Assembly: GCA_003416985.1 (NCBI GenBank) | Contig: QVIN01000002.1 | Location: 372,001 to 436,000, forward strand | Source of the DNA: Duganella sp. BJB480 | Lineage (GTDB): Bacteria; Pseudomonadota; Gammaproteobacteria; Burkholderiales; Burkholderiaceae_D | Length of the DNA: 64,000 nt | Direction of reading: 5' to 3' | Part shown: positions 1 through 64,000 of the stretch, in pieces | Layout: each line of letters begins with the position of its first letter | Numbering within the stretch: position 1 is the stretch's first letter | Notes under the pieces: model-generated | What the model saw: only the letters and a program-made list of their open reading frames with translations | What the model was told of the DNA's origin: nothing | Databases searched by the model: none | Position numbers and translations under genes: made by a program

Positions 1-1757
1 CAGCGCTGGGCCATGTCGTAGGCCGCGCGGACCGCCACCAGACCCACGCCTGGCTCGGCCTCCCCTTTGCCCAGCCGCCGGTCGGTCCGCTGCGCTGGAG
101 GGCGCCGCGTCCACCGCAACCGTGGGAGGGCGTACGCGAGGCGCTGGCCTTCGGTCGTCCGGCGCTGCAACTGGGCGGCATCACACTGGAACTGCCGCCG
201 GCGGTATGGGGACAGGTGGCCGGCTCCGAGGACTGCCTGACGCTGAACGTGTTTGCACCTCGGATGACGCCTGAACAGGCGCAAGCCGCCGCGCTGCCGG
301 TGATGTTCTGGATCCACGGCGGCGCCAACACCGCCGGCACCGCCGCTACCTACACCACGCTGCGCAACCTGGCCGGCCACGATCAGGTGATCGTGGTCTC
401 GGCCAATTACCGCCTCGGCATCCTCGGCTGGTTCAGCCTCGAAGAGCTGGCGCAGGAAGGCGACACTCCCGCCGACCGCTCGGGCAATTTCGGCACGCTG
501 GACCTGGTCGCCGCGCTGCAATGGGTGCGCCAGCACATCGCGGCTTTCGGCGGCGATCCCGATAACGTCACGGTATTCGGCGAATCGGCCGGCGGCCTGA
601 ATGCCTACACGCTCCTGGCCAGCCCATTGGCCAAGGGCCTGTTCCACCGCGCCATCCTGCAATCGCCGCTGGCGGCCAGCTACTCGCCGGCGCAGGCCCG
701 CAACTACACGGACGACGCCCAGCCCGGCCACGCCGTCAGCTCGCGCGAGCTGCTGTGCCGATGGTTGCAGCGCGATGGCCGCGCCGCCGACCGCGATGCC
801 GCCAAGGCGCTGATCGCATCCATGGCGCCAGCCGACATCGCCACCTACGTGCGCGGCCTGCCCGCCGACACGCTGCTGGCGGCCATCACGCCCGGTGCGC
901 TCAGCTTCTACGACGCGCCCTGCGTGATCCAGGACGGCCACGTGCTGCCGGCCATGCCGCTGGCCGAGGCGTTCGCCGACCGTGGCCGCTACAACGCGGT
1001 CCCGGTCATCATCGGCACCAACCGCGACGAGTACAAGCTGTTCATGTCCAACAATCCCGACTATGTGCGTATGCTGTTCGGCCAAATCCCCTTGATGCGC
1101 GACCGCGCCCGCTACCAGCGCCACGCCGCCTACATGTCCGCCTTGTGGCAGGCCACCGGCGCGCTGGAGCCGGCCAGCGCCATGGTGGCCTCGGGCCACC
1201 GCGACGTCTGGACCTACCGCTTCGACTGGGACGAGCAACCCGCCGTGCCGTTCATCGCGCCACGCGTGCTGCTGGGCGCCGCCCACGTGCTGGACGTGGC
1301 CTTCGTATTCCGCGACCTCGAAGGCGAATTCGATCCGTTCCGCTCCTTCACCGCCGCCAACCTGCCCGGCCGCAAAGAGGTCTCCGACGCCATGGCCGGC
1401 TACTGGACCCATTTCGCCCGCCACGGCGAACCGGGCTCCGGGCCGGCAGGCGCGCTGCCGGAATGGCGGCGCTGGAGCGACGATGCCAGCGCCCCGCGCC
1501 TGATGGTGTTCGACACCAGCGCCGACGGCGGCACACGCATGGTGGTCCACGAAAACAGCCTGTCCGCGCTGAAGGCCGCGCTGGAACGCGACCCGGCCCT
1601 ACGGGGCGATCCACGCGAACGCTGCGAGCTTTACGGCCGCATGTTCCTGTGGTCGATCTTCGGCGGCTTCGAAACCCCGCACACGCTGGAAGCCTACGCC
1701 CGAACCCACGGCTACACCGGCCCGACCGGAGAGCTGCGTCCCAGCTACTGGCCATGA
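1..1757 (+). CDS. Type B carboxylesterase (5' end outside window)
   Basis: Alpha/beta hydrolase of the carboxylesterase/para-nitrobenzyl esterase family. The open frame continues to the left edge: from base 3 it already reads the family's N-terminal motif WLGLPFAQPPVGPLRW, so the GTG at 216 is not the true start and the N-terminus is missing. Visible are the oxyanion-type FWIHGGANTAG, the nucleophile elbow VFGESAGG (about 573-596) and the Cys-containing SEDCLTLNVF. Its stop overlaps the thiolase ATG (ATGA at 1754-1757), so the two are translationally coupled. Placement before a ferulate pathway suggests it releases hydroxycinnamates from esters; this is inference, since type B esterases have broad specificity. 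Confidence 0.88.
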   Translation, partial: ALGHVVGRADRHQTHAWLGLPFAQPPVGPLRWRAPRPPQPWEGVREALAFGRPALQLGGITLELPPAVWGQVAGSEDCLTLNVFAPRMTPEQAQAAALPVMFWIHGGANTAGTAATYTTLRNLAGHDQVIVVSANYRLGILGWFSLEELAQEGDTPADRSGNFGTLDLVAALQWVRQHIAAFGGDPDNVTVFGESAGGLNAYTLLASPLAKGLFHRAILQSPLAASYSPAQARNYTDDAQPGHAVSSRELLCRWLQRDGRAADRDAAKALIASMAPADIATYVRGLPADTLLAAITPGALSFYDAPCVIQDGHVLPAMPLAEAFADRGRYNAVPVIIGTNRDEYKLFMSNNPDYVRMLFGQIPLMRDRARYQRHAAYMSALWQATGALEPASAMVASGHRDVWTYRFDWDEQPAVPFIAPRVLLGAAHVLDVAFVFRDLEGEFDPFRSFTAANLPGRKEVSDAMAGYWTHFARHGEPGSGPAGALPEWRRWSDDASAPRLMVFDTSADGGTRMVVHENSLSALKAALERDPALRGDPRERCELYGRMFLWSIFGGFETPHTLEAYARTHGYTGPTGELRPSYWP

Positions 1758-3034
1758 GCGCGGCCGCCAGCAAGGGCTTCTTCCAGGCCTACGACGACGT
1801 GTGGCTGATCGACGGCCTGCGCACGCCCATGGCCGACTACTGCGGCGCCTACAGCCACATCTCGCCCACGGACCTCGGCATCAAGGCCGCGCGCGCGGTG
1901 CTGCGGCGCAGCGGCGTGCCGGCCGCCGACATCGACTCCGTCATCAGCGGCAGCATGGCGCCGGGCGACTGTTACCAGTACATGCTGGCCCGCCACATCG
2001 GCCTGTACGCGGGCGTGCCGCTGACCGTGCCGGCACTGAACGTGCAGCGCATCTGCGGCACCGGCTTCGAATTGTTCCGCCAGGCCGGCGACCAGATCGC
2101 GCTGGGCTACGCCGACACCGTGCTGGTGGTCGGCACCGAATCGATGACGCGCAACCCGATCGCCGCCTTCGGCCACCGCGGCGGTTTCAAGCTGGGCGCG
2201 CAGGTCGGCTTCGAGGACTTCCTGTGGGAGGCGCTGACCGATCCCGCACCCGGCATCACCATGCCGCAGACCGCCGAGAACCTGGCGCGCCAATACGGCA
2301 TCACCCGCGCCGAGGTGGATAAATACGCCGCGCTGTCGCACGCCCGCGCGCTCGACGCCAGGAACGCCGGCTTCCACGCCGGCGAGACCGTCGCCGTCGC
2401 CAACGAGGTCTTCACACTGGACGGCTATGCCGACCGACGCATCCTGCTGAGCGGCGCGCTGACCGAACTGGCGCAGGACACCCATCCGCGCATCTCGCCG
2501 CCGTCGGTGCTGGCCACCCTGCGCCCGCTCTATCCGCACGGCGTGCAGACCGGCGGCAACAGCTGCGCCCTGGCCGACGGCGCGGCGGCGGCCATCGTCA
2601 GCTCCGGCGCCTACGCGATGGCCGGCGGACACCGGCCGCAGGCGCGCATCGTGGCGGCCGCGGTGGTCGGCGTTCCGCCGGAGGTGATGGGCATCGGCCC
2701 CGCGCCGGCGATCCGCCTGCTGCTGGACCGCTGCGGCCTGGGTGTGCCGCAAATCGGCCTGTTTGAAATCAACGAAGCGCAGGGCGCGCAGGTCATCGCG
2801 GTGGAGCGCGAGCTGAAACTGGACCGGGACCGCCTGAACATCCACGGCGGCGCGATCGCGCTGGGCCATCCGCTGGCGGCGACCGGCGTGCGCCTGACCA
2901 TCACGCTGGCGCGCGCGCTCGACCTGCGGCGCCAGCGCTACGGCGTGGCGGCGGCCTGCATCGGCGGCGGCCAGGGCATCGCCCTGCTGCTGGAGAATCC
3001 GCGCTGGCGGCAGTTACAGAACGATGGCGCTTAA
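1754..3034 (+). CDS. Thiolase family protein (acetyl-CoA acetyltransferase-like, Aat of ferulate clusters)
   Basis: A 426-residue thiolase. The active-site Cys lies in RICGTG, the His in NIHGGAIALGHP and the second Cys in CIGGGQG. The usual NEAFA box reads NEAQG here, a family variation to note. It probably acts on acyl-CoA intermediates in the cytoplasm. A beta-ketothiolase gene (aat) is known next to fcs/ech/vdh in Pseudomonas ferulate clusters and would serve an alternative beta-oxidative side-chain route. The ATG overlaps the esterase stop. Its 3' end overlaps the convergent marR gene by 21 bp. Confidence 0.9.
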   Translation: MSAAASKGFFQAYDDVWLIDGLRTPMADYCGAYSHISPTDLGIKAARAVLRRSGVPAADIDSVISGSMAPGDCYQYMLARHIGLYAGVPLTVPALNVQRICGTGFELFRQAGDQIALGYADTVLVVGTESMTRNPIAAFGHRGGFKLGAQVGFEDFLWEALTDPAPGITMPQTAENLARQYGITRAEVDKYAALSHARALDARNAGFHAGETVAVANEVFTLDGYADRRILLSGALTELAQDTHPRISPPSVLATLRPLYPHGVQTGGNSCALADGAAAAIVSSGAYAMAGGHRPQARIVAAAVVGVPPEVMGIGPAPAIRLLLDRCGLGVPQIGLFEINEAQGAQVIAVERELKLDRDRLNIHGGAIALGHPLAATGVRLTITLARALDLRRQRYGVAAACIGGGQGIALLLENPRWRQLQNDGA

Positions 3035-3472
3035 TGAACGCAGCAGCAACCGCAGTTGCGCATGCAGTTCGCCGCGCTGGTCCGGCCCCAGCTCGGCCAG
3101 CATGGCGCGCTCCAGTTCCGCCACGGCGGCATCGCCCTGGCGCAGCAAGGCGCTGCCCTCGGCGCTCAGGCGCAGATGGATGATGCGGCCATGATTGGCG
3201 TCGGCCTGGCGCTCGATCCAGCCGCGCGCCTCCATCGCCTTGACCATCTCGTTGGCCGACTGCGGCGAGATCATCGAACGCTCGGCCAGCTGCGCGTTGG
3301 ACAGCTGCTGTTGCGTGTCCAGCACCGACAGCGCCGTGTACTGGGCCGCCGTCATGCCCAGCAATCCGAGGCTGTCGCGCAGGCGCCGGCTCAGCACATG
3401 GTCGATGCGGCCGATCAGGTAGGCGATGCCGCTGGGTTTATCGTGCGCGGCGGCGGGCGGTTGTTTTTTCAT
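3014..3472 (-). CDS. MarR-family transcriptional regulator of the hydroxycinnamate genes
   Basis: A 152-residue winged-helix MarR protein: dimerisation helices at both ends, recognition region around SNAQLAERSMISPQSANEMV, and wing with the DxxxGRIIHLRLS signature. The start was set at MKKQPP (3472). A longer frame to 3547 exists, but its extra 25 residues (Cys/Asn-rich) overlap the probable promoter. It is divergent from ech and convergent with the thiolase. MarR-type repressors released by hydroxycinnamoyl-CoA (FerC/FerR/CouR types) are known for such clusters, so repression of ech-vdh-fcs is the likely role. Confidence 0.88.
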   Translation of the reverse strand: MKKQPPAAAHDKPSGIAYLIGRIDHVLSRRLRDSLGLLGMTAAQYTALSVLDTQQQLSNAQLAERSMISPQSANEMVKAMEARGWIERQADANHGRIIHLRLSAEGSALLRQGDAAVAELERAMLAELGPDQRGELHAQLRLLLRSLSAIVL

Positions 3473-3510
3473 CGTGGTCCAGGTGTTCAAAAAAAGCGTT
3501 CGAAAAGCGC

Positions 3511-3565
3511 TTGCATTACAGGCCAAGCAGCATATATTATAAGACACGTATCAGGCAACCTGATA
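3511..3565 (+). promoter_or_regulatory. Putative ech promoter with MarR operator
   Basis: A -35-like TTGCAT (3511-3516) is separated by 16 nt from a near-consensus -10 TATATT (3533-3538). A perfect inverted repeat TATCAGG-CAA-CCTGATA occupies 3549-3565, right where transcription would begin. A repressor dimer bound there would block initiation. This placement between divergent marR and ech fits a MarR operator. Read directly from sequence; binding is inferred. Confidence 0.6.
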
Positions 3566-3591
3566 TTAACCTAACATAGAGTGAGACCGAA

Positions 3592-4425
3592 ATGAGCCAA
3601 TACGACAAGCGCTGGACCACCGTCAAAGTCGACATCACCGGCGGCATCGCCTGGGTGACCCTGAATCGCCCGGAAAAGCGCAACGCCATGAGCCCGACGC
3701 TGAACCGCGAAATGATCGACGTGCTGGAGACCCTGGAGCAGGATCCGGAAGCCGAAGTGCTGGTGCTGACCGGCGCCGGCGACAGCTGGACCGCCGGCAT
3801 GGACCTGAAGGAGTACTTCCGCGAGAACGACGGCAAGCCGGAGATCTACCAGGAGAAGCTGCGCCGCGATTGCTCGCAATGGCAATGGAAGCTGCTGCGC
3901 ATGTACAGCAAGCCGACCATCGCCATGGTCAACGGCTGGTGCTTCGGCGGCGCCTTCTCGCCGCTGGTGGCCTGCGACCTGGCCATCTCCGCCGACGAAG
4001 CCGTGTACGGCCTGTCTGAGATTAACTGGGGCATCCCGCCGGGTAACCTGGTCAGCAAGGCGGTCGCCGACACCATGGGCCACCGTCAGGCGCTACACTA
4101 CATCATGACCGGCGACACCTTCACCGGCAAGGAGGCGGCGGCCATGGGCCTGGTGAACAAGAGCGTGCCGCTGGCGCAGCTGCGCGCGGCCACCATCGAA
4201 CTGGCCGAGAAGCTGCTGGCCAAGTCGCCGACGGTGCTGCGCATCGCCAAGAACGGTTTCAAGCGCTGCCGCGAACTGACCTGGGAGCAGAATGAGGACT
4301 ACCTGTACGCCAAAGTCGACCAGTCCAACTACCGCGACCCGGAAAAAGGCCGCGCCCAGGGCCTCAAGCAATTCCTGGACGATAAGACCATCAAACCGGG
4401 CCTGCAGACCTACAAGCGCGCATAA
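3592..4425 (+). CDS. ech: p-Hydroxycinnamoyl-CoA hydratase/lyase (feruloyl-CoA to vanillin + acetyl-CoA)
   Basis: A crotonase-fold enzyme of 277 residues, very close in sequence to Pseudomonas HCHL/Ech. It hydrates feruloyl-, caffeoyl- or coumaroyl-CoA and cleaves the product to the aromatic aldehyde and acetyl-CoA. Residues known from HCHL are all at the expected numbers: Met70, Tyr75, Gly120, Ser123, Glu143 (GLSEINWGIPP), Trp146 and Tyr239 (NEDYLYAK). First gene of the ech-vdh-fcs operon, preceded by a GAG-rich ribosome site. The specific signature separates it from ordinary enoyl-CoA hydratases. Confidence 0.96.
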   Translation: MSQYDKRWTTVKVDITGGIAWVTLNRPEKRNAMSPTLNREMIDVLETLEQDPEAEVLVLTGAGDSWTAGMDLKEYFRENDGKPEIYQEKLRRDCSQWQWKLLRMYSKPTIAMVNGWCFGGAFSPLVACDLAISADEAVYGLSEINWGIPPGNLVSKAVADTMGHRQALHYIMTGDTFTGKEAAAMGLVNKSVPLAQLRAATIELAEKLLAKSPTVLRIAKNGFKRCRELTWEQNEDYLYAKVDQSNYRDPEKGRAQGLKQFLDDKTIKPGLQTYKRA

Positions 4426-4464
4426 GACGCGAACCTCACGCCAAAATAACACAGGAGATACGCC

Positions 4465-5919
4465 ATGCTTGAAGCCCGTTTGCTGATCGGAGGCCTGGAC
4501 CAGGCCTCATCCACCGGCGCCACTTACCAGCGCCTCAACCCGGCCACCGGCGACACCGCCTCGGTGGCCGCCGCCGCCACGCTGGACGATGCCGACGCCG
4601 CCGTCGCCGCCGCGCAGGCGGCCTTCCCCGGCTGGTCCGCCACCGCGCCCAACGAACGCCGCCGCCTGCTGCTCAAGGCGGCCGACTGCCTGCAGGCGCG
4701 CGCGCCCGAGTTCATCGCGGCCGGCGTGGCCGAAGCGGGCGGCGTGGCCGGCTGGTACGGCTTCAATGTGATGCTGGCCTCCTCCATGCTGCGCGAGGCG
4801 GCCTCGCTCACCACCCAGATCGCCGGCGAGGTGATTCCGTCCGACGTGCCGGGCCTGATGGCCATGGGCATGCGCCAGGCTTGCGGCGTGGTGCTCGGCA
4901 TCGCGCCGTGGAACGCGCCGGTCATCCTCGGCACGCGCGCCATCGCCACGCCTCTGGCCTGCGGCAACACGGTGGTGCTCAAGTCGTCCGAGATCTGCCC
5001 CGCCCTGCACCGTCTGATCGGCAAGGTGTTCGAGGACGCCGGCTTCCCGGCCGGCGTGGTCAACGTGATCAGCAACGCGCCGCAGGACGCCGCCGCCGTG
5101 GTGGCGCGCCTGATCGCCCATCCGGCCGTCAAGCGCATCAACTTCACCGGCTCCACCAAGGTGGGCCGCATCATCGCCCAGCAGGCCGCGCAGCATCTGA
5201 AGCCGGTGGTGCTGGAATTGGGCGGCAAGAATCCGCTGCTGGTGCTGGACGATGCCGACCTCGATGAGGCGGTGCAGGCGGCGGCCTTCGGCTCCTTCTT
5301 CAACCAGGGCCAGATCTGCATGTCCACCGACCGCATCATCGTCGACAACAAGGTGGCGGACGCCTTCGTGGAAAAACTGCGCGTCAAGACCGCCGGACTG
5401 CGCGCCGGCAAACCGGGCGAGCAAGGCGCGGTGTTGGGCGGCATGGTCGACGCCTCCGCCGCCGGCCGCGTGGCCGGCATGATCGCCGACGCCGAAGCCA
5501 AGGGCGCGAAGCTGGTCTGCGGCAGCGCGGACCGCGACGGCAACGTACTGCAAGCGGCCATCATCGACCACATCACGCCGGACATGGCGGTGTACCAGGA
5601 GGAGTCGTTCGGTCCCATCGTCGGCATCATCCGGGTCGACGGCGACGAGGCGGCGCTGGCCGAGGCCAACGCCAGCGAATACGGCCTGTCCGCCGCCATC
5701 TTCAGCCGCGACATCGGCCGCGCCATGGCGCTGGCGCGCCGCGTCGAATCGGGCATCTGCCACATCAACAGCTCCACCGTGGCCGACGAGGCGCAGATGC
5801 CGTTCGGCGGCGTCAAGGCCAGCGGCTACGGGCGCTTCGGCGGCAAGGCCGGCATCGCCGAATTCACGGACCTGCGCTGGATCACCATCCAGAGCGGCCA
5901 CCGCCACTACCCCGTGTGA
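4465..5919 (+). CDS. vdh: Vanillin dehydrogenase (aldehyde dehydrogenase family)
   Basis: NAD(P)-dependent aldehyde dehydrogenase of 484 residues that would oxidise vanillin to vanillate in the cytoplasm. Asn150 in APWNAP, Glu251 in LELGGKNP and the catalytic Cys285 in GQICMS are present. The conserved C-terminal EESFGPIVG and PFGGVKASGYGRFGG motifs are also there. AGGAG at 4453-4457 sets the ATG at 4465. It lies 39 nt after ech and 14 nt before fcs, so it belongs to one operon. The substrate is assigned from context and from the salicylaldehyde/vanillin dehydrogenase-like sequence. Confidence 0.93.
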   Translation: MLEARLLIGGLDQASSTGATYQRLNPATGDTASVAAAATLDDADAAVAAAQAAFPGWSATAPNERRRLLLKAADCLQARAPEFIAAGVAEAGGVAGWYGFNVMLASSMLREAASLTTQIAGEVIPSDVPGLMAMGMRQACGVVLGIAPWNAPVILGTRAIATPLACGNTVVLKSSEICPALHRLIGKVFEDAGFPAGVVNVISNAPQDAAAVVARLIAHPAVKRINFTGSTKVGRIIAQQAAQHLKPVVLELGGKNPLLVLDDADLDEAVQAAAFGSFFNQGQICMSTDRIIVDNKVADAFVEKLRVKTAGLRAGKPGEQGAVLGGMVDASAAGRVAGMIADAEAKGAKLVCGSADRDGNVLQAAIIDHITPDMAVYQEESFGPIVGIIRVDGDEAALAEANASEYGLSAAIFSRDIGRAMALARRVESGICHINSSTVADEAQMPFGGVKASGYGRFGGKAGIAEFTDLRWITIQSGHRHYPV

Positions 5920-5933
5920 TGAGGGAGCACGCG

Positions 5934-7796
5934 ATGACGCAGCTCCCAACCTCCTCCGCGCTGGACCTGTCGCGCTATCGTCCGGTGCGTGTCGGCGGCG
6001 CGCCGGTGCGGATCGAGGCCGGCGCCGACGGCGCCTGGCGCCTGGCCTCGCACGAGGCGCTGGACGCCTATCCCGACCGGCTCACCGACCGGCTGGTGCT
6101 CGGCGCCGAACGCCATCCCGAGCGCACGCTGGTGGCGCAGCGCGGCGCCGACGGCGCCTGGCAGCGCATCAGCTACCGCGAGATGCTGGAGCAGGCGCGC
6201 GCCGTCGGCCAGGCCTTGCTGGACCGGGGCCTGTCGGCCGAGCGGCCGCTGATGGTCCTGTCCGGGAACGACCTGCAGCACCTGCAGCTGGCGCTGGGCG
6301 CGCTGTACGCCGGCGTGCCGTATTGCCCGGTGTCGCCGGCCGCCTCCGGCCCGCACGCCGACCTGACCAAGCTGACCCACTTCGTGCGTCACCTGACGCC
6401 CGGCATGGTCTACGCCTCCGACGGCGCCGCCTGCGCGGCGGCGCTGGCGGTCACCGTGCCGGACGACGTGGAGATCGTCACCAGCCGGGGCGACGCCGGC
6501 CGCGCCAGCACGCCGCTGGCGCAGCTGCTGGCGACCGTGCCGCGCACGGTGGACGCGGCCAACGCCGCCATCGGCCCGCACAGCATCGCCAAGTTCCTGT
6601 TCACGTCCGGCTCGACCAAGCTGCCCAAGGCCGTCACCACCACGCAGCGCATGTTGTGCGCCAACCAGCAGATGCTGCTGCAAACCTTCCCGGCCTTCGG
6701 CGACAAGCCGCCGGTGCTGCTGGACTGGCTGCCGTGGAGCCACACCTTCGGCGGCAGCCATAACGTCGGCATCGCGCTGTACAACGGCGGCAGCTACTAC
6801 ATCGACGACGGCAAGCCGACCGCGCGCGACTTCGCCGCCACGGTGCGCAACCTGAAGGAGATCGCGCCGACGGTGTTCTTCAACGTGCCCAAGGGCTGGG
6901 AGCTGCTCACCGCCGCGCTGGAGGCAGACCCGGAGCTGTGCCGCCACTTCTTCTCGCAGATGGAGCTGTTCTTCTTCGCCGGCGCCGGCCTGTCGCAGGC
7001 GGCGTGGGATGCGCTGGAGCGGGTCAGCGAGAACCGCTGCGGCCAGCGCATCCGCATCATGGCCGGCCTGGGCATGACGGAGACCGCGCCGTCCTGCACC
7101 TTCACCACCGGCCCGGTGATGATGGCCGGTTATGTCGGGCTGCCGGCGCCGGCCTGCGAGGTCAAGCTGGTGAAGGTGGACGGCAAGTACGAGGCGCGCT
7201 TCCGCGGCCCGCACGTCATGCCCGGCTACTGGCGCGCGCAGCAGGCCACCGACGACGCGTTCGACGAGGAAGGCTACTACCGCAGCGGCGACGCGGTGCG
7301 CTTCGTCGATCCGGCGCGGCCGGAACTGGGCCTGATGTTCGACGGCCGCATCGCCGAGGACTTCAAGCTAAGCAGCGGCACCTTCGTCAGCGTCGGTCCC
7401 TTGCGGGCGCGCGTCATCAGCACCGGCGCGCCCTACATCCAGGACGTGGTGGTGGCCGGCATCGACCGCGACGCCATCGGTTTGCTGGTGTTCCCGCGCA
7501 TGGACCAGTGCCAGCTGCTGTCCGGGCTGGGCGAGGACGCAAGCCCCGCCGCCATCCTGTCCAGCGTCCCGCTGCGGCGCCACTTCCAGCAGCTGCTGGC
7601 GCAGTTGAACGCCGTCGCCACCGGCTCGGCCTCGCGCGTCGACCGCCTGTTGCTGCTGGAGGAGGCGCCGTCGGTGACGGCCGGCGAGCAGACCGACAAG
7701 GGGTCGATCAACCAGCGCGTGGTGCTGGAGCGGCGCGCGGCGCTGGTGGCGGCGCTGTACGCGGGCGGCGATCCGGCGGTGCTGACGGCCGCCTGA
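5934..7796 (+). CDS. fcs: Feruloyl-CoA synthetase (AMP-forming)
   Basis: ANL-superfamily ligase of 620 residues. It activates ferulate and other hydroxycinnamates to CoA thioesters with ATP. The P-loop-like A3 motif reads FTSGSTKLPKAV, with Lys-Leu in place of the usual Gly-x. Further boxes are MAGLGMTETAP (A5) and YYRSGDAVRFVDP (A7). The length matches known Fcs proteins. In-frame starts exist at 5916 and 5919, but AGGGAG at 5922-5927 points to the ATG at 5934. Last gene of the operon; it ends 33 nt from a convergent gene. Confidence 0.93.
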   Translation: MTQLPTSSALDLSRYRPVRVGGAPVRIEAGADGAWRLASHEALDAYPDRLTDRLVLGAERHPERTLVAQRGADGAWQRISYREMLEQARAVGQALLDRGLSAERPLMVLSGNDLQHLQLALGALYAGVPYCPVSPAASGPHADLTKLTHFVRHLTPGMVYASDGAACAAALAVTVPDDVEIVTSRGDAGRASTPLAQLLATVPRTVDAANAAIGPHSIAKFLFTSGSTKLPKAVTTTQRMLCANQQMLLQTFPAFGDKPPVLLDWLPWSHTFGGSHNVGIALYNGGSYYIDDGKPTARDFAATVRNLKEIAPTVFFNVPKGWELLTAALEADPELCRHFFSQMELFFFAGAGLSQAAWDALERVSENRCGQRIRIMAGLGMTETAPSCTFTTGPVMMAGYVGLPAPACEVKLVKVDGKYEARFRGPHVMPGYWRAQQATDDAFDEEGYYRSGDAVRFVDPARPELGLMFDGRIAEDFKLSSGTFVSVGPLRARVISTGAPYIQDVVVAGIDRDAIGLLVFPRMDQCQLLSGLGEDASPAAILSSVPLRRHFQQLLAQLNAVATGSASRVDRLLLLEEAPSVTAGEQTDKGSINQRVVLERRAALVAALYAGGDPAVLTAA

Positions 7797-7829
7797 GCGC
7801 GCCGTGGACGCCTGGCCGCGGCCACCGTC

Positions 7830-8225
7830 TCAGACGGGGTCGCACGCCATGGCGCGCACGCAGCAGCGTTCGAACAGCAGGGCCGAATACCGGTGCATCA
7901 AACTGCTCTGCGCGGCGACCGCATGCTCCTGCGGATCGCCGCGCGTGAGCCGGCCGACCAGGTCCTGGATGGCGTCGCAACTTTCGCGGATCTGCGCGCC
8001 CAGCACCAGGTCGATCTCCAGCTCGCCCCGGCTCACCTGCACCCGCAGGCGGCCGGAAAGCGCGGCATACATCTCCATCAGGTCGGCGCTCAGCGCCTGC
8101 AACGGCTGCCTGGGCTGCGCATCCTGCAATTCGCTGAGCGCGACCGCCTCCAGCAGCAGCTTCAAGGCCCGCAACAACATCTGGTATTCCGTCTGGTATT
8201 GGCGCAATAGCGCAGTCCTGTTCAT
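7830..8225 (-). CDS. Hypothetical helical protein, 131 aa
   Basis: No recognised domain. The protein looks almost entirely alpha-helical, with no signal peptide or membrane segment and two adjacent Cys (ERCCVRAM) near the C-terminus. GGGAG lies 6 nt before the ATG. It is the last gene of the minus-strand signalling block. Three TAGGGA boxes lie 67-123 nt upstream of it, suggesting co-regulation with other genes of the block. Function unknown; a small partner of the neighbouring response regulator is one possibility only. Confidence 0.65.
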   Translation of the reverse strand: MNRTALLRQYQTEYQMLLRALKLLLEAVALSELQDAQPRQPLQALSADLMEMYAALSGRLRVQVSRGELEIDLVLGAQIRESCDAIQDLVGRLTRGDPQEHAVAAQSSLMHRYSALLFERCCVRAMACDPV

Positions 8226-8291
8226 CCTAGCTCCCGTTGGTGGCCTGTGTCGTCAGACGACAGCATGCCACCGCGCGCACGCGGGACGTCA

Positions 8292-8348
8292 TAGGGATGG
8301 CCGGATATTAAACTAGGGAAATTCAGCGGGCGTGTAGGGAAATCCTTA
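8292..8348 (-). promoter_or_regulatory. Triple TAGGGA box array upstream of the 131-aa gene
   Basis: TAGGGA occurs on the plus strand at 8292, 8314 and 8335, spaced 22 and 21 nt, about two helical turns. The last copy is an imperfect palindrome, GTAGGGAAATCCTTA. The array lies between the stop of the response regulator and the start of the 131-aa gene. It matches palindromes near 12.09, 21.65 and 25.30 kb. Confidence 0.5.
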
Positions 8349-8375
8349 GCCCGCCGCGCGGGCGGCGGGCCGCGC

Positions 8376-9008
8376 TCACCTGCCCAGCCCGTGGTCGATG
8401 CCGTAACGCAGCATGTCGGCATTGCTCTGGAAACCCATCTTCTGCATCAGCCGCGCCTTGTGGGTGCTGACCGTCTTGTTGCTGATGGACAGCTCGTCGG
8501 CGATCTGGTTCACGGTCTTGCCGCGCACAAACAGGCGGAAGATGCTCAGCTCGCGGTTCGACAACTGCTCGTGGGCCGGCTCGTCCTGCCCGCCGTCGCC
8601 CTCGAACACCATTTGCTCGGCCAGGCCGGGATCGAGATAGCGGCCGCCGGCGGCCACCTTGCGCAGCGCCAGCAACAGCGTTTCGGGATCGCCGTCCTTG
8701 GTCATATAGCCGTTGACGCCGGCCTTGAGCGCGCGGCGCACCACCAGCGCCTCGTTGTGCATGCTCAGCACCAGGATCGGCAGCCCGGGCGCGTGGGCAC
8801 GGATGCGGGCGACCAGCTCGATGCCGCTGATGCCCGGCATCGACAGGTCGAGCAGCACCACATCGCACGGCGTGGTGCGCAGGCACTCCATCACCTGCCC
8901 GCCATTGGTGGCCTGGGCCACCACCACCATGTCGCCCGCCAGGCCAAACAATTGCAACAGGCCGCCGCGCACGATGGCATGATCGTCGGCAATTAAAATT
9001 CGTATCAT
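8376..9008 (-). CDS. NarL/FixJ-type response regulator (orphan)
   Basis: A 210-residue regulator. Receiver domain at 1-120 with acidic pocket Asp8-Asp9, phospho-acceptor Asp54 (VVLLDLSMPG), Thr/Ser position LSMHN and Lys104 (YMTK). LuxR-type HTH at about 147-205 (LSNRELSIFRLF ... ISNKTVSTHKARLMQKM). No histidine kinase is immediately adjacent; the nearest candidates are the two kinases at 12.1-18.5 kb. No strong ribosome site is seen. It is a candidate binder of the GTAGGG palindromes in this block (inference). Confidence 0.92.
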   Translation of the reverse strand: MIRILIADDHAIVRGGLLQLFGLAGDMVVVAQATNGGQVMECLRTTPCDVVLLDLSMPGISGIELVARIRAHAPGLPILVLSMHNEALVVRRALKAGVNGYMTKDGDPETLLLALRKVAAGGRYLDPGLAEQMVFEGDGGQDEPAHEQLSNRELSIFRLFVRGKTVNQIADELSISNKTVSTHKARLMQKMGFQSNADMLRYGIDHGLGR

Positions 9009-9093
9009 CTAAGGGGGGCTTTCCAGAAAAATCCATAGGGTCCGTGGTGCTCATGCTATCAGACTCCGCGCCCCGTCCCCATCTGCTGTTTCA

Positions 9094-12003
9094 TTACGAC
9101 AACAGCGCGTCCACCTCGGCCCGGTCCGTGTACTCGATGCGGTTGCGGCCCTGTCCCTTGGCCCGGTACAGGGCCTGGTCGGCCAGCCCGATCCATTGCT
9201 CCGGCGCCAGCGCGCCGGGGCGGCCCTCCACCACGCCGCAGCTGCAGGTGACGCTCAGCGCCTGCGCCGGGTCGATGCGCACCGGCGCGCCGCCGATGGC
9301 CTGGTGCAGCTGCGCCAGGCGCGCGCCGCCGCTGGCCGCGTCCAGTCCCGGCAGCAGCAACATGAATTCCTCGCCGCCGTAGCGGCCCACGGTGTCGCTG
9401 GCGCGCAGCTGCGCCTGCGCCCGCCGCACCACTTCGCACAGCACCTCGTCGCCGGCCAGGTGGCCGTACGTGTCGTTGACGCGCTTGAAGTGGTCCAGAT
9501 CGAGCAGCACCAGCAGGAACGGCGCGCCGCCCGGCGCCGCCATCTGGGTCAGCCTTTCGGTCAGCGCGGTGCGGTTCCACGCCTGGGTCAGGCCGTCCTT
9601 GAGCGAGCGCAGCCGGTGTTCCTCGCGCGAGGCCTCCAGCGCCGCCGTGCGCTCGGCCACGCGCCGCTCCAGCAGCGCCTGCTGCCGCAGCACCCGCGCC
9701 ACCCGGTAGCGGTGCAGCAGGCCGATCGCGCCCAGCGCCAGCACGGCGCCGCCCGCGTAGGCCCACGGCGTGCGCCACCACGGCGGCTCGATGACCACCG
9801 CCAGCTCCAGCATGGGCGAGCTGGCCTGCAGCGCGGCGTCGTCGGCCACCACCTGCAGCCGGTAGCGGCCGGCCGCCAGCGCCGCGTAGCGCAGCTCGCC
9901 GTTGCCGCTGACCGACCAGGCCTCCTCTTGGCCCAGCAGGCGGTAGCGGAAGCTGAGCGCCTCGTGGTTCTGGTACAGCGGCGCCGCCACCCGCACGTCC
10001 AGCGCCGCCCCGCTCCACGGCGCCGGCCCGGCCAGCGCGGCGCCGCCGTAGCGCACCGAGCTCGGCTCCAGCGAGATGACGTGCTCGCCGAACAGCGCCT
10101 GCGGCCGCAGCAGATGGGACAGGCCGTTGCTGGTGCCGATCCACAGCGAGCCGTCCAGGTCCTCGTGGATGGCGTTCTGGTTGGCGTCGTTCCACACCAT
10201 GCCGCTCTGCTGGTTGAACAGGCGCCAGCGGCTGCCGTTCCACACCATCGCGCCGCTGTCGGTGGTCAGCCACAGCCAGTGGCGCCGGTCCACCAGCAGC
10301 GACTGGATCAGGCGCCCGTCCAGCAAGTCCAGCGGGAAGGGCCGCAGGCGCAGCGCGGCGTCGGCGGCGTCGGCCCGCCAGACGCGCGATCCATGGCTTT
10401 CGCCCAGCCACAGCGTCTCGCCGTCGCAGGCCAGGTGCTCGAAGCCCTGGTTGCCCTGCAGCGGACGCGACCAGTTGCCGCGCTCCAGCCGCAGCAGGCC
10501 GCGCGCGCCGCTGAACCACAGGCGGCCGGCGCCGTCGCGGCAGATGCCGGTGATGCCGCCGTCCGGGCCCAGCAGCGCATCGGCGGCCTCGACCCGACGC
10601 GGCGCGGCCGCATGGTCAGGGTCGGCGATCAGGTACAGGCCGCGGTCGGTGCCGATCCACAACCGGCCGGCGTCGTCGAACAGCAGCTTGTAGATGATGC
10701 GCTCGGGCAGCCGCGCCACCACCCGGCCGCGGCCGGCGCGCCCGTCCCGGCGCAGCAGCAGGCCGGAAAAGCTGCCGGCCCACAGGCGGCCGTGCGCATC
10801 CTCGGCCAGCGCGCCCCATTGCCCGCCGTCGTCGACGCCGGCGAAGCGGCCGCCGTCCAGCCGCGCCAGGCCGCGGCCGGTGCCGGCGTACAGCGTGCCG
10901 TCGCGCGCGCGCAGGATGGACCAGACGTCGTCGTCCGGCACGCCCTGCTGCGCGGACCAGCTTTCCCAGTGCCGGTAACCCTGCCACTGCACCAGGCCGC
11001 GCCCGGTGGAGCCGAGCCACAGGTCGCCGTCGCGGTCGAACAGCAGCGGATGCACGCCGCTGCCGAAATGGATGCCCTGCTCGGCGCCGTAGACGGTCCA
11101 GCCGCCGGCGCCGGCGCGGAACAGGCCCCGGTCGCTGGCGGCGATCAACTGGCCGTCGCTGTTTTGCGCCAGCGTCACCGGCCAGCCGTTGGCGGCGTCG
11201 CCGAACTGTGGCGGCGTGCGGTCGACGAAGCGTTGCGCGCCCGGCGCCAGCGCCAGCACCCGGTCCGGCCCGCCCACCCACAGCGTGCCGGCGGCGTCGC
11301 GCAGCAGCGCGTCCCAGTGCCGCGGCGGCAGGCCCCGCTCGGCGCCCAGCGCCATGGCCACGCCGTCGCGGTAGCGGCACACGCGTTTTCCGCAGCCCAG
11401 CCACAGCGTGCCGTCGGCATCGCGCAGCAGCGCGCCCAGGTCGCGCAAGCCCGGCTGGGCGGCGATTTGCGCGTCGCTGAACACCGCCGCGCCGCGCCAG
11501 CCGCCGTGGCCGTCGGGCTCGACCCGCTGCAGCCTGCCGTTGCTCTGCACCAGCAGATGGTCGGCGTCGACCGCGGCGAAGCGCAGGCCCGGCTTGACCG
11601 CGAACGGCTTGCCGTCCAGCCGCGGCACCGGCCGCAGCTGCTGGCCGTCGCGCAGCAACAGCGCGCGGTCGGTGCCGATCCACAGCCGGCCGGCCGGGTC
11701 CACGAACAGGCTGGTGACGCTGGTGTCGGCGGCGTCCTGGCGCCGCCCGAAGCGGCGGAAGCGGCTGCCGTCGAAACGGTATAAACCGTTCTCGGTGCCG
11801 GCCCACAGGAAGCCGGTCCGGTCCTGCGCCAGCGCCGTGACGGTCAGGTTGGCCAGCCCGTCGACCTGGCCGTAGCTGCGCAACGGCAGCTGCTGCGCGT
11901 GCGCCGCCCCGCCCGCCAGCAGCGCGGTCAGCGTCAGCGCCAGCCGGCGCCGCAGGGCGCGGCCGGCGCCCGGTCGGCCACGAGAGCGGTGGTGGTCCAT
12001 CAT
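9094..12003 (-). CDS. Periplasmic two-component-type propeller diguanylate cyclase
   Basis: Signal peptide (ends AHAQQ), then about 14 Reg_prop beta-propeller repeats (LWIGTDRALLLR-like), a Y_Y_Y domain (about 670-740), one membrane span (about 747-768), a short coiled coil and a GGDEF domain. The active site is GGEEF (RYGGEEFMLLL) and an RxxD inhibitory site (RASD) precedes it, so active, feedback-inhibited c-di-GMP synthesis is expected. The propeller would sense a periplasmic ligand. The start was chosen at 12003 (AGGGA about 9 nt upstream, MMDHHRSR); an in-frame ATG at 12021 lacks a ribosome site. Paralogue of the gene at 22258-25194. Confidence 0.92.
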   Translation of the reverse strand: MMDHHRSRGRPGAGRALRRRLALTLTALLAGGAAHAQQLPLRSYGQVDGLANLTVTALAQDRTGFLWAGTENGLYRFDGSRFRRFGRRQDAADTSVTSLFVDPAGRLWIGTDRALLLRDGQQLRPVPRLDGKPFAVKPGLRFAAVDADHLLVQSNGRLQRVEPDGHGGWRGAAVFSDAQIAAQPGLRDLGALLRDADGTLWLGCGKRVCRYRDGVAMALGAERGLPPRHWDALLRDAAGTLWVGGPDRVLALAPGAQRFVDRTPPQFGDAANGWPVTLAQNSDGQLIAASDRGLFRAGAGGWTVYGAEQGIHFGSGVHPLLFDRDGDLWLGSTGRGLVQWQGYRHWESWSAQQGVPDDDVWSILRARDGTLYAGTGRGLARLDGGRFAGVDDGGQWGALAEDAHGRLWAGSFSGLLLRRDGRAGRGRVVARLPERIIYKLLFDDAGRLWIGTDRGLYLIADPDHAAAPRRVEAADALLGPDGGITGICRDGAGRLWFSGARGLLRLERGNWSRPLQGNQGFEHLACDGETLWLGESHGSRVWRADAADAALRLRPFPLDLLDGRLIQSLLVDRRHWLWLTTDSGAMVWNGSRWRLFNQQSGMVWNDANQNAIHEDLDGSLWIGTSNGLSHLLRPQALFGEHVISLEPSSVRYGGAALAGPAPWSGAALDVRVAAPLYQNHEALSFRYRLLGQEEAWSVSGNGELRYAALAAGRYRLQVVADDAALQASSPMLELAVVIEPPWWRTPWAYAGGAVLALGAIGLLHRYRVARVLRQQALLERRVAERTAALEASREEHRLRSLKDGLTQAWNRTALTERLTQMAAPGGAPFLLVLLDLDHFKRVNDTYGHLAGDEVLCEVVRRAQAQLRASDTVGRYGGEEFMLLLPGLDAASGGARLAQLHQAIGGAPVRIDPAQALSVTCSCGVVEGRPGALAPEQWIGLADQALYRAKGQGRNRIEYTDRAEVDALLS

Positions 12004-12081
12004 GGCTTCAATCCCTGTCATGCGATGCGGCCGCGTATGCTACCCCGGCGCTTAATATTTTTCCATCAGGAAATGTCGAGC

Positions 12082-12107
12082 CCGGCGTAGGGCGATCCCT
12101 ACGCCGG
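12082..12107 (-). promoter_or_regulatory. GTAGGG...CCCTAC palindrome overlapping the hybrid kinase stop
   Basis: Perfect 11-bp inverted repeat CCGGCGTAGGG-CGAT-CCCTACGCCGG. It overlaps the stop of the hybrid kinase and lies 79-104 nt upstream of the diguanylate cyclase start. It could be an intrinsic hairpin, but no T-tract follows on the minus strand. The shared GTAGGG core with three other upstream sites favours an operator. Confidence 0.5.
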
Positions 12108-15100
12108 CAGACCATGCTTGTGCAACACCCAGCGCAGCGCGGCCTCGGCGCCGGCGAAATCGCCGTCGTCCAGGCCGCGCTGGATGGCCTCGGCGTCCCA
12201 CAGGCCAAAGCTGGACTGGAACTCTGCGGCGCAGGCGGCGAACAGCCGCACCGCCTCGCCGTCGCGCCCGCGCATCAGGGCCAGCAGCCGCCGCAACTCC
12301 TCCCCCCAGGCGGCCGGCGCGCGGGCCGCCACCACGGGCTCGGCCGGCAGGTCGCGGTCCAGGGCGGCGCACACCTGCGCCAGCGCGGCGTCCAGCGCGG
12401 CCAGCGCCGGCGCCACGTCGTCCGGCGCCGGCTGGCGGCGCACCGCCGCCTCCAGCTGCCCGGCCAATTGCCCGATGGCGCCCGCCCCCAGGCTGTCGGC
12501 CAGCCCGCGCAGCGTGTGCGCGTGGCGCGCCGCCTCCTCGTAGTCGCGGCGGCCGATCGCCGCGCGGATGCGCCCGGCGCCGTGGCGCTCCTCGTGGCGG
12601 AACAGGCGCAGCACCTTGAGCAGCAGCGCCTCGTCGCCGTTGACGCCCTGGCGCGCGGCCGCCAGGTCCAGCCCCGGCACGCTGGCCGGCAGCGCCGCCG
12701 GCGCCGCGCCGCCGTCCCCGCCGCCGTCCCAGGCGGCGCGCAGGCCGACCGGCAGATAGTGCTGCAGCATCCGGTACAGCTCGGCCGGGATCACCGGCTT
12801 GCTGAGGCGGTCGTCGAAGCCCTCGCGCTGGCAGCGCCGCCACTGGTCGGCCATGGCGTTGGCGGTCAGCGCGATGATCGGCAGGCGGTCGAAGCGGCGG
12901 TCCTGGCGCAACTCCAGCGTGGCCGCGTGGCCGTCCAGCACCGGCATGTGCAGGTCCATGAACACCAGCTGGTAGCGCTGCGCCGCGTCGGCCGCCCGCA
13001 GCCGCTCGAGCGCCTCGCGGCCGTCGTGCGCCAGGTCGACCTGGATGCCGCAGGCCTCCAGCAGGCCGACCGCGATCTCGCGGTTGACCTGGTTGTCCTC
13101 GGCCAGCAGGATGCGCACGGCGTGGAAGCGCGGCACCTGCGGCCGCGCGCCCGGCGCGCCGCGGCGGCGCTCCGAGCCGAACAGCCGCGCCAGCAGCTCG
13201 GCCACGCCGCCGCGCGTGACCGGCTTGATCAGGCAGGCGCCGTTGCCGGCCGGGGATGCGGCGGGCGGCGGGCGGCTGTCGCCGGCGCCAGCCAGCAGCA
13301 CCGTCTCCGGCGGCGGCGCCAGCCCGGCCGCCGCCTGCCACATCAGCTCCGCGCCGCTCCAGGCCGGCATATCGGCGTCGGCCAGCACCAGGTCGTAGCG
13401 GGGCGCCGCGTGCAGCAGGCGCGACAGCGCCTCGACCGGGCTGTGGACCGCGACCGCCTCCAGCCCCAGGCTCTCGAGCGCGGCCAGCAGCGCGGCGCGC
13501 GCGCTGGCGCTGTCGTCCACCACCAGCACCCGCAGGCCGCGCAGCGCGGCCGGCAGCGGCGGCGCGCCGGCCGCCGCGCCGCGCTCGAGCCACAGCGCGA
13601 CGGTGAAGCGGCTGCCGGCGCCGGGCGCGCTCTCGACCCCGATCTCGCCGCCCATCAGGTCGACCAGCTTCCGGCAGATGCTCAGGCCCAGGCCGGTGCC
13701 GCCGAACTTGCGCCGGGCGCTGTCGTCGGCCTGGGTGAAGGCCTGGAACAACCGGCCGATCTGGTCGGCCGCCATGCCGATGCCGGTGTCGCGCACGCAA
13801 AACGCCAGCCGCACCCGTCCCGGCTGCTGCGCCAGCAGCGCCACCTCCAGCGCCACCTCGCCGCGCTCGGTGAACTTGAGCGCGTTGTTGAGCAGGTTGA
13901 CCAGCACCTGGCCGAGGCGCTGGGCGTCGCCGCGCAGGCCGCGCGGCACCTCGGCCGGCACGATGAAGTTGCATTCGAGCGCCTTGCCGCCGACGCCGCC
14001 GCCGCCGACCGCCGCCACGTGGTCGAGCAGGTCGTCGAGGTCGAAGTCGACGCTCTCGAGGTCGAGCTTGCCCGCCTCGATCTTGGAGAAGTCCAGGATG
14101 TCGCTGATGATGCCCAGCAGCGAATTGCCGGCGTTGTAGATCTTCTGCACATAGTCGCGCTGGCGCGGCTGCAGGTCGGTGTCCAGCGCCAGGTAGGACA
14201 GGCCGATCACCGCGTTCATCGGCGTGCGGATCTCGTGGCTCATATTGGCCAGGAACAGGGACTTGGCCTGGGTCGCCTCCTCGGCCCGCGCGCGCGCGGC
14301 CTGGGCCTGTTGGAACAGCAGCGCGCCGTGCAGCGCCGCGCCCAGGTGGGCGGCGATGGTCTCGAGCAGGCGCTGGTCGCTGGCCTTGTAGACGCCGGGG
14401 CGCACGCTCAGCACCGAGACCGCGCCCTGCGCCACGCCGCCGGCGATGATCGGCACGCACAGGCAGGACAGCATGGGCGGCCCGGCCGGCCGGGCCGCCA
14501 GCTCGGCGGCCGGGACCGCCTGCCCGTCCTGGATCAGCACGCCCTCGCCGGCCTCGATCACGCGGCTGCTCAGGCCCTCGCCGTGGCGCAGCGGCGCGAT
14601 GACGGCGCCGTCGGCGTACGGGAAATGCAGCATGCCGCTGTCGCGCTCGAGCAGCGCGATGTAGGTGATGTCGCCATGAAACAGGCGGCGCAGCTGCTCG
14701 CCGACGGCGGCGATCAGGTGGTCGAGCTCGAGCTTGCCGGCCAGGATGTGGGCCACCGCGTTGACCGCCGCCAGCTCGGCGTTGCGCTCGCTGGCCTCGC
14801 GGTGCTGGCGCTCGGCCTCGCCGCGCTGGAACTCGGCCAGCGCCTGCTGCCGCAGCGCGTCGTCGGTGCGGCTGGCCACCTCGCGCTCGAGCGCCTTGCG
14901 CTGCGCCGCCAGCTGCCAGGTGCGCAGCCGGTAGGCCGCGTACAGCCCCCCGGCCGCCAGCAGCGCCGCCGCCGCGCGGAACCACCAGGTCTGGTACCAC
15001 CACGGCAGCACCGTCACCGGTATCCGCAGCCCGCGCTCGTTCCACACGCCCTCCCGGTTCGAGCCGCGGATCGCCAGCTGGTAGCGGCCGGGCGGCAGGT

Positions 15101-17363
15101 TGGTGTACGACGCCAGCCGGTGCGTGGCGTCGACCGCGATCCAGTCGCGGTCGTAGCCCTCCAGGCGGTAGGCGTAGCGGTTCAGTTCGGGCGCCGTGAA
15201 GTCCAGCGCGGCGAAGCCCAGCGCGAAGCTGTTGGCCTCGGCCCGCACCAGCAGCGTGGCCGGCGCCGGGCCGTTGTAGCGGCCCGGCGGCGCCGCCTGG
15301 CCGCCCAGCCGCACCTCGGTCACCACCACCGGCGGCGTCCAGCGCCAGGGCTGGTAACGTTCCGGCCGCACCACCGTGACGCCGCCGGTGCCGCCGAACG
15401 CCAGCTCGTCGCCGACCGCCACGCCGGAGCCCATCCAGTACGGCGCGTAGCGCACGCCATCGGCCCGGCCCAGCACGCTGACCGCGAAGCTGGCCGGATC
15501 GATCACCACGATGGCGCTGTCGGTGCTGGCCCAGACCCGCCCCTGGCCGTCCTCCAGCAGGCTGTTGATATTGGTGTCCGGCATGCCATGGGCCATATCC
15601 AGGCGCCGCACCCGGCGCCAGCCGCCGCCGGCCTGCGCCGCCATCACGTCGATGCCGGCGCCGTTGCCCACCCACAGCCGCCCGCGCCGGTCGGTGTACA
15701 GCGCGGAGACATAGTCGTGCGACAGCGCGGCCGGGTTGGCCGGGTCCGCGCGCAGGCGCTCGAGCACGGCGCCGCTGGCCCGCTCCACCCGGTTCAAGCC
15801 GGCGGTGGTGCCGACCCACAGCGTGGCGCCCGGACCGTCCCGCAGCACGGTCACGTCCAGCGCGCTCAGGCCCTCGACGTGGCGCAGCAGTTCCAGTCCG
15901 GCGCCGGCGCGGTGGCGCGCCTGGTACAGGCCGCCGGTGCTGGTGCCGATCCACAGGCTGTCGCCGTCGCCGGCCAGCGCGCGCACGTACAGGTGCGGGT
16001 CCAGCCACGGCGCCGCCAGCCGCCGCGCATGCCGGCCGTCCCGGTCGGCGCGGTACAGGCCGGAGGTGGCCGCCAGCCACAGCGCGCCGTCGCCGCCCGC
16101 CAGCAGCGCCGAGACGGTGGCCGGCGGCGCCCGCCCGTCGGGCCGCCAGGCGCTGGCCCGCCCGGTGTCGGCCTCGATCAGGTCGACGCCGGCGCGCTGC
16201 TGGCCGGCCCACAGCCGGCCGGCGCCGATGGCGGCCAGGGTCATCGGTTCGCCGTCGCCCAGGCCGGCCGCGCCATCGCGCCGCCGGCCGATGGACACGG
16301 CGGCCTGGCGCGGCGGGTGCTGCTGCACGCCGTCGCCGACCGTGATCCACAGCGCGCCCGCGCGGTCGCGGAACAGCTTGCCGTTCGACAGTTCCTCCCC
16401 GGCCAGCCCGCCGTGCACGACGCGCCGCAGCCCGCCGCTGGCCGCGTCCACCACCAGCGCGCCGCTGGTGTCCGTGCCGAGCCAGATCTCGCCGTCGTCG
16501 CCCTCGCCGATGTCGGTGACCGAGGCGAGCTTGACGCCGCCGCCCGGCCCGCGCCGCACGGTGAACGGACTGATCTTGCCGGTGCGCGGATCGCGCACCC
16601 ACACGGCGCCGTCCACCGTGGCCATCCACAGCCTGCCGTCGCTGGCGCCGAACAGCACGGGCAGGCTGGGCGCCGGGTCGCGCGCGGGCAGCGGCACGCG
16701 CGTGAACCGCCCGGCCGCCGGATCGAACCGGGCCAGGCCCTTCCACGTCCCCACCCACAGGGTGCCGCTGGCGTCGCGGCACAGGGATTTGACGACATCG
16801 GCCGGCAGGCTGCCGGCGTCGCCCTCGACATGGCGGAAATGGGTGATCCGCGCCTGCGCCGGCTGGTCGACGCCGCTCAGGTGGTCCAGGCCGGTGTCGG
16901 TGCCCACCCACAGGCCGCCGTCGCCGTCGTCGACGATATCGGCCACCGCGCCGCCGGACAGGCCGGTGTTGGCGCTGTTGTAGCGCACGAAACCGTCGGT
17001 GGCGGGGTCGTAGCGCGCCAGGCCGCCGCTGGCCGTGCCCACCCACAAGCGGCCGCGGCGGTCCGCGCGCACGGCCAGCACGTAGTTGTCCGGCAGCGTA
17101 TGCGGATCGTCCGGGTTGAACTGATAGTTGCGGAAGCGGTAGCCGTCCCAGCGCGCCAGGCCGCCCTGCGTGCCCACCCACAGGAAGCCGTCGCCGTCCT
17201 GGTTGACTTCCGTGATGGTGACGTTGGCCAAGCCCTGCTGCGCGCCTATGCTGAGCAAGCCCGGCTGCGCCAGCCCGGTCCAGCGCGCGGGCGGCGCCGC
17301 CCCCGCCGCGCCGGCCAGCAGCGCGGCGGCCAGCCAGGCCGCGGACGCCGCCCCCCGGTTCAT
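12099..17363 (-). CDS. Hybrid sensor histidine kinase: propeller-Y_Y_Y-GAF-HisKA-HATPase-REC-REC-HPt
   Basis: Very large sensor of 1754 residues. Signal peptide, two seven-blade-type Reg_prop propellers (about 30-710), Y_Y_Y domain (about 725-785), membrane span (about 793-811), coiled coil, GAF (about 870-1015), HisKA with His1043 ([10 protein letters not shown]), HATPase ([15 protein letters not shown]), receiver 1 with Asp1329 (LADADMP), receiver 2 with Asp1470 (FMDLHMP) and an HPt domain with His1616 (HAHTLRG). All phosphorelay residues are present. The ATG overlaps the stop of the upstream REC-kinase (ATGA at 17360-17363), so the two are translationally coupled. The ligand is unknown. 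Longer frames crossing this start are shadows. Confidence 0.93.
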
Positions 17364-18523
17364 GCCGGCGCCAGCGGCAGCAGCACGGCCACCCGGGTGC
17401 CGCCGCCCGGCAGCGCGCCGACGCTCAGCTCGCCGTTCAGGCTCAGCACGCGCTCGCGGATGCCCAGCAGGCCGAACGCCTGCGGCCGCACCCGGGCCGG
17501 ATCGAAGCCGCCGCCGTTGTCGTCGACCCGCAGCTCGCAGCTGCCGCCGCCGCAGCACAGCGAGACCGCGGCCTCGCTGGCGCCGGCGTGGCGCGCCACA
17601 TTGGTCAGCGACTCCTGGGCGATGCGGAACACCGCGATGGCCTGCTGCTCGTCGAGCCGCTCCTCCAGCGCCAGCACCAGGCTGCAATCGATGCCGCTGT
17701 GCCGGCGCAGCTCGTCGACCAGCCATTCCAGCGCCGGGCCGATGCCCAGCTCCAGCACCGCCGGATGCAGCGTGGTGGCGACGTTGCGCACCACGCCGAT
17801 GGAACGGTCGACCAGCTCGGTGATGTCGCGCACCTGCTCGTTCAAGCCCGGCACCGCGGCGCCGTGGCGCACCCGCAACAGCCCGGCCTGCATGCGCAGC
17901 GCGGTCAGCGACTGGCCCAGCTCGTCGTGCAGCTCGCGCGCGATGCGCTTGCGCTCGTCCTCGCGCACGCTCTCGCGGTGCTGGCCCAGCTCGCGCAGCT
18001 CGGCGGTGCGCTCGGCCACCTGCTGCTCCAGGCTGTCCCGGTACTGCTGCAGCACCCGCTCGGCCTCGCGCCGCTCGCGGTTCTCGCTGGCCAGCAGCGC
18101 GTTCTGGCTGGCCAGCCGCGCCTGCATCGCCGACAGGCGCAGGTGGGTGGTCACCCGCGCCAGCATCTCCTCGGCCCGCAGCGGCTTGGTCACATAGTCG
18201 ACCGCGCCGGCGCGAAAGCCCGCCAGCTTGTCGGCCGTGTCGTTGAGGGCGGTCATGAAGATCACCGGCACGGCGGCGATCGGCGCGGCGTCGGCCTTCA
18301 GGCGCCGGCACACCTCGAAGCCGTCGATGCCGGGCAACATCACGTCCAGCAGGATCAGGTCGGGCGGCGCGAACGCGACCCGCCGCAGCGCTTCGTCGCC
18401 GCTGTGCGCGACCGACAGCCGCAGGCCCTGCGCGCGCAGCACGCCCACCGCCAGCGCCAGGTTGGCCTGGTTGTCGTCGACGATCAGGATGGTGCGTTCG
18501 CGTAAATCGGGGGACATGGTCAT
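17360..18523 (-). CDS. REC-fused NarX-type histidine kinase
   Basis: Soluble protein of 387 residues. N-terminal receiver with Asp60 ([10 protein letters not shown]) and Lys113, a coiled coil (about 135-180), then HisKA_3 with His199 ([12 protein letters not shown]) and an HATPase domain ([17 protein letters not shown]). It lacks membrane spans, so input probably comes through its receiver, for example from the HPt of the coupled hybrid kinase. HisKA_3 kinases normally phosphorylate NarL-type regulators, so the orphan regulator at 8376-9008 is a plausible target (inference). It lies 2 nt from the next upstream gene. Confidence 0.92.
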
Positions 18524-18524
18524 G

Positions 18525-20846
18525 CTAGGCTCCTCGCGAGCGCCGCAGCGTCGCCATATACATGCTACCAGACAACTGCGACGTCTCGCCGGCGCCCGCC
18601 TCCGCGGCGTCGGCCGGCGGCCACGCGGGGCGGCCGCGCAGCGACAGATAGGTCGTCATCTCGGCCACCGCCAGCGGCCGGCTGTAGAAAAAGCCCTGCA
18701 CCTCGTCGCAGCGCTGGGTGCGCAGGAAGTCGAGCTGGCCGGCCGTCTCCACGCCCTCGGCGATCACCTTCAGGCCCAGCGTGTGCGCCATCGCGATGAT
18801 GGCGCGCACGATGGCGCCGTCGTTGCGGTCGTCCGGCAGGCCGGCCACGAAGGCGCGGTCGATCTTCAGGTAGTCGAGCGGAAAGCTCTTCAGATAGCTG
18901 AGCGAGGAATAGCCGGTGCCGAAGTCGTCCACCGCCAGCCGCACGCCGAGCGACTTGAGCGCGGCCAGCGTGCGCTGGGTGCGCCTGGCGTCGTGCATCA
19001 GCATGCTCTCGGTCAGCTCCAGCTCCAGCAGCCCGGGCGGCAGGCCGCTGGCCGCCAGCGCCGTCTCGACCACGCGCACCAGGTCGGCGTCGCGGAACTG
19101 GCGCGCCGACAGGTTGACGGCGACCGGCAGCGCGTGGCCGAAGCGGCGCCGCCAGTGCTCCGCCTGCTGGCAGGCCTGGCGCAGCACCCAGGCGCCGATC
19201 TGCAGGATCAGGCCGTTCTGTTCGGCCAGCGGGATGAATTCGGCCGGCCCCACCGCGCCGCGCCCCTTGCTGTGCCAGCGCAGCAGCGCCTCCATGCCGG
19301 CCGCGGCGCCGTCGACCAGGCCGGCGCGCGGCTGGTAGTGCAGCGACAGCTCGCCCTGGCGGATGGCGTAGCGCAGCGCGTTGCCGATCTCCACCCGGCG
19401 CCGGGTGCTGCTGTTCATCTCGGTCGTAAACAGCTGGTGGCGGCCGCCGCCCTCGGCCTTGGCGCGGCACATCGCGGCGTCGGCGTTGCCCAGCAGGGTG
19501 TCGGCGTCGCGGCCGTCGCGCGGCCACTGGGCGATGCCGATGCTGCAGGCCAGCGCCAGTTCGTAGTCGTCGATCTCGACCGGCCTGGCCAGCTGGCGCA
19601 GCAGGCCCCGCGCCAGGCGCGCCGCGGCGTCGCCGCCGCCCTCGACCACGATGGCGAACTCGTCGCCGCCGATGCGCGCCACCGCGTCGGCGTCGCCCAC
19701 CGCCTGGTCCAGCGCGGCGGCGCAGCGCACCAGCAGGCGGTCGCCCAGCGCGCGCCCGAGGCCGTCGTTGAGGTCGCGGAAGTGGTCCAGTCCGAGCAGC
19801 AGCACGGCCACCTCGCCGCCGTGCGCCTCGGCGCCGGCCAGCGCCAGCGACAGGCGGTCGCGGAAGCTGAGCCGGTTGGGCAGCGCGGTCAGCGGATCGC
19901 GCCGCGCCAGGAAGTTGAGCTGGGCCTGGTAATCGTGCAGCCGGGTGACGTCGCGGCCGATGCCGGCCAGGCGGCAGCCGGCGCGGCCGGGCACGCTCGA
20001 GCGCACCATCGTCACATGCAGGATGCAGCGGCCGGCGCCCAGCTCCAGCGGCAGTTCCTCGTCGACCGTCTCGCCGCGCTCGGCGCAGCGCTGGCAGGCG
20101 GCCTGCCAGCGCGCGCCGGCGGCCGCGCCGAACAGCTGCGACACCCGCTGGCCGGGAATGCCGGCGGCCGGCATGCCGGCCAGGCGGGCGAAGGCCGGAT
20201 TGACCTGCACGTAGCGGAACTGGCCGTCCTCGCCGCCCTCGATCAGGTACAGGGCGTCGGCGGCATAGTCGAAGATCTCCTGGTAGCCCAGCGTGCTGGC
20301 GGCCAGCGCCAGCTCGGCCGCGCGGCGCTCGGCCAGCTCGAACTGCAGGCGGCGATTGCTTTCCCTCAGTTCGGCGGTGCGCGCCTCCACCGCCTCGTGG
20401 ACGCCGCGGCGCAGCAGGCGCAGCTGCAGCTGCGCGCCCACCCTGGCCGCCAGCTCGTCCATCCGCAGGGGCTTGCGCACGCAGTCGACCGCGCCCAGCG
20501 CCAGCGCCTGGCGCTGGCTGGCGGCGTCCTGGCGGCCGGCCATGAAGATCACCGGGATCTGCGCGGTGCCGGCGCGCGCCTTCAGCTGCCGACACACTTC
20601 CAGGCCGTCCATGTCGGCCAGCGCCGCGCCCAGCAGGATCAGGTCGGGCTGGACCGCGTCGACCCGCGCCAGCGCCTCGGCGCCGTCGCGCACCGGCACC
20701 GGGCGGTAGCCGAGCGCGGTCAGACGGTCGGCCACGACAGCCAGCTTGTCCGGCTGCCCGTCCACAATCAGGATCGTATTACAGGGATGGGCCGGCGCGA
20801 CCCTCGTCCCGCCGGTAACGGCCTTCCTCATCACGGTGCTTTCCAT
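18525..20846 (-). CDS. Degenerate REC-PAS-GGDEF-EAL c-di-GMP protein
   Basis: A 773-residue protein. The receiver-like domain (22-140) has lost key residues: the acidic pair reads VDG and the phospho-acceptor position is Gly73 (LILLGAAL), so it is unlikely to be phosphorylated. A PAS domain follows (about 185-305), then GGDEF with intact motif at 393-397 but no RxxD inhibitory site, and EAL (EALLRW at 519) with DDFGTGYSS and the later EGVET box, so both activities are possible. An in-frame ATG at 20831 with GGAAAG upstream may be the real start. First gene of a three-gene run with the REC-kinase and hybrid kinase. Confidence 0.9.
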   Translation of the reverse strand: MESTVMRKAVTGGTRVAPAHPCNTILIVDGQPDKLAVVADRLTALGYRPVPVRDGAEALARVDAVQPDLILLGAALADMDGLEVCRQLKARAGTAQIPVIFMAGRQDAASQRQALALGAVDCVRKPLRMDELAARVGAQLQLRLLRRGVHEAVEARTAELRESNRRLQFELAERRAAELALAASTLGYQEIFDYAADALYLIEGGEDGQFRYVQVNPAFARLAGMPAAGIPGQRVSQLFGAAAGARWQAACQRCAERGETVDEELPLELGAGRCILHVTMVRSSVPGRAGCRLAGIGRDVTRLHDYQAQLNFLARRDPLTALPNRLSFRDRLSLALAGAEAHGGEVAVLLLGLDHFRDLNDGLGRALGDRLLVRCAAALDQAVGDADAVARIGGDEFAIVVEGGGDAAARLARGLLRQLARPVEIDDYELALACSIGIAQWPRDGRDADTLLGNADAAMCRAKAEGGGRHQLFTTEMNSSTRRRVEIGNALRYAIRQGELSLHYQPRAGLVDGAAAGMEALLRWHSKGRGAVGPAEFIPLAEQNGLILQIGAWVLRQACQQAEHWRRRFGHALPVAVNLSARQFRDADLVRVVETALAASGLPPGLLELELTESMLMHDARRTQRTLAALKSLGVRLAVDDFGTGYSSLSYLKSFPLDYLKIDRAFVAGLPDDRNDGAIVRAIIAMAHTLGLKVIAEGVETAGQLDFLRTQRCDEVQGFFYSRPLAVAEMTTYLSLRGRPAWPPADAAEAGAGETSQLSGSMYMATLRRSRGA

Positions 20847-20942
20847 TCAATGCCGATGGCGGTGACGCCAGCATCGCACGCCGCCGGCCACTTGGCCATC
20901 GGGCAATCTTGAAGCCCGTGTAAGACCGGCGGACGGCCGGGG

Positions 20943-21548
20943 TCAGGAAATCCCGACCCGGCGGCGGGCCAGCCAGCCCACGGCGGCCAGGCCGGCCAGC
21001 AGCATCGCATAGCCGGCCGGCTCGGGCACGGCGGCGGTGATCGTCACCTGTTCCAGGAAGGCGCCGCGGTTGTCGCCGCCGCGGTTGTGGAAGCTGAAGC
21101 CGTACACGCCGGCGCTGGCGGGGGTGAAGGTCACGCTCCGGGTCGACAGCGGCGCGTCCTGGGCGATCACGAAGCTCTGCTGCGTGCCGCCGAAGCTGAC
21201 GTCGACGGTGTCCGAACCCCAGCGGCGCTGGTTGCCGGCGATCTCGAAACTCATGGTGTAGGTGGCGCCGGCCCGCAGGCTGATGCTGTTGCTGAACACG
21301 CCGGCCTTGAGGCTGCTGCCGTCGAGGTCGATGTAATGGCCGTGGCCGGGCAGCTCGTTGTGCACGAAGCCCTGGCCGTCGACGTCGACCGTGCCGTCGG
21401 CGACGTGCCAGCCGTTGACGAAGGTGGTGACGTTGTCGCCGGTGTGGTCGCCGTCGAAATTGTCCGAGAACAGCGTGACGACGGCCGCCTGGGAGGCGGT
21501 GCTGGCCGCCAGCAGGGCGGCGGCGGCGCAGAACTTACGTAGAGACAT
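20943..21548 (-). CDS. PEP-CTERM sorting-domain exported protein
   Basis: A 201-residue exported protein. Signal peptide (ASTASQAA), a beta-rich body resembling carbohydrate-binding jelly rolls (FSDNFDGDHTGDN at the start), and a C-terminal PEP-CTERM anchor: VPEP, a hydrophobic stretch and WLARRR. Such proteins are processed by exosortase and often reach the surface or the exopolysaccharide matrix. The start at 21548 is supported by AGGAT; a longer frame starts at 21566. Transcribed alone, with a palindrome 91-106 nt upstream. Confidence 0.87.
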   Translation of the reverse strand: MSLRKFCAAAALLAASTASQAAVVTLFSDNFDGDHTGDNVTTFVNGWHVADGTVDVDGQGFVHNELPGHGHYIDLDGSSLKAGVFSNSISLRAGATYTMSFEIAGNQRRWGSDTVDVSFGGTQQSFVIAQDAPLSTRSVTFTPASAGVYGFSFHNRGGDNRGAFLEQVTITAAVPEPAGYAMLLAGLAAVGWLARRRVGIS

Positions 21549-21638
21549 GAGGTATCCTATATTCAAAAGGTAATTAAAGTTACCATTTGATAATACCAGT
21601 CCGCCGCCGGATGGCTATCGGGCGGGGATGATCCTGCC

Positions 21639-21654
21639 GTAGGGATTGCCCTAC
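21639..21654 (-). promoter_or_regulatory. GTAGGG-ATTG-CCCTAC palindrome upstream of the PEP-CTERM gene
   Basis: Perfect 6-bp inverted repeat with 4-nt centre, about 64 nt before a probable start site set by a TATTAT -10 (21590-21595, minus strand). Same core as the sites at 12082-12107 and 25289-25302. Confidence 0.5.
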
Positions 21655-21660
21655 CCCGCG

Positions 21661-22116
21661 CTACTTGCCCTTGTAGATGCCGGCTTCCAGGATGATGTCG
21701 CCGTGCTTGACGAAGTAGGTCGACTTCTTCTCGATCTCGCCGGTGTTCGGGTTGTTGTAGCGGTAGTCCACCCAGCCCTTGCCCTTGGCCGCGGCCTGGT
21801 CGATGATCTCCTTGCGGAACAGCTTGCCGTCCGCGTCGGGCAGCACCACCATGTTCTTGCCGACCAGCTTGGGATTGGTCGGATGGGCCAGCTGGGTGCC
21901 GTCCAGCGCCCGCACCGTCAGGTAGGTGGTGTCGGTGACGAACTCGGGGTTCTTGTTGTTGACCTCCTTGATCAGGGCCTCCTTGCCGTTCTTCTGCAGG
22001 TAGGCGGCGCCCTTGTCCACCATCGCGATGGCGGCGGCGGCGTTGTCGGCGGCGCGCGCCGGCGCGTAGGCCAGCGCCGAGGTGGCAAGCAACATCGCGA
22101 CGATCGTATTTTTCAT
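21661..22116 (-). CDS. Periplasmic single-Cache domain protein
   Basis: A 151-residue protein: signal peptide ending ARAADN, then a stand-alone small Cache-type sensor fold (KGWVDYRYNNPNTGEIEKKSTYF is the typical core, here described across about 110-135). Cache domains bind small metabolites and usually sit in chemoreceptors or kinases; a free one could be a ligand-binding subunit. GGAGA precedes the ATG. It lies between the PEP-CTERM gene and a diguanylate cyclase; a signalling role is inferred. Confidence 0.82.
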   Translation of the reverse strand: MKNTIVAMLLATSALAYAPARAADNAAAAIAMVDKGAAYLQKNGKEALIKEVNNKNPEFVTDTTYLTVRALDGTQLAHPTNPKLVGKNMVVLPDADGKLFRKEIIDQAAAKGKGWVDYRYNNPNTGEIEKKSTYFVKHGDIILEAGIYKGK

Positions 22117-22257
22117 GGCCTGTCTCCGAAAGAATGTATGCGCCGCTGCGTCGGCGGCGGCCCCACTATAGCAGTTCCCCGCCCGCCACCGCTGGGCTCC
22201 CTGCTACGTAGTTTCCCTCATCGCGCCCCTCGCGGCCGGCCGCATCGCCGGGCGACG

Positions 22258-25194
22258 TCAGGCGGCACCCTCGCGCAGGTCGTCGTCGGCGTATTCGACC
22301 CGGTTGCGCCCCAGCGCCTTGGCGCGGTACAAGGCCTGGTCGGCGCGCCCCACCAGTTCGCCCGCCGCGGCCGGCCTGGCCGGATCGAATTGCGCGACCC
22401 CAAAGCTGGCGCTCACCGGCAGCGGCCCCGGCCCGCCCAGGTCGACCGGCGAGGCCGCGATCGCCCACCGCATGGCCTCCACCCGCGCCGCGCCGTCGGG
22501 CCGCGCCAGGTCGGGCAACAACACCAGGAATTCCTCGCCGCCGTAGCGGCCCACCAGATCATACGGCCGCACACAGGCGCCCAGCCGCGCCACCACCTCG
22601 CGCAGCACGGCGTCGCCGGCCGGATGGCCGTAGGTGTCGTTGATCCGCTTGAAGTGATCCAGGTCGAGCAGGACCAGCAAAAAGTGCGCGCCCTCGCGCT
22701 GCGCCTTCAGTATCGCCTGCTCCAGCATTTCCAGCATCGCCATCCGGTTCCACGCCTTGGTCAGGCCGTCGCGCAGCGCGCGTTCGCGCAAGGCTTCCTG
22801 CGACAGCTCCAGTTCGCGCGTGCGCTCCTCCAGCTGGCGGGTGCGCTCGCGCACCAGGCCCTCCATGCGCGCGTTGCTGGCGCGCAGGCCGCGCACGCGG
22901 TAGCGGTAGGCCAGCCACAAGGCGACGGCGGCGGCGGCCAGGCACGACAGGTGGAACGCCGTGGTGCGCCACCAGGGCGGCGCGATGGTGAAGCCCAGTT
23001 CCTGCGTCGCCGACATGCTCTGCGTATCGATGTTCTCGACCGCGTACTGCAGCCGGTAGCTACCCGGCGGCAGCGCCGGGTAGCGCAGCATCGGCGTGGC
23101 CGAACTTGACCACTCCTGCTCCAGCCCCGCCATCCGGTAGCGGAAACGCAGGGCGCCCCGGTGCTCGTAGCTCAGGCTGGCCATGGTGAACTGCAACGAA
23201 CCGGACGACCAGGCCAGCGTGTCGTCGTTATGCAGCGGCAGCACCGCGCCGTCGCGCACCACCGCCTCGACGATCGCCGACAGCCGGTGCGGCGCGAACA
23301 GGCGCTCGGGATGCAGGATGTGCGAGGCGCCGTTCGGGGTCGGCAGCCACAGCGTGCCGTCCTTGTCCTCGTAGAACGAGCGGGGAATGGTGCTGTCCCA
23401 TACCAGCCCGTCGTTGCTGTCGAACAGGCGCCACTGTTGCTTGTTCCACGCCAGCAGGCCGGCATCGGTCCCCAGCCAAAGCCAGCCGCGGCTGTCCTCA
23501 TGGATGGACGCCAGGCTCTTGTCGCGCAACAGCGGCACCCGCACCTCGTGCTTCGCCAGGCCCGCCGCGCCCACCTCCACGCGCCACAGCCCGGCCGTCC
23601 CCCGCCCCAGCCACAGGGAACCGTCGGCGGAGCAGCTCATCGAGTCGAAATCGGTCTGCCCTTCCGTCCTCAACGGATAACTGTCCCAGCGGCCCGCGCG
23701 GCGGCGCCACAAGGTGGTGTCGGTCAGGAACCACAGCGTGCCGTCGTGGCTCTGGCAGCTGTGCCGCGTCATTTCGGTCAGCAGGCTGCTGCCGGCCGCC
23801 AGTCCGGCCGGCCGGGCCGGCGCCGCGCCGTCGCCGGGCCGTTCCAGCACATACAGTCCGTCGCCGGTACTGATCCACAAGCGCCCGTCGCGGTCGGCCA
23901 GCAGCCGGAAGATAATCGGCAGCGACGCCACCGGCACCTCGCCGCCGCCGCGTCCATCGTCGCGGGCCAACATGCCGCCATAACTGCCGGCCCACAGCCG
24001 GCCCTGGGCGTCCATCGCCTGGCTGCTCCACTGCTGGGACGCGTGGCCCGGCTCCGGCGCGGCCGGCGCGGTGTCGCCGGCGCCCAGGCGCGCCATGCCC
24101 GAGCGCGTGCCGATGCGCATCCTGCCGGCGCCATCGCGCAGGAAGGAGATCACGCTGTCGTCGGGCAGCCCTTGCGCCTTGGTCCAGTTTTCCCAGTTGT
24201 CGTAGCCGAGCCAGCGCACCAGGCCATGCCCGGCCGTCCCCAGCCACATTCCGTGGTCGCGGTCGGACAGCATCGCCAACACGCCGCCGCCCTTCTTGAG
24301 GCCATTGCGGCTGTCGAAGAATTCCCAGCGCCCCCCGCTCCAGCGCGCCACGCCGTCGTCGGTGCTGGCCAGCACGCGGTGCTCCGCGTCCTCCGTCAAC
24401 GCCACGCCGATCACCGCTTTGCGCATCACCTCGCCGGGCGGGGTGCGGTCGACGAAACGCGTCGCGCCCCGTTCCAGCACCACGATGTGGCTGCCCCCGC
24501 GCGCCCACAGCGCGCCGTCCGCCATGCGGGCGATGTTGTACCAGTGGTCGTCCGGCACGCCGGCGGCGCGGTCCCATACCCGCACCCCGCGCGTCCCGGC
24601 CTGGCACAGCGCGCGGTCGCATCCGAGCCATAGTCCGCCATCCGCCTCGCCCCATACGCTGTCGACCTGGTCCAGCGCAGGCAGGCGCCGGCGCTGGTCC
24701 GCCGAAAAATGGGGACGCGCGGCGGGATGGCCGTCCGCCACCGTCACCTGGAACACGCGCCCGCCGCTCACCACCATCGCGCCGCCGTCCGGCCCCGCGG
24801 ACATCGGCTGATCCGCCGCCACCGGCACCTGCTTGCCGTCGTAGGGCGCCGCGACCAGGCGCTCGCCGTCCAGCAGGTAGGTGCCCTCGTTGGTGCCCAC
24901 CCATAGGCGCTGGCGCGCGTCGGTCACCAGGCCGGTGATTTGCGTGTCGGCCAATCCGTCGCCCCTGGCGTAGCGGCGGAACGCCGCGCCGTTGTAACGG
25001 AACAGGCCATTGTCGGTGCCGACCCACAGATAGCCGGCCCGGTCCTGCGCCAGCGCGTTGATCGACAGGTTGGCCAGGCCTTCCTGCCGCGTCAGATAGT
25101 GCAACGGCAGTTGCTGGGCGGGGACGAGACAGGGCCAGGCCCAGCTCAGGAGGAAGACGAACGCCGCGGACAGCCGCTGTGGATTGAATGACAT
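22258..25194 (-). CDS. Periplasmic propeller diguanylate cyclase (second paralogue)
   Basis: A 978-residue protein with the same layout as the one at 9094-12003: signal peptide (LVPAQQ), Reg_prop propellers, Y_Y_Y domain, one membrane span (about 747-765), a longer coiled coil (about 775-805) and GGDEF. GGEEF at about 885 and the RxxD site (RPYD) are intact. The N-terminal blades are strikingly alike in the two proteins (QQLPL, GLANL, ALAQDR), which suggests gene duplication. A palindrome lies 95-108 nt upstream. Role: synthesis of c-di-GMP on a periplasmic cue. Confidence 0.92.
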   Translation of the reverse strand: MSFNPQRLSAAFVFLLSWAWPCLVPAQQLPLHYLTRQEGLANLSINALAQDRAGYLWVGTDNGLFRYNGAAFRRYARGDGLADTQITGLVTDARQRLWVGTNEGTYLLDGERLVAAPYDGKQVPVAADQPMSAGPDGGAMVVSGGRVFQVTVADGHPAARPHFSADQRRRLPALDQVDSVWGEADGGLWLGCDRALCQAGTRGVRVWDRAAGVPDDHWYNIARMADGALWARGGSHIVVLERGATRFVDRTPPGEVMRKAVIGVALTEDAEHRVLASTDDGVARWSGGRWEFFDSRNGLKKGGGVLAMLSDRDHGMWLGTAGHGLVRWLGYDNWENWTKAQGLPDDSVISFLRDGAGRMRIGTRSGMARLGAGDTAPAAPEPGHASQQWSSQAMDAQGRLWAGSYGGMLARDDGRGGGEVPVASLPIIFRLLADRDGRLWISTGDGLYVLERPGDGAAPARPAGLAAGSSLLTEMTRHSCQSHDGTLWFLTDTTLWRRRAGRWDSYPLRTEGQTDFDSMSCSADGSLWLGRGTAGLWRVEVGAAGLAKHEVRVPLLRDKSLASIHEDSRGWLWLGTDAGLLAWNKQQWRLFDSNDGLVWDSTIPRSFYEDKDGTLWLPTPNGASHILHPERLFAPHRLSAIVEAVVRDGAVLPLHNDDTLAWSSGSLQFTMASLSYEHRGALRFRYRMAGLEQEWSSSATPMLRYPALPPGSYRLQYAVENIDTQSMSATQELGFTIAPPWWRTTAFHLSCLAAAAVALWLAYRYRVRGLRASNARMEGLVRERTRQLEERTRELELSQEALRERALRDGLTKAWNRMAMLEMLEQAILKAQREGAHFLLVLLDLDHFKRINDTYGHPAGDAVLREVVARLGACVRPYDLVGRYGGEEFLVLLPDLARPDGAARVEAMRWAIAASPVDLGGPGPLPVSASFGVAQFDPARPAAAGELVGRADQALYRAKALGRNRVEYADDDLREGAA

Positions 25195-25288
25195 GGTTGC
25201 ACACTGAAGAACGCGTATCGGTCCATTATCGTCCCTTTGAAACCTCGGCGATATCAGGATGCACCTGAAACGGGGTAAGGCTGCGCCC

Positions 25289-25302
25289 TAGGGAAATCCC
25301 TA
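25289..25302 (-). promoter_or_regulatory. TAGGG-AAAT-CCCTA palindrome upstream of the second diguanylate cyclase
   Basis: Perfect inverted repeat between the MFS stop and the cyclase start. A -10-like GATAAT lies at 25224-25229 (minus strand) without a recognisable -35, as expected of an activator-dependent promoter. Confidence 0.5.
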
Positions 25303-25318
25303 CCCCGGCATCGCCGGC

Positions 25319-26674
25319 CTACGGATTCCCCAGTTCATGCATCGGCAGGCGGAAGGTCTCGCGCGCGGTCGCCACCGAGATCGCCGCCACCACGCTGGTG
25401 GCCGTGACAAAGGCCGCCACCGGGATCCAGCCGCCAGGCCCCGGCTGCAGCACCGCCGCGCTGATGGTCGGCGCGAAGCCGCCCAGCGCGAAGCCGACCT
25501 GGGTGCCGATCGCCATGCCGGACAGGCGCACGCGGGTGCTGAACATCTCGCCGTACAGCGACGGCCAGACGCCGTTGGCCGCGCTGTACACCACGCCCGA
25601 CAGCAGCAGGCCGAAGGTAAACACCAGCGGCAGGTTGACCGTGCTGATGCTCCACATGTAGGGCCAGATCAGCGCCGCCGATCCCAGCGCGCCGAAGATG
25701 AACACCGGCTTGCGGCCGACGCGGTCCGACAACGCGGCGAACAGCGGTATCGCGCCCAGCGCCACCACGTTGGCCAGCACCAGCACCGTCAGCATGGTGG
25801 AGCGCGGAATGTGCATGGTGTTGACGGCGTAGGACAGCGTGAACACGCTGAAGATCGTGCTCACCACCGACACCAGCGCGGCGAAGATCACCCGCAGCAG
25901 GTTGGCCTTGTGGTCGCGGAACAGCAGCGCCAGCGGCATGCGGCTCGGCTTGTGGCCGGATTCCTCGGCGAAGGCCGGGGTCTCGGGCAAGGTGCGGCGC
26001 ACCCACATGCCGACCGCCACCACGATGGCGCTCAGGAAGAAGGGAATGCGCCAGCCCCAGGACAGCAGCTGCTCCTCCGGCAGCGCGGACAGCGGCAGGA
26101 ATACCAGCGTCGCCAGGATCAGGCCCGCCTGCGTGCCGCTCAGCGTGAAGCTGGTGAAGAACGCGCGGCGGTGCGCCGGCGCGTGCTCCAGCGTCATCGA
26201 GTTGGCGCCGGCCTGTTCGCCCGCCGCCGAAATCCCCTGCAGCATGCGCAGCACCACCAGCATGATGGGCGCGGCGATGCCGACCTGGCCGTAGGTCGGC
26301 AGCAGGCCGACCAGGAAGGTTGAAATCCCCATCAGCAGCAGGGTGAAGGTCAGCACGCGCTTGCGGCCGTAGCGGTCGCCCACGTGGCCCAGCAGCACCG
26401 CGCCGAACGGCCGCGTGACATAGCCGACGCCGAAGGTGGCGAAGGCCGCCACCGTGGCCGTCGCCGGATCGAAGGCGGGGAAGAAGATTTTACCGAACAC
26501 CAGCGCCGCCGCCGTGCCGTAGATGAAGAAGTCGTAGTACTCGACCGCGCTGCCGATCCAGCTGGCGAAGGCCGCCTTGCGCGGCGAGCGTGCCGGCGCC
26601 GTTGTGTTGCCCGCGGCGCCTGCCGCCTTGGCTATCTTGTCGGCCTTGTCTCTTGTCGTTGCTGCTGCTGTCAT
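25319..26674 (-). CDS. MFS transporter, metabolite:H+ symporter (ShiA/MHS-like)
   Basis: A 451-residue permease with 12 predicted spans and a long hydrophilic N-terminus. The A-like loop motif GHVGDRYGRKRVL and its repeat in the second half (SDRVGRKP) are clear, and the SWIGSAVEYYDFFIYG opening is typical of the MHS family of shikimate, alpha-ketoglutarate and citrate symporters. It is the last gene of the shikimate/quinate cluster, 30 nt after the porin, so shikimate or quinate uptake is the likely job. Confidence 0.87.
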   Translation of the reverse strand: MTAAATTRDKADKIAKAAGAAGNTTAPARSPRKAAFASWIGSAVEYYDFFIYGTAAALVFGKIFFPAFDPATATVAAFATFGVGYVTRPFGAVLLGHVGDRYGRKRVLTFTLLLMGISTFLVGLLPTYGQVGIAAPIMLVVLRMLQGISAAGEQAGANSMTLEHAPAHRRAFFTSFTLSGTQAGLILATLVFLPLSALPEEQLLSWGWRIPFFLSAIVVAVGMWVRRTLPETPAFAEESGHKPSRMPLALLFRDHKANLLRVIFAALVSVVSTIFSVFTLSYAVNTMHIPRSTMLTVLVLANVVALGAIPLFAALSDRVGRKPVFIFGALGSAALIWPYMWSISTVNLPLVFTFGLLLSGVVYSAANGVWPSLYGEMFSTRVRLSGMAIGTQVGFALGGFAPTISAAVLQPGPGGWIPVAAFVTATSVVAAISVATARETFRLPMHELGNP

Positions 26675-26704
26675 GTCGTCCTCCAGATGGTTATTGTAGT
26701 TGGG

Positions 26705-27829
26705 TTAAAACTTGTGCAGGATGCCGGCCTGCAGGCCGGTCAAATGTTTGCCGTTGATGTCGGCGCCTGCCAGGTTGGCCGAAGGTCCGGCCGAGCCGCT
26801 GAAGCGGAAGCCGGCGTTGGCCTGGTTCCGCATCTCGCTGGCGAAGCCGTACAGCGTGGTGCGCTTGGACAGCTCGTAGTACGCGCCCACGTTGGTCCCG
26901 CGCGCGCCGGCGTCGCCGCCGGAGGTGTCGTGGATCACGCCATACAAGGCCCCCACCCTCAGCCGGCTGTTGATGCGGTAGTCGGCCGAAATCTGATAGA
27001 GGTTGTAGTAGCGGGCGGCGTTGCGGTCGGTGCCGGCGAAGAAGTTGGTCGGGTTGCTGACGTTGTTGAGGATGACGCCCGCGTTCAGGCCATTGGCGTT
27101 GGACGTGGAGTTGTTGCTGCGCGCCGCCGCCAGGTAGATGGTGCCGCCGCCGTATTGGTAGTCGGCGTAGACGTTGTGGTACACCACCTTGTCCCCCACC
27201 GTGGCGGTGACGGTGTTCGGGCTGGCCTGCAAGCCGGCGTAGCCCGCGCGCCAAGGCCCGTTGCGGTAGTCCAGCGCCAGCTGGTAGATCGGGCTGTTGC
27301 CGCGCGTGGCGCCGCCGTTTTCCGGCAGCGCGTAGTGCAGCACCAGCTGCGCGCCCGCCAGGCGCGGCGTGCGGTAGGACAGGTCGTTGTCGTAGCGCGA
27401 AGGAATGCCGAAGGTGTTGAACAAGGAGCCGAAGGTGGTGCGGTCGGTATAGTCGATGGCGCCGCCGATCAGGAAGATCTCCGTGTTCTGGCGGCCGATG
27501 CGGTACTCGCCGCTGGGCGCCTCGATGCCCACCCACGACTGGCGGTCGAACAGGCGCGTGGTGTCGGCGCCGGTCCCCGTGTCGGCGTTGACGCCCTGCT
27601 CCAGCGTGAACTTCACCTTGTAGCCGCCGCCGATGTCCTCCGTGCCGCGAAAACCGAGGCGGCTGCGCAGGATGGCGCCGTCGTTCAGGCCCGTGATGTG
27701 GGCGCCGCTGCTGCTGCGGATGTAGCCGATGTATTCGTCGAAATTGCCGTAGATTTCAACGTTGGACTGCGCCTGGGCGGCCGCCTGCCATGCCGCCATG
27801 CAGGCCAGCGCGATTGCTTGCTTCTTCAT
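26705..27829 (-). CDS. Gram-negative trimeric porin
   Basis: A 374-residue outer-membrane porin of the betaproteobacterial general porin family. It has a signal peptide (AAAQAQS), an N-terminal strand NVEIYGNFDEYIGY, the GFRGTEDIGGGYKVKF signature, alternating aromatic strands and a terminal Phe (ILHKF) for BAM insertion. It sits between aroQ and the transporter, so it probably provides outer-membrane entry for aromatic acids. Confidence 0.9.
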   Translation of the reverse strand: MKKQAIALACMAAWQAAAQAQSNVEIYGNFDEYIGYIRSSSGAHITGLNDGAILRSRLGFRGTEDIGGGYKVKFTLEQGVNADTGTGADTTRLFDRQSWVGIEAPSGEYRIGRQNTEIFLIGGAIDYTDRTTFGSLFNTFGIPSRYDNDLSYRTPRLAGAQLVLHYALPENGGATRGNSPIYQLALDYRNGPWRAGYAGLQASPNTVTATVGDKVVYHNVYADYQYGGGTIYLAAARSNNSTSNANGLNAGVILNNVSNPTNFFAGTDRNAARYYNLYQISADYRINSRLRVGALYGVIHDTSGGDAGARGTNVGAYYELSKRTTLYGFASEMRNQANAGFRFSGSAGPSANLAGADINGKHLTGLQAGILHKF

Positions 27830-27906
27830 TTAATCTCCGTATTATTTATATCGTTATGTGTGCTGCTGGTTTCCCCCGGTGCTGCCGCGAAGCGAGGGGC
27901 TTCGTT

Positions 27907-28362
27907 TTAATCCTGTGCCAGCGCGGCGATGGCCAGCGCGTAGCCACGCACGCCGAAGCCGGCCATCACGCCATGCGCCACCGGCGACAACCACGAGTGA
28001 TGGCGGAACGGCTCGCGCGCATGGACGTTGGAGATGTGCAGCTCGATCACACGCACCGCCGCGCCCTTGATGGCGTCGTGCAGCGCCACCGAGGTGTGGG
28101 TGTAGGCGCCGGCGTTGAACACCACGCCGGCCAGGGAGCCCTGCGCCTGCGCCGCGCCGGCGGCGTGGATGGCGTCGATCAGCACGCCCTCGTGGTTGGA
28201 CTGGCGGAAATCGAGCGTGTAGCCGTGCCGTTCGCAGGCGGCGGCGCACAGGCGTTCGACGTCGGCCAGCGTGGCCGAGCCATACACGGCGGGCTCGCGC
28301 TGGCCGAGCAGGTTCAGATTGGGGCCGTTGAGCACCATCACGGTCTGGTTGGGGTTCTGCAT
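27907..28362 (-). CDS. aroQ: Type II 3-dehydroquinate dehydratase
   Basis: A 151-residue type II dehydroquinase with all signature boxes: [16 protein letters not shown] (catalytic Tyr), [15 protein letters not shown] and [15 protein letters not shown] (catalytic His). It interconverts 3-dehydroquinate and 3-dehydroshikimate. In this operon it probably works catabolically, passing quinate-derived dehydroquinate on to dehydroshikimate. It starts 15 nt after the dehydratase gene upstream. Confidence 0.95.
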
Positions 28363-28377
28363 GGTGGCGTCTCCGAT

Positions 28378-29265
28378 TCAGGCCATGGTCGGATGGGCGG
28401 CGGTGGGGCGGCGCACCTCGAGGCTGCGCCGCAGCACCTGGTCGGTGACCCACTTGGCGGCGCGGTGCGCGCGCTGGCCTACGATCTCCGGCGCCAGTTG
28501 CAGGTAGTCGTCGTTGAACACTTCGAAGCTGTAGTCGCCGCGATAGCCGGCCCTGTCCAGCCGTCGCAGCAGATCCGTGAGCTCCGCCGAATGCGCGCCC
28601 TCGCCGGGGAACACGCGCAGGTGGCGCGCCGTTTCCAGCCGCTCCTCGGCGCTGCGGATGTCGCGCCACATGAAGTCGGACAGCTGCACCATCGCGATCT
28701 TGTGGCTGGGGATGTCCTCCAGTCCATCCAGATTCGCGCGGTTGGCCAGCATGTGGAAAGAATCGATCACCACGCCCAGGTTGGCGTGGTCGGCCAGCTC
28801 CACCGCCTCCCACGATTGCTCGTACTGGTTGACGTGGCGGCCCCACGACAGCGCCTCGTAGCCGACCCGCACGCCCAGCGGCACCGCCAGCGTGGCCAGC
28901 TTGGCCAGGTGGCGCGCGATCAGCCGCATGTCGCCGCTGGCGTGGCTGGAGGTGCTGGAGCAGACCATCAGCAGCGGCGCGCCGACCGCCTGGCACACCA
29001 GCAGCATCTGGCGGGCGATATCGAGCTTGTACTCGTGCAGGGCGCCGTCCAGGCCCTCGTAGTCGCGCATCACCTGGATGCCGGTCACGCGCACGCCGCT
29101 GGCGCGCACCAGCCGCACCGCTTCATCGAGGCCGCCCGGATGGCCGGCCAGGTCGCGCGCCCACAACATGATCTGGCTGAAGCCCGCCGCGCGCGAGGCG
29201 CGCAGCTTCGCTTCCAGCGGACCGGCCAGTGTGATGCTGTCCATGCCGAAGTTGGAGAGATTCAC
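28378..29265 (-). CDS. Sugar-phosphate-isomerase-like TIM barrel, probable 3-dehydroshikimate dehydratase
   Basis: A 295-residue AP-endonuclease-2/xylose-isomerase-like TIM barrel. Candidate metal ligands are Glu in VGYEALSWG, Asp/His in VVIDSFHML, Gln in MVQLSD and Glu in YSFEVFND, as in known dehydroshikimate dehydratases (AsbF, N-domain of QuiC1). It would convert dehydroshikimate to protocatechuate. The start is GTG at 29265 with GGAGG 5 nt upstream; the GTG overlaps the stop of the shikimate dehydrogenase gene (GTGA), so the pair is coupled. The longer ATG frame is spurious. Confidence 0.85.
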   Translation of the reverse strand: MNLSNFGMDSITLAGPLEAKLRASRAAGFSQIMLWARDLAGHPGGLDEAVRLVRASGVRVTGIQVMRDYEGLDGALHEYKLDIARQMLLVCQAVGAPLLMVCSSTSSHASGDMRLIARHLAKLATLAVPLGVRVGYEALSWGRHVNQYEQSWEAVELADHANLGVVIDSFHMLANRANLDGLEDIPSHKIAMVQLSDFMWRDIRSAEERLETARHLRVFPGEGAHSAELTDLLRRLDRAGYRGDYSFEVFNDDYLQLAPEIVGQRAHRAAKWVTDQVLRRSLEVRRPTAAHPTMA

Positions 29266-30107
29266 AGGGCCTCCAATGCGCGGAACGCATCCGGCGACAC
29301 GCCGGGCCAGCCGAACAGCTCCAGGTACAAGGGCGCCTGCTCGATCAGCATCTCCTTGCCCTTCTGGATGCGGCAACCCAGTTCCTGCGCCTGGCGCAGC
29401 AAGCGGCTCATCTCGATCTTCATGCCGCAGTCGGCCACGATGCAGTGCGGCGACACGCCGCGCAGGTCCAGCGGCAGAGGATCGTCGGGGTGCATGCCGA
29501 GCGGGGTCGAATTGACCACCAGGTCGAAGCCGGCGGCGGCGGGCGGCGCGATCACGATGCGCGTGGCGGGGAACGCCAGCCGCAGGCGCTGTTGCAAGGC
29601 CAGCGCCTGGTCGGCGCGGGTGTCGTACAACGCCACTTCGCCGATGCCGCGTTCGGCCAGCGCATAAGCCACCGCGCAGCCGACGCCGCCGGCGCCCACC
29701 ACCAGCGCGCGCGATGCCGGCCAGTCCAGCGGCGCGGCGCCGCAGGTGCGGTCGAAGGCGCGGATGAAGCCTTCGCCGTCGATCAGGTCACCCAGTATGC
29801 GGCCCTGCCCGTCCTTGTAGATGGCGTTGCAGGAGCCAGCCAGCCGCGCGCGCGGGCTGGGCACGTCCACCGCGTCCACGCTCATCGGCTTGTGCGGGAT
29901 GGAGACGAAGATGCCGCCCACGTTGGGGAAGGACATCAGCATCCGCACGGCGGCGGTGTAGGACTCGGGCGGCACCTTCAGCGGCACCACGCGGGCGTCG
30001 ATGCCGTGGCGCTGGAAGTAGGCGTTGAACAGCGCGGGCGCCTTGACCTGTTCGACCGGCCAGCCGATCACGGGGAAAATGCGGGTAGTGCCGGAAATCT
30101 CAATCAT
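29262..30107 (-). CDS. aroE: Shikimate/quinate 5-dehydrogenase
   Basis: A 281-residue AroE-family dehydrogenase. Catalytic Lys in VSIPHKPMS, Asp in GDLIDGEGF, Rossmann glycine loop VVGAGGVGCAVA and the C-terminal GKEMLIEQAPLYLELF. It oxidises shikimate to dehydroshikimate with NAD(P)+, or quinate to dehydroquinate. Catabolic rather than biosynthetic use is inferred from the operon. The ATG at 30107 (GGAGAAG upstream) overlaps the end of the HPPD-like gene by 8 nt. Confidence 0.9.
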   Translation of the reverse strand: MIEISGTTRIFPVIGWPVEQVKAPALFNAYFQRHGIDARVVPLKVPPESYTAAVRMLMSFPNVGGIFVSIPHKPMSVDAVDVPSPRARLAGSCNAIYKDGQGRILGDLIDGEGFIRAFDRTCGAAPLDWPASRALVVGAGGVGCAVAYALAERGIGEVALYDTRADQALALQQRLRLAFPATRIVIAPPAAAGFDLVVNSTPLGMHPDDPLPLDLRGVSPHCIVADCGMKIEMSRLLRQAQELGCRIQKGKEMLIEQAPLYLELFGWPGVSPDAFRALEAL

Positions 30108-30984
30108 GGTTCTTCTCCAGGTGGCTGACGACCAGCTCGAAACTGACGCCACCCTTGTACAGTTGTGTCAATGCGCCGCGCTCATTGGACTGCGCCGGTG
30201 CGCGGTCGATGAACACGATGCCCCTCTGCTGCAACGCGCGGACCGCCGCCAGCACGTCCGGCGCGCCGAAGCCCACCCGTATCAGCTGCTCGCCCCACTG
30301 CAGGCCGCCGGCGCCTTCGGGCGGCTCGACCAGCTGCAGGTAGAAGCCGTGGCACGGGCTTTCCAGCAGCGTCCCTTTCGGCACCACGCCGAAGTAGCGG
30401 CCTTCGGGCAGCACGCGGAAGTCCATCAGCTGCTGGTAGAAATCGATCCACTCCGGCGCGCGGCCGGCGCCGATGGCCTGCACCACGCCGAAGAAATGCA
30501 TGCCGGCCAGCGCCGGCGGGTTGGCCGGCGCGTTGGGGATGGGCTTAAAGTCGACGTCGTAGATCGAGAAGTCGCGGAAGCGGTCGACGAAGTACAGGAT
30601 CGAATCGCCGGCGCCGTGCACGCCGGGGATGTTCAGCTCCATCACGCCGGCGCGGGTCTGGATCGCCCAGGCGCCCATGTCGATGGCGTGGCGGTAGGCG
30701 GCGTCGGCGTCGCGCACCCGCAGCGCGATGGCGCTGATGACGGTCGATTGCGGATCGGTGCCCGATTGCGGCAAGGCGCGCGGGTCGGCGTTGACGATCA
30801 CGTTCATGCCGCCCTGGCGGTACAGCGTGACCTCGCGCGAGCGGTGGCGGGCGGTGGCCACGAAGCCGAACTGCTCCAGCAACGCGCCGAACGCCAGCGG
30901 CTGCGCACTGGCATATTCGACGAACTCGATGCCGTCTATGCCCAGTGGATTGTGCGGTTCGGGATTGTGTTCGTGTGCCGTCAT
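30100..30984 (-). CDS. HPPD-like VOC-fold protein (detached QuiC1 C-domain)
   Basis: A 294-residue two-domain vicinal-oxygen-chelate protein resembling 4-hydroxyphenylpyruvate dioxygenase (GIDGIEFVEYAS, EVTLYRQGGMNVI, SIYDVDFKPI). Of the three iron ligands, the first His (GMHFFGVV) and the Glu (VSFELV) seem present, but the second His position aligns with Arg (EQLIRVGFGAPD), so dioxygenase activity is doubtful. In pseudomonads such a domain is fused C-terminal to the dehydroshikimate dehydratase QuiC1; here it is a separate first gene of the operon. GAGGA precedes the ATG. Confidence 0.82.
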   Translation of the reverse strand: MTAHEHNPEPHNPLGIDGIEFVEYASAQPLAFGALLEQFGFVATARHRSREVTLYRQGGMNVIVNADPRALPQSGTDPQSTVISAIALRVRDADAAYRHAIDMGAWAIQTRAGVMELNIPGVHGAGDSILYFVDRFRDFSIYDVDFKPIPNAPANPPALAGMHFFGVVQAIGAGRAPEWIDFYQQLMDFRVLPEGRYFGVVPKGTLLESPCHGFYLQLVEPPEGAGGLQWGEQLIRVGFGAPDVLAAVRALQQRGIVFIDRAPAQSNERGALTQLYKGGVSFELVVSHLEKNHD

Positions 30985-31062
30985 GGTGGTCCTCGCTTGG
31001 TTGAATGGGGACCAGTGTAGGAAAGCCGGCGGATGAAAAACAGCCCGCAAAACCGCGAATAT

Positions 31063-31098
31063 TGCGCTGATCGCGCACATTGCGCGATAATCGCGCAA
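31063..31098. promoter_or_regulatory. IclR-type operator region
   Basis: Between the divergent IclR and HPPD-like genes lies a perfect 9-bp inverted repeat TTGCGCGAT-A-ATCGCGCAA (31080-31098), preceded by a weaker copy TGCGC-TGATC-GCGCA (31063-31077). Adjacent dyads are typical of IclR regulators acting on a divergent operon and on themselves. Confidence 0.65.
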
Positions 31099-31114
31099 AC
31101 AAAGAGGCGGGACG

Positions 31115-31897
31115 ATGAAGAAAAGCGCGTTGCAGGATGTGGTGGTCGACAAGCGCGACCAGATCGAGGGGCTGATCAAGGGATTGGAGGTGATACGCGC
31201 CTTCGACCATGAATCGGTGCGGCTCACGCCGACGGAGCTGGGCGAAAAGGTGGGCCTGAGCCGCACGGCGGCGCGGCGCTATCTGCTCACGCTGGTCCAC
31301 GTGGGCATGGCGGCCACCGACGGCCGCACCTTCTGGCTGCGCCCGAGCGTGCTGAGCATCGGCCATGCGTACGTGGATTCGGCGCGGCTGCCGCGCGCCG
31401 TGGTGCCCTATCTGCAAAGGCTGACCAACCAGCTGCAGGAATCGACCAACTACTCGGTGCGCGACGGCGACGACGTGGTCTACGTCAGCCGCGTCAACGC
31501 GCCGCGCATCCTGCTGGCGGGCTTCGATCCGGGCATGCGCCTGCCGGCCTACACCTCGACCGCCGGCCGGGTGCTGCTGTCATCGCTCGGCGACGAGGCC
31601 CTGCGCGCCTACCTGGAGCGGATCACGCCGATCGCCTACACCCACCTCACCGTGACCGACAAGGACCAGCTGTTCCGCGAGATCGTCGCGATCCGCGAGG
31701 ACGGCTTCGGCGCCACCGAGAACCAGTACGAGATGGGCTTGCGCGGCATCTCGGTGCCGGTCAAGAACCGGGCCGGCGACGTGGTGGGCGCGCTGTCGAC
31801 CTCCATGCCGGCCAGCCACGGCAGCCACAAGGAGGCGATCGCCCGCTGCGTGCCGGCCATGCAGGCGGTGGCCAACACGCTGATGCTGTGGGTTTGA
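31115..31897 (+). CDS. IclR-family regulator of the quinate/shikimate operon
   Basis: A 260-residue regulator: N-terminal winged HTH (about 20-80, LTPTELGEKVGLSRTAARRY) and C-terminal effector domain (about 90-255, PAYTSTAGRVLLSS, EMGLRGISVPVKN). It resembles the PcaR/PobR/QuiR branch that responds to aromatic acids such as protocatechuate or quinate. Divergent from the operon it probably controls. AGGCGGG lies just before the ATG. Confidence 0.9.
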   Translation: MKKSALQDVVVDKRDQIEGLIKGLEVIRAFDHESVRLTPTELGEKVGLSRTAARRYLLTLVHVGMAATDGRTFWLRPSVLSIGHAYVDSARLPRAVVPYLQRLTNQLQESTNYSVRDGDDVVYVSRVNAPRILLAGFDPGMRLPAYTSTAGRVLLSSLGDEALRAYLERITPIAYTHLTVTDKDQLFREIVAIREDGFGATENQYEMGLRGISVPVKNRAGDVVGALSTSMPASHGSHKEAIARCVPAMQAVANTLMLWV

Positions 31898-31899
31898 GT

Positions 31900-31913
31900 A
31901 ACAAGCGCTTGTT
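31900..31913. promoter_or_regulatory. Perfect palindrome AACAAGCGCTTGTT
   Basis: A 14-bp perfect dyad 3 nt after the IclR stop and 100 nt before the GH97 start, with GTTTAGTG following. The GCGC-centred dyad is like LacI-family operators of glycosidase genes. It may instead form a weak hairpin ending the iclR transcript. Confidence 0.4.
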
Positions 31914-32013
31914 TAGTGAAACAAGTGAAACTGAGCCCTCACCGGCGCCTTCCCCTGCCCCGCCCCGGCCGATCGTGATTAAATCGGCACTTCATCCACA
32001 CTGGAACCGCCGC

Positions 32014-34038
32014 ATGCACATTTCCACCGCCCTGTTGCTGGCATTGATCGCGCCGCTCGCCTGCGCCACCGACCTGAGCGTGCGCTCGCCCGACGGCGAG
32101 GTCGTCGTCACCGTCAGCGATGACCGCGCCCATCCGAGCTACCGGGTCAGCTATCGCGGCAAGGACATCATCAACAACTCCCGCCTGGGCCTGGTGTTCA
32201 AGGACCAGCCGTCGTTCGGCGACGGCTACCGGATCGTCGCCAGCGCGCCGGCCGCCGCCGATACCGAATGGACCCAGCCCTGGGGCGAGCGCAAGCAGGT
32301 GCACGACAAGCACAACGAACTGCGGGTCGACTTCGCCGCCAAGGATGCCGGCCGCTACACCGTGCGCTTCCGCGTGTTCGACGACGGCATCGGCTTCCGC
32401 TACGAGTCGCCCAAGCAGGCCGGCATGGAGCAGGCCGAGATCGTCGACGAATCGACCGAATTCAACCTGCCCGACATCGACACCACCCGCGCCTGGTGGA
32501 TCCCGGCGCGCGCCTGGCGCAGCCTGGAATACCTGTACCGCAGCACCCCGCTGCGCGAAGCCGCGCACGTCGAGACGCCGTTCACGATGCGCCTGGCCTC
32601 CGGCGTCCATCTGAGCATCCACGAGGCGGCGCTGACCGACTACGCGTCGATGACCCTGGCCCAGCAGCGCGACGGCGTCTTCAAGGCCGACCTGACGCCG
32701 TGGTACGACGGCGTCAAGGTCAGGACCCACGGCGAATTCAAGTCGCCCTGGCGCACCGTGCAGATCTCGCCCGACGCCCCCGGCCTGCTCAACTCCGACC
32801 TGATCCTCAACCTGAACGAGCCGAACAAGCTGGGCGACGTCTCCTGGGTCAAGCCGGGCAAGTACATCGGCATCTGGTGGGCCATGCACCTGTGGCAGAA
32901 GACCTGGTCGTCAGGCCCCAAGCACGGCGCCACCACGGAGGAGACCAAGCGCTATATGGACTTCGCCGCCAAGTACGGCTTCTCCGGCGTGCTGGTCGAG
33001 GGCTGGAACGTGGGCTGGGACGGCGAATGGCCGGACAACGGCGACCTGTTCAAGTTCACCCAGCCCTACCCCGACTTCGACATGCAGGCGGTGGCCGCCT
33101 ACGCCAAGAAGACCGGCGTGCAGCTGATCGGCCACCACGAGACCTCGGGCGCGGTCAGCCACTACGCCAGCCAGATGGGCGCGGCCTACGACTACTACCG
33201 CGACAACGGCGTCACCCAGGTGAAGACCGGCTACGTGGCCGACAACGCCAAAATCAAACGCATCGACGCGCAGGGCCGCGTACGCTACGAATGGCACGAC
33301 GGCCAGTTCATGGTCGGCGAATATCTGCGCTCGGTTGAAGAGGCGGCAAAGCGCCACATCAGCATCGACACCCACGAGCCGGTCAAGGACACCGGCCTGC
33401 GCCGCACCTACCCCAACTGGATCACCCGCGAAGGCGCGCGCGGCCAGGAATACAACGCCTGGGGCTTCCCGCCCAATCCACCCGAGCACACGGCCATCCT
33501 GCCGTTCACGCGCATGCTGTCCGGGCCGTTCGACTACACGCCCGGCATCTTCAACCTGAAGCCGAACGGCGAGCAATCCGAGAACCGCGTGCGCTCGACG
33601 CTGGCCAAGGAGCTGGCGCTGTATGTGGTGCTGTACAGCCCGATCCAGATGGCGGCCGACCTGCCGGAAAACTACGAGGCGCGGCGCGACGCCTTCCAGT
33701 TCATCGTCGACGTGCCGACCGACTGGGAACAAAGCCGCGCCATCGCCGGCGAGGTCGGCCAGTACGTGGCGATGGCGCGCCAGCAGCGCGGCGGCGCCGA
33801 CTGGTATCTCGGCACGCTCAGCAACGAGAAGGCGCGCTCGCTCAACCTCAAGCTGGACTTCCTGGCGCCGTCCAAACGCTATCAGGCGCAGATCTACCGC
33901 GATGGCGCGAAGGCGGACTGGGAAAGCAATCCCTACGACATCGTCATCGAACAGCGCGAGGTCGGCCGCGACGATGTGCTGCCGCTGTGGCTGGCGCCGG
34001 GCGGCGGCGCGGCGGTGCGCTTCAAGGCGCTCGACTGA
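32014..34038 (+). CDS. GH97 alpha-glucosidase-type glycoside hydrolase
   Basis: A 674-residue exported GH97 enzyme (SusB family). Signal peptide MHISTALLLALIAPLACA, N-terminal beta-supersandwich, then a (beta/alpha)8 barrel. The retaining-type nucleophile motif is absent: the site reads VKTGYVAD. The Glu residues used by inverting GH97 enzymes appear in HHETSG, HEPVKDTG and REGARGQEYNA. An inverting alpha-glucosidase is therefore the best call. The ATG at 32014 was chosen because the longer frame (from 31888) starts inside iclR and hides the signal peptide. Probably an operon with GH92, 31 nt downstream. Confidence 0.9.
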   Translation: MHISTALLLALIAPLACATDLSVRSPDGEVVVTVSDDRAHPSYRVSYRGKDIINNSRLGLVFKDQPSFGDGYRIVASAPAAADTEWTQPWGERKQVHDKHNELRVDFAAKDAGRYTVRFRVFDDGIGFRYESPKQAGMEQAEIVDESTEFNLPDIDTTRAWWIPARAWRSLEYLYRSTPLREAAHVETPFTMRLASGVHLSIHEAALTDYASMTLAQQRDGVFKADLTPWYDGVKVRTHGEFKSPWRTVQISPDAPGLLNSDLILNLNEPNKLGDVSWVKPGKYIGIWWAMHLWQKTWSSGPKHGATTEETKRYMDFAAKYGFSGVLVEGWNVGWDGEWPDNGDLFKFTQPYPDFDMQAVAAYAKKTGVQLIGHHETSGAVSHYASQMGAAYDYYRDNGVTQVKTGYVADNAKIKRIDAQGRVRYEWHDGQFMVGEYLRSVEEAAKRHISIDTHEPVKDTGLRRTYPNWITREGARGQEYNAWGFPPNPPEHTAILPFTRMLSGPFDYTPGIFNLKPNGEQSENRVRSTLAKELALYVVLYSPIQMAADLPENYEARRDAFQFIVDVPTDWEQSRAIAGEVGQYVAMARQQRGGADWYLGTLSNEKARSLNLKLDFLAPSKRYQAQIYRDGAKADWESNPYDIVIEQREVGRDDVLPLWLAPGGGAAVRFKALD

Positions 34039-34069
34039 ACACACATAACAATAATTTTTGGAGACACGC

Positions 34070-36454
34070 ATGAAAAAACAGTTTTACGGCATCCTCGCCG
34101 GCGCGGCGTTTTGCCTGGGCACTCAAGCAGCGCCGGCGCCGGTCAACACCTTCATCGGCACGCAGGACGACGGCAACACCTTCCCCGGCGCGTCGGCCCC
34201 GTTCGGCATGCTGCAGGTGAGCCCAATCGGCGAGCACTACGCCGGCTGGCACTACACCGATCCCAAGATCCGCGGCTTCGGCCACTTCTTCCTGTCCGGC
34301 GCGGGCTGCTGGGAACAGGGCGGCCAGCTGTCGGTCCTGCCGGTCACCGGCAGCATCGGCAAGGGCGGCACCTTCGACACCAGCAAGGCCGACAGCTTCG
34401 ACCACAAGCGCTACGCGTCCGAGTACACCCACGACGGCGAGGTGGGCGACGCCGGCTACTTCAAGGTCAGGCTGACCAGCTACGGCGGCATCACCGCCGA
34501 AACCACCGCCCTCACCCGCGCCGCCGCCGAGCGCTACACCTTCGCGCCCGGCACCGCGCAAGGCCACATCCTGGTCAACCTGGGCCAGGCCAACGAGCGC
34601 CATTCGGTGGTCGGCAGCAGCCTGCGCGTGGTGGACGACCACAGCGTGGAAGGCAAGATCGTCACGCGCAGCTTCTGCGGCGGCGCGCAGTACGCCACCT
34701 GGTTCCGCATGGAGTTCGACCGCCCGTTCGCCGCGCACGGCATCTGGAACGAGACCGGCGGCACGCCCGGTTCGCGCCAGCCCAGCCTGCAAGGCGACAG
34801 CCGCCCGCACGGCGCCTGGTTCACCTTCGACGTCAAGGACCAGCAGGCGGTGACGGCCATCAGCGCCATCTCGCACGTGGACGCCGACGGCGCCCGCCGC
34901 AACCTGCGCGCCGACGCCTACGCGCAAGGCGCGCCGCGCAGCTTCGACAGCATGCGCGAACAGGCGCAGCAAGCATGGCAGAAGGAACTCAAGTCGGTCG
35001 ATATCGAGGGCGCCGACCAGAACCAGCGCACCGTGTTCTACACCGCGCTGTACCACGCCTTGCTGCAACCGCTGACCGGCAACGACGTCGACGGCCGCTA
35101 CCGGGGCTACGACGACCGCATCCACTCGGCCGGCAATGCCACTTACTACGAATTCTTCTCGCTGTGGGACACCTACCGCGCGCAGAACCAGCTGATCGCG
35201 CTGCTGCGTCCCGAGCGCGCGCGCGACATCGCCGATTCGGTGCTGAAGATCCGCGAGCAAGGCGGCTGGCTGCCGCGCTGGGGCTACGCCAATTTCGAAT
35301 CGAACGTGATGACGGGCGATCCGGTTACGCCGTTCCTGGTCGACCTGTGGCGCTACGGCGCGCTCAAGGGCCGCGAGCAGCAAGCCTACGCGGCGCTGCG
35401 CGAGAACGCGTTCGGCGTGCCGCCGTTCGGCAGCCGCAGCGAGGGCCGCGCCGGCAACCCGAGCTATCTGAGCAAGGGCTACGTGCAGTACGACCTGTCG
35501 TTCCGCGCCAAGGGCATGGACGTCGATCCGCACCACGGCGGCTCGGCCACGATGGAATACGCGCAGGCCGACGGCGCGCTGGCCTACATGGCCGAGGCGC
35601 TGGGCAAGAAGGCCGACGCCGCGCTGCTGCGCCAGCGCGCCGGCAACTGGCGCAACGTCTGGGACAACGCGGCGCAGGACAAGCAACTGGGCTTCCAGGG
35701 CTTCCCGCGCGCGAAGACCGCCGACGGCCAGTGGTACACCGAGCTCGACGGCAGCTACACGCCACGCGCCGAACACGGCTTCCACGAGGGCACGGCCTGG
35801 CAATACCAGTGGCTGGTGCAGCAGGATGTGGGCGGCATGGTCAAGGCCATGGGCGGACGCGAGCAGACCGCGCGCCGGCTGGACGCCTTCTTCGCCTACG
35901 ACGCGCTGAGCGCCGATCCCTACCAGGCGGTGCGCAAGGAATGGGTGATGGGCGCGTACAACTACTACAACCAGTTCCGCTACAACCCGAACAACGAGCC
36001 CGACCTGCACGCGCCGTGGATGTACACGCTGGTCGGCCAGCCGTGGAAGACCAGCGCCGTGCTGCGCGCGGCCGAGACGCTGTTCAGCAACGCGCCCAAC
36101 GGCGTGACCGGCAACGACGACCTGGGCACGATGTCGGCGTGGTATGTGTTCAGCGCGCTGGGCATCTATCCGTCCACGCCAGGCAGCGGCCGCTTCCTGC
36201 TGCATGAGCCGAAATTCGCCAAGGCCCGGGTCGACCTGGGCAACGGCAAGCAGCTGCTCATCGAGAAGGACGGGCCGGCCGCGTCATCCTCCTTCGTCAC
36301 GCGGCTGAACTGGAACGCCAAGCCGCACGACAAGGTCTGGCTGGACTGGGAACAATTGCAGCGCGGCGGCCAGCTGCGCATGCAACTGTCCACCGACCCG
36401 GCCGCCGCACACTGGGGCAGCAGCCCCGCCAGCGTGCCGCCCGACGCAAACTGA
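34070..36454 (+). CDS. GH92 alpha-mannosidase
   Basis: A 794-residue exported GH92 enzyme. Signal peptide (LGTQAAPAP), N-terminal beta-sandwich, then an (alpha/alpha)6 barrel. GH92 enzymes are calcium-dependent exo-alpha-mannosidases acting on alpha-1,2/1,3/1,4/1,6 links. The catalytic acid region HEGTAWQYQW and the calcium/base motif GNDDLGTMSAWYVFSALG are intact. TTGGAGA precedes the ATG at 34070. Coupled in position with GH97, so the pair targets alpha-linked oligosaccharides, perhaps N-glycan-like or yeast mannan (inference). Confidence 0.93.
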   Translation: MKKQFYGILAGAAFCLGTQAAPAPVNTFIGTQDDGNTFPGASAPFGMLQVSPIGEHYAGWHYTDPKIRGFGHFFLSGAGCWEQGGQLSVLPVTGSIGKGGTFDTSKADSFDHKRYASEYTHDGEVGDAGYFKVRLTSYGGITAETTALTRAAAERYTFAPGTAQGHILVNLGQANERHSVVGSSLRVVDDHSVEGKIVTRSFCGGAQYATWFRMEFDRPFAAHGIWNETGGTPGSRQPSLQGDSRPHGAWFTFDVKDQQAVTAISAISHVDADGARRNLRADAYAQGAPRSFDSMREQAQQAWQKELKSVDIEGADQNQRTVFYTALYHALLQPLTGNDVDGRYRGYDDRIHSAGNATYYEFFSLWDTYRAQNQLIALLRPERARDIADSVLKIREQGGWLPRWGYANFESNVMTGDPVTPFLVDLWRYGALKGREQQAYAALRENAFGVPPFGSRSEGRAGNPSYLSKGYVQYDLSFRAKGMDVDPHHGGSATMEYAQADGALAYMAEALGKKADAALLRQRAGNWRNVWDNAAQDKQLGFQGFPRAKTADGQWYTELDGSYTPRAEHGFHEGTAWQYQWLVQQDVGGMVKAMGGREQTARRLDAFFAYDALSADPYQAVRKEWVMGAYNYYNQFRYNPNNEPDLHAPWMYTLVGQPWKTSAVLRAAETLFSNAPNGVTGNDDLGTMSAWYVFSALGIYPSTPGSGRFLLHEPKFAKARVDLGNGKQLLIEKDGPAASSSFVTRLNWNAKPHDKVWLDWEQLQRGGQLRMQLSTDPAAAHWGSSPASVPPDAN

Positions 36455-36474
36455 TCGCATGTGGCGCCGACCGC

Positions 36475-36513
36475 GAAAAAATAATTGCGGTCCGTTGTCT
36501 TTTTTATTATTGT
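36475..36513 (+). promoter_or_regulatory. Regulon-type promoter (AT box + TTGCGG, 17 nt, TATTGT)
   Basis: The box reads AAAAATAATTG, with the left part diverged from TTTTCATAATTG. The -35 is TTGCGG (36485-36490), followed by 17 nt and TATTGT (36508-36513). It faces a small ORF with a good ribosome site at 36545, which suggests a gene once stood here. Confidence 0.5.
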
Positions 36514-36544
36514 CGTCACTGCCGACACATAAAAAAGGAGCGCC

Positions 36545-36814
36545 ATGATCCCCGCCGCCACGCTAGATCCCGCCGTCGACCTTGCCCATTCGAAGTCCCG
36601 CACCGCGAGTGTGGATGCATCGAAGGGCGGCATGCTGAACGCCTGCGCGCGGTGGCAGGCCGACCGCAAGATACTCTGCATGCGCGTCACCGGCTGGCGC
36701 GAGAAGGCCATCACGGACCAGGCGGTTCAGCGCCGGCGGGCATGCGCTGCGGTCAAGACCCTTCGCAAGAACCGGAAGCGTTCTTGTTGGCCTGGGTGCC
36801 GCCCGCTTTCCTGA
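36545..36814 (+). CDS. Small unrecognised ORF, 89 aa, possibly a gene remnant
   Basis: Preceded by AAGGAG with correct spacing and by a regulon-type promoter, yet the protein (basic, Cys-containing, ending CRPLS) matches no family I recognise. Its last 62 nt run antisense into the 3' end of the convergent hypothetical gene, which is unusual for a real gene. It may be the 5' stub of a deleted glycosidase-locus gene, or noise. Confidence 0.25.
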   Translation: MIPAATLDPAVDLAHSKSRTASVDASKGGMLNACARWQADRKILCMRVTGWREKAITDQAVQRRRACAAVKTLRKNRKRSCWPGCRPLS

Positions 36815-37238
36815 TTGTTGCACGTACCTGTTCGACCAGGTCGTTTTGCAGATGCATGGGGACGGAATTCCAGCTTCCGTCCAGATACGATTGGTTGAGG
36901 TACTTTTGACCGAATCTGACTGATATATCAGGGCCTTCCTGGAAATGGAAAAGGAGCTTGTTTCGAACTTCGAAATTCGGCCTCGGATCATTGGCGTCTT
37001 GCGGCACATCCCGCGCCGCCTCCGCCAGTTTCAGCAGCTTCGAGGATGTCTCGGTATCGCCGAACGTATATGCGCAACCGATCTTCTCTAAAATGGCATC
37101 GTCAATACGCGTTCCGAAAGCCACGCCGTTAGCTACAAAAATAATATCCACGGACGCTGGCGCTGCGCCTTGCTCAGCGGAGCAATGGAACGGGGACAGC
37201 AAGGCAAGCGCCAGCGCCGGTATCGACAAGTTCTTCAT
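36753..37238 (-). CDS. Exported hypothetical protein, 161 aa
   Basis: Signal peptide (LLSPFHCSAEQ), then a mixed region (VDIIFVANGVAFGTRIDDAI) and two Cys residues that could form a disulfide. No known domain was recognised. It begins 6 nt after the stop of the lipoprotein gene, so the two form an operon. Transcription is opposite to the flanking glycosidase genes. Function unknown; cell-envelope location is predicted. Confidence 0.7.
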   Translation of the reverse strand: MKNLSIPALALALLSPFHCSAEQGAAPASVDIIFVANGVAFGTRIDDAILEKIGCAYTFGDTETSSKLLKLAEAARDVPQDANDPRPNFEVRNKLLFHFQEGPDISVRFGQKYLNQSYLDGSWNSVPMHLQNDLVEQVRATIRKAGGTQANKNASGSCEGS

Positions 37239-37244
37239 ATTCGC

Positions 37245-37985
37245 CTATAGCGGGCATGCGCTGTAGCCGTGCTGGTCCTGGAACAAGCAGCTCTTGCGCA
37301 CGTACTTCGCGTCGACCAGGTTCAGGATGCGCGTGGTCGCGCCGTCCAGCTTGGCGATGCGCTCGACCAGCACCGCCTTGCCGTCGACCTTGGCGTCCAC
37401 CGCATACAGGGTCGGCGCAGCCCAGTCCGCAAAGGCCAGCTGGTACCCCCCTTTCGGCTGCGACAGCATGACAAAATAAACCGCCCCCTGGTTGGCCGAC
37501 AGGTTCGTGCAATAGTAGCGGTCCGAGATGATGTAGTCCTTCACGCCATCGCCGTTCAGGTCGCGATGATCGGCCATCAGCGCCTGCCCCACCGTCTTCC
37601 TGCCGTAGCCGTGCTGCTTGTGGCAGGCGGCCTCTTCGTCCTCCCCCATCGCTTCCTGGCATGCGGACTTGTCGCCGAGCTGCTTGACCGCCAGCTGTGC
37701 CGAGCAGGTATTGAGCGCGCTGCCAAGCTCCGCCCCCGTCTTCGGCCATTGCTTGAGCTGCGCCAGCAGGGCCTGCGCCACCGGCTCGGGCACATAGTCC
37801 GGCTCGCTGGACTTGACCACCCGGACCTTCTCGATATTCCGGTCGGGGCCGCTGACGGCCAGCGGCTCCAGTTTCGCGATGCGGATATCCTCGGCAGCGA
37901 CCTGCGGCGTCTTGGGCGTGCAAGCGAGCAGCAGCAGCGAGCTAGCCAGGCCCAGGAGAATGGCGGGTGTGCCGTACTGTTTCAT
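37245..37985 (-). CDS. Putative lipoprotein with a DxNxDGxxD motif, 246 aa
   Basis: Lipobox LLLLAC with Cys22 as the probable lipidation site. The body contains DLNGDGVKDYIISD, like the calcium-binding loops of FG-GAP/EF-hand repeats, and several Cys. AGGA lies 8 nt before the ATG. It is followed closely by the 161-aa exported protein. Probably a periplasm-facing lipoprotein; function not recognised. Confidence 0.72.
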   Translation of the reverse strand: MKQYGTPAILLGLASSLLLLACTPKTPQVAAEDIRIAKLEPLAVSGPDRNIEKVRVVKSSEPDYVPEPVAQALLAQLKQWPKTGAELGSALNTCSAQLAVKQLGDKSACQEAMGEDEEAACHKQHGYGRKTVGQALMADHRDLNGDGVKDYIISDRYYCTNLSANQGAVYFVMLSQPKGGYQLAFADWAAPTLYAVDAKVDGKAVLVERIAKLDGATTRILNLVDAKYVRKSCLFQDQHGYSACPL

Positions 37986-38051
37986 TTATTGGTCCTGAAA
38001 ATGGATGATCGGCGCACGTCCCGGCGGTGAAATCATACTCATGGTCGGTGA

Positions 38052-38089
38052 TTTTCATAATTGCGGTCGCACGGCGGCTCTGCAATGAT
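38052..38089 (+). promoter_or_regulatory. Regulon promoter of the esterase-GH31 unit
   Basis: TTTTCATAATTG (38052-38063) runs into the -35 TTGCGG (38061-38066). A 17-nt spacer leads to AATGAT (38084-38089). Drives the esterase gene starting at 38139. Confidence 0.65.
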
Positions 38090-38138
38090 GAAGCGCCCAA
38101 AATACCGGGATCAAAAGTATAACAAAGGAGATCACATC

Positions 38139-39035
38139 ATGCGTTCATGGATACTGGCCCTACTGCTCGTGGCCTCGGCCGGCGCCGGCGCCCAGGGCAA
38201 CGTCGTCACCCTCTGGCCGAGCGGCTTCCCCGGCCCGCACCCGCAGCTGGGGCCGGAACGGCTGGACGACGAGCGGATCAGCAACGTCAGCGTCCCCACG
38301 CTGACCGTGTATCCCGCCTCGTACGATAGGCCGGCCCACGCCGCCGTCATCATTTGCCCCGGCGGCGGCTATGAGATCCTGTCCTTCACCCGCGAGGGCC
38401 ACCAGTACGCCCAATGGCTGTCCAACCTGGGCATCACCGCCTTCGTGCTCAAGTCGCGCCTGTCCGGCTACGGCCATCCCGCGCCGCTGCAGGACGTGCT
38501 GCGCGCGATCCGCCTGGTGCGCTCGCAGGCCGCGCAATACGGCGTGGCGCCGGACCGGATCGGCGTCATGGGCAGCTCGGCCGGCGGACACCTGGCCGCC
38601 AGCGCCTCCACCCTGTACAACTTGCCGGCCGGCCGTGGCGGCGACGCGCTCGACGCCGTCAGCGCGCGCCCGGACTTCGCCATGCTGATGTATCCCGTGA
38701 TCTCGATGGAGTCGGCGGTCACGCACGCCGGCTCGCGCCGGGCGCTGCTCGGCACGTCGCCGTCCGCCGAGCTGGTGCGGCAGATGTCGCTCGACCAGCA
38801 GGTCAACGCGCAGACCCCGCCGACGCTGCTGATGCACTCCCAGGACGACGGCGCGGTGCCGGTCGATAACAGCATCCTGTACTTCCAGGCCCTGACCCGC
38901 GCCCACGTGCCGGCCGAGATGCTGTTGTTCGAGCACGGCGGCCACGGCATGGGCATGCGCGCCGGCCAGGGCACGGCATCGAACTGGCCGCGCCGCGCCG
39001 AAGAGTGGCTGCGCGACCGCAAACTGATTCCATAA
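38139..39035 (+). CDS. Alpha/beta hydrolase, acetyl-xylan-esterase-like
   Basis: A 298-residue exported hydrolase (signal peptide ending GAGAQ). Oxyanion motif CPGGGYEILS, nucleophile GSSAGGHLAA, acid Asp in HSQDDGAVP and His in EHGGHGMGM form a full triad of the BD-FAE/esterase-lipase family that deacetylates plant oligosaccharides. AAAGGAG fixes the ATG at 38139; upstream in-frame codons are non-coding. GH31 follows after 31 nt. Role: removing acetyl groups before glycosidase attack (inference). Confidence 0.87.
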   Translation: MRSWILALLLVASAGAGAQGNVVTLWPSGFPGPHPQLGPERLDDERISNVSVPTLTVYPASYDRPAHAAVIICPGGGYEILSFTREGHQYAQWLSNLGITAFVLKSRLSGYGHPAPLQDVLRAIRLVRSQAAQYGVAPDRIGVMGSSAGGHLAASASTLYNLPAGRGGDALDAVSARPDFAMLMYPVISMESAVTHAGSRRALLGTSPSAELVRQMSLDQQVNAQTPPTLLMHSQDDGAVPVDNSILYFQALTRAHVPAEMLLFEHGGHGMGMRAGQGTASNWPRRAEEWLRDRKLIP

Positions 39036-39066
39036 CCATCCCATGTACAACAATTCAGGAGACAAC

Positions 39067-41415
39067 ATGACTATGCATCACCGGCGCAAGACCCTGGCCG
39101 CCTCGATTTCCCTGATCGCGCTCGGCGCCGCCGCGTCGGCCCAGGCCGCGCCGATCGCCACGCTGGACCGCAACGGCGCCTGGGTCTCGGTCGAGGCCTA
39201 CGGGCCGAACGTGGTCCGCGTCACGCTGGCCGCCGACAAGGCCGAGGCGCTGAAGGCCGGCGGCTACGGCATCCTGGCCGGCGGCGCCGACAACGCCGGT
39301 TTCCGCCACACCGGCGGCAAGGACGGCGACACCTTCAGCTCGTCCGCGCTGAGCCTGCACGTGGCGCCGGCGCCCGCGCCGCACGTGCCGTCCATGAGCG
39401 AGAAATATTTCGCCTCGACGCTGGCGCCGGTCGCGCTGCAGGTGAAGAACGCCAAGGGCGAAGTGGTGCTCGACATGACAGGCTGGGATCTGGCGCCGCA
39501 AACCGTCAACACCGAGAAGACCTACCAGGCTAGCGCCTCGTTCAGCGCGCCGGCCGACGAGCACTACTACGGCATGGGCCAGAACCAGGAATCGATGGGC
39601 CCGCTGGACCTGCGCGGCCGCGTCATCGACTGCAAGCACTGGTACGACGCGCCGGCCGGCGAGACCGTGTGCGTGCCGTTCATGGTGTCGTCCAAGGGTT
39701 ACGGCATCGTCTGGGACAACCCGTCGCCGACGCGCTTCATCGCCGGCATCAACGGCCGCACCGCGTTCCAGTCCAGCGTGGGCGAGCGCGTCAGCTTCTT
39801 CGTCATCACCGGCAACACGCCGGAGGAACTGTATTCGGGCTACGCGCGCGTGACCGGCAAGACGCCGATCCCGCCGAAGGCCGCGTTCGGCCTGATCCAG
39901 TCCAAGGCGCGCTACGAGAGCCAGCAGGAAGTGCTGCGCGTAGCCAACACCTACCGCCAGAAGAAATATCCGCTCGACATCATGGTGGTGGACTGGTTCT
40001 ACTGGACCCGCATGGGCCAGCTGGACATCGACCCGGCGCAGTTCCCCGACCCGGACGCCATGAACAAGGAACTGCACGGCCTGGGCATGCAGTCCATCAT
40101 TTCGTTCTGGCCGCGCTTCGAGTCTTCGGGCCGCTATTTCAACGAGCTCGATGCGAAGGGCTACTTCCTGAAGGACAAGGACGGCAAGACCGTCGACGGC
40201 CTGCCGTCGCGCTCGGACCGCACCGGCGCGCTGATCGACTCCACCAATCCGGCGGCCCGCAAATGGTTCTGGGAACACGCGCGCGACAACGTGATGTCGC
40301 ACGGCTTCGATTACCCATGGCTGGATGAGACCGAGCCCGACCTTGTACCGGACGGCTACTTCTATTCGATCGGCTCAGGCGACCGCTACCACAACGTCTA
40401 CCCGCTGCTGCACGTCGAAGGCTTCGCCGAGAACATGCGCGCGTGGAAGCCGAACAAGCGCGCCATGATCCTGTCGCGCGCCGCCTACCTGGGCTCGCAG
40501 CGCACCGGCGCGCTGTTCTGGTCGTCCGACATCAGTCCGTCGTGGGAAGCGCTGACGCGCCAGATCCCGACCGGCCTGAACATGACGGCCTCCGGCATCG
40601 CCTACTGGGGCAACGACATCGGCGGCTGGCAGTGGCTGCCGCAGTCGACCAAGGCCACCAAGGCGCCGCTGCTCGACCCGGCCGGCGGCACCGACACGGT
40701 CGGCCAGAACCACGACTATCCTGAACTGTTCACGCGCTGGTTCCAGTACGGCACCTTCCTGCCGACCTTGCGCGTGCACGGCGACCGCAAGCACACGGAG
40801 CTGTGGGAATTCGGCACGCAGGCCGAACCCATCCTGGCCCGCTACGACCGCCTGCGCTACCAGCTGCTGCCCTACATCTACAGCCAGGCCAAGGCGACCT
40901 ACGACAGCGGCGCGCCGTTCATGCGGCCGCTGTGGATGGACTTCCCGAACGATCCGAAGGTGGCCGACATCGGCACGCAGTACATGTTCGGGCCGGCGTT
41001 CCTGGTCGCGCCCGTGACCGAGCAGGGCCAGACGCAGAAGGATGTCTACCTGCCGGCCGGCAGCGACTGGTACAACTTCTGGACCAACGAGAAGCTGGCA
41101 GGCGGACGCTGGGTCAAGGTGGCGGCGCCGATCGACCAGATCCCGGTGTTTGTGCGGGCCGGCGCCATCGTGCCGCTGGGCTCGGAGATCCAGTCGACCG
41201 CCGAGCGCCAATCGGTCGCCGAAATCCGGGTCTACCCCGGCAAGGATGGCGACTTCGCGCTGTATGACGACGACGGCGTGTCCTACGATTATGAAAAAGG
41301 CAAGGGAACGACGGTCCGGCTGCACTGGAATGACGCCACCGGCCGCCTGAACGCGAGCGGCGACGGCGAAGTGGCCCGCAAGGCGCCGAGCCTGGTCAAG
41401 GTCGCAGGAAAATAG
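39067..41415 (+). CDS. GH31 alpha-xylosidase/alpha-glucosidase
   Basis: A 782-residue exported GH31 enzyme. Signal peptide (SAQAAPIA), N-terminal sandwich, catalytic barrel with nucleophile Asp in WLDETEPDL and acid/base Asp in FWSSDISPSW, then C-terminal beta domains (YDDDGVSYDYEKG). GH31 proteins with this layout are often alpha-xylosidases acting on xyloglucan oligosaccharides; the nearby XylR and SSS transporters support xylose release. Alpha-glucosidase activity cannot be excluded. AGGAG gives the start at 39067; it forms an operon with the esterase. Confidence 0.9.
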   Translation: MTMHHRRKTLAASISLIALGAAASAQAAPIATLDRNGAWVSVEAYGPNVVRVTLAADKAEALKAGGYGILAGGADNAGFRHTGGKDGDTFSSSALSLHVAPAPAPHVPSMSEKYFASTLAPVALQVKNAKGEVVLDMTGWDLAPQTVNTEKTYQASASFSAPADEHYYGMGQNQESMGPLDLRGRVIDCKHWYDAPAGETVCVPFMVSSKGYGIVWDNPSPTRFIAGINGRTAFQSSVGERVSFFVITGNTPEELYSGYARVTGKTPIPPKAAFGLIQSKARYESQQEVLRVANTYRQKKYPLDIMVVDWFYWTRMGQLDIDPAQFPDPDAMNKELHGLGMQSIISFWPRFESSGRYFNELDAKGYFLKDKDGKTVDGLPSRSDRTGALIDSTNPAARKWFWEHARDNVMSHGFDYPWLDETEPDLVPDGYFYSIGSGDRYHNVYPLLHVEGFAENMRAWKPNKRAMILSRAAYLGSQRTGALFWSSDISPSWEALTRQIPTGLNMTASGIAYWGNDIGGWQWLPQSTKATKAPLLDPAGGTDTVGQNHDYPELFTRWFQYGTFLPTLRVHGDRKHTELWEFGTQAEPILARYDRLRYQLLPYIYSQAKATYDSGAPFMRPLWMDFPNDPKVADIGTQYMFGPAFLVAPVTEQGQTQKDVYLPAGSDWYNFWTNEKLAGGRWVKVAAPIDQIPVFVRAGAIVPLGSEIQSTAERQSVAEIRVYPGKDGDFALYDDDGVSYDYEKGKGTTVRLHWNDATGRLNASGDGEVARKAPSLVKVAGK

Positions 41416-41586
41416 GCGTAAAACCGAATCTGCCCCCACCCAAACAATATAGCTGCATGCAAAAGTGGTATTGGAAATTATAGGTGGAAATCGCCTAAGA
41501 TCATCCATTGGCAGATTCATCAATAAAATGGGCACGGCCGCAGCTTGGGCCGTCAATCCGGAGACAATCTTTTTCGCGAGTACCGC

Positions 41587-43260
41587 ATGAGCACTTTTTC
41601 CACCTTGGACGTGACCGTCTTTCTTGTATATTTTGTCCTGGTCGCCGGCTACGGCATCTGGGTCTACCGGCGCAAGCAGGCCGGTTCCGGCCTCGCCTCG
41701 CATGACTATTTCCTGGCCGAAGGCTCGCTGACCTGGTGGGCCATCGGCGCTTCGCTGATCGCCTCCAACATCTCGGCCGAGCAGTTCATCGGCATGAGCG
41801 GCTCCGGCTTCCGCATCGGCATGGCCATCGCGGTCTACGAGCTGATGGCGGCCGCCACGCTGGTGATCGTGGCCGTGTTCTTCATGCCGGTCTATTTGAA
41901 GAACCGCATCTACACGATGCCGCAGTTCCTCGAACAGCGCTACGGCAAGGCGGTCGCCACCACCATGGCGCTGTTCTGGCTGGGCCTGTACGTGGTGGTC
42001 AACCTGACCTCGATCCTGTACCTGGGCGCGCTGGCGATCAGCAGCCTGTCCGGCATCGCCCTGCTGCCTTGCATGCTGTTCCTGGCCGTGTTCGCCGCCA
42101 TCATCACCTTGGGCGGCATGAAGGTGATCGGCTACACCGACGTCGTGCAGGTCACCTGCCTGGTGGTCGGCGGCTTGGTCACGACCTGGCTGGCGCTCGA
42201 CATGGTCGCCGCGCTGGGCAACAAGCACGGCGCGCTGCAAGGCTTCTCCGAACTGTACAACCACGCCCGCGGCCACTTCGACATGGTCCTCAAGCGCGAC
42301 AACCCGAACTACATGGACCTGCCTGGCCTGTCGGTGCTGCTGGGCGGTATGTGGATCGTCAACCTGAACTACTGGGGCTGCAACCAGTACATCACCCAGC
42401 GCGCATTGGGCGCCGACCTGCCGACCGCACGCAAGGGTCTGCTGTTCGCGGCCTTCCTGAAGCTGCTGATGCCGGTCATCGTGGTGCTGCCAGGTATCGC
42501 GGCCTATGCGCTGGACAAGTCCGGCGCGCTGGGCGACGCCATGAAGGTCGGCGGTGAAGTCAATCCCGACCGTGCCTACCCTATCCTGCTGGGTCTGCTG
42601 CCTTCGGGTCTGAAGGGCATCGCGTTTGCCGCGCTGACCGCCGCCGTGGTTGCTTCGCTGGCGGGCAAGGCCAATAGTATCGCCACCATCTTCACGCTCG
42701 ACATCTACAAGAAGGCCTTCAACAAGGAAGCGACCGAGCAGCGCATGGTGTGGATCGGCCGCGTAAGCGTGGTCGTGGCGATGGCCCTGGCCGTGCTGAT
42801 CGCGCCGATGCTGGGCATCGACAAGAAAGGCGGCTTCCAGTACATCCAGGAATACACCGGCTTCGTCTCGCCAGGCATCCTGGCCATGTTCCTGATGGGC
42901 TTCTTCTGGAAGAAAACCACCTCCGGCGCCGCCATGTTCGCCACGCTGGGCGGCCTGGCCGGCTCGATCCTGCTGAAGTTCCTGCCGACGATGATGGACC
43001 TGTCCTTCCTGGCGACTATCGGCTTCTCCAAGGACAACGGCAGCGGCATGTTCGAGATCCCCTTCCTCGACCGCATGTTCATCGTATTCTGGGTGGTCAT
43101 CGCCGGCATGGTCCTGATGAGCAAGATGGCCGACGCCAAGCGCGACAACGTCAAGCACATGCACATCGACACCTCGCTGTTCCGCGTCGACGGCGCCTTC
43201 GCGCTGGGTTCGGCGGTTATCGGCATCGCGCTGACGACGATCTACAGCCTTTGGTGGTAA
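41587..43260 (+). CDS. Sodium:solute symporter (SSS, SGLT-like), copy 1
   Basis: A 557-residue SSS-family sugar symporter with about 14 spans. Hallmarks are LAEGSLTWWAIGASLIASNISAEQ (seen across about 40-65), NYWGCNQYITQRALGA and ALTAAVVASLAGKANS. It probably imports a monosaccharide such as xylose, glucose or galactose with Na+. The 171-nt gap upstream holds no regulon box. It is nearly identical to copy 2 at 57450-59126 over almost the whole length, at both DNA and protein level. The weak ribosome site leaves the start slightly uncertain. Confidence 0.92.
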   Translation: MSTFSTLDVTVFLVYFVLVAGYGIWVYRRKQAGSGLASHDYFLAEGSLTWWAIGASLIASNISAEQFIGMSGSGFRIGMAIAVYELMAAATLVIVAVFFMPVYLKNRIYTMPQFLEQRYGKAVATTMALFWLGLYVVVNLTSILYLGALAISSLSGIALLPCMLFLAVFAAIITLGGMKVIGYTDVVQVTCLVVGGLVTTWLALDMVAALGNKHGALQGFSELYNHARGHFDMVLKRDNPNYMDLPGLSVLLGGMWIVNLNYWGCNQYITQRALGADLPTARKGLLFAAFLKLLMPVIVVLPGIAAYALDKSGALGDAMKVGGEVNPDRAYPILLGLLPSGLKGIAFAALTAAVVASLAGKANSIATIFTLDIYKKAFNKEATEQRMVWIGRVSVVVAMALAVLIAPMLGIDKKGGFQYIQEYTGFVSPGILAMFLMGFFWKKTTSGAAMFATLGGLAGSILLKFLPTMMDLSFLATIGFSKDNGSGMFEIPFLDRMFIVFWVVIAGMVLMSKMADAKRDNVKHMHIDTSLFRVDGAFALGSAVIGIALTTIYSLWW

Positions 43261-43263
43261 CCA

Positions 43264-43470
43264 AGACCTGCTGAGCTACTGGGCATACCCAAGGTGACTT
43301 TGGGCGACAAGCTCAGTGTCAATGTGCTGCCCGAAGGCGTGCTGCTGAAAGCCGCACGCCCGTCGTATTCCCTGGCTGACCTAGTGGCGCAATGTGACCT
43401 TTCTGCGGCCGAACCGGCCGATATGGCAGAGTGGTCGCAAATGAAGCCGGCGGGACGTGAAGCGTGGTGA
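43264..43470 (+). pseudogene. Truncated MazE/ChpS-type antitoxin remnant
   Basis: The frame reads ELLGIPKVTLGDKLSVNV and later RPSYSLADLVAQCDLS, ending PAGREAW and a stop at 43468-43470. This matches the C-terminal two-thirds of MazE/PemI-type antitoxins. The N-terminal part and start codon are missing, cut off just after the SSS stop. The breakpoint is therefore very close to 43261-43270. Confidence 0.75.
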
Positions 43471-43657
43471 ACCGTAGAAGTTTGGACGCGGCGACGTTGT
43501 CATGGTCAACCTCGATCCGACTGCGGGACACGGACAAAAAGGCATGCGGCGCGCCCTGGTGCTGTCCACAACCGCGTCGAGACAGTACCGGAAGCTCAGG
43601 CTCGATCTGACAACCGCTGTCAGCCTGCTTGCGATCCTCCAGAGTCAGCCTCCATAG
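43471..43657 (+). pseudogene. Decayed MazF/PemK-type toxin remnant
   Basis: Directly after the antitoxin fragment the frame from 43484 reads GRGDVVMVNLDPTAGHGQKG and then RRALVLS, the N-terminal signature of MazF-type endoribonucleases. It is out of frame with the only upstream start (GTG at 43468) and loses homology after about 35 residues. The toxin is therefore broken by frameshift and truncation. Confidence 0.75.
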
Positions 43658-43689
43658 CCGAACTAGGGGGATGCGTTTTACGCCTAAAT

Positions 43690-43896
43690 TTACACAATCC
43701 CCATTTCATCCGGCCACGATGGGAATCCTAGCTCTTTGGAAACTCGTACAAGGCAACTTTTTTCGTCCATTGTGCATTTTTTCAGTTCATCCGAGATGCT
43801 TTCGAGCACTGCGATATCGTCGTCAAATGCATCATCGCATGCGAGATCGCCCACATATTTTGTGGCTAGAATTAATACGCGTGCTAGTGTTTCCAT
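43690..43896 (-). CDS. Small acidic hypothetical protein, 68 aa
   Basis: AGGGATAG with good spacing precedes the ATG. The protein is acidic (DDAFDDDIAVLESISDE) with two Cys and no signal or span. AT-richer than its neighbours, it lies in an accessory stretch of orphan small genes. No family recognised; an immunity- or antitoxin-like role would be guesswork. Confidence 0.5.
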   Translation of the reverse strand: METLARVLILATKYVGDLACDDAFDDDIAVLESISDELKKCTMDEKSCLVRVSKELGFPSWPDEMGIV

Positions 43897-43977
43897 CTGC
43901 TATCCCTAGATAAAAGGCCCGCTGCTGTGCGGCTGCTTCTGGCCCGATGTAGGCTTGGCCCAGCAGCCGACATGAGT

Positions 43978-44247
43978 TCATACAAAGTACACAACCGTTG
44001 CGGCAAGTAGGCCCACGCCTACTCCAAGCGAAAATGCATGCGCGATCGGACCTTTGGACCATGGCAGATAATGCCATACACCTCCGCCGACGAAAGCGAA
44101 GCCGATTGACAAAAGGGCCAACAGTAACCGGGTGTTCAGAAAATCATTTTGTCGTATAGTGCAGCTCCTGGCCGTTTCGAGACCGAGACCATGACCGCCG
44201 TGTTGCGTCGACCAATTGAATCCGCCCTCCATCATGGACGTTCGCAT
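43978..44247 (-). CDS. Possible small membrane protein (two spans)
   Basis: The C-terminal 55 residues contain two clear hydrophobic segments (LLLALLSIGFAFVGGGVW and AFSLGVGVGLLAATVVYFV). The N-terminal 35 residues look unlike a protein and no ribosome site is seen at the first ATG, so the true start is unclear or the gene is 5'-damaged. Confidence 0.35.
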   Translation of the reverse strand: MRTSMMEGGFNWSTQHGGHGLGLETARSCTIRQNDFLNTRLLLALLSIGFAFVGGGVWHYLPWSKGPIAHAFSLGVGVGLLAATVVYFV

Positions 44248-44356
44248 CCGATCCAGTTCGCAAACGCGAAAACATGTCCAAGGTTTTTCCGGGAGCTTTT
44301 TTGTAGCGCTCGATCAATCGTGCAGTGCGTTCATTGCCGAGCGAGGTCGACTCCCA

Positions 44357-44851
44357 TTATTCTTCAAACGAGATATTGCCGTCGGGTCCTACAACGTAGT
44401 AGCCTGATGGCGTGCCAAAGCTATAGAATTCATCATAATTGCAATCGATATCGCTGCAATGAACCATGAGCGTCATTTGATTCTCAAAGTGAATTGTGAT
44501 GTCATAAGCGGGCGCCAAGCAAAGTACCGTGAGAATTTTTTGTCCACAGATTTCCTTTAATCCTTCCACCATTGGGCCATCATTTGCATTGCACATGTGG
44601 CTGCCAGCGACCACTTTCGATGGAGAGTCAATTCGCCAGGGGCACATAATCCTCAACGAATATGCCGCGTCGTAGAAGCGACATAGTTCGCTTAAGTGCG
44701 GATTAGTGAGTGGCCTGCGTCGAAGGAAGCGTTCGCCGATGCTCAGCAAAATAACGGATCCCGTACCTTCGCCCCCAACTACACCCCAGCATTCTTCGCC
44801 AACGGTAGCGTCAACACTGCACGACAATCGTTCACCTAAGCGCATCATCAT
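44357..44851 (-). CDS. Hypothetical protein, 164 aa
   Basis: The start was set at the ATGATGATG run (44851) with AGGAAAG upstream. An ATG at 44881 overlaps the stop of the preceding damaged gene and is an alternative coupled start. The C-terminal half (TVLCLAPAYDITIHF ... GYYVVGPDGNISFEE) is a compact beta-rich domain of the kind common among immunity-like orphans. No domain was named with confidence. Composition is AT-rich relative to the flanks. Confidence 0.5.
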   Translation of the reverse strand: MMMRLGERLSCSVDATVGEECWGVVGGEGTGSVILLSIGERFLRRRPLTNPHLSELCRFYDAAYSLRIMCPWRIDSPSKVVAGSHMCNANDGPMVEGLKEICGQKILTVLCLAPAYDITIHFENQMTLMVHCSDIDCNYDEFYSFGTPSGYYVVGPDGNISFEE

Positions 44852-44877
44852 TATCTTTCCTAAAGGCGCATTCCCAA

Positions 44878-45127
44878 TCATATGACAGACTCTGTCGCAC
44901 CAGAGACTACGGTGACAAGCAGTCGTCCGAATATGCCAGGCGTGTGGTTGTGATTCGCTGCCGCATCATGGTGTTCTTGCTCATCGTTCAGAATACTAGA
45001 AATTGTGGAAACGGCAGTTTCAAATGCTTTCGGCCGAGGAAAAACCTCTCGCTGGCAGCGTAATTTCGTCTGCACAAAATGCCATTCCCGAAACAATAAA
45101 TAACGAAATAAAAAATATTCTTTTCAT
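44878..45127 (-). pseudogene. Frameshifted small exported protein
   Basis: From the ATG at 45127 the frame encodes a good signal peptide (MKRIFFISLFIVSGMAFCAD), then stops at 45020. The coding pattern resumes in another frame (AFETAVSTISSILNDEQ to GATESVI) up to the stop at 44878. The two halves fit one small exported protein broken near 45030. The stop overlaps an ATG of the next gene (ATGA), suggesting an old operon. Confidence 0.4.
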
Positions 45128-45209
45128 GCGGCTTTTTAACGTAGCATATTCATACGGCTGCACAATACAAAGTCCTCCGCTTCTGGCCGGTTTCCGTCGG
45201 AATTACTGT

Positions 45210-45573
45210 TCAGGTGGGCGCAGCGCATAGGCCATTGCCCCCACTGCGAGACCCGCCACACAACCTCCCAATCGGCGCATCCTTAAAAAGCAACAAAAAC
45301 GGGACCAATGCCCCGATGGAACACGCTATCCACAATCGAAGGGACTCAAATTTCCGCAGCAAAAAATACGCCGGCAAGCCGACAATCGTGACGCCTATAA
45401 ATGAAGCTGCCACCCCCTAGAATAACGCCGAACAAAAGCCCAACGCCCACGTCACTTGCCATGCCTGCGTCCGAGCTACCTAATCCCAAGATTGCCACGA
45501 CAGGAATGCTAGCGAACGGAGCCAGTAGTAAAGATGTCCACGGCATCGAATATCTTTTTGGATTCCCAAACAC
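45210..45573 (-). pseudogene. Small membrane protein broken in a G5 homopolymer
   Basis: Two overlapping frames each encode half of a four-span membrane protein. The first (from 45573) reads VGVGLLFGVILGGG, the second continues AASFIGVTIVGLPAYFLL. Removing one C from the CCCCC run at 45413-45417 joins them as ILGVAASFIG. Either a real frameshift or a homopolymer sequencing error. Confidence 0.55.
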
Positions 45574-45654
45574 TAGTTATCTCCAAACTTGCCAAGTCTG
45601 CTTTGGGCTGCGAATTCAACCGGTTGCAGAAGCTGCCTACCTATGCCCAAAAGA

Positions 45655-46074
45655 CTAGGCAATGCGCTTGTAGAATTCAACGTTGTATCCGCTCAGAACA
45701 TAATAACCATCATCTTCGAAATGAATTTGTTGGAGCGAACGCTCCCTCTCGTCGTGCCAAGCGATGACCACTGAAACCGCATCTTGCGCAACAACTGAAT
45801 AAGGGACCGTGTGCTTTGTATCCTCGAACTCTGTGTAAATATGCGTTTCAGTGAAACGCAGAGTGAACTTTCCAAATATTCTTTCAAATCGCTCCTGTAC
45901 CTCAGGAGCTAGTTCTTTCTGATACTTCCAGTGGGCGATGGTACGCTCTTTATCTGAACGCCACGTTCCTAATAAGCGTTTTTCAATATGACGCCTATCA
46001 GCAGCGCCTATGGCACTGCACGTCAGCAACGCGGCGGTGGTTCCAAGTACAACATTGAGAATTCGACGACGCAT
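45655..46074 (-). CDS. Exported hypothetical protein, 139 aa
   Basis: Signal peptide (LLTCSAIGAAD), then a body with GTWRSDKERT and regular beta strands (LRFTETHIYTEFEDTKHTV ... SVVIAWHDERE), like small periplasmic lipocalin/calycin-type proteins. No catalytic motif recognised. Part of the AT-richer orphan stretch. Confidence 0.6.
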   Translation of the reverse strand: MRRRILNVVLGTTAALLTCSAIGAADRRHIEKRLLGTWRSDKERTIAHWKYQKELAPEVQERFERIFGKFTLRFTETHIYTEFEDTKHTVPYSVVAQDAVSVVIAWHDERERSLQQIHFEDDGYYVLSGYNVEFYKRIA

Positions 46075-46165
46075 AAAGTGCCTATTATTTTTTCTTTGAT
46101 TGTCATTTTAACTCGAAACATTTTCTCATAACGGAGAGCTAACCGGCGTTGCGTGGCTTTATGGT

Positions 46166-46627
46166 CTAGGAAGCAAAGAACTGAGCAGAGTCCGCAACTT
46201 GCCACACGCCTTTAACTCGGCCCTTGCCGTCGATGCCCCAAACATGAGAGAAGCGCACAAATACCTGGGTACTACCATCGCTTTTTGTAATTTGATAGTG
46301 ACCAAGTGCTACGACCGTGTCCCCACCATCCACAAATTTGTCTGGAAAAGCACCAAAAGAATGAACGCGAGCAAGTAGCCTGTGATAAAACCCGCCAAAT
46401 ACTTCGGATATGCCGCGATATATTGCGCCCTCTGGAAAACCTGGTGAAACATCCCATACGGGTTCGTCAACCAATATTTCTTTTATCAACTGCTGGTCTT
46501 TCAACTTTAGCGCCCGATAAAGTGCCTTAACTTTTCGCAGACCCTCGGAATCACTTGGAATATCATCTAAAGCGGAAGTTTTGACATTATTCACAATAAG
46601 CCTTTCTAAGCGAACATAATTTTTCAT
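46166..46627 (-). CDS. SnoaL-like/NTF2-fold protein
   Basis: A 153-residue protein of the SnoaL-like cone fold: an N-terminal helix pair (LYRALKLKDQQLIKEIL), VWDVSPGFPEGAIYRG, then strands with VVALGHYQITKSDGS and FSHVWGIDGKGRVKGVW. These folds cover ketosteroid-isomerase-like enzymes and many uncharacterised stress proteins. It lies 12 nt after the acetyltransferase gene, so they are an operon. GGGA precedes the ATG. Confidence 0.75.
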   Translation of the reverse strand: MKNYVRLERLIVNNVKTSALDDIPSDSEGLRKVKALYRALKLKDQQLIKEILVDEPVWDVSPGFPEGAIYRGISEVFGGFYHRLLARVHSFGAFPDKFVDGGDTVVALGHYQITKSDGSTQVFVRFSHVWGIDGKGRVKGVWQVADSAQFFAS

Positions 46628-46639
46628 TTGTGTCCCAAT

Positions 46640-47158
46640 TCACGTGCGCTCACGCACGTAACTACTGATTGCCTTGCCGTTCAGCTCAGTCTCCATTTCG
46701 TAGGTCATTCCCAATCGCTCGGCGACGCGGCGCGATGATTCATTGCCGGCGCTGACAAGAGCCCGGACTTTCAGTTCGCCTCGAACCTCGAACACATACT
46801 TCAAGACCGCCGAAGCCGCCTCGTTCGCAATTCCTTTCCCCCAGAATGCTCGATAGGTATTCCACCCCATCTCCATCACAGTTGATTGTTCGCGAAAGAA
46901 GGCCCCCACAGTGCCTACGAGCTGGCCAGTCTGCTTATCCTCGATAGCCCACCAGCCAGCTCCGTGGACCAGCCATAGTCCAGCATGCGAAGTGAAGATT
47001 CGCCAAGCCGCCTGACGGTCCGATGAACCCAAGTGAGCTGAACTTTCTGGATGCCCCAAATGGTCTGCGAACAAGTCGAAGTCGGCGCGCCGATATTCGC
47101 GAAGGATAAGCCGTTCTGTCTGAAGGAGAGGAACGGAAGCTGTGAACACGTGATTCAT
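46640..47158 (-). CDS. GNAT-family N-acetyltransferase (RimJ-like)
   Basis: A 172-residue acetyltransferase_3-type GNAT: TERLILREYRRADFD start, VGTVGAFFREQS, GWNTYRAFWGKGIANEA for acetyl-CoA binding and VSAGNESSRRVAERLGM near the C-terminus. Such enzymes acetylate ribosomal protein N-termini or small amines; the substrate is not predictable here. First gene of the pair with the SnoaL-like protein. Confidence 0.85.
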   Translation of the reverse strand: MNHVFTASVPLLQTERLILREYRRADFDLFADHLGHPESSAHLGSSDRQAAWRIFTSHAGLWLVHGAGWWAIEDKQTGQLVGTVGAFFREQSTVMEMGWNTYRAFWGKGIANEAASAVLKYVFEVRGELKVRALVSAGNESSRRVAERLGMTYEMETELNGKAISSYVRERT

Positions 47159-47237
47159 CGGTAATGCATCCTTTAATGTGAACTTATCAGAACTCTAACT
47201 CATCTGGCGATCCATGTCTGGTCCGAGCTTGTACAAA

Positions 47238-47280
47238 TAAAAAGGGCGGGCGCTGCATCTGCAGCGCCCGCCCTTTTTTA
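47238..47280. terminator. Bidirectional intrinsic terminator
   Basis: Long inverted repeat: AAAAAGGGCGGGCGCTGC, loop ATCT, then its complement ending in TTTTTT. With A- and T-tracts on both sides it can end the GH3 transcript (minus) and any plus-strand transcript. Confidence 0.85.
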
Positions 47281-47292
47281 CCGCCCAGCGTT

Positions 47293-49551
47293 TTAGCGGC
47301 TTGGCTTGCCGTTCACATCGTAGACTGCGGCGTCCAGATGCACCACCGTGCTGACGGCCTTGCTGTCGGCCGCGCTGGCCGCCAGGGTCAGCTTGTAGTC
47401 GCCCTTGGCGACTTTCCACGTCTTCGATGCCGAATCAAACACTGCCAGCAAGCGCGGATCGACGGTCACGGAGGCCTGCACGCCGGCGCCCGGTTGCACC
47501 TCGACCTTCTGGAAGCCGGCCAGGCGCTTCGGCGCTTCCCAGCGGGCCGTCAGCGGCGAGACGTAGAGCTGCGCCACCTGCTTGCCCGCGACCTTGCCGG
47601 TGTTCTTCACCGTGAACGAGGCGCGCACGACGCCGCCCTTGACGCTGGCGGCCAGGTCCGAGAAGGCGAACTCGGTGTAGGACAAGCCATGGCCGAACGG
47701 GAACAGCGGCGTGAGGCCCTTCAGGTCGAACCACTTGTAGCCGACTGCGGCGCCTTCGCTGTAGTTGACGTCGAAGCGGCGGTCCGCCACCTCCGGGAAG
47801 CCGTCCAGCGCGGGACGCGGCAACTGCGATTCCGACGCCGGGAAGGTGGCAGGCAAACGCCCCGACGGATTGACTTCGCCGAGCAGCACGCCGGCGATCG
47901 CCTCGCCGCCGCTGGTGCCCGGATACCACGCCTCCAATACGGCCGACACCTTCGGCAGCCACGGCATGGTCACCGGACCGCCGGTCTCCAGCACCACGAC
48001 GGTGTTGGCGTTGGCCTCGGCCACGGTGGAGATCAGCTCGTCCTGCTTGTCCGGCAGCGACAGGTTCGGCATGTCGAAGCCCTCGCCCGTCCACTGGGTC
48101 GCGAACACCAGCACCACATCGCTTTCGCGCGCCAGCTTGGCGGCGGCGGCGCGGTCGCTGCCGTCGGCGTAGGCCACCGTGGCCGATGGCAGGCGCGCCT
48201 GTATCGCCTTCAACGGCGACGACGGATAGACCATCACCGGACCGGGCCAGGTCTTGGGCGTCAACTCCGGCGCCGCGTTGCCGCCGGCCGGATACACCAG
48301 CGACGAGCCGCCGCCAGCCAGCACGCCACGGTCGGCATAGCCGCCGATCACCGCGATCTTCTTGGCCGAGCGGCTCAGCGGCAAGGCGCCGGCGCTGTTC
48401 TTCAGCAGCACCATGCCCTCCTGCGCATCCTTGCGCGACACGGCCGCGTGCGCGCCGAAGTCGATCGATTGCGGCGCCGGCGCCACCGGATGGTCCACCA
48501 CGCCGTGCGCGAACATCGCGTGCAGGATGCGGCGCACCATGTCGTCCAGGCGCGACTGCGGCACCCAGCCGTTCAGCACGGCCTCCTTCAGCGGCGGGCC
48601 GAAGTAGTCGGCGAGGTCGAACGGCATGCCCGATTGCTGGTCCAGCCCGGCGTTGGCGGCCGGCACCGTGCTGTGCACCGCGCCCCAGTCCGACATCACC
48701 CAGCCCTTGAAGCCCCAGTCCTTCTTCAGCACCTCGTTGAGCAGGTAGCTGTTCTCGCACGCATACACGCCGTTGACGCGGTTGTACGAGCACATGACCG
48801 CGCCCGGATTGCCCTCCACGTTCGCGATCTGCAAGGCCAGCAGGTCCGACATGCGGGCCGAGCGGTCGTCGATCTTGACGTTGAGCGAGGTGCGGTTGGT
48901 TTCCTGGTCGTTCAGCGCGTAGTGCTTGAGCGTGGACACGATGCGGTTCGACTGGATGCCCTTGATCTGCGCGCCGACGATCTTGCCGGCCAACAGGGGA
49001 TCCTCGCCGGCATACTCGAAGTTGCGGCCGTTGCGCGGCTCGCGCATCAGGTTGACGCCGCCGGCCAGCAGCACGTTGAAGCCGTAGGCGCGCGCTTCCG
49101 CGCCGATCATGGCGCCGCCCGCGTAGGCGGTGTTCAGGTCCCAGGTGGCGGCCGTGTTCAGGCCCGACGGCAGCGCCGTGCCGGGACGCGCGTCCGGGCC
49201 GGCCTGACTGGCCACGCCCACACCGGCGTCGGTTTCCCACAGGTTGGGGATGCCCAGGCGCGGCACGCCGTAGATGAAGCCGGCCGACTGCTTGTGCGAC
49301 GGCGCCGGCCGCGTGGTCTTCTTCGATTCCATGTCGGAGCCGAGGTAGCCGTAGACCAGCTTGAGCTTCTCGTCCATGGTCATCGCCGCCACCGCCAGGC
49401 GGGCGCGTTCCTCCGCGCCCAGCTGGGCGTTCATCCACGGCGTGGCCGCGGGCGCAGCGACTTCCCCGGCGGCGCCGGTCTGCGCGCCGACACTACCGCA
49501 GCACAGCGCCACGGCAGCCGACAGCAGGCTGATTTTTGTCTTCAATTTCAT
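47293..49551 (-). CDS. GH3 beta-glucosidase/beta-xylosidase-type enzyme
   Basis: A 752-residue exported GH3 enzyme. Signal peptide (CCGSVGAQTG), TIM barrel with substrate-binding KHYALNDQE and nucleophile Asp in GWVMSDWGAVH, alpha/beta sandwich domain (GGPVTMPWLP) and C-terminal Fn3-like domain (FPFGHGLSYTEF). It would remove beta-linked glucose or xylose from oligosaccharides. GGAG precedes the ATG. It has its own regulon promoter and a terminator right after the stop. Confidence 0.92.
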   Translation of the reverse strand: MKLKTKISLLSAAVALCCGSVGAQTGAAGEVAAPAATPWMNAQLGAEERARLAVAAMTMDEKLKLVYGYLGSDMESKKTTRPAPSHKQSAGFIYGVPRLGIPNLWETDAGVGVASQAGPDARPGTALPSGLNTAATWDLNTAYAGGAMIGAEARAYGFNVLLAGGVNLMREPRNGRNFEYAGEDPLLAGKIVGAQIKGIQSNRIVSTLKHYALNDQETNRTSLNVKIDDRSARMSDLLALQIANVEGNPGAVMCSYNRVNGVYACENSYLLNEVLKKDWGFKGWVMSDWGAVHSTVPAANAGLDQQSGMPFDLADYFGPPLKEAVLNGWVPQSRLDDMVRRILHAMFAHGVVDHPVAPAPQSIDFGAHAAVSRKDAQEGMVLLKNSAGALPLSRSAKKIAVIGGYADRGVLAGGGSSLVYPAGGNAAPELTPKTWPGPVMVYPSSPLKAIQARLPSATVAYADGSDRAAAAKLARESDVVLVFATQWTGEGFDMPNLSLPDKQDELISTVAEANANTVVVLETGGPVTMPWLPKVSAVLEAWYPGTSGGEAIAGVLLGEVNPSGRLPATFPASESQLPRPALDGFPEVADRRFDVNYSEGAAVGYKWFDLKGLTPLFPFGHGLSYTEFAFSDLAASVKGGVVRASFTVKNTGKVAGKQVAQLYVSPLTARWEAPKRLAGFQKVEVQPGAGVQASVTVDPRLLAVFDSASKTWKVAKGDYKLTLAASAADSKAVSTVVHLDAAVYDVNGKPSR

Positions 49552-49585
49552 GGGTCTCCATCACTTTCTTAACGGTTTGCCGGCG

Positions 49586-49623
49586 ATTGTGCCTGTGGGG
49601 CGCAGGCCGGGCAATTATGAAAA
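49586..49623 (-). promoter_or_regulatory. Regulon promoter of GH3
   Basis: On the minus strand TTTTCATAATTG (49623-49612), -35 TTGCCC (49614-49609), 17 nt, -10 CACAAT (49591-49586), then 34 nt to the ATG. Confidence 0.65.
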
Positions 49624-49655
49624 TGACGAATCTCCGGAACGATATTCCGCAGCGG

Positions 49656-49682
49656 CGGCGATCCGGCGCTGCCGGATCGCCG
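49656..49682 (-). terminator. Strong hairpin after the TonB receptor gene
   Basis: A 12-bp perfect stem CGGCGATCCGGC with a 3-nt loop lies 7 nt beyond the stop. No T-tract follows, so it may act as an RNA-stabilising hairpin or a Rho-assisted end. Confidence 0.5.
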
Positions 49683-49689
49683 GTACCGC

Positions 49690-52404
49690 TTATTTGAAGC
49701 TGTAGTCCAGGCTGACGTAGACAAAGCGGCCGCGCGGATCGCCCCAGCTGTCGTTGTAGCCCAGCGAGGAACCGGGGTCGAAGGCCGGGTCGCGGTTGAA
49801 CACGTTGTTGGCGCCGACGCGGATCACCGCGTTCCTGATGCCGGCATAGCTCACCGACGCGTCCATCGTGGCGGTTGCCGGAATGCGGCGACCCTTGGCA
49901 TAGAAGTCATACCATTGGTTCTGCACCGCCGACGGCGAACGATCGACCTTGGTGCCGGCCACGTACTTGACGATGCCGGTGGCGCTCCACGGTCCCAGGT
50001 CCCAGTTCACGCCGACGTTCGCCAGCACGCGCGGGTTGTTGTACTCGCCGGCGTCGCACGAGGTGTTGTTCGGGCAGTTGATGTAGACGTTATCGGCCAG
50101 CAGCACCGTGTCGTAGCGGATCGTGTAGTTGGCGTCGCCGAACACCTTGAAGCGGCCCAGCTTATCGGTGCGGAAGGTGTAGGACGCGTCCAGGTCGATA
50201 CCCGAGGTGTGCGACTCGAAGCGGTTCACCCAGCCGGTCTTGATGTTGGACAGCTCGCCGCGCAAAGGCCCCAGCCGCGCCCGGTCCGCCGCCGACAGCG
50301 CCGCGTAGGCCGCGATGTCGTCGGCCGTGACGTCCTTGCGGGTCACGTGGTCCTTGTAGGCGCCGTCCTCGTTGTCGAGCACCGTCGTGGTATCGAGGAT
50401 GTCTATCTTGTTCTTCCACTTGATGTCGTAGTAGGTCAGGCCGATGTTCAGGTCCTTGAGCGGCTCGATGACGAAGCCGATGTTGTACTGGTTCGACTTC
50501 TCCGGCTGCAGGTCCTTGGTGCCGACGTTGGAAGCCTTGACCTGACGGGTGCAGTACTGATCGAAATACACATCGCCTTCCACGCAGCGATGCGGGTCCT
50601 TGGTCTGGTAGAAGGCGTCGCGGCCCTGGCTGAAGCGCTGCGGCAGCGACGGCGCCACCATGCCGGTGCTGTAGTTCGCGCGCAGCATGACCTCTTTGGT
50701 CGGCTTCCACTTCAGGCCGAGCTTGGGATTGGTGGTGGAACCGGCCAGCTCGTATTTGTCGTAGCGCACGGCGGCCTGGGCCTCCAGCGTCTTCAGCAGC
50801 GGCAGGCTCAGCTCCGCATACACGGCCGACAGCTTTTCCGAACCGGAGATCGGCGGCAGCACGGCGTACTGGCCCAGCAGGCCCTGCTGCCAATCCTGCG
50901 ACGGCGTGTACGACAACGAATTCTTGCGCAGCTCCGAGCCCAGCGACACGCCGATCTTCCCGCCCGGCAGCTCGCCGAACTCGGTCCCGGCCTGCAGCTT
51001 GATGGAATCGGTCTTGCTGCGGGTCTTCACATACATCTCGCCCGACAGCTCGCGGATCAGCGCGTCCGAATTGCTGTTCGCGCCGAAGGGATTGAAGCGC
51101 CCGTCGTCGACCGCCTTGTTCAGCTCCTCCAGCTTGTAGGCGCCCAGCGTGTCGGTGCGGCCGCGCTCCTCGCCGTGCGACAGCGTCGCCGACCAGTCCC
51201 AGCCCGCCATCTCGCCTTTGAGGCCGGTCAGCAGCCAGAGGTTGTCGACGTCGGTCTTGATGCCGCCCTCGTAGACCGGGAAATCGCGCCGCACCGTCAC
51301 CGGCTTGCCGTAGGTGTTGAAGGGGTTCGAGGCCGGGATCACCAGGTTGTTGCGCGCTCGGTTCTGCAGCCACGACGACTGGCCGACGATGCGCTTGTCG
51401 AAATTGGTGTAGAAGGCGTTGGCGAACAAGGTCAGGTCCGGCGCGATGTCCCAGTTCAGCGCGGCCGTGGCGCCGGCGCGGCGCGAGGGCTTGACCAGGT
51501 CGGTGAATTCCGCCGTCGCCGACAGGCAGCCGTTGCGGGTCGGCGAAGGGAACCATTCGGCGCCGCTCGGATACGGCAGCTTGGAGCCGGGCAGGCAGCC
51601 CGGATCGGGGAAGCGGTTGCCGCCGATCGACAGCGTGCCGGCGTCGGTGCCGTGGGCGCCGTAGACGTTGGCGTACTGCAGGCCGCCGCTGGCGCCGAAG
51701 TCGATGTGGTTGGCCCAGTCGCGGTCGGTGCCCTTGATGCGCTTGGTGTCCTCGTACATCGCCGCGTAGGTCAGGTTGAATTTCTGCGTGGCGCGGTCGC
51801 CGTAGCCGCCGGCCACCGACAGCTTGCGCACGTCGCCGCCGCCCAGCGTGGTGGCGCCGTAGCTGGTGCTCAGGTCCGTGCCCTGGTAGTTCTGGCGCAT
51901 GATGAAGTTGATCACGCCGCCGACCGCGTCGGTGCCGTAGATGGCCGAGGCGCCGTCCTTGAGCACCTCGATGCGCTCGATCGCCGCCAGCGGCAGCATG
52001 TTCAAGTCCACCGAGGTGAAGCCGTTGGAATTGTCCGAGCCGGACACCGGCAGGCGGTTGCCGTTCAACAGGATCAGGGTCGGCATGCCGCGCAGGCTGG
52101 CCGTGGTGGCGCCGTTGCGGAAGTCGTTGCCGCTGCCGAATTCGCTGCCGTTGCCGCCCACCCCAGGCAGGTTGCGCAACACGTCCAGCACCGAGGTCGC
52201 GCCGGAACGCTTGATGTCTTCCTTGGTGATCAGGGTCATCGGCGAAACGCCCTCCTGCGCGACCCGCTTGATGTTACTGCCGGTGATCTCCACCCGCTCC
52301 ATTTTCGGCTCCGGCTGCTCCTGCGCCATCGCCACCGCATGGGCCGACAACAACGCCAGCGCCAACTTCACCCAGCGCACACCTATTTTTTCCTGAAACA
52401 TCAT
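49690..52404 (-). CDS. TonB-dependent outer-membrane receptor
   Basis: A 904-residue receptor. Signal peptide (AHAVAMAQEQ), TonB-box region MERVEITGSNIKR, plug domain (about 50-165: SVLDVLRNLPGVGG, IERIEVLKDGASAIYGTDAVGG), then a 22-strand-type barrel ending in FVYVSLDYSFK with a C-terminal aromatic pattern. The SNIKR-type N-terminus is common in large-substrate (oligosaccharide or peptide) receptors of proteobacteria. Flanked by GH3 and GH29, so it probably imports oligosaccharides of the locus. AGGAGA precedes the ATG. No regulon box is evident upstream. Confidence 0.93.
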   Translation of the reverse strand: MMFQEKIGVRWVKLALALLSAHAVAMAQEQPEPKMERVEITGSNIKRVAQEGVSPMTLITKEDIKRSGATSVLDVLRNLPGVGGNGSEFGSGNDFRNGATTASLRGMPTLILLNGNRLPVSGSDNSNGFTSVDLNMLPLAAIERIEVLKDGASAIYGTDAVGGVINFIMRQNYQGTDLSTSYGATTLGGGDVRKLSVAGGYGDRATQKFNLTYAAMYEDTKRIKGTDRDWANHIDFGASGGLQYANVYGAHGTDAGTLSIGGNRFPDPGCLPGSKLPYPSGAEWFPSPTRNGCLSATAEFTDLVKPSRRAGATAALNWDIAPDLTLFANAFYTNFDKRIVGQSSWLQNRARNNLVIPASNPFNTYGKPVTVRRDFPVYEGGIKTDVDNLWLLTGLKGEMAGWDWSATLSHGEERGRTDTLGAYKLEELNKAVDDGRFNPFGANSNSDALIRELSGEMYVKTRSKTDSIKLQAGTEFGELPGGKIGVSLGSELRKNSLSYTPSQDWQQGLLGQYAVLPPISGSEKLSAVYAELSLPLLKTLEAQAAVRYDKYELAGSTTNPKLGLKWKPTKEVMLRANYSTGMVAPSLPQRFSQGRDAFYQTKDPHRCVEGDVYFDQYCTRQVKASNVGTKDLQPEKSNQYNIGFVIEPLKDLNIGLTYYDIKWKNKIDILDTTTVLDNEDGAYKDHVTRKDVTADDIAAYAALSAADRARLGPLRGELSNIKTGWVNRFESHTSGIDLDASYTFRTDKLGRFKVFGDANYTIRYDTVLLADNVYINCPNNTSCDAGEYNNPRVLANVGVNWDLGPWSATGIVKYVAGTKVDRSPSAVQNQWYDFYAKGRRIPATATMDASVSYAGIRNAVIRVGANNVFNRDPAFDPGSSLGYNDSWGDPRGRFVYVSLDYSFK

Positions 52405-52587
52405 GCTCGTCTCCTAGTGATGACGTCCCACATCGAGCGTGCGGGATCGTAATAATCAAACTGCCGGTTTGCTTCGATCGCGTGCTCAACGAGGCTATCG
52501 AATCGCAACAGAGCTTACGTGGCCCGGATGGGCACGTCTTGGCAGTCTTGACACTGGAAAGGAACGAAATCGGCACAACCGGGGCCG

Positions 52588-52616
52588 AAACGAAACATGG
52601 CTCCCGAAGGAGCCAT
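52588..52616 (-). terminator. Intrinsic terminator after GH29
   Basis: On the minus strand, 8-bp stem ATGGCTCC with UUCG-type tetraloop and GGAGCCAT, followed by GTTTCGTTTC. It lies 31 nt beyond the GH29 stop and separates it from the TonB receptor promoter region. Confidence 0.7.
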
Positions 52617-52646
52617 GCTTGAACACCACGCGCGGACGGCTGAAAA

Positions 52647-54302
52647 CTAGACGATCCGCAGCGCGAAGGCGTAAGACAGCGCCGGGGCCGTGCCGGGCAG
52701 CGTCACCCGCAGGCCGTCGGCCGCCTGCTCGAAGGCCAGCGCCTGGCCGCCGCCCACCAGCTCGACCTTCGCGATGCCGCGCTTCAGGTGCGGGCTGCCG
52801 GCGCGCATGGACTTGATCGTCACCTTGCCGTCGGCCGGCCAGCCCATGACGAAGGCGTACACCGCGTCGCCTTTGGCGGTGAAGCGCACGTCGGCAGCCG
52901 AGAACGGCTTATTCTTGCCCTCGTTGAAGCCCGCGCCCGACATCGGCGCCGAAGCCTCCTCCATCACCGGCCCCTCGCCGAACACCGCCCACGGACGGCT
53001 GTCGTAGATGCCCTCGCTGCCGACCGCCATCCAGCGGCCGATTTCTTCGACGATGTTGCGCTCCAGCGGATCGATGGTGCCGTCGCCGCGCACCGGCACG
53101 TTGAGCAGCAGGTTGCCGTTCTTGCTGACCACGTCGATCAGCGTGTGCACCACCGTCTGCGCGCTCTTGTACGACTTGTTGTTGTAGACGCTGCGGTCGT
53201 AGTGCCAGTTGCCGATGCAGGTGCAGGTCTGCCATGGAAGCGGCTCGATGGCGTTGCTCTGGCCGCGCTCGATGTCCCACACCATGGTCTTGCGCTGCTG
53301 CTCACTGAGGATCTTGCCGTTGACCACGGCCTCCAGCTTGCCCTTCTTCGCGATGCTGCGGTTGTACATGTGCGCGGTCAGGCGCAGGCCGACGTCGCTG
53401 ACCGGGTGCAGCGGCAGCACGGTATCGTCGAAGTAAACCAGGTCGGGATCGTAGTTGTTGATCAGCTCCATGGTGCGGTCGTAGAACTTCTCGCAGTAGG
53501 CCTGGTCCGGGGTGGATGCGCCGTCGCCCCAGTGCCACTGGTCGCCGCCCACGCCTCCGCCGCCGCCCTTGCTCAGCGGATGGTTCTGCGCGTACAGCGC
53601 CTGCGGATCGAGGCCGTCCCACCACGTGCCCTTGCCGTCGGCCTTGGTCAGGTGGCCATCGTAGGGTATGCCGGCGTACGGACCTTGCTTGTCGGCGCCC
53701 TGCGAAGTCTCGTACCAGGTCCAGGCGTGGGCCGCGTGCACGCTGACGCCGAAACGCAGCCCCTGCTTGCGGGCCGCCTTGGCCCAGCCGCCGATCAGGT
53801 CCTTCTTCGGGCCAACCTTGGTCGAGTTCCACTGCGGCTGGTACTTGCTGGCGTACAGGTCCAGATTGTCGTGGTGGTTGGCCAGGGCCACGAAATATTT
53901 CGCGCCGGCCTTCTTGTACAGCGAGACCAGGGCGTCGGGATCCCAGCGCTCGGCCTTCCACTGGTGGATCACGTCCTTGAAGCCGACCTTGGACGGGTGG
54001 CCATACTTCTCCACGTGGTAGCGGTAGTGATCGCTGCCCTCTTCGTACAGGCCGCGCGCATACCAGTCGCCATGTTCCGCCTCGCACTGCGGGCCCCAGT
54101 GGGCCCAGATGCCGAACTTGGCGTTGCGGAACCAGTCCGGGGTCTGGTAGGCCGCCAGCGAATCCCAGTCCGCCGTGAAGGGGCCGGGGGCCATCTTCTC
54201 ATGGCCGCCGAACGGCGCCGCTTGGGCGGCGAAGGTAAAGGGGGATAGCGCCAGCGCCGGAATGGCCGCGCCCAGGTGCCGCAATAATTCTCGTCTCTTC
54301 AT
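52647..54302 (-). CDS. GH29 alpha-L-fucosidase
   Basis: A 551-residue exported GH29 enzyme. The N-terminus MKRRELLRHLG resembles a Tat signal. FRNAKFGIWAHWGPQC and HHDNLDLY are fucosidase landmarks; the nucleophile Asp is in DLVYFDDTVLPL. A C-terminal beta-sandwich follows (FTAKGDAVYAFVMGWP). Retaining release of alpha-L-fucose is expected. The start at 54302 has GGAA 7 nt upstream; starts at 54314 and 54368 are alternatives, the latter overlapping the promoter. Confidence 0.9.
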   Translation of the reverse strand: MKRRELLRHLGAAIPALALSPFTFAAQAAPFGGHEKMAPGPFTADWDSLAAYQTPDWFRNAKFGIWAHWGPQCEAEHGDWYARGLYEEGSDHYRYHVEKYGHPSKVGFKDVIHQWKAERWDPDALVSLYKKAGAKYFVALANHHDNLDLYASKYQPQWNSTKVGPKKDLIGGWAKAARKQGLRFGVSVHAAHAWTWYETSQGADKQGPYAGIPYDGHLTKADGKGTWWDGLDPQALYAQNHPLSKGGGGGVGGDQWHWGDGASTPDQAYCEKFYDRTMELINNYDPDLVYFDDTVLPLHPVSDVGLRLTAHMYNRSIAKKGKLEAVVNGKILSEQQRKTMVWDIERGQSNAIEPLPWQTCTCIGNWHYDRSVYNNKSYKSAQTVVHTLIDVVSKNGNLLLNVPVRGDGTIDPLERNIVEEIGRWMAVGSEGIYDSRPWAVFGEGPVMEEASAPMSGAGFNEGKNKPFSAADVRFTAKGDAVYAFVMGWPADGKVTIKSMRAGSPHLKRGIAKVELVGGGQALAFEQAADGLRVTLPGTAPALSYAFALRIV

Positions 54303-54339
54303 TTTTGGTTCCATCGTGGATTCGGGAAGTCCTGCGCGC

Positions 54340-54377
54340 ATTGTCCGAGCAAGCGCATGGAGGCGCAATTACGAAAA
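54340..54377 (-). promoter_or_regulatory. Regulon promoter of GH29
   Basis: Minus strand: TTTTCGTAATTG (one change from the common box), -35 TTGCGC (54368-54363), 17 nt, -10 GACAAT (54345-54340), then 37 nt to the chosen ATG. Confidence 0.65.
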
Positions 54378-54426
54378 ACACCATTGCGACTCATAAAATC
54401 AGGCAACCCGTGCCCACGACGGAAAT

Positions 54427-55089
54427 TCAGGCCTGCAACTTGACCTTGCGTTGTGCGGTATGGTCCAAATCCACGGCCAGCGCCTCCCGGAAATCAATAG
54501 CGAACGCGATCAGATACGTATATTCAAATCGCGCCCAAAGCTTGATTTCGTCCGATCGTGCATCTTCGCGCCAATACATTGGGTCGCCGGAAGGATTGAC
54601 CCGATGGATTTCCATCTTCTCGTCCTGCAATTGGCTCGCGTGATCCAGGTTCGCATGCTTGACCACCAGGCGTTTGGATCCCAATGGTCCTATCGTTACA
54701 GTTGGCCCGGTCGAGCCGACCAAGACGAGATTGCAGGCGGGATCCCATGTTTTAAGCCGCGCAAGCACTTTCTCAAGCGCACTGGTTACATTTCCGGCGT
54801 CCCCACGACTTCCGGCATAGCACGTATCGAACGCAATTTTCCCACCACCGGTTAGCGGCATGCCGCTATCAATGATGGCATCGACCACCTCCCCTATCGT
54901 CGCCCCGACAAATGTGCCGACTCCGCCATGTCCAATGATCAGAAGCTTTTCCACGTTCGCACAGCGCCCCGCGATAGTGCTCATCGTATAGATCTCTGAA
55001 TAAGGATTCTCCTTACGTGTTATATATTTATAACAATTGGCAAGTTGCAATCTATCTGGATCCGGCAAGAGCAAAATGACACGGGACAT
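54427..55089 (-). CDS. Caspase-like (clan CD-type) protein, 220 aa
   Basis: The start at 55089 is fixed by GGAGGAG. A hydrophobic strand before LLIIGHGGVGTF (His54) and IAFDTCYAGSRG (Cys90) give a His-then-Cys dyad on successive strands, as in caspase-like folds (C80, CHAT, metacaspase). The C-terminal half has no recognised domain. It has no signal peptide. It lies alone between GH29 and an antitoxin fragment in AT-richer DNA. Peptidase activity is inference from two motifs. Confidence 0.55.
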   Translation of the reverse strand: MSRVILLLPDPDRLQLANCYKYITRKENPYSEIYTMSTIAGRCANVEKLLIIGHGGVGTFVGATIGEVVDAIIDSGMPLTGGGKIAFDTCYAGSRGDAGNVTSALEKVLARLKTWDPACNLVLVGSTGPTVTIGPLGSKRLVVKHANLDHASQLQDEKMEIHRVNPSGDPMYWREDARSDEIKLWARFEYTYLIAFAIDFREALAVDLDHTAQRKVKLQA

Positions 55090-55201
55090 ATCGGTCTCCT
55101 CCAAGGAATCTTTACAATTAAACACCATGACAATGGCGATCGGAAGAGAAATTTCTGTGATTAGTGGGAATTTCACCACTGCACACCGGAGGGGTTTCGA
55201 A

Positions 55202-55318
55202 ATGCAAACCACAAAAGTTTTTAGGAACGGCAACTCCCAGGCGGTCCGAATCCCCCTATCCGGGATTAAAAATCGAGAACTGGATCGGCAAATAAGCTGG
55301 CGAAAAATGGCACAATGA
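55202..55318 (+). pseudogene. Truncated VapB/AbrB-type antitoxin
   Basis: With GGAGG upstream, the frame starts MQTTKVFRNGNSQAVRIP, the classic DNA-binding start of VapB/MazE-type antitoxins. After Pro18 homology is lost and the frame ends at 38 residues. No toxin follows. A second toxin-antitoxin relic in the locus. Confidence 0.7.
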
Positions 55319-55361
55319 TGACGAACGGATCGCCATCGAACCAGATTCCAAGGGAGATATC

Positions 55362-55622
55362 ATGAAAAAACATTTTGTATTGCTGTTGACGGGAATGATG
55401 TTGGTCAGCGGCGGCGCGTCTGCCGCCGGCTGCGTCAAAGGCGCGGCGGCAGGTGCGGTTGTTGGCCACGTTGCGGGACACCATGCGGTTGCCGGGGCCG
55501 TGGGAGGTTGCCTGGTTGGCCGTCATATGGCCAAGGAGAAGGCAAAAAAAGAGAAGGCGGAGGCTGACGCCAGGAAGGCGCAGCAGGCCCAGCAAAATCC
55601 TCAACAGGCTCCTGCGAAGTAA
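55362..55622 (+). CDS. Small exported glycine-zipper protein
   Basis: An 86-residue protein: signal peptide (GGASAAGC), a glycine-zipper segment (GAAAGAVVGHVAGHHAVAGA) and a charged Lys/Ala/Gln-rich tail. Probably envelope-associated. GGGAGAT precedes the ATG. Its end lies 10 nt from the convergent esterase. Confidence 0.72.
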   Translation: MKKHFVLLLTGMMLVSGGASAAGCVKGAAAGAVVGHVAGHHAVAGAVGGCLVGRHMAKEKAKKEKAEADARKAQQAQQNPQQAPAK

Positions 55623-55632
55623 TAGTGCCGCC

Positions 55633-57219
55633 TCACTGCGGCGCTGCGGACGCGCCACCACCTTGGCGGAAGATGAGCTGCGCATAGTGGTACAGGTTGT
55701 CCGCCCAGCTCTCGCGGTCGTGGCCATGCTCGTCCACGTTCCAGACGTGGGCGATGCCGTGCTCCTTCAGATAGCGATGCAACGTTTGCGAACCCGCGAT
55801 CAGCCCGTCCTGATTGCCGCAGGATAGGTACAACAGTCGTGGCTGGACGTGCCCGCTCTCAGGCAGCAGCGCGGCCGCCGCCTTCAGGTTGGGCGCCGCC
55901 GAGAAGGCGCCGACCCAGCCAAAGGTTTCGGGATGGCCCAGTCCGATGTTCAGCGACTGGGCGCCGCCCATCGACAAGCCGGCGATCGCGCGTTGCGCCC
56001 CACCGCTCAAGGTAGGATACCTGGCGTCGATGGCCGGCACCAGCACCTCCGGCAGCTCGCGCTCGAAGGCGGTGAAGCCGGCGATGTGCGCGGGCGTGAA
56101 GGTGCGTTCGCCCGGCGGCGGGCGGTCGTCGGCCAGCGCGCGGCCGTTGGGCATGACGACGATCATCGGCACCGCCTTGCCGTCGGCGATCAGGTTGTCG
56201 AGAATGGCCTGCGCGTGCACGTAGCCGCGCCATTCGTCGTGATTGCCGGCGATGCCATGCAGCAGATACAGCACCGGGTAGCGCCGCTGCGCCGTGTAGC
56301 CGGCCGGCAGGTAGACGTTGGCCTTGCGCCGCGTGCCGGTGATGCGGGACTCGTAGCTGAACTCCTCGATCCGGCCCTGCGCCACGCCCGCCCGCGCCTG
56401 GTCGAAGCCGGCCGGCGCGGCGGCGAAGGCACGCACGTCGTCGGCCGCCAGCACCACCGGCTGGGCCGGGCGCGGCTGATTGAGCAGGCGCTCGATGTCG
56501 GGCCGCATCGCGGCGGCCCAGATCCGGTATCCCTTTTCCGATAGATGCAAAAAGTCCGGCTGGTTCTCGGCCGACAGCGTGCCGTCCGCGCCGATGAAGT
56601 GCGCGCCGTAATCGTGGAAGAAGACGTGCTGACCATCGTCCAGCGTCGCCACCATTTTGTCGAGCGCGACGATGCGCTGGCGCACCGGCTCGTCGGGCTT
56701 GGCGCCGGACGGCAGCACGGCGTTGAGCAGGATGCGCGCGGCCGGATACTGCGTGCGCAACTTGGCGACCACGGCCTGGATGCCGCCGAACACCTGCTCC
56801 GGCGTCTCGCCGCACAGATTGAGGTTGTTCACGCCGATCAGCAGCACCACCAGCTTGGGCTGCAGGCGCGCGATGGCCGGGTCCTGCAGGCGCCACAGCA
56901 CGTTGCCGGTGTGGTCGCCGCCGATGCCGAAGTTGGCCGCCTTGAGCTGGCCGAAGTTGGCGTCCCACACCGGCTTGGACCACATCTCGGTGATCGAATC
57001 GCCGAGGAACATCACGTCGACATCGCCCTTGGCGGCGCGCGCCACCTGCTCCGCGTGCATGCCGCGCCAGCGCTCGATCGACATCCACGGGTACTCGACC
57101 GCGCGCGGCGCCGCCGTCAACGCGCACTGACGCGGGGTCTGGGCGGCGGGCGCATCGGCGGCGATGGCGCCTTGGACGGTCAATGCGGTCATCAACAACA
57201 GGGCCAGGCGGCTGGGCAT
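55633..57219 (-). CDS. Two-domain esterase: SGNH hydrolase + CE1 (esterase D-like)
   Basis: A 528-residue exported fusion. Signal peptide (VQGAIAADA). N-domain (about 40-270) is an SGNH hydrolase with Ser in FLGDSITEMW, Gly in GIGGDHTG, Asn in IGVNNLN and Asp/His in DFLHLSEKGY. C-domain (about 290-525) is CE1-like with LLHGIAGNHDEW, nucleophile GLSMGGAQS, Asp in CGNQDGL and His in DEHGHDRESW. Both triads look intact, so it could remove two kinds of ester (acetyl and feruloyl, or two acetyl positions) from plant polysaccharide. The start at 57219 restores the signal peptide. Confidence 0.88.
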   Translation of the reverse strand: MPSRLALLLMTALTVQGAIAADAPAAQTPRQCALTAAPRAVEYPWMSIERWRGMHAEQVARAAKGDVDVMFLGDSITEMWSKPVWDANFGQLKAANFGIGGDHTGNVLWRLQDPAIARLQPKLVVLLIGVNNLNLCGETPEQVFGGIQAVVAKLRTQYPAARILLNAVLPSGAKPDEPVRQRIVALDKMVATLDDGQHVFFHDYGAHFIGADGTLSAENQPDFLHLSEKGYRIWAAAMRPDIERLLNQPRPAQPVVLAADDVRAFAAAPAGFDQARAGVAQGRIEEFSYESRITGTRRKANVYLPAGYTAQRRYPVLYLLHGIAGNHDEWRGYVHAQAILDNLIADGKAVPMIVVMPNGRALADDRPPPGERTFTPAHIAGFTAFERELPEVLVPAIDARYPTLSGGAQRAIAGLSMGGAQSLNIGLGHPETFGWVGAFSAAPNLKAAAALLPESGHVQPRLLYLSCGNQDGLIAGSQTLHRYLKEHGIAHVWNVDEHGHDRESWADNLYHYAQLIFRQGGGASAAPQ

Positions 57220-57253
57220 GGGGATCTTCCTTTTCGATTCGGTGGGTGCAGCG

Positions 57254-57291
57254 ATTTTGCAACCGGCGCCGCGCCGTATCAATTATGAAAA
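57254..57291 (-). promoter_or_regulatory. Regulon promoter of the SGNH-CE1 esterase
   Basis: Minus strand: TTTTCATAATTG (57291-57280), -35 TTGATA (57282-57277), 17 nt, -10 CAAAAT (57259-57254), then 34 nt to the ATG. This copy has the best -35. Confidence 0.65.
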
Positions 57292-57449
57292 TCACCAACC
57301 TGCCCAGTGTTTCTTGTCAACCGCGCCACAGCGGCAAAGTTACCCGGCACAATAAGCGCCAGCAACTTCCGGCCCCGCTCGGACACGACGGACAGCGACT
57401 TCAGCGCGACTGTCCGCATTTGAGACTTAATCTTCCTACCGACTTCTTA

Positions 57450-59126
57450 ATGAACACTTTCTCGGCACTAGATACCATTGTTTTCCTCGTTTACTTTGTC
57501 ATGGTCGCGGGCTACGGCCTGTGGGTCTACCGGCGCAAGCAGGCCGGCTCCGGCCTCGCCTCGCATGACTACTTCCTGGCCGAAGGCTCGCTGACCTGGT
57601 GGGCCATCGGCGCCTCGCTGATCGCCTCCAACATCTCGGCCGAGCAGTTCATCGGCATGAGCGGGTCGGGCTTCCGCATCGGCATGGCCGTGGCCGTGTA
57701 TGAGCTGATGGCCGCCGCCACGCTGGTGATCGTGGCCGTGTTCTTCATGCCGGTCTATTTGAAGAACCGCATCTACACGATGCCGCAGTTCCTCGAACAA
57801 CGCTACGGCAAGGCGGTCGCCACCACGATGGCGCTGTTCTGGCTGGGCCTGTACGTGGTGGTCAACCTGACCTCGATCCTGTACCTGGGCGCGCTGGCGA
57901 TCAGCAGCCTGTCCGGCATCGCCCTGCTGCCCTGCATGCTGTTCCTGGCCGTGTTCGCCGCCATCATCACCTTGGGCGGCATGAAGGTCATCGGCTACAC
58001 CGACGTGGTGCAGGTCACCTGCCTGGTGGTCGGCGGCCTGGTCACGACCTGGCTGGCGCTCGACATGGTCGCCGCGCTGGGCAACAAGCACGGCGCGCTG
58101 CAAGGCTTCTCCGAGCTGTACAACCACGCCCGCGGCCACTTCGACATGGTCCTCAAGCGCGACAACCCGAACTACATGGACCTGCCGGGCCTGTCGGTCC
58201 TGCTGGGCGGCATGTGGATCGTCAACCTGAACTACTGGGGCTGCAATCAATACATCACGCAGCGCGCGCTGGGCGCCGACCTGCCGACCGCCCGCAAGGG
58301 CCTGCTGTTCGCGGCCTTCCTGAAGCTGCTGATGCCGGTCATCGTGGTGCTGCCTGGTATCGCGGCCTACGCGCTGGACAAGTCCGGCGCGCTGGGCGAC
58401 GCCATGAAGGTCGGCGGCGAAGTCAATCCCGACCGCGCCTACCCTATCCTGCTGGGCCTGCTGCCTTCGGGCTTGAAGGGCATCGCGTTCGCCGCGCTGA
58501 CCGCCGCCGTGGTCGCTTCGCTGGCCGGCAAGGCCAACAGTATCGCCACCATCTTCACGCTCGACATCTACAAGAAGGCCTTCAACAAGGGAGCCACCGA
58601 GCAGCGCATGGTGTGGATCGGCCGCGTGAGCGTGGTCGTGGCGATGGCCCTGGCCGTGCTGATCGCGCCGATGCTGGGCATCGACAAGAAAGGCGGCTTC
58701 CAGTACATCCAGGAATACACCGGCTTCGTCTCGCCCGGCATCCTGGCCATGTTCCTGCTGGGTTTCTTCTGGAAGAAGACAACGTCCGGCGCCGCCATGT
58801 TCGCCACGCTGGGCGGCCTGGCCGGTTCCATCGTGCTGAAGTTCCTGCCGACGATGATGGACCTGTCCTTCCTGGCGCCGATCGGCTTCTCGAAGGACAA
58901 CGGCAGCGGCGTGTTCGAGATCCCCTTCCTCGACCGCATGTTCATCGTGTTCTGGTTCGTGGTGGCCGGCATGGTCGTGATCAGCAAGATGGCCGAAGCC
59001 CGGCGCGACGCCAACACCCGCCACCTGCAAATCGACCACGGCCTGTTCCGCGTCGACGGCGCGTTCGCCTTCGGCTCGGCCGTGATCTGCGTCCTGTTGG
59101 CCACGATCTACACGGCCTGGTGGTAA
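57450..59126 (+). CDS. Sodium:solute symporter (SSS, SGLT-like), copy 2
   Basis: A 558-residue SSS symporter nearly identical to copy 1 (41587-43260). Differences cluster at the N-terminus (MNTFSALDTIVFLVYFVM against MSTFSTLDVTVFLVYFVL) and the last 60 residues. Divergent from the double esterase and convergent with xylR, which suggests xylose or a related sugar as substrate. The ATG at 57450 lacks a clear ribosome site. The shared block is a 1.6-kb direct repeat that could recombine, deleting 43.3-57.4 kb. Confidence 0.92.
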   Translation: MNTFSALDTIVFLVYFVMVAGYGLWVYRRKQAGSGLASHDYFLAEGSLTWWAIGASLIASNISAEQFIGMSGSGFRIGMAVAVYELMAAATLVIVAVFFMPVYLKNRIYTMPQFLEQRYGKAVATTMALFWLGLYVVVNLTSILYLGALAISSLSGIALLPCMLFLAVFAAIITLGGMKVIGYTDVVQVTCLVVGGLVTTWLALDMVAALGNKHGALQGFSELYNHARGHFDMVLKRDNPNYMDLPGLSVLLGGMWIVNLNYWGCNQYITQRALGADLPTARKGLLFAAFLKLLMPVIVVLPGIAAYALDKSGALGDAMKVGGEVNPDRAYPILLGLLPSGLKGIAFAALTAAVVASLAGKANSIATIFTLDIYKKAFNKGATEQRMVWIGRVSVVVAMALAVLIAPMLGIDKKGGFQYIQEYTGFVSPGILAMFLLGFFWKKTTSGAAMFATLGGLAGSIVLKFLPTMMDLSFLAPIGFSKDNGSGVFEIPFLDRMFIVFWFVVAGMVVISKMAEARRDANTRHLQIDHGLFRVDGAFAFGSAVICVLLATIYTAWW

Positions 59127-59142
59127 GTCCCGGCCTGGCCCC

Positions 59143-59164
59143 AAGCCGCCCGTCTGGGCGGCTT
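59143..59164. terminator. Hairpin between the SSS copy 2 and xylR ends
   Basis: 9-bp stem AAGCCGCCC-GTCT-GGGCGGCTT between two convergent genes. There is no T-tract on either strand, so termination is likely but not certain. Confidence 0.5.
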
Positions 59165-59178
59165 GTCGGGCAGGTCCT

Positions 59179-60381
59179 CTAGCCGTTCGCGGACAGCAGC
59201 TCCGGCGCCTCGAACTCGCGGTCCCGGTAGGCGCGCGGCGTGCAGCCCAGTTCCCGCTTGAACACCAGGTGCATGTACTGGGTCGAGCCGAAGCCGCAAC
59301 CCAGCGCCACCTCGGCGATGCTGCGCTCGCCGCTGTCCAAACCGGCCTTGGCCGCCTCCAGCTTGTAGCGCAACACCACGTCATGCACGCTGCACCCCAG
59401 CTCCTGCCGGAAATACGCCTCCAGCGACGATCGTGAAACCCCCAGGTACATGGCCACCTGGTGGCTCTTGAGGCTTTCGCAGGCATGCTGGCGGATGTAG
59501 TAGCAGGCCCGCATCACCAGCGGATGCCCGGCCGGCTGGTGCAGGCTGGACGCGAGCACCTTGATGCCGGCCGGCGGCACCAGCACCGGCGCGTTGGCCA
59601 CCCGCACGCGATGCAGCTTCTGGCTCAGCAGATGCGCGGCGGTGCGCCCCATCTCGCGCGCGCCGTGCATGACGGAGCTCAGCGGTATGGGCGTGAGCAG
59701 GCGCACCAGCGGATCGTTGTCGATGCCGACCAGCGCCACCTCGCCCGGCACCGCGATGCCGGCCATGCTGCAGGCCTGCAGCAACTGGCGGGCGCGGGCG
59801 TCGGTCACGGCGATGATGCCGATCGGCTTGGGCAGGCTGCGCAGCCATTCGACCTGGCCGTGCAGCGCCTCGTCCCACGAACAGGGGGCGGTCGCGCAGC
59901 CGCGGAAGACCTCGGCTTCGCTGCGGTCGTTCCACATCAGGCGGCGGAACGCGTGCTCGCGCTCCTGGGCCCAGCGGTTCTCCGGCGCCTCGGGCAGGCT
60001 GAACATGGCGAAGCGCTGCAGGCCGACGTCGATCAGATGCTCGCGGGCCTGCTTGACCAGCTGGAAATTGTCGGTCGCCACGTAGGGCACGCCGGGCGGA
60101 TACTGGTCCTCGGCGGCGTAGGAGCCGCCCACCGCCACCACCGGCAGCTGGCAATCGGCCAGGGCCGCCGCCACGTCCGGGTCGTCGAAGTCGGCGATGA
60201 TGCCGTCCCCCTGCCAGTTGCCGATGCCGGCCAGGCGCAGGCAAAAGTCCTCCTCCAGAAACACTTCCCAGGCCACCCGCGTGCTGCCCAGATAGTCGGC
60301 GATGCCTGCCAATACCTCCCTGTCAAATGTCTTGTTGGCGTTGAACAGCAGTGCGATCCGGTATGTTTTCGTGGCGCCCAT
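59179..60381 (-). CDS. xylR: XylR-type regulator (LacI-like sensor + AraC HTH)
   Basis: A 400-residue regulator with the E. coli XylR layout: N-terminal periplasmic-binding-like sensor (about 5-280, YRIALLFNANKTFDREVLAG, ALVGIDNDPL) and C-terminal AraC HTH (about 290-390, HQVAMYLGVSRSSLEAYFRQ). It probably activates sugar genes on binding xylose. It has no ribosome site of its own; its ATG lies 1 nt after the stop of a 22-codon leader ORF. Confidence 0.9.
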   Translation of the reverse strand: MGATKTYRIALLFNANKTFDREVLAGIADYLGSTRVAWEVFLEEDFCLRLAGIGNWQGDGIIADFDDPDVAAALADCQLPVVAVGGSYAAEDQYPPGVPYVATDNFQLVKQAREHLIDVGLQRFAMFSLPEAPENRWAQEREHAFRRLMWNDRSEAEVFRGCATAPCSWDEALHGQVEWLRSLPKPIGIIAVTDARARQLLQACSMAGIAVPGEVALVGIDNDPLVRLLTPIPLSSVMHGAREMGRTAAHLLSQKLHRVRVANAPVLVPPAGIKVLASSLHQPAGHPLVMRACYYIRQHACESLKSHQVAMYLGVSRSSLEAYFRQELGCSVHDVVLRYKLEAAKAGLDSGERSIAEVALGCGFGSTQYMHLVFKRELGCTPRAYRDREFEAPELLSANG

Positions 60382-60382
60382 A

Positions 60383-60451
60383 TCACGTCGGCGCCTTGCT
60401 TGAATCGATGCCCACGGGGCCGCCGGCCCCCCTCATTGGTGTCCAGGTCAT
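60383..60451 (-). CDS. 22-aa leader peptide coupled to xylR
   Basis: An ATG at 60451 has an excellent AAGGAGGAG site (60463-60455). The frame encodes MTWTPMRGAGGPVGIDSSKA plus PT and stops at 60385-60383, leaving one nucleotide before the xylR ATG (TGATATG). Translation of xylR is thus probably by termination-reinitiation. Too short for ordinary gene finders; expression is inferred from the ribosome site and geometry. Confidence 0.55.
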   Translation of the reverse strand: MTWTPMRGAGGPVGIDSSKAPT

Positions 60452-60601
60452 AGTCTCCTCCTTCTCGTTATTTTTCTGTGTACCCTCTCGGCTATGCCGG
60501 AGCGTTACATAGAGAATAGAAATTTCCGCATGGCGGCAGGTAGCGCTCAGTGGGAAATTGCTAGCAAAACGAGGGAAGTTGAAGAATTAATGACGATAGT
60601 G

Positions 60602-61759
60602 TTAGGCCTCGGCCACCGGGCAGGCGCTGCGGAATGCCTTGGGCGTGCAGCCGTACTCCTCCTTGAACAGCTTGTTGAAATAGGAAACATTGGCATAGCC
60701 GACCGAATAAGCGATTTCCGCCACCGTCGCCGTGTCCTTCTCGGCCAGCAGCCGCGCGGCCTCGGTCAGCCGCAGCTTGTTTAAATAGCCGCTGAAGGTG
60801 TAGCCGAATTCGGTCTTCAGGATCTCGTAGACCTTGTTGCGGTTGACCCCGGTTTCCTCGACCACCCGGTCCAGGTCCAGCTCGGCGTCGGCGTAGCGGC
60901 TGGCGATGAACTGCAGGATGGTGGTCTTTTCCTTGTCGCGGTGCGGCTCCAACGAGAGTTGCTGGTATGCAACGAACGGCATATCCCTTTGCAGCTTGAC
61001 CTTGACATCGTCGATCACGGCCAGCGCGTGCTGCCGGAAGAACCACACGCCGAAGCCGCTCCAGACGACGATCAGCAACACCCCGAACAACACCAGATAG
61101 CGGCGGTCGCGGCCTTTCAGGTTCAGCTCGCGGATTTGCACCTCCACACTGACCTCGCGCGGACTTTGCGGCGTGCTGCCGATGGTGATCTTGGGCACCT
61201 TGTCGAGTTTATAAGAATGTTCCGACAAGGCCTGCTGCTTCATCAGGAACCACCATTGCGGCGTTTCCAGGCGCGTCAGGTCCAGCTCGACGCGCGACTC
61301 GTTCTCGTCGCAGGAAAAGTAGGACAAGGGGCTGCGGTAGCCCAGGAACTCCTGCTGGTCGGAGCGCCTGCCGACAAAAGTGGGCAGGCTGAGCACCAGC
61401 GTATTGGCCGGCGAGCATTTCACCAGCAGGGAAATCGACGAATAGCGCGACAGGTCGAGGTGGACCGGCTGTCCCTTGCCGTCCTTGAAATTCAGTTCGG
61501 CGCCGGCGAAGCCCTCGTCCGTTTTGGCGATGCGGAAATCAAAACGCAGCCGTTGCGCGGCCTCGTACAGGTGCATGGTCGCCTTGCCGCCGGGACGGGT
61601 GTCCCAGCTCTGCTCGCCCTTCCACGCCAGCGGGCTGTCGGCCGCGGGCAGCAGCGATACCTGCAAATAGCTCTGTTTAACGCAAATGTAGCCGAGGAGG
61701 ACGCACGCCGCGATAAGGCAAAAGCACCCGACTAGTGCCTTTTTATAAAATTCATGCAT
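60602..61759 (-). CDS. Membrane-bound AraC-family regulator with periplasmic sugar-sensor-like domain
   Basis: A 385-residue protein. Membrane span 1 (8-28), a periplasmic beta-rich domain (29-218; SWDTRPGGKATMHLYEA, LDLSRYSSISLLVK) resembling carbohydrate-binding jelly rolls, span 2 (220-241, LVLFGVLLIVVWSGFGVWFF), a cytoplasmic linker and AraC HTH (about 283-378; VAEIAYSVGYANVSYFNKLF). A one-component regulator that senses outside the inner membrane. Its own promoter carries the locus box, so it is the best candidate for the regulon activator (inference). Confidence 0.88.
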   Translation of the reverse strand: MHEFYKKALVGCFCLIAACVLLGYICVKQSYLQVSLLPAADSPLAWKGEQSWDTRPGGKATMHLYEAAQRLRFDFRIAKTDEGFAGAELNFKDGKGQPVHLDLSRYSSISLLVKCSPANTLVLSLPTFVGRRSDQQEFLGYRSPLSYFSCDENESRVELDLTRLETPQWWFLMKQQALSEHSYKLDKVPKITIGSTPQSPREVSVEVQIRELNLKGRDRRYLVLFGVLLIVVWSGFGVWFFRQHALAVIDDVKVKLQRDMPFVAYQQLSLEPHRDKEKTTILQFIASRYADAELDLDRVVEETGVNRNKVYEILKTEFGYTFSGYLNKLRLTEAARLLAEKDTATVAEIAYSVGYANVSYFNKLFKEEYGCTPKAFRSACPVAEA

Positions 61760-61876
61760 TGAAAGCCTGGATCAGAGAAGATGACTGTCGCGCACGAAAC
61801 GCTGGCTGCCGGTACGCGATGTTACCCGGCCACTGATCATCTGGCAATGCGAGCACGGCTGGATGGCAACACTCCC

Positions 61877-61927
61877 AAAAAAAACCGGGCGGCCTAAGCC
61901 GCCCGAAAATACTACCGGAGAGGTAGT
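61877..61927 (-). terminator. Intrinsic terminator and second hairpin inside the AraC leader
   Basis: On the minus strand a hairpin ACTACC-TCTCC-GGTAGT (61927-61911) is followed by CGGGCGGC-TTAG-GCCGCCCG (61905-61886) and a run of eight T after GG (61884-61877). This is a canonical terminator, but it sits between the AraC promoter and the AraC start. It may yield a short RNA of about 110 nt or act as an attenuator. Confidence 0.7.
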
Positions 61928-61997
61928 TGGAGAGCACTAAACGGGGACTGCCCGGCGCACCCGGCATCGCGATGCCGCCGCGCAGTCCTTGAGATAC

Positions 61998-62035
61998 ATT
62001 GTGGGAGTTGCCTCCGCCTGCCGCAATTGTTAAAA
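61998..62035 (-). promoter_or_regulatory. Regulon promoter of the AraC gene
   Basis: Minus strand: TTTTAACAATTG (62035-62024), -35 TTGCGG (62026-62021), 17 nt, -10 CACAAT (62003-61998). Same architecture as the glycosidase promoters; implies autoregulation. Transcript start about 61991. Together with the leader terminator and the GH42 promoter this accounts for the gene-free 61760-62170. Confidence 0.6.
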
Positions 62036-62101
62036 CCACCAACATGGGAGTGAAATTGCGCAGCCGGCGGCGGATCACAATAAAACATTGAAGGCATTGG
62101 C

Positions 62102-62142
62102 AATTTTCATAATTGCGCGGCCACGCCGCGAGTCTCCACAAT
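62102..62142 (+). promoter_or_regulatory. Regulon promoter of GH42
   Basis: TTTTCATAATTG (62104-62115), -35 TTGCGC (62113-62118), 18 nt, -10 CACAAT (62137-62142), then 28 nt to the ATG. Confidence 0.65.
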
Positions 62143-62170
62143 GGCTTGCTGACTATTATGGAGACTTAAC

Positions 62171-64000
62171 ATGTTAAAACGAACCCTGCTCTCGCTGGCG
62201 CTGTCCTACGCGACCGCCGCCGCCTGCGCGCCGGCCGCCACGCCGCCGCCCTTCCCCACCGTCCTGTACGGCACGGCCTACTACCACGAGTACATGCCCT
62301 ACGAGCGGCTCGACAAGGACGTGCAGATGATGAAGGAGGCCGGCTTCAACGTGGTGCGGCTCGGCGAATCGACCTGGAGCCTGTGGGAGCCGGAGGACGG
62401 CCGCTTCGAATACGCGTGGATGGACCGCGTGATCGACGCCATGGGCAAGGCCGGCATCAAGGTCATCATGGGCACGCCAACCTATTCGATCCCGGCCTGG
62501 ATGGCGCGGCAGAACCCGGAGATCCTGGCCCGCAAGTTCAACGGTGCGCAAAACACCTACGGCATGCGCCAGAACATGAACACCGACTCGGCGGCCTACC
62601 GCTTCTACGCCGAACGCCTGATCCGCAAGATCGCCGCGCGCTACAAGGACAACCCCAACGTCATCGGCTGGCAGGTCGACAACGAGACCGGCAGCTACGG
62701 CGCCGCCAACGACGACGTCTTCATCCGCTTCCAGCACTATCTGGAGAAGAAATTCGGCACGCCGGAAAACCTCAGCAAGGCCTGGTTCCTGAACTACTGG
62801 GGCCAGGACCTGCACAGCTGGACCGACCTGCCGCGCCCGGACGGCGCGCAGAGCACCGGCTACAAGCTGGAGTGGACGCGCTGGAGCCAGATGCGCGTCA
62901 CCGACTTCCTCACCTGGCAGGCCGGGCTGATCCGCGAATGCGCGTCGCCGCGCCAGTTCGTCACGCACGACTTCGCCGGCTCCATGCACGCCGACGTCAA
63001 CGAGGTGGACGTGGCGCGCGCGCTCGACACGCCGGCCGTCAACATCTACCACTGGGGCCAGCGCGAGTGGTACAACGGCGCCGAGCAGACGCTGCAGGCG
63101 GACTTCACGCGCTCGCTCAAGCGCGGCAACTTCCTGGTCACCGAGACCAACGCCCAGACCACCGACTGGTCCTCGTCGTTCCAGTACCCGCCGTACGACG
63201 GCCAGTTCCGCGAGGACGTCTACACCCACCTGTCGAACGGCGCCAACATGGTCGAGTACTGGCACTGGGCGTCGATCCACGCCAACCAGGAGACCTACTG
63301 GAAAGGCGTGCTGTCGCACGACCTGGAGCCCAACCGCGCCTACGCCGAGATGAGCCGCACCGGCCGCGAGCTGCAGAAGATCGGCCCGCGCCTGGTCAAC
63401 CTGAAGCTGCACAACGACGTCGCCATTTTGTGGAGCCGTGATTCGCTCAACGCGCTCGGCGACATGCCCTTCGCCAAGGACAGCCAGTGGGGCGGCGGCG
63501 GCACCAAGGCCGACTACGGCGGGCTGGTGCGCCAGATGCACCGCGCGCTGTACGACCTGAACGTCGGCGCCGACTTCGTGTTCGCGGACACGCAGGACTT
63601 CTCGGGCTACAAGCTGCTGATCGTGCCGTCGCTGTACGTGGCGGACGAGGCCCTGCTCAAGCGCATCTCCGAGTATGTGCGCAAGGGCGGCCGCGTGGTG
63701 ATGACCTTCAAGAGCGGCTTCGCCAACGAGAACGCCGCCGTGCGCTGGACCATGGCGCCGGGCCCGCTGCGCGAGGCGCTCGGCTTCCACTACCAGGAAT
63801 TCTCCAACCTGGCCCAGCCGCTGGCCCTGAAGGGCGATCCCTTCCAGACCGGCGCCGACAACCAGGTGCGGCACTGGGCCGAGTTCCTGCAGCTGGACAC
63901 GGCCAAGGCGCTGGCGTGGTACGACCATCCGTTCTTCGGCCGCTGGCCCGCCATCACGGCCAACCAGTACGGTTCGGGCAAGGTGGTCTACGAGGGCACC
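62171..64000 (+). CDS. GH42 beta-galactosidase (3' end outside window)
   Basis: Open for 610 codons to the right edge. Signal peptide with a possible lipobox-like AAAC (residues 16-19). GH42 barrel: LYGTAYYHEYMP, RLGESTWSLWEPEDG, acid/base Glu in WQVDNETGSYG and nucleophile Glu in LVTETNAQTTDW; then the trimerisation-like domain (FSGYKLLIVPSLYV). GGAG precedes the ATG. It would release beta-linked galactose from oligosaccharide side chains. Its promoter belongs to the regulon, and the membrane AraC gene is divergent from it. Confidence 0.93.
   Translation, partial: MLKRTLLSLALSYATAAACAPAATPPPFPTVLYGTAYYHEYMPYERLDKDVQMMKEAGFNVVRLGESTWSLWEPEDGRFEYAWMDRVIDAMGKAGIKVIMGTPTYSIPAWMARQNPEILARKFNGAQNTYGMRQNMNTDSAAYRFYAERLIRKIAARYKDNPNVIGWQVDNETGSYGAANDDVFIRFQHYLEKKFGTPENLSKAWFLNYWGQDLHSWTDLPRPDGAQSTGYKLEWTRWSQMRVTDFLTWQAGLIRECASPRQFVTHDFAGSMHADVNEVDVARALDTPAVNIYHWGQREWYNGAEQTLQADFTRSLKRGNFLVTETNAQTTDWSSSFQYPPYDGQFREDVYTHLSNGANMVEYWHWASIHANQETYWKGVLSHDLEPNRAYAEMSRTGRELQKIGPRLVNLKLHNDVAILWSRDSLNALGDMPFAKDSQWGGGGTKADYGGLVRQMHRALYDLNVGADFVFADTQDFSGYKLLIVPSLYVADEALLKRISEYVRKGGRVVMTFKSGFANENAAVRWTMAPGPLREALGFHYQEFSNLAQPLALKGDPFQTGADNQVRHWAEFLQLDTAKALAWYDHPFFGRWPAITANQYGSGKVVYEGT

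Follow-up and report, generated by a model that had tools for sequence, protein, structure and literature searches.

The window, a 64,000-nucleotide stretch of DNA from Duganella sp. BJB480, holds a group of carbohydrate-enzyme genes together with two AraC-type regulator genes and a conserved RNA module:

38139..41415, plus strand: BD-FAE-type esterase (38139-39035) and GH31 (39043-41415), by Pfam
47293..49551, minus strand: GH3, by Pfam
49690..54302, minus strand: GH29 (52647-54302) and downstream TonB-dependent receptor (49690-52404), by Pfam
55633..57219, minus strand: double esterase (GDSL/SGNH plus CE1-type), by Pfam and PDB
59179..60381, minus strand: XylR1, a PBP1_XylR sugar domain plus an AraC-type DNA-binding domain, the proposed operator reader
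60602..61759, minus strand: membrane AraC regulator with a CBM11-like domain between two predicted hydrophobic helices, followed by an HTH
61877..61948, minus strand: conserved RNA module, with a CU-rich strand, the hairpin ACTACC-TCTCC-GGTAGT, a GC-rich terminator hairpin and eight T
62171..64000, plus strand: GH42, by Pfam, running off the window

The original prediction had described a 12-mer box in seven promoters of this locus. By sequence comparison the box is the downstream half only of a tandem operator of ~40 bp, AAWATCATT-N7-TTGGTGATTTTCRYAATTG, with a half-site spacing of 22 bp. The operators and their promoters are:

38024..38089, plus strand: operator 38024-38063, box 38052-38063, -10 AATGAT 38084-38089; precedes the BD-FAE-type esterase and GH31
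49586..49651, minus strand: operator 49612-49651, -10 CACAAT; precedes GH3
54340..54405, minus strand: operator 54366-54405, -10 GACAAT (54340-54345); precedes GH29
57254..57319, minus strand: operator 57280-57319, -10 CAAAAT; precedes the SGNH plus CE1-type double esterase
61998..62063, minus strand: operator 62024-62063, weakest of the six, -10 CACAAT; predicted to feed a short terminated RNA, not the AraC gene directly
62076..62142, plus strand: operator 62076-62115, -10 CACAAT, 18-nt spacer; precedes GH42, divergent from the 61998 promoter
36473..36512, plus strand: doubtful degenerate operator, scoring 16.0 to 20.3 against a simulated maximum of 18.4

Within these operators TTTTCATAATTG is exact at 38052-38063 (plus), 49612-49623 (minus), 57280-57291 (minus) and 62104-62115 (plus), TTTTCGTAATTG at 54366-54377 (minus) has one mismatch, and TTTTAACAATTG at 62024-62035 (minus) has two. 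With up to three mismatches the 12-mer had 28 matches in the window, against a mean of 6.96 and a largest count of 15 in 100 shuffles; genome-wide the bare 12-mer was partly noise (22 matches with at most one mismatch vs 5 for reversed controls). Some of the training sites of the operator matrix had been selected with the -10 in the pattern. Scored with a matrix built from other genomes alone, from 20 non-redundant sites, the six window sites reached 22.6 to 48.4, compared with a maximum of 18.4 over 30 simulated windows. The seventh site scored 16.0 with the same matrix, and since this falls within the simulated maxima it is not separable from chance. The stretch taken for its box is in fact the upstream half-site, and TTTTTATTATTG at 36501-36512 is the downstream one, with AAAAGG at the expected place of the -10. 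Six of the seven sites were thus as described, and the one at 36475 was misregistered and weak. Outside the seven the window score never rose above about 10, in agreement with the earlier statement that GH97-GH92 and both SSS genes lack the box; in relatives, though, 3 operator sites stand before a GH97 gene.

The fixed promoter phasing that had been claimed held up. The terminal TTG of the operator starts the -35, and a poor -10, CANAAT, usually follows 17 bp further on; in the window the -10 begins 20 nt past TTG in five sites (17-nt spacer) and 21 nt past it (18-nt spacer) at 62137-62142. Among 106 distinct sites, from loci chosen without regard to the -10, 94 carried it 20 or 21 nt past TTG, and six control offset ranges gave 2 to 11 of 106, so the box is not scattered without promoter phasing. 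An operator over the -35 at a fixed distance from the -10 is the layout of a class II promoter, and these counts support class II-like activator sites, the geometry proposed at the outset; reading by an AraC-family protein, also proposed then, is supported as well. Conserved columns were confined to the operator and the -10, the spacer between them varying freely. The peak at a 22-bp repeat is due to conserved columns, for halves paired across different sites gave the same value (3.80 vs 3.69).

A genome-wide search with the layout pattern found 11 sites, compared with 0 for reversed-pattern controls; four are in the window and seven precede other carbohydrate or xylose genes, and the genome has an operator at D-xylose 1-dehydrogenase. 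The description of the box as belonging to one sugar locus was therefore too narrow: judged from sequence, the regulon is genome-wide and takes in scattered plant-wall sugar genes of this Massilia/Rugamonas-group soil bacterium. As a measure of this regulon we set aside the strict pattern of operator plus CANAAT, which is itself too narrow; it misses xylA and xylF, whose promoters have TAGTAT, and also the window sites 38052 and 62104.

Either the AraC regulator or XylR had been suggested as the reader of the box, and co-occurrence across genomes favored XylR and not the membrane AraC protein. XylR1 (Pfam PF22177, E 2.8e-43; PF13377; PF12833) has the domain order of E. coli XylR, an XylR N-terminal domain, a periplasmic-binding-like domain and an AraC-type HTH, and is 46% identical to it over 384 residues, placing both in the same family along the whole length. 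Only two full-length XylR-type proteins were found in the genome; they are 69% identical, and each lies within an operator-rich locus. Among 145 family genomes the strict site was present in 17 of 32 with XylR and in 1 of 113 without it (p 1.5e-12); genome G125 has one 2-mismatch site and XylR is absent from it at the cut-off used. The strict pattern was missing from the other 15 XylR genomes, of which 13 had their loci read and showed an operator by matrix, and two were unread. In other family genomes 29 XylR genes were read, and each had an operator within about 9 kb: in 21 of these loci one scoring at least 20 lay in a 4-kb stretch, and in eight a strict one lay 7.7 to 9.0 kb off. Overall, 29 of 30 named XylR loci contained 92 operator matches, with 0 in simulated copies; at locus L159 XylR is present and no operator above threshold was found in 21 kb. 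Some relatives have operators upstream of xylA (xylose isomerase) and xylF, genes named from one member per cluster above the NCBIfam cut-off, so that, with the dehydrogenase site, operators stand at genes of both xylose catabolism and uptake. Because the strict site tracks XylR and those 29 XylR genes have a nearby operator, we consider this very probably an XylR-type regulon, the box being the downstream half-site of an operator read by an activator of the E. coli XylR family, in which a LacI/GalR-like sugar domain is fused to an AraC DNA-binding domain.

A role for the membrane AraC regulator (60602-61759) as reader of the box, by itself or jointly with XylR, appears improbable. Its gene adjoins XylR1 in the window and shares a locus with XylR in 22 of 30 named loci, and as an AraC-type protein it could bind a tandem site; however, it was detected (E 1e-12 or better) in only 4 of the 145 family genomes, two of them with a partial match, and its DNA-binding domain and XylR's share 29% identity. 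We set it aside on co-occurrence, as just 2 of 18 box-carrying genomes have a close homolog. Still less credible, and very improbable in our estimate, is that the sites, instead of being a regulator's operator, represent strong promoters of an ordinary kind or repeats whose spacer is common by descent: genes of such loci can be duplicated along with their promoters, but only the operator and -10 are conserved while the spacer is free to vary, and the sites precede unrelated gene families and follow the distribution of XylR across genomes.

With XylR as the reader, the protein with its ligand would occupy both half-sites, spaced 22 bp with the second one over the -35, and would recruit sigma-70 RNA polymerase to promoters whose CANAAT -10 may be too poor alone. 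E. coli XylR binds D-xylose and activates, and in a structural study of that protein D-xylose is reportedly the ligand in the structure. Here the ligand is probably D-xylose or a xylose-bearing fragment. Two XylR paralogs sit among the operators in this Oxalobacteraceae genome, and we infer that both use the same operator.

In E. coli, xylA and xylF have two XylR sites apiece, the xylF pair lying three bases apart in RegulonDB, according to PMC7567609. By eye, CATAATTG abuts the E. coli xylA -35 and is common to the operator described here, and half-sites read from sequence are about 21 bp apart in E. coli vs 22 here. The E. coli xyl region lends weak support, not strong enough to prove that the operators are the same, since in a scan of it the xylA site ranked 14th of 16978 positions with the half-site matrix, and the full matrix gave a coding position a higher score. 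Unlike E. coli XylR, the system here has two paralogs and many polysaccharide enzyme targets.

Taking a xyloglucan regulon to comprise side-chain and backbone enzymes, a TonB receptor and an endo-acting enzyme under common control, we found by Pfam GH31, GH29, GH95, GH42, GH2, GH3, GH5, GH43, a BNR-repeat protein and TonB receptors. GH31 reached 282.5 bits, where the cut-off for an alpha-xylosidase is 606, and the best PDB matches of the double esterase were CE1-type and PAF-acetylhydrolase-type chains. The predicted activities would jointly suit acetylated, fucosylated xyloglucan, alongside xylose oxidation and uptake genes, and an XylR activator regulon has apparently been extended from xylose to this putative substrate. 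For the xyloglucan loci of Xanthomonas and Cellvibrio japonicus, PMC8245568 and PMC4285296 give a comparable gene set, made up of GH31, fucosidase, beta-galactosidase, TonB receptor and acetylesterase. The positive control of xyloglucan use reported for XygS/XygR in Ruminiclostridium cellulolyticum is that of a two-component system in a Gram-positive organism, whereas the reader proposed here is an XylR-type one-component activator.

The 61998 site had been assigned to the AraC gene as its promoter, an assignment contradicted by a conserved terminator (61877-61904) ~120 nt on, before that gene; 61998-61877 thus has its own promoter and intrinsic terminator. Six loci in relatives (L145, L146, L147, L148, L163 and L164) have this terminator module behind a GH5 gene that is itself driven by an operator, and since the same promoter and terminator flank GH5 there, the window promoter would yield a short RNA instead. 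This RNA is a candidate GH5-less remnant, leader, or XylR-activated small RNA. Rfam gave sbrA as the sole match to the region (18.6 bits vs a gathering score of 45, E 0.31), which we took as chance.

There is nearly an even chance that the 61998 promoter is non-functional, its GH5 deleted, and kept only because its operator adjoins the divergent GH42 promoter. The six GH5 loci are consistent with this, as are the GH5 piece with an internal deletion retained at L150 and the rank of the 61998 operator as the weakest of the six. Of the 23 membrane AraC genes, 18 have an extended -10, TG[CT]TATGAT, immediately upstream, so that most may have no need of the operator promoter. Pair counts for the module were thin: 90.8% of cells were paired (shuffled 88.1, 0/500) and one pair changed on both sides (shuffled 0.6, 278/500), in a trimmed 17-sequence alignment that leaves out the near-copies L138 and L142 as well as L149, and in which Massilia-type rows and L148 are still out of register in hairpin 1. 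Since hairpin 1 shifts register from one lineage to the next, RNAalifold recovered the terminator only in part from an 18-sequence alignment, and an RNA model gave 21 matches above 59 bits, 18 of its hits being its own training sequences. No target preference was seen in exploratory duplex energies over 22 window start regions, the 10 taken as regulon (-16.8 to -32.1) not separating from the 12 others (-14.9 to -44.0). On the other hand, several lineages keep the operator, the -10 and the two hairpins in the absence of GH5 (the window, L136 and L162; L137 to L142 and L144; L143; L149; L152), as a dead remnant need not.

It is rather unlikely that the 61877-61904 terminator acts as an attenuator within a membrane AraC-XylR1 leader, with 61998 driving both genes once termination is overcome. 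The module does have a hairpin ahead of its terminator, and the extended -10 is missing in the window, L136 and L162, so there the operator promoter may be the main one for the AraC genes; against this, the module follows GH5 in six loci, lies 2.4 to 3.7 kb before AraC in three (L145, L147, L164), and a competing antiterminator was not demonstrated. We tentatively put forward, as possible though doubtful, that 61998 drives an XylR-activated small RNA, once the 3' end of the mRNA of GH5 (a putative endo-xyloglucanase), that survived repeated gene loss; together with XylR1 and the membrane AraC protein, whose CBM11-like domain is probably periplasmic, this RNA would place xyloglucan use under three controls, with glucan sensed outside, xylose sensed inside and the RNA as a third arm. 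In E. coli the annotated small RNA XylZ lies on an XylR-controlled gene, overlapping the xylA end (3729386-3729545); the candidate here belongs to another gene (GH5), stands alone in the window and is predicted from sequence.

These comparisons point to a regulator and an operator that are likely to govern xyloglucan use in Gram-negative soil bacteria. The well-studied C. japonicus locus is described in PMC4285296 as appearing to lack a substrate sensor or regulator, whereas here a regulator and common operator are proposed, with the genes spread over several loci. The findings suggest that a xylose activator was recruited to a whole polysaccharide program across those loci. The 61998 RNA is a candidate open to direct testing, and the operator matrix can predict plant-wall genes from the promoter alone.

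The original prediction placed a shared box, fused to a -35 and followed by a -10, at seven window sites, and we found this layout at six of them: four carried the perfect 12-mer TTTTCATAATTG, one the variant TTTTCGTAATTG and one other TTTTAACAATTG; every one closes on the TTG that begins a -35, and the -10 starts 20 nt on (21 nt at GH42). At 36475, the seventh reported position, we saw only the upstream half of a degenerate site; its downstream partner lies at 36501-36512, and the site has no good -10. With three mismatches or fewer allowed, the 12-mer occurred 28 times in the window (67.1% GC), compared with a shuffle mean of 6.96 and a largest shuffle count of 15. A scoring matrix trained on 20 non-redundant sites, all from other genomes, ranked the seven reported sites first in the window, at 48.4, 40.7, 38.6, 36.3, 35.2, 22.6, and 16.0, the highest score in 30 simulated windows being 18.4. 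The matrix scan of the window found no operator belonging to either SSS-family transporter (41587-43260 and about 57447-59126 (+)). The N-termini of these two transporters are alike. Between GH42 and the 61998 unit two divergent operators lie 12 bp apart (62024-62115), and similar divergent pairs were seen in several relatives (loci L138, L140, L145, and L164).

Scans of the organism's own genome (7.27 Mb, 36 contigs), with the reversed pattern as control, indicated that the 12-mer alone is partly noise, since with up to one mismatch it gave 22 matches against five controls. Extended upstream and joined to the -10 it gave six matches, and with degenerate letters 11, each against zero controls, while the extended block without the -10 gave 18 against one. 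The 11 degenerate-pattern matches were four in the window (49586, 54340, 57254, and 61998) and seven elsewhere; the sites at 38052 and 62104, whose -10 departs from the pattern in letters or spacing, were missed. Counting letters column by column in 31 non-redundant sites gave the operator consensus AAWATCATT-N3-C-N3-TTGGTGATTTTCRYAATTGC, then CANAAT, the -10 columns not being independent because the sites were picked with the -10 in the pattern. Among 83 non-redundant operators the downstream-half core TTTTCRTA fit the upstream part best at offset 22 (3.69 of 8, with 1.12 to 2.63 at the remaining offsets from 12 to 28). Halves taken from different sites peaked equally at that offset (3.80), so the peak reflects conserved columns, not halves matching within one site.

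The predicted promoter phasing, as opposed to boxes scattered without it, was borne out by 106 distinct sites from loci not chosen by their -10. Calling a -10 at five of six letters of CANAAT or TAGTAT, we found it at 20 or 21 nt in 94 (71 and 23, respectively), at 18 nt in one, at 19 nt in one, and nowhere in 10; six control offset ranges gave 2 to 11 of 106. The 21-nt form was frequent at xylA (5/7), xylF (4/6), and GH42-type promoters (9/15), and the 18-nt spacer at the GH42 promoter (62137-62142 and relatives), in these 9 of 15, looks selected or inherited.

The likely reader of the operator is XylR. The genome encodes two full-length XylRs of the E. coli type, with 69% identity between them and each in an operator-rich locus; the next-best matches span one domain only. 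Of 145 family genomes, 18 carried the strict pattern (degenerate operator plus CANAAT -10), 32 encoded XylR (at E 1e-90 or better) and 17 had both (Fisher p 1.5e-12), and the reversed pattern matched once. We read 29 of the 31 XylR genes in other genomes: an operator scoring at least 20, often followed by a TAGTAT -10, lay within the 4-kb stretch of 21, and the remaining eight had the strict pattern 7.7 to 9.0 kb off on the same contig. Fifteen XylR genomes lack the strict pattern; of these 13 were read, all 13 having an operator (score at least 20) in the 4-kb stretch. Operators stood before xylose isomerase in seven of the read XylR loci and before the xylose-binding protein XylF in a cluster of six sites; one tested member of each protein exceeded its NCBIfam cut-off. 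Operators were also present in 29 of 30 named Oxalobacteraceae loci (Massilia, Duganella, Rugamonas, Pseudoduganella, Telluria, and unnamed members), with 92 matches (two double-counted in overlapping loci) against none in simulated copies. Homologues of the membrane AraC regulator were found in only two of the 18 box-carrying genomes.

The sequences show the position and conservation of the operator; binding, ligand, and activation are inferred. Class II activation is the simplest model: XylR would occupy both half-sites, the downstream one placing it against sigma at the -35, and would offset a poor -10. E. coli is compatible with this model. There, xylA and xylF have two XylR sites apiece, with three bases between the xylF pair in RegulonDB, and XylR binds and activates under xylose (PMC7567609). 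By eye, CATAATTG adjoins the -35 of E. coli xylA; our half-site matrix put that site only 14th among 16978 positions. XylR and class II sites are already known; our literature searches, which covered open-licence papers only, turned up neither a XylR-type regulon that takes in xyloglucan genes nor an RNA from the 61998 promoter and its terminator module.

A tree of 62 XylRs placed the window copy in a clade of 25 (support 100/99) and the genome's second copy outside it; 23 of the 25 share their locus with the membrane AraC gene, at a distance of up to about 4.5 kb. The predicted structure of the AraC regulator (60602-61759, minus strand) has a beta-sandwich between two predicted membrane helices (mean pLDDT 76.3, pTM 0.50). 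The sandwich is nearest to CBM11 (6r31, Foldseek E 9.5e-9, target TM-score 0.60; 1v0a, target TM-score 0.69) and also resembles CBM30 and a complex I assembly factor. This CBM11/CBM30-like domain would lie in the periplasm and sense a glucan, making the protein a possible membrane-anchored glucan sensor. Seven loci (L143, L146, L147, L148, L149, L153, and L154) have an extended -10 (TGTTATGAT) upstream of the membrane AraC gene, with inverted-repeat arms like TTGAACTGT / ACAGTTCAA on either side, which may be an operator or an RNA hairpin.

The 61998 promoter, which the original prediction assigned to the AraC gene, runs into a strong intrinsic terminator some 120 nt on, short of that gene. 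The terminator and the hairpin before it form a conserved two-hairpin module (61877-61948, minus strand) directly after the operator promoter. Across 41 sources a model of the module matched 21 times above 59 bits, at 20 loci (the window and L029 are one locus), 18 of the matches being its own training set, and it matched weakly in L159; the 145 family genomes held only the organism's own copy and one weak match. In 13 loci the distance from the end of an operator to the module is 68 to 281 nt; L162 has an operator that is visible but sub-threshold. Since a GH5 gene lies between operator and module in L145, L146, L147, L148, L163, and L164, and an internally deleted GH5 piece remains in L150, the 61998 unit is best read as an operator promoter that has lost its GH5 gene. 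The window genome has a GH5 elsewhere, with its own operator, 58% identical to that of L145. Because promoter and module outlive several GH5 losses, a functional RNA is possible; one measure of module pair counts was favourable and another was not, and a duplex test of the 61998 RNA saw no target preference.

Fourteen of the 18 matches to the block without the -10 stand before carbohydrate or xylose genes or the 61998 RNA unit, one before a tryptophan-halogenase-family gene adjoining a BNR-repeat protein, and three have no evident link. Targets outside the window were:
Protein combining GDSL esterase domain and BNR repeats (probably GH74-type), then the second XylR
Fusion ending in D-xylose 1-dehydrogenase, with dehydratase and ABC sugar-binding protein genes behind
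Run of TonB receptor, GH35/42-like, GH31, GH95, and GH2
GH5
G000:C21:465221-465289 (own genome; L035, L128), GH29 with two tandem sites
SASA-type esterase, then alpha-galactosidase
GH43

The tandem GH29 operators are 50 bp apart, the upstream one without an obvious -10. A weaker operator precedes the tryptophan-halogenase-family gene (G000:C21:441062, L029), likewise in L136 and L162; in L029 the gene after it is the BNR-repeat protein, and a halogenase is odd in a plant-wall regulon. The window GH31 scores under the alpha-xylosidase cut-off. Taken as a set, the genes behind the operators would suit the use of acetylated, fucosylated xyloglucan plus xylose oxidation.
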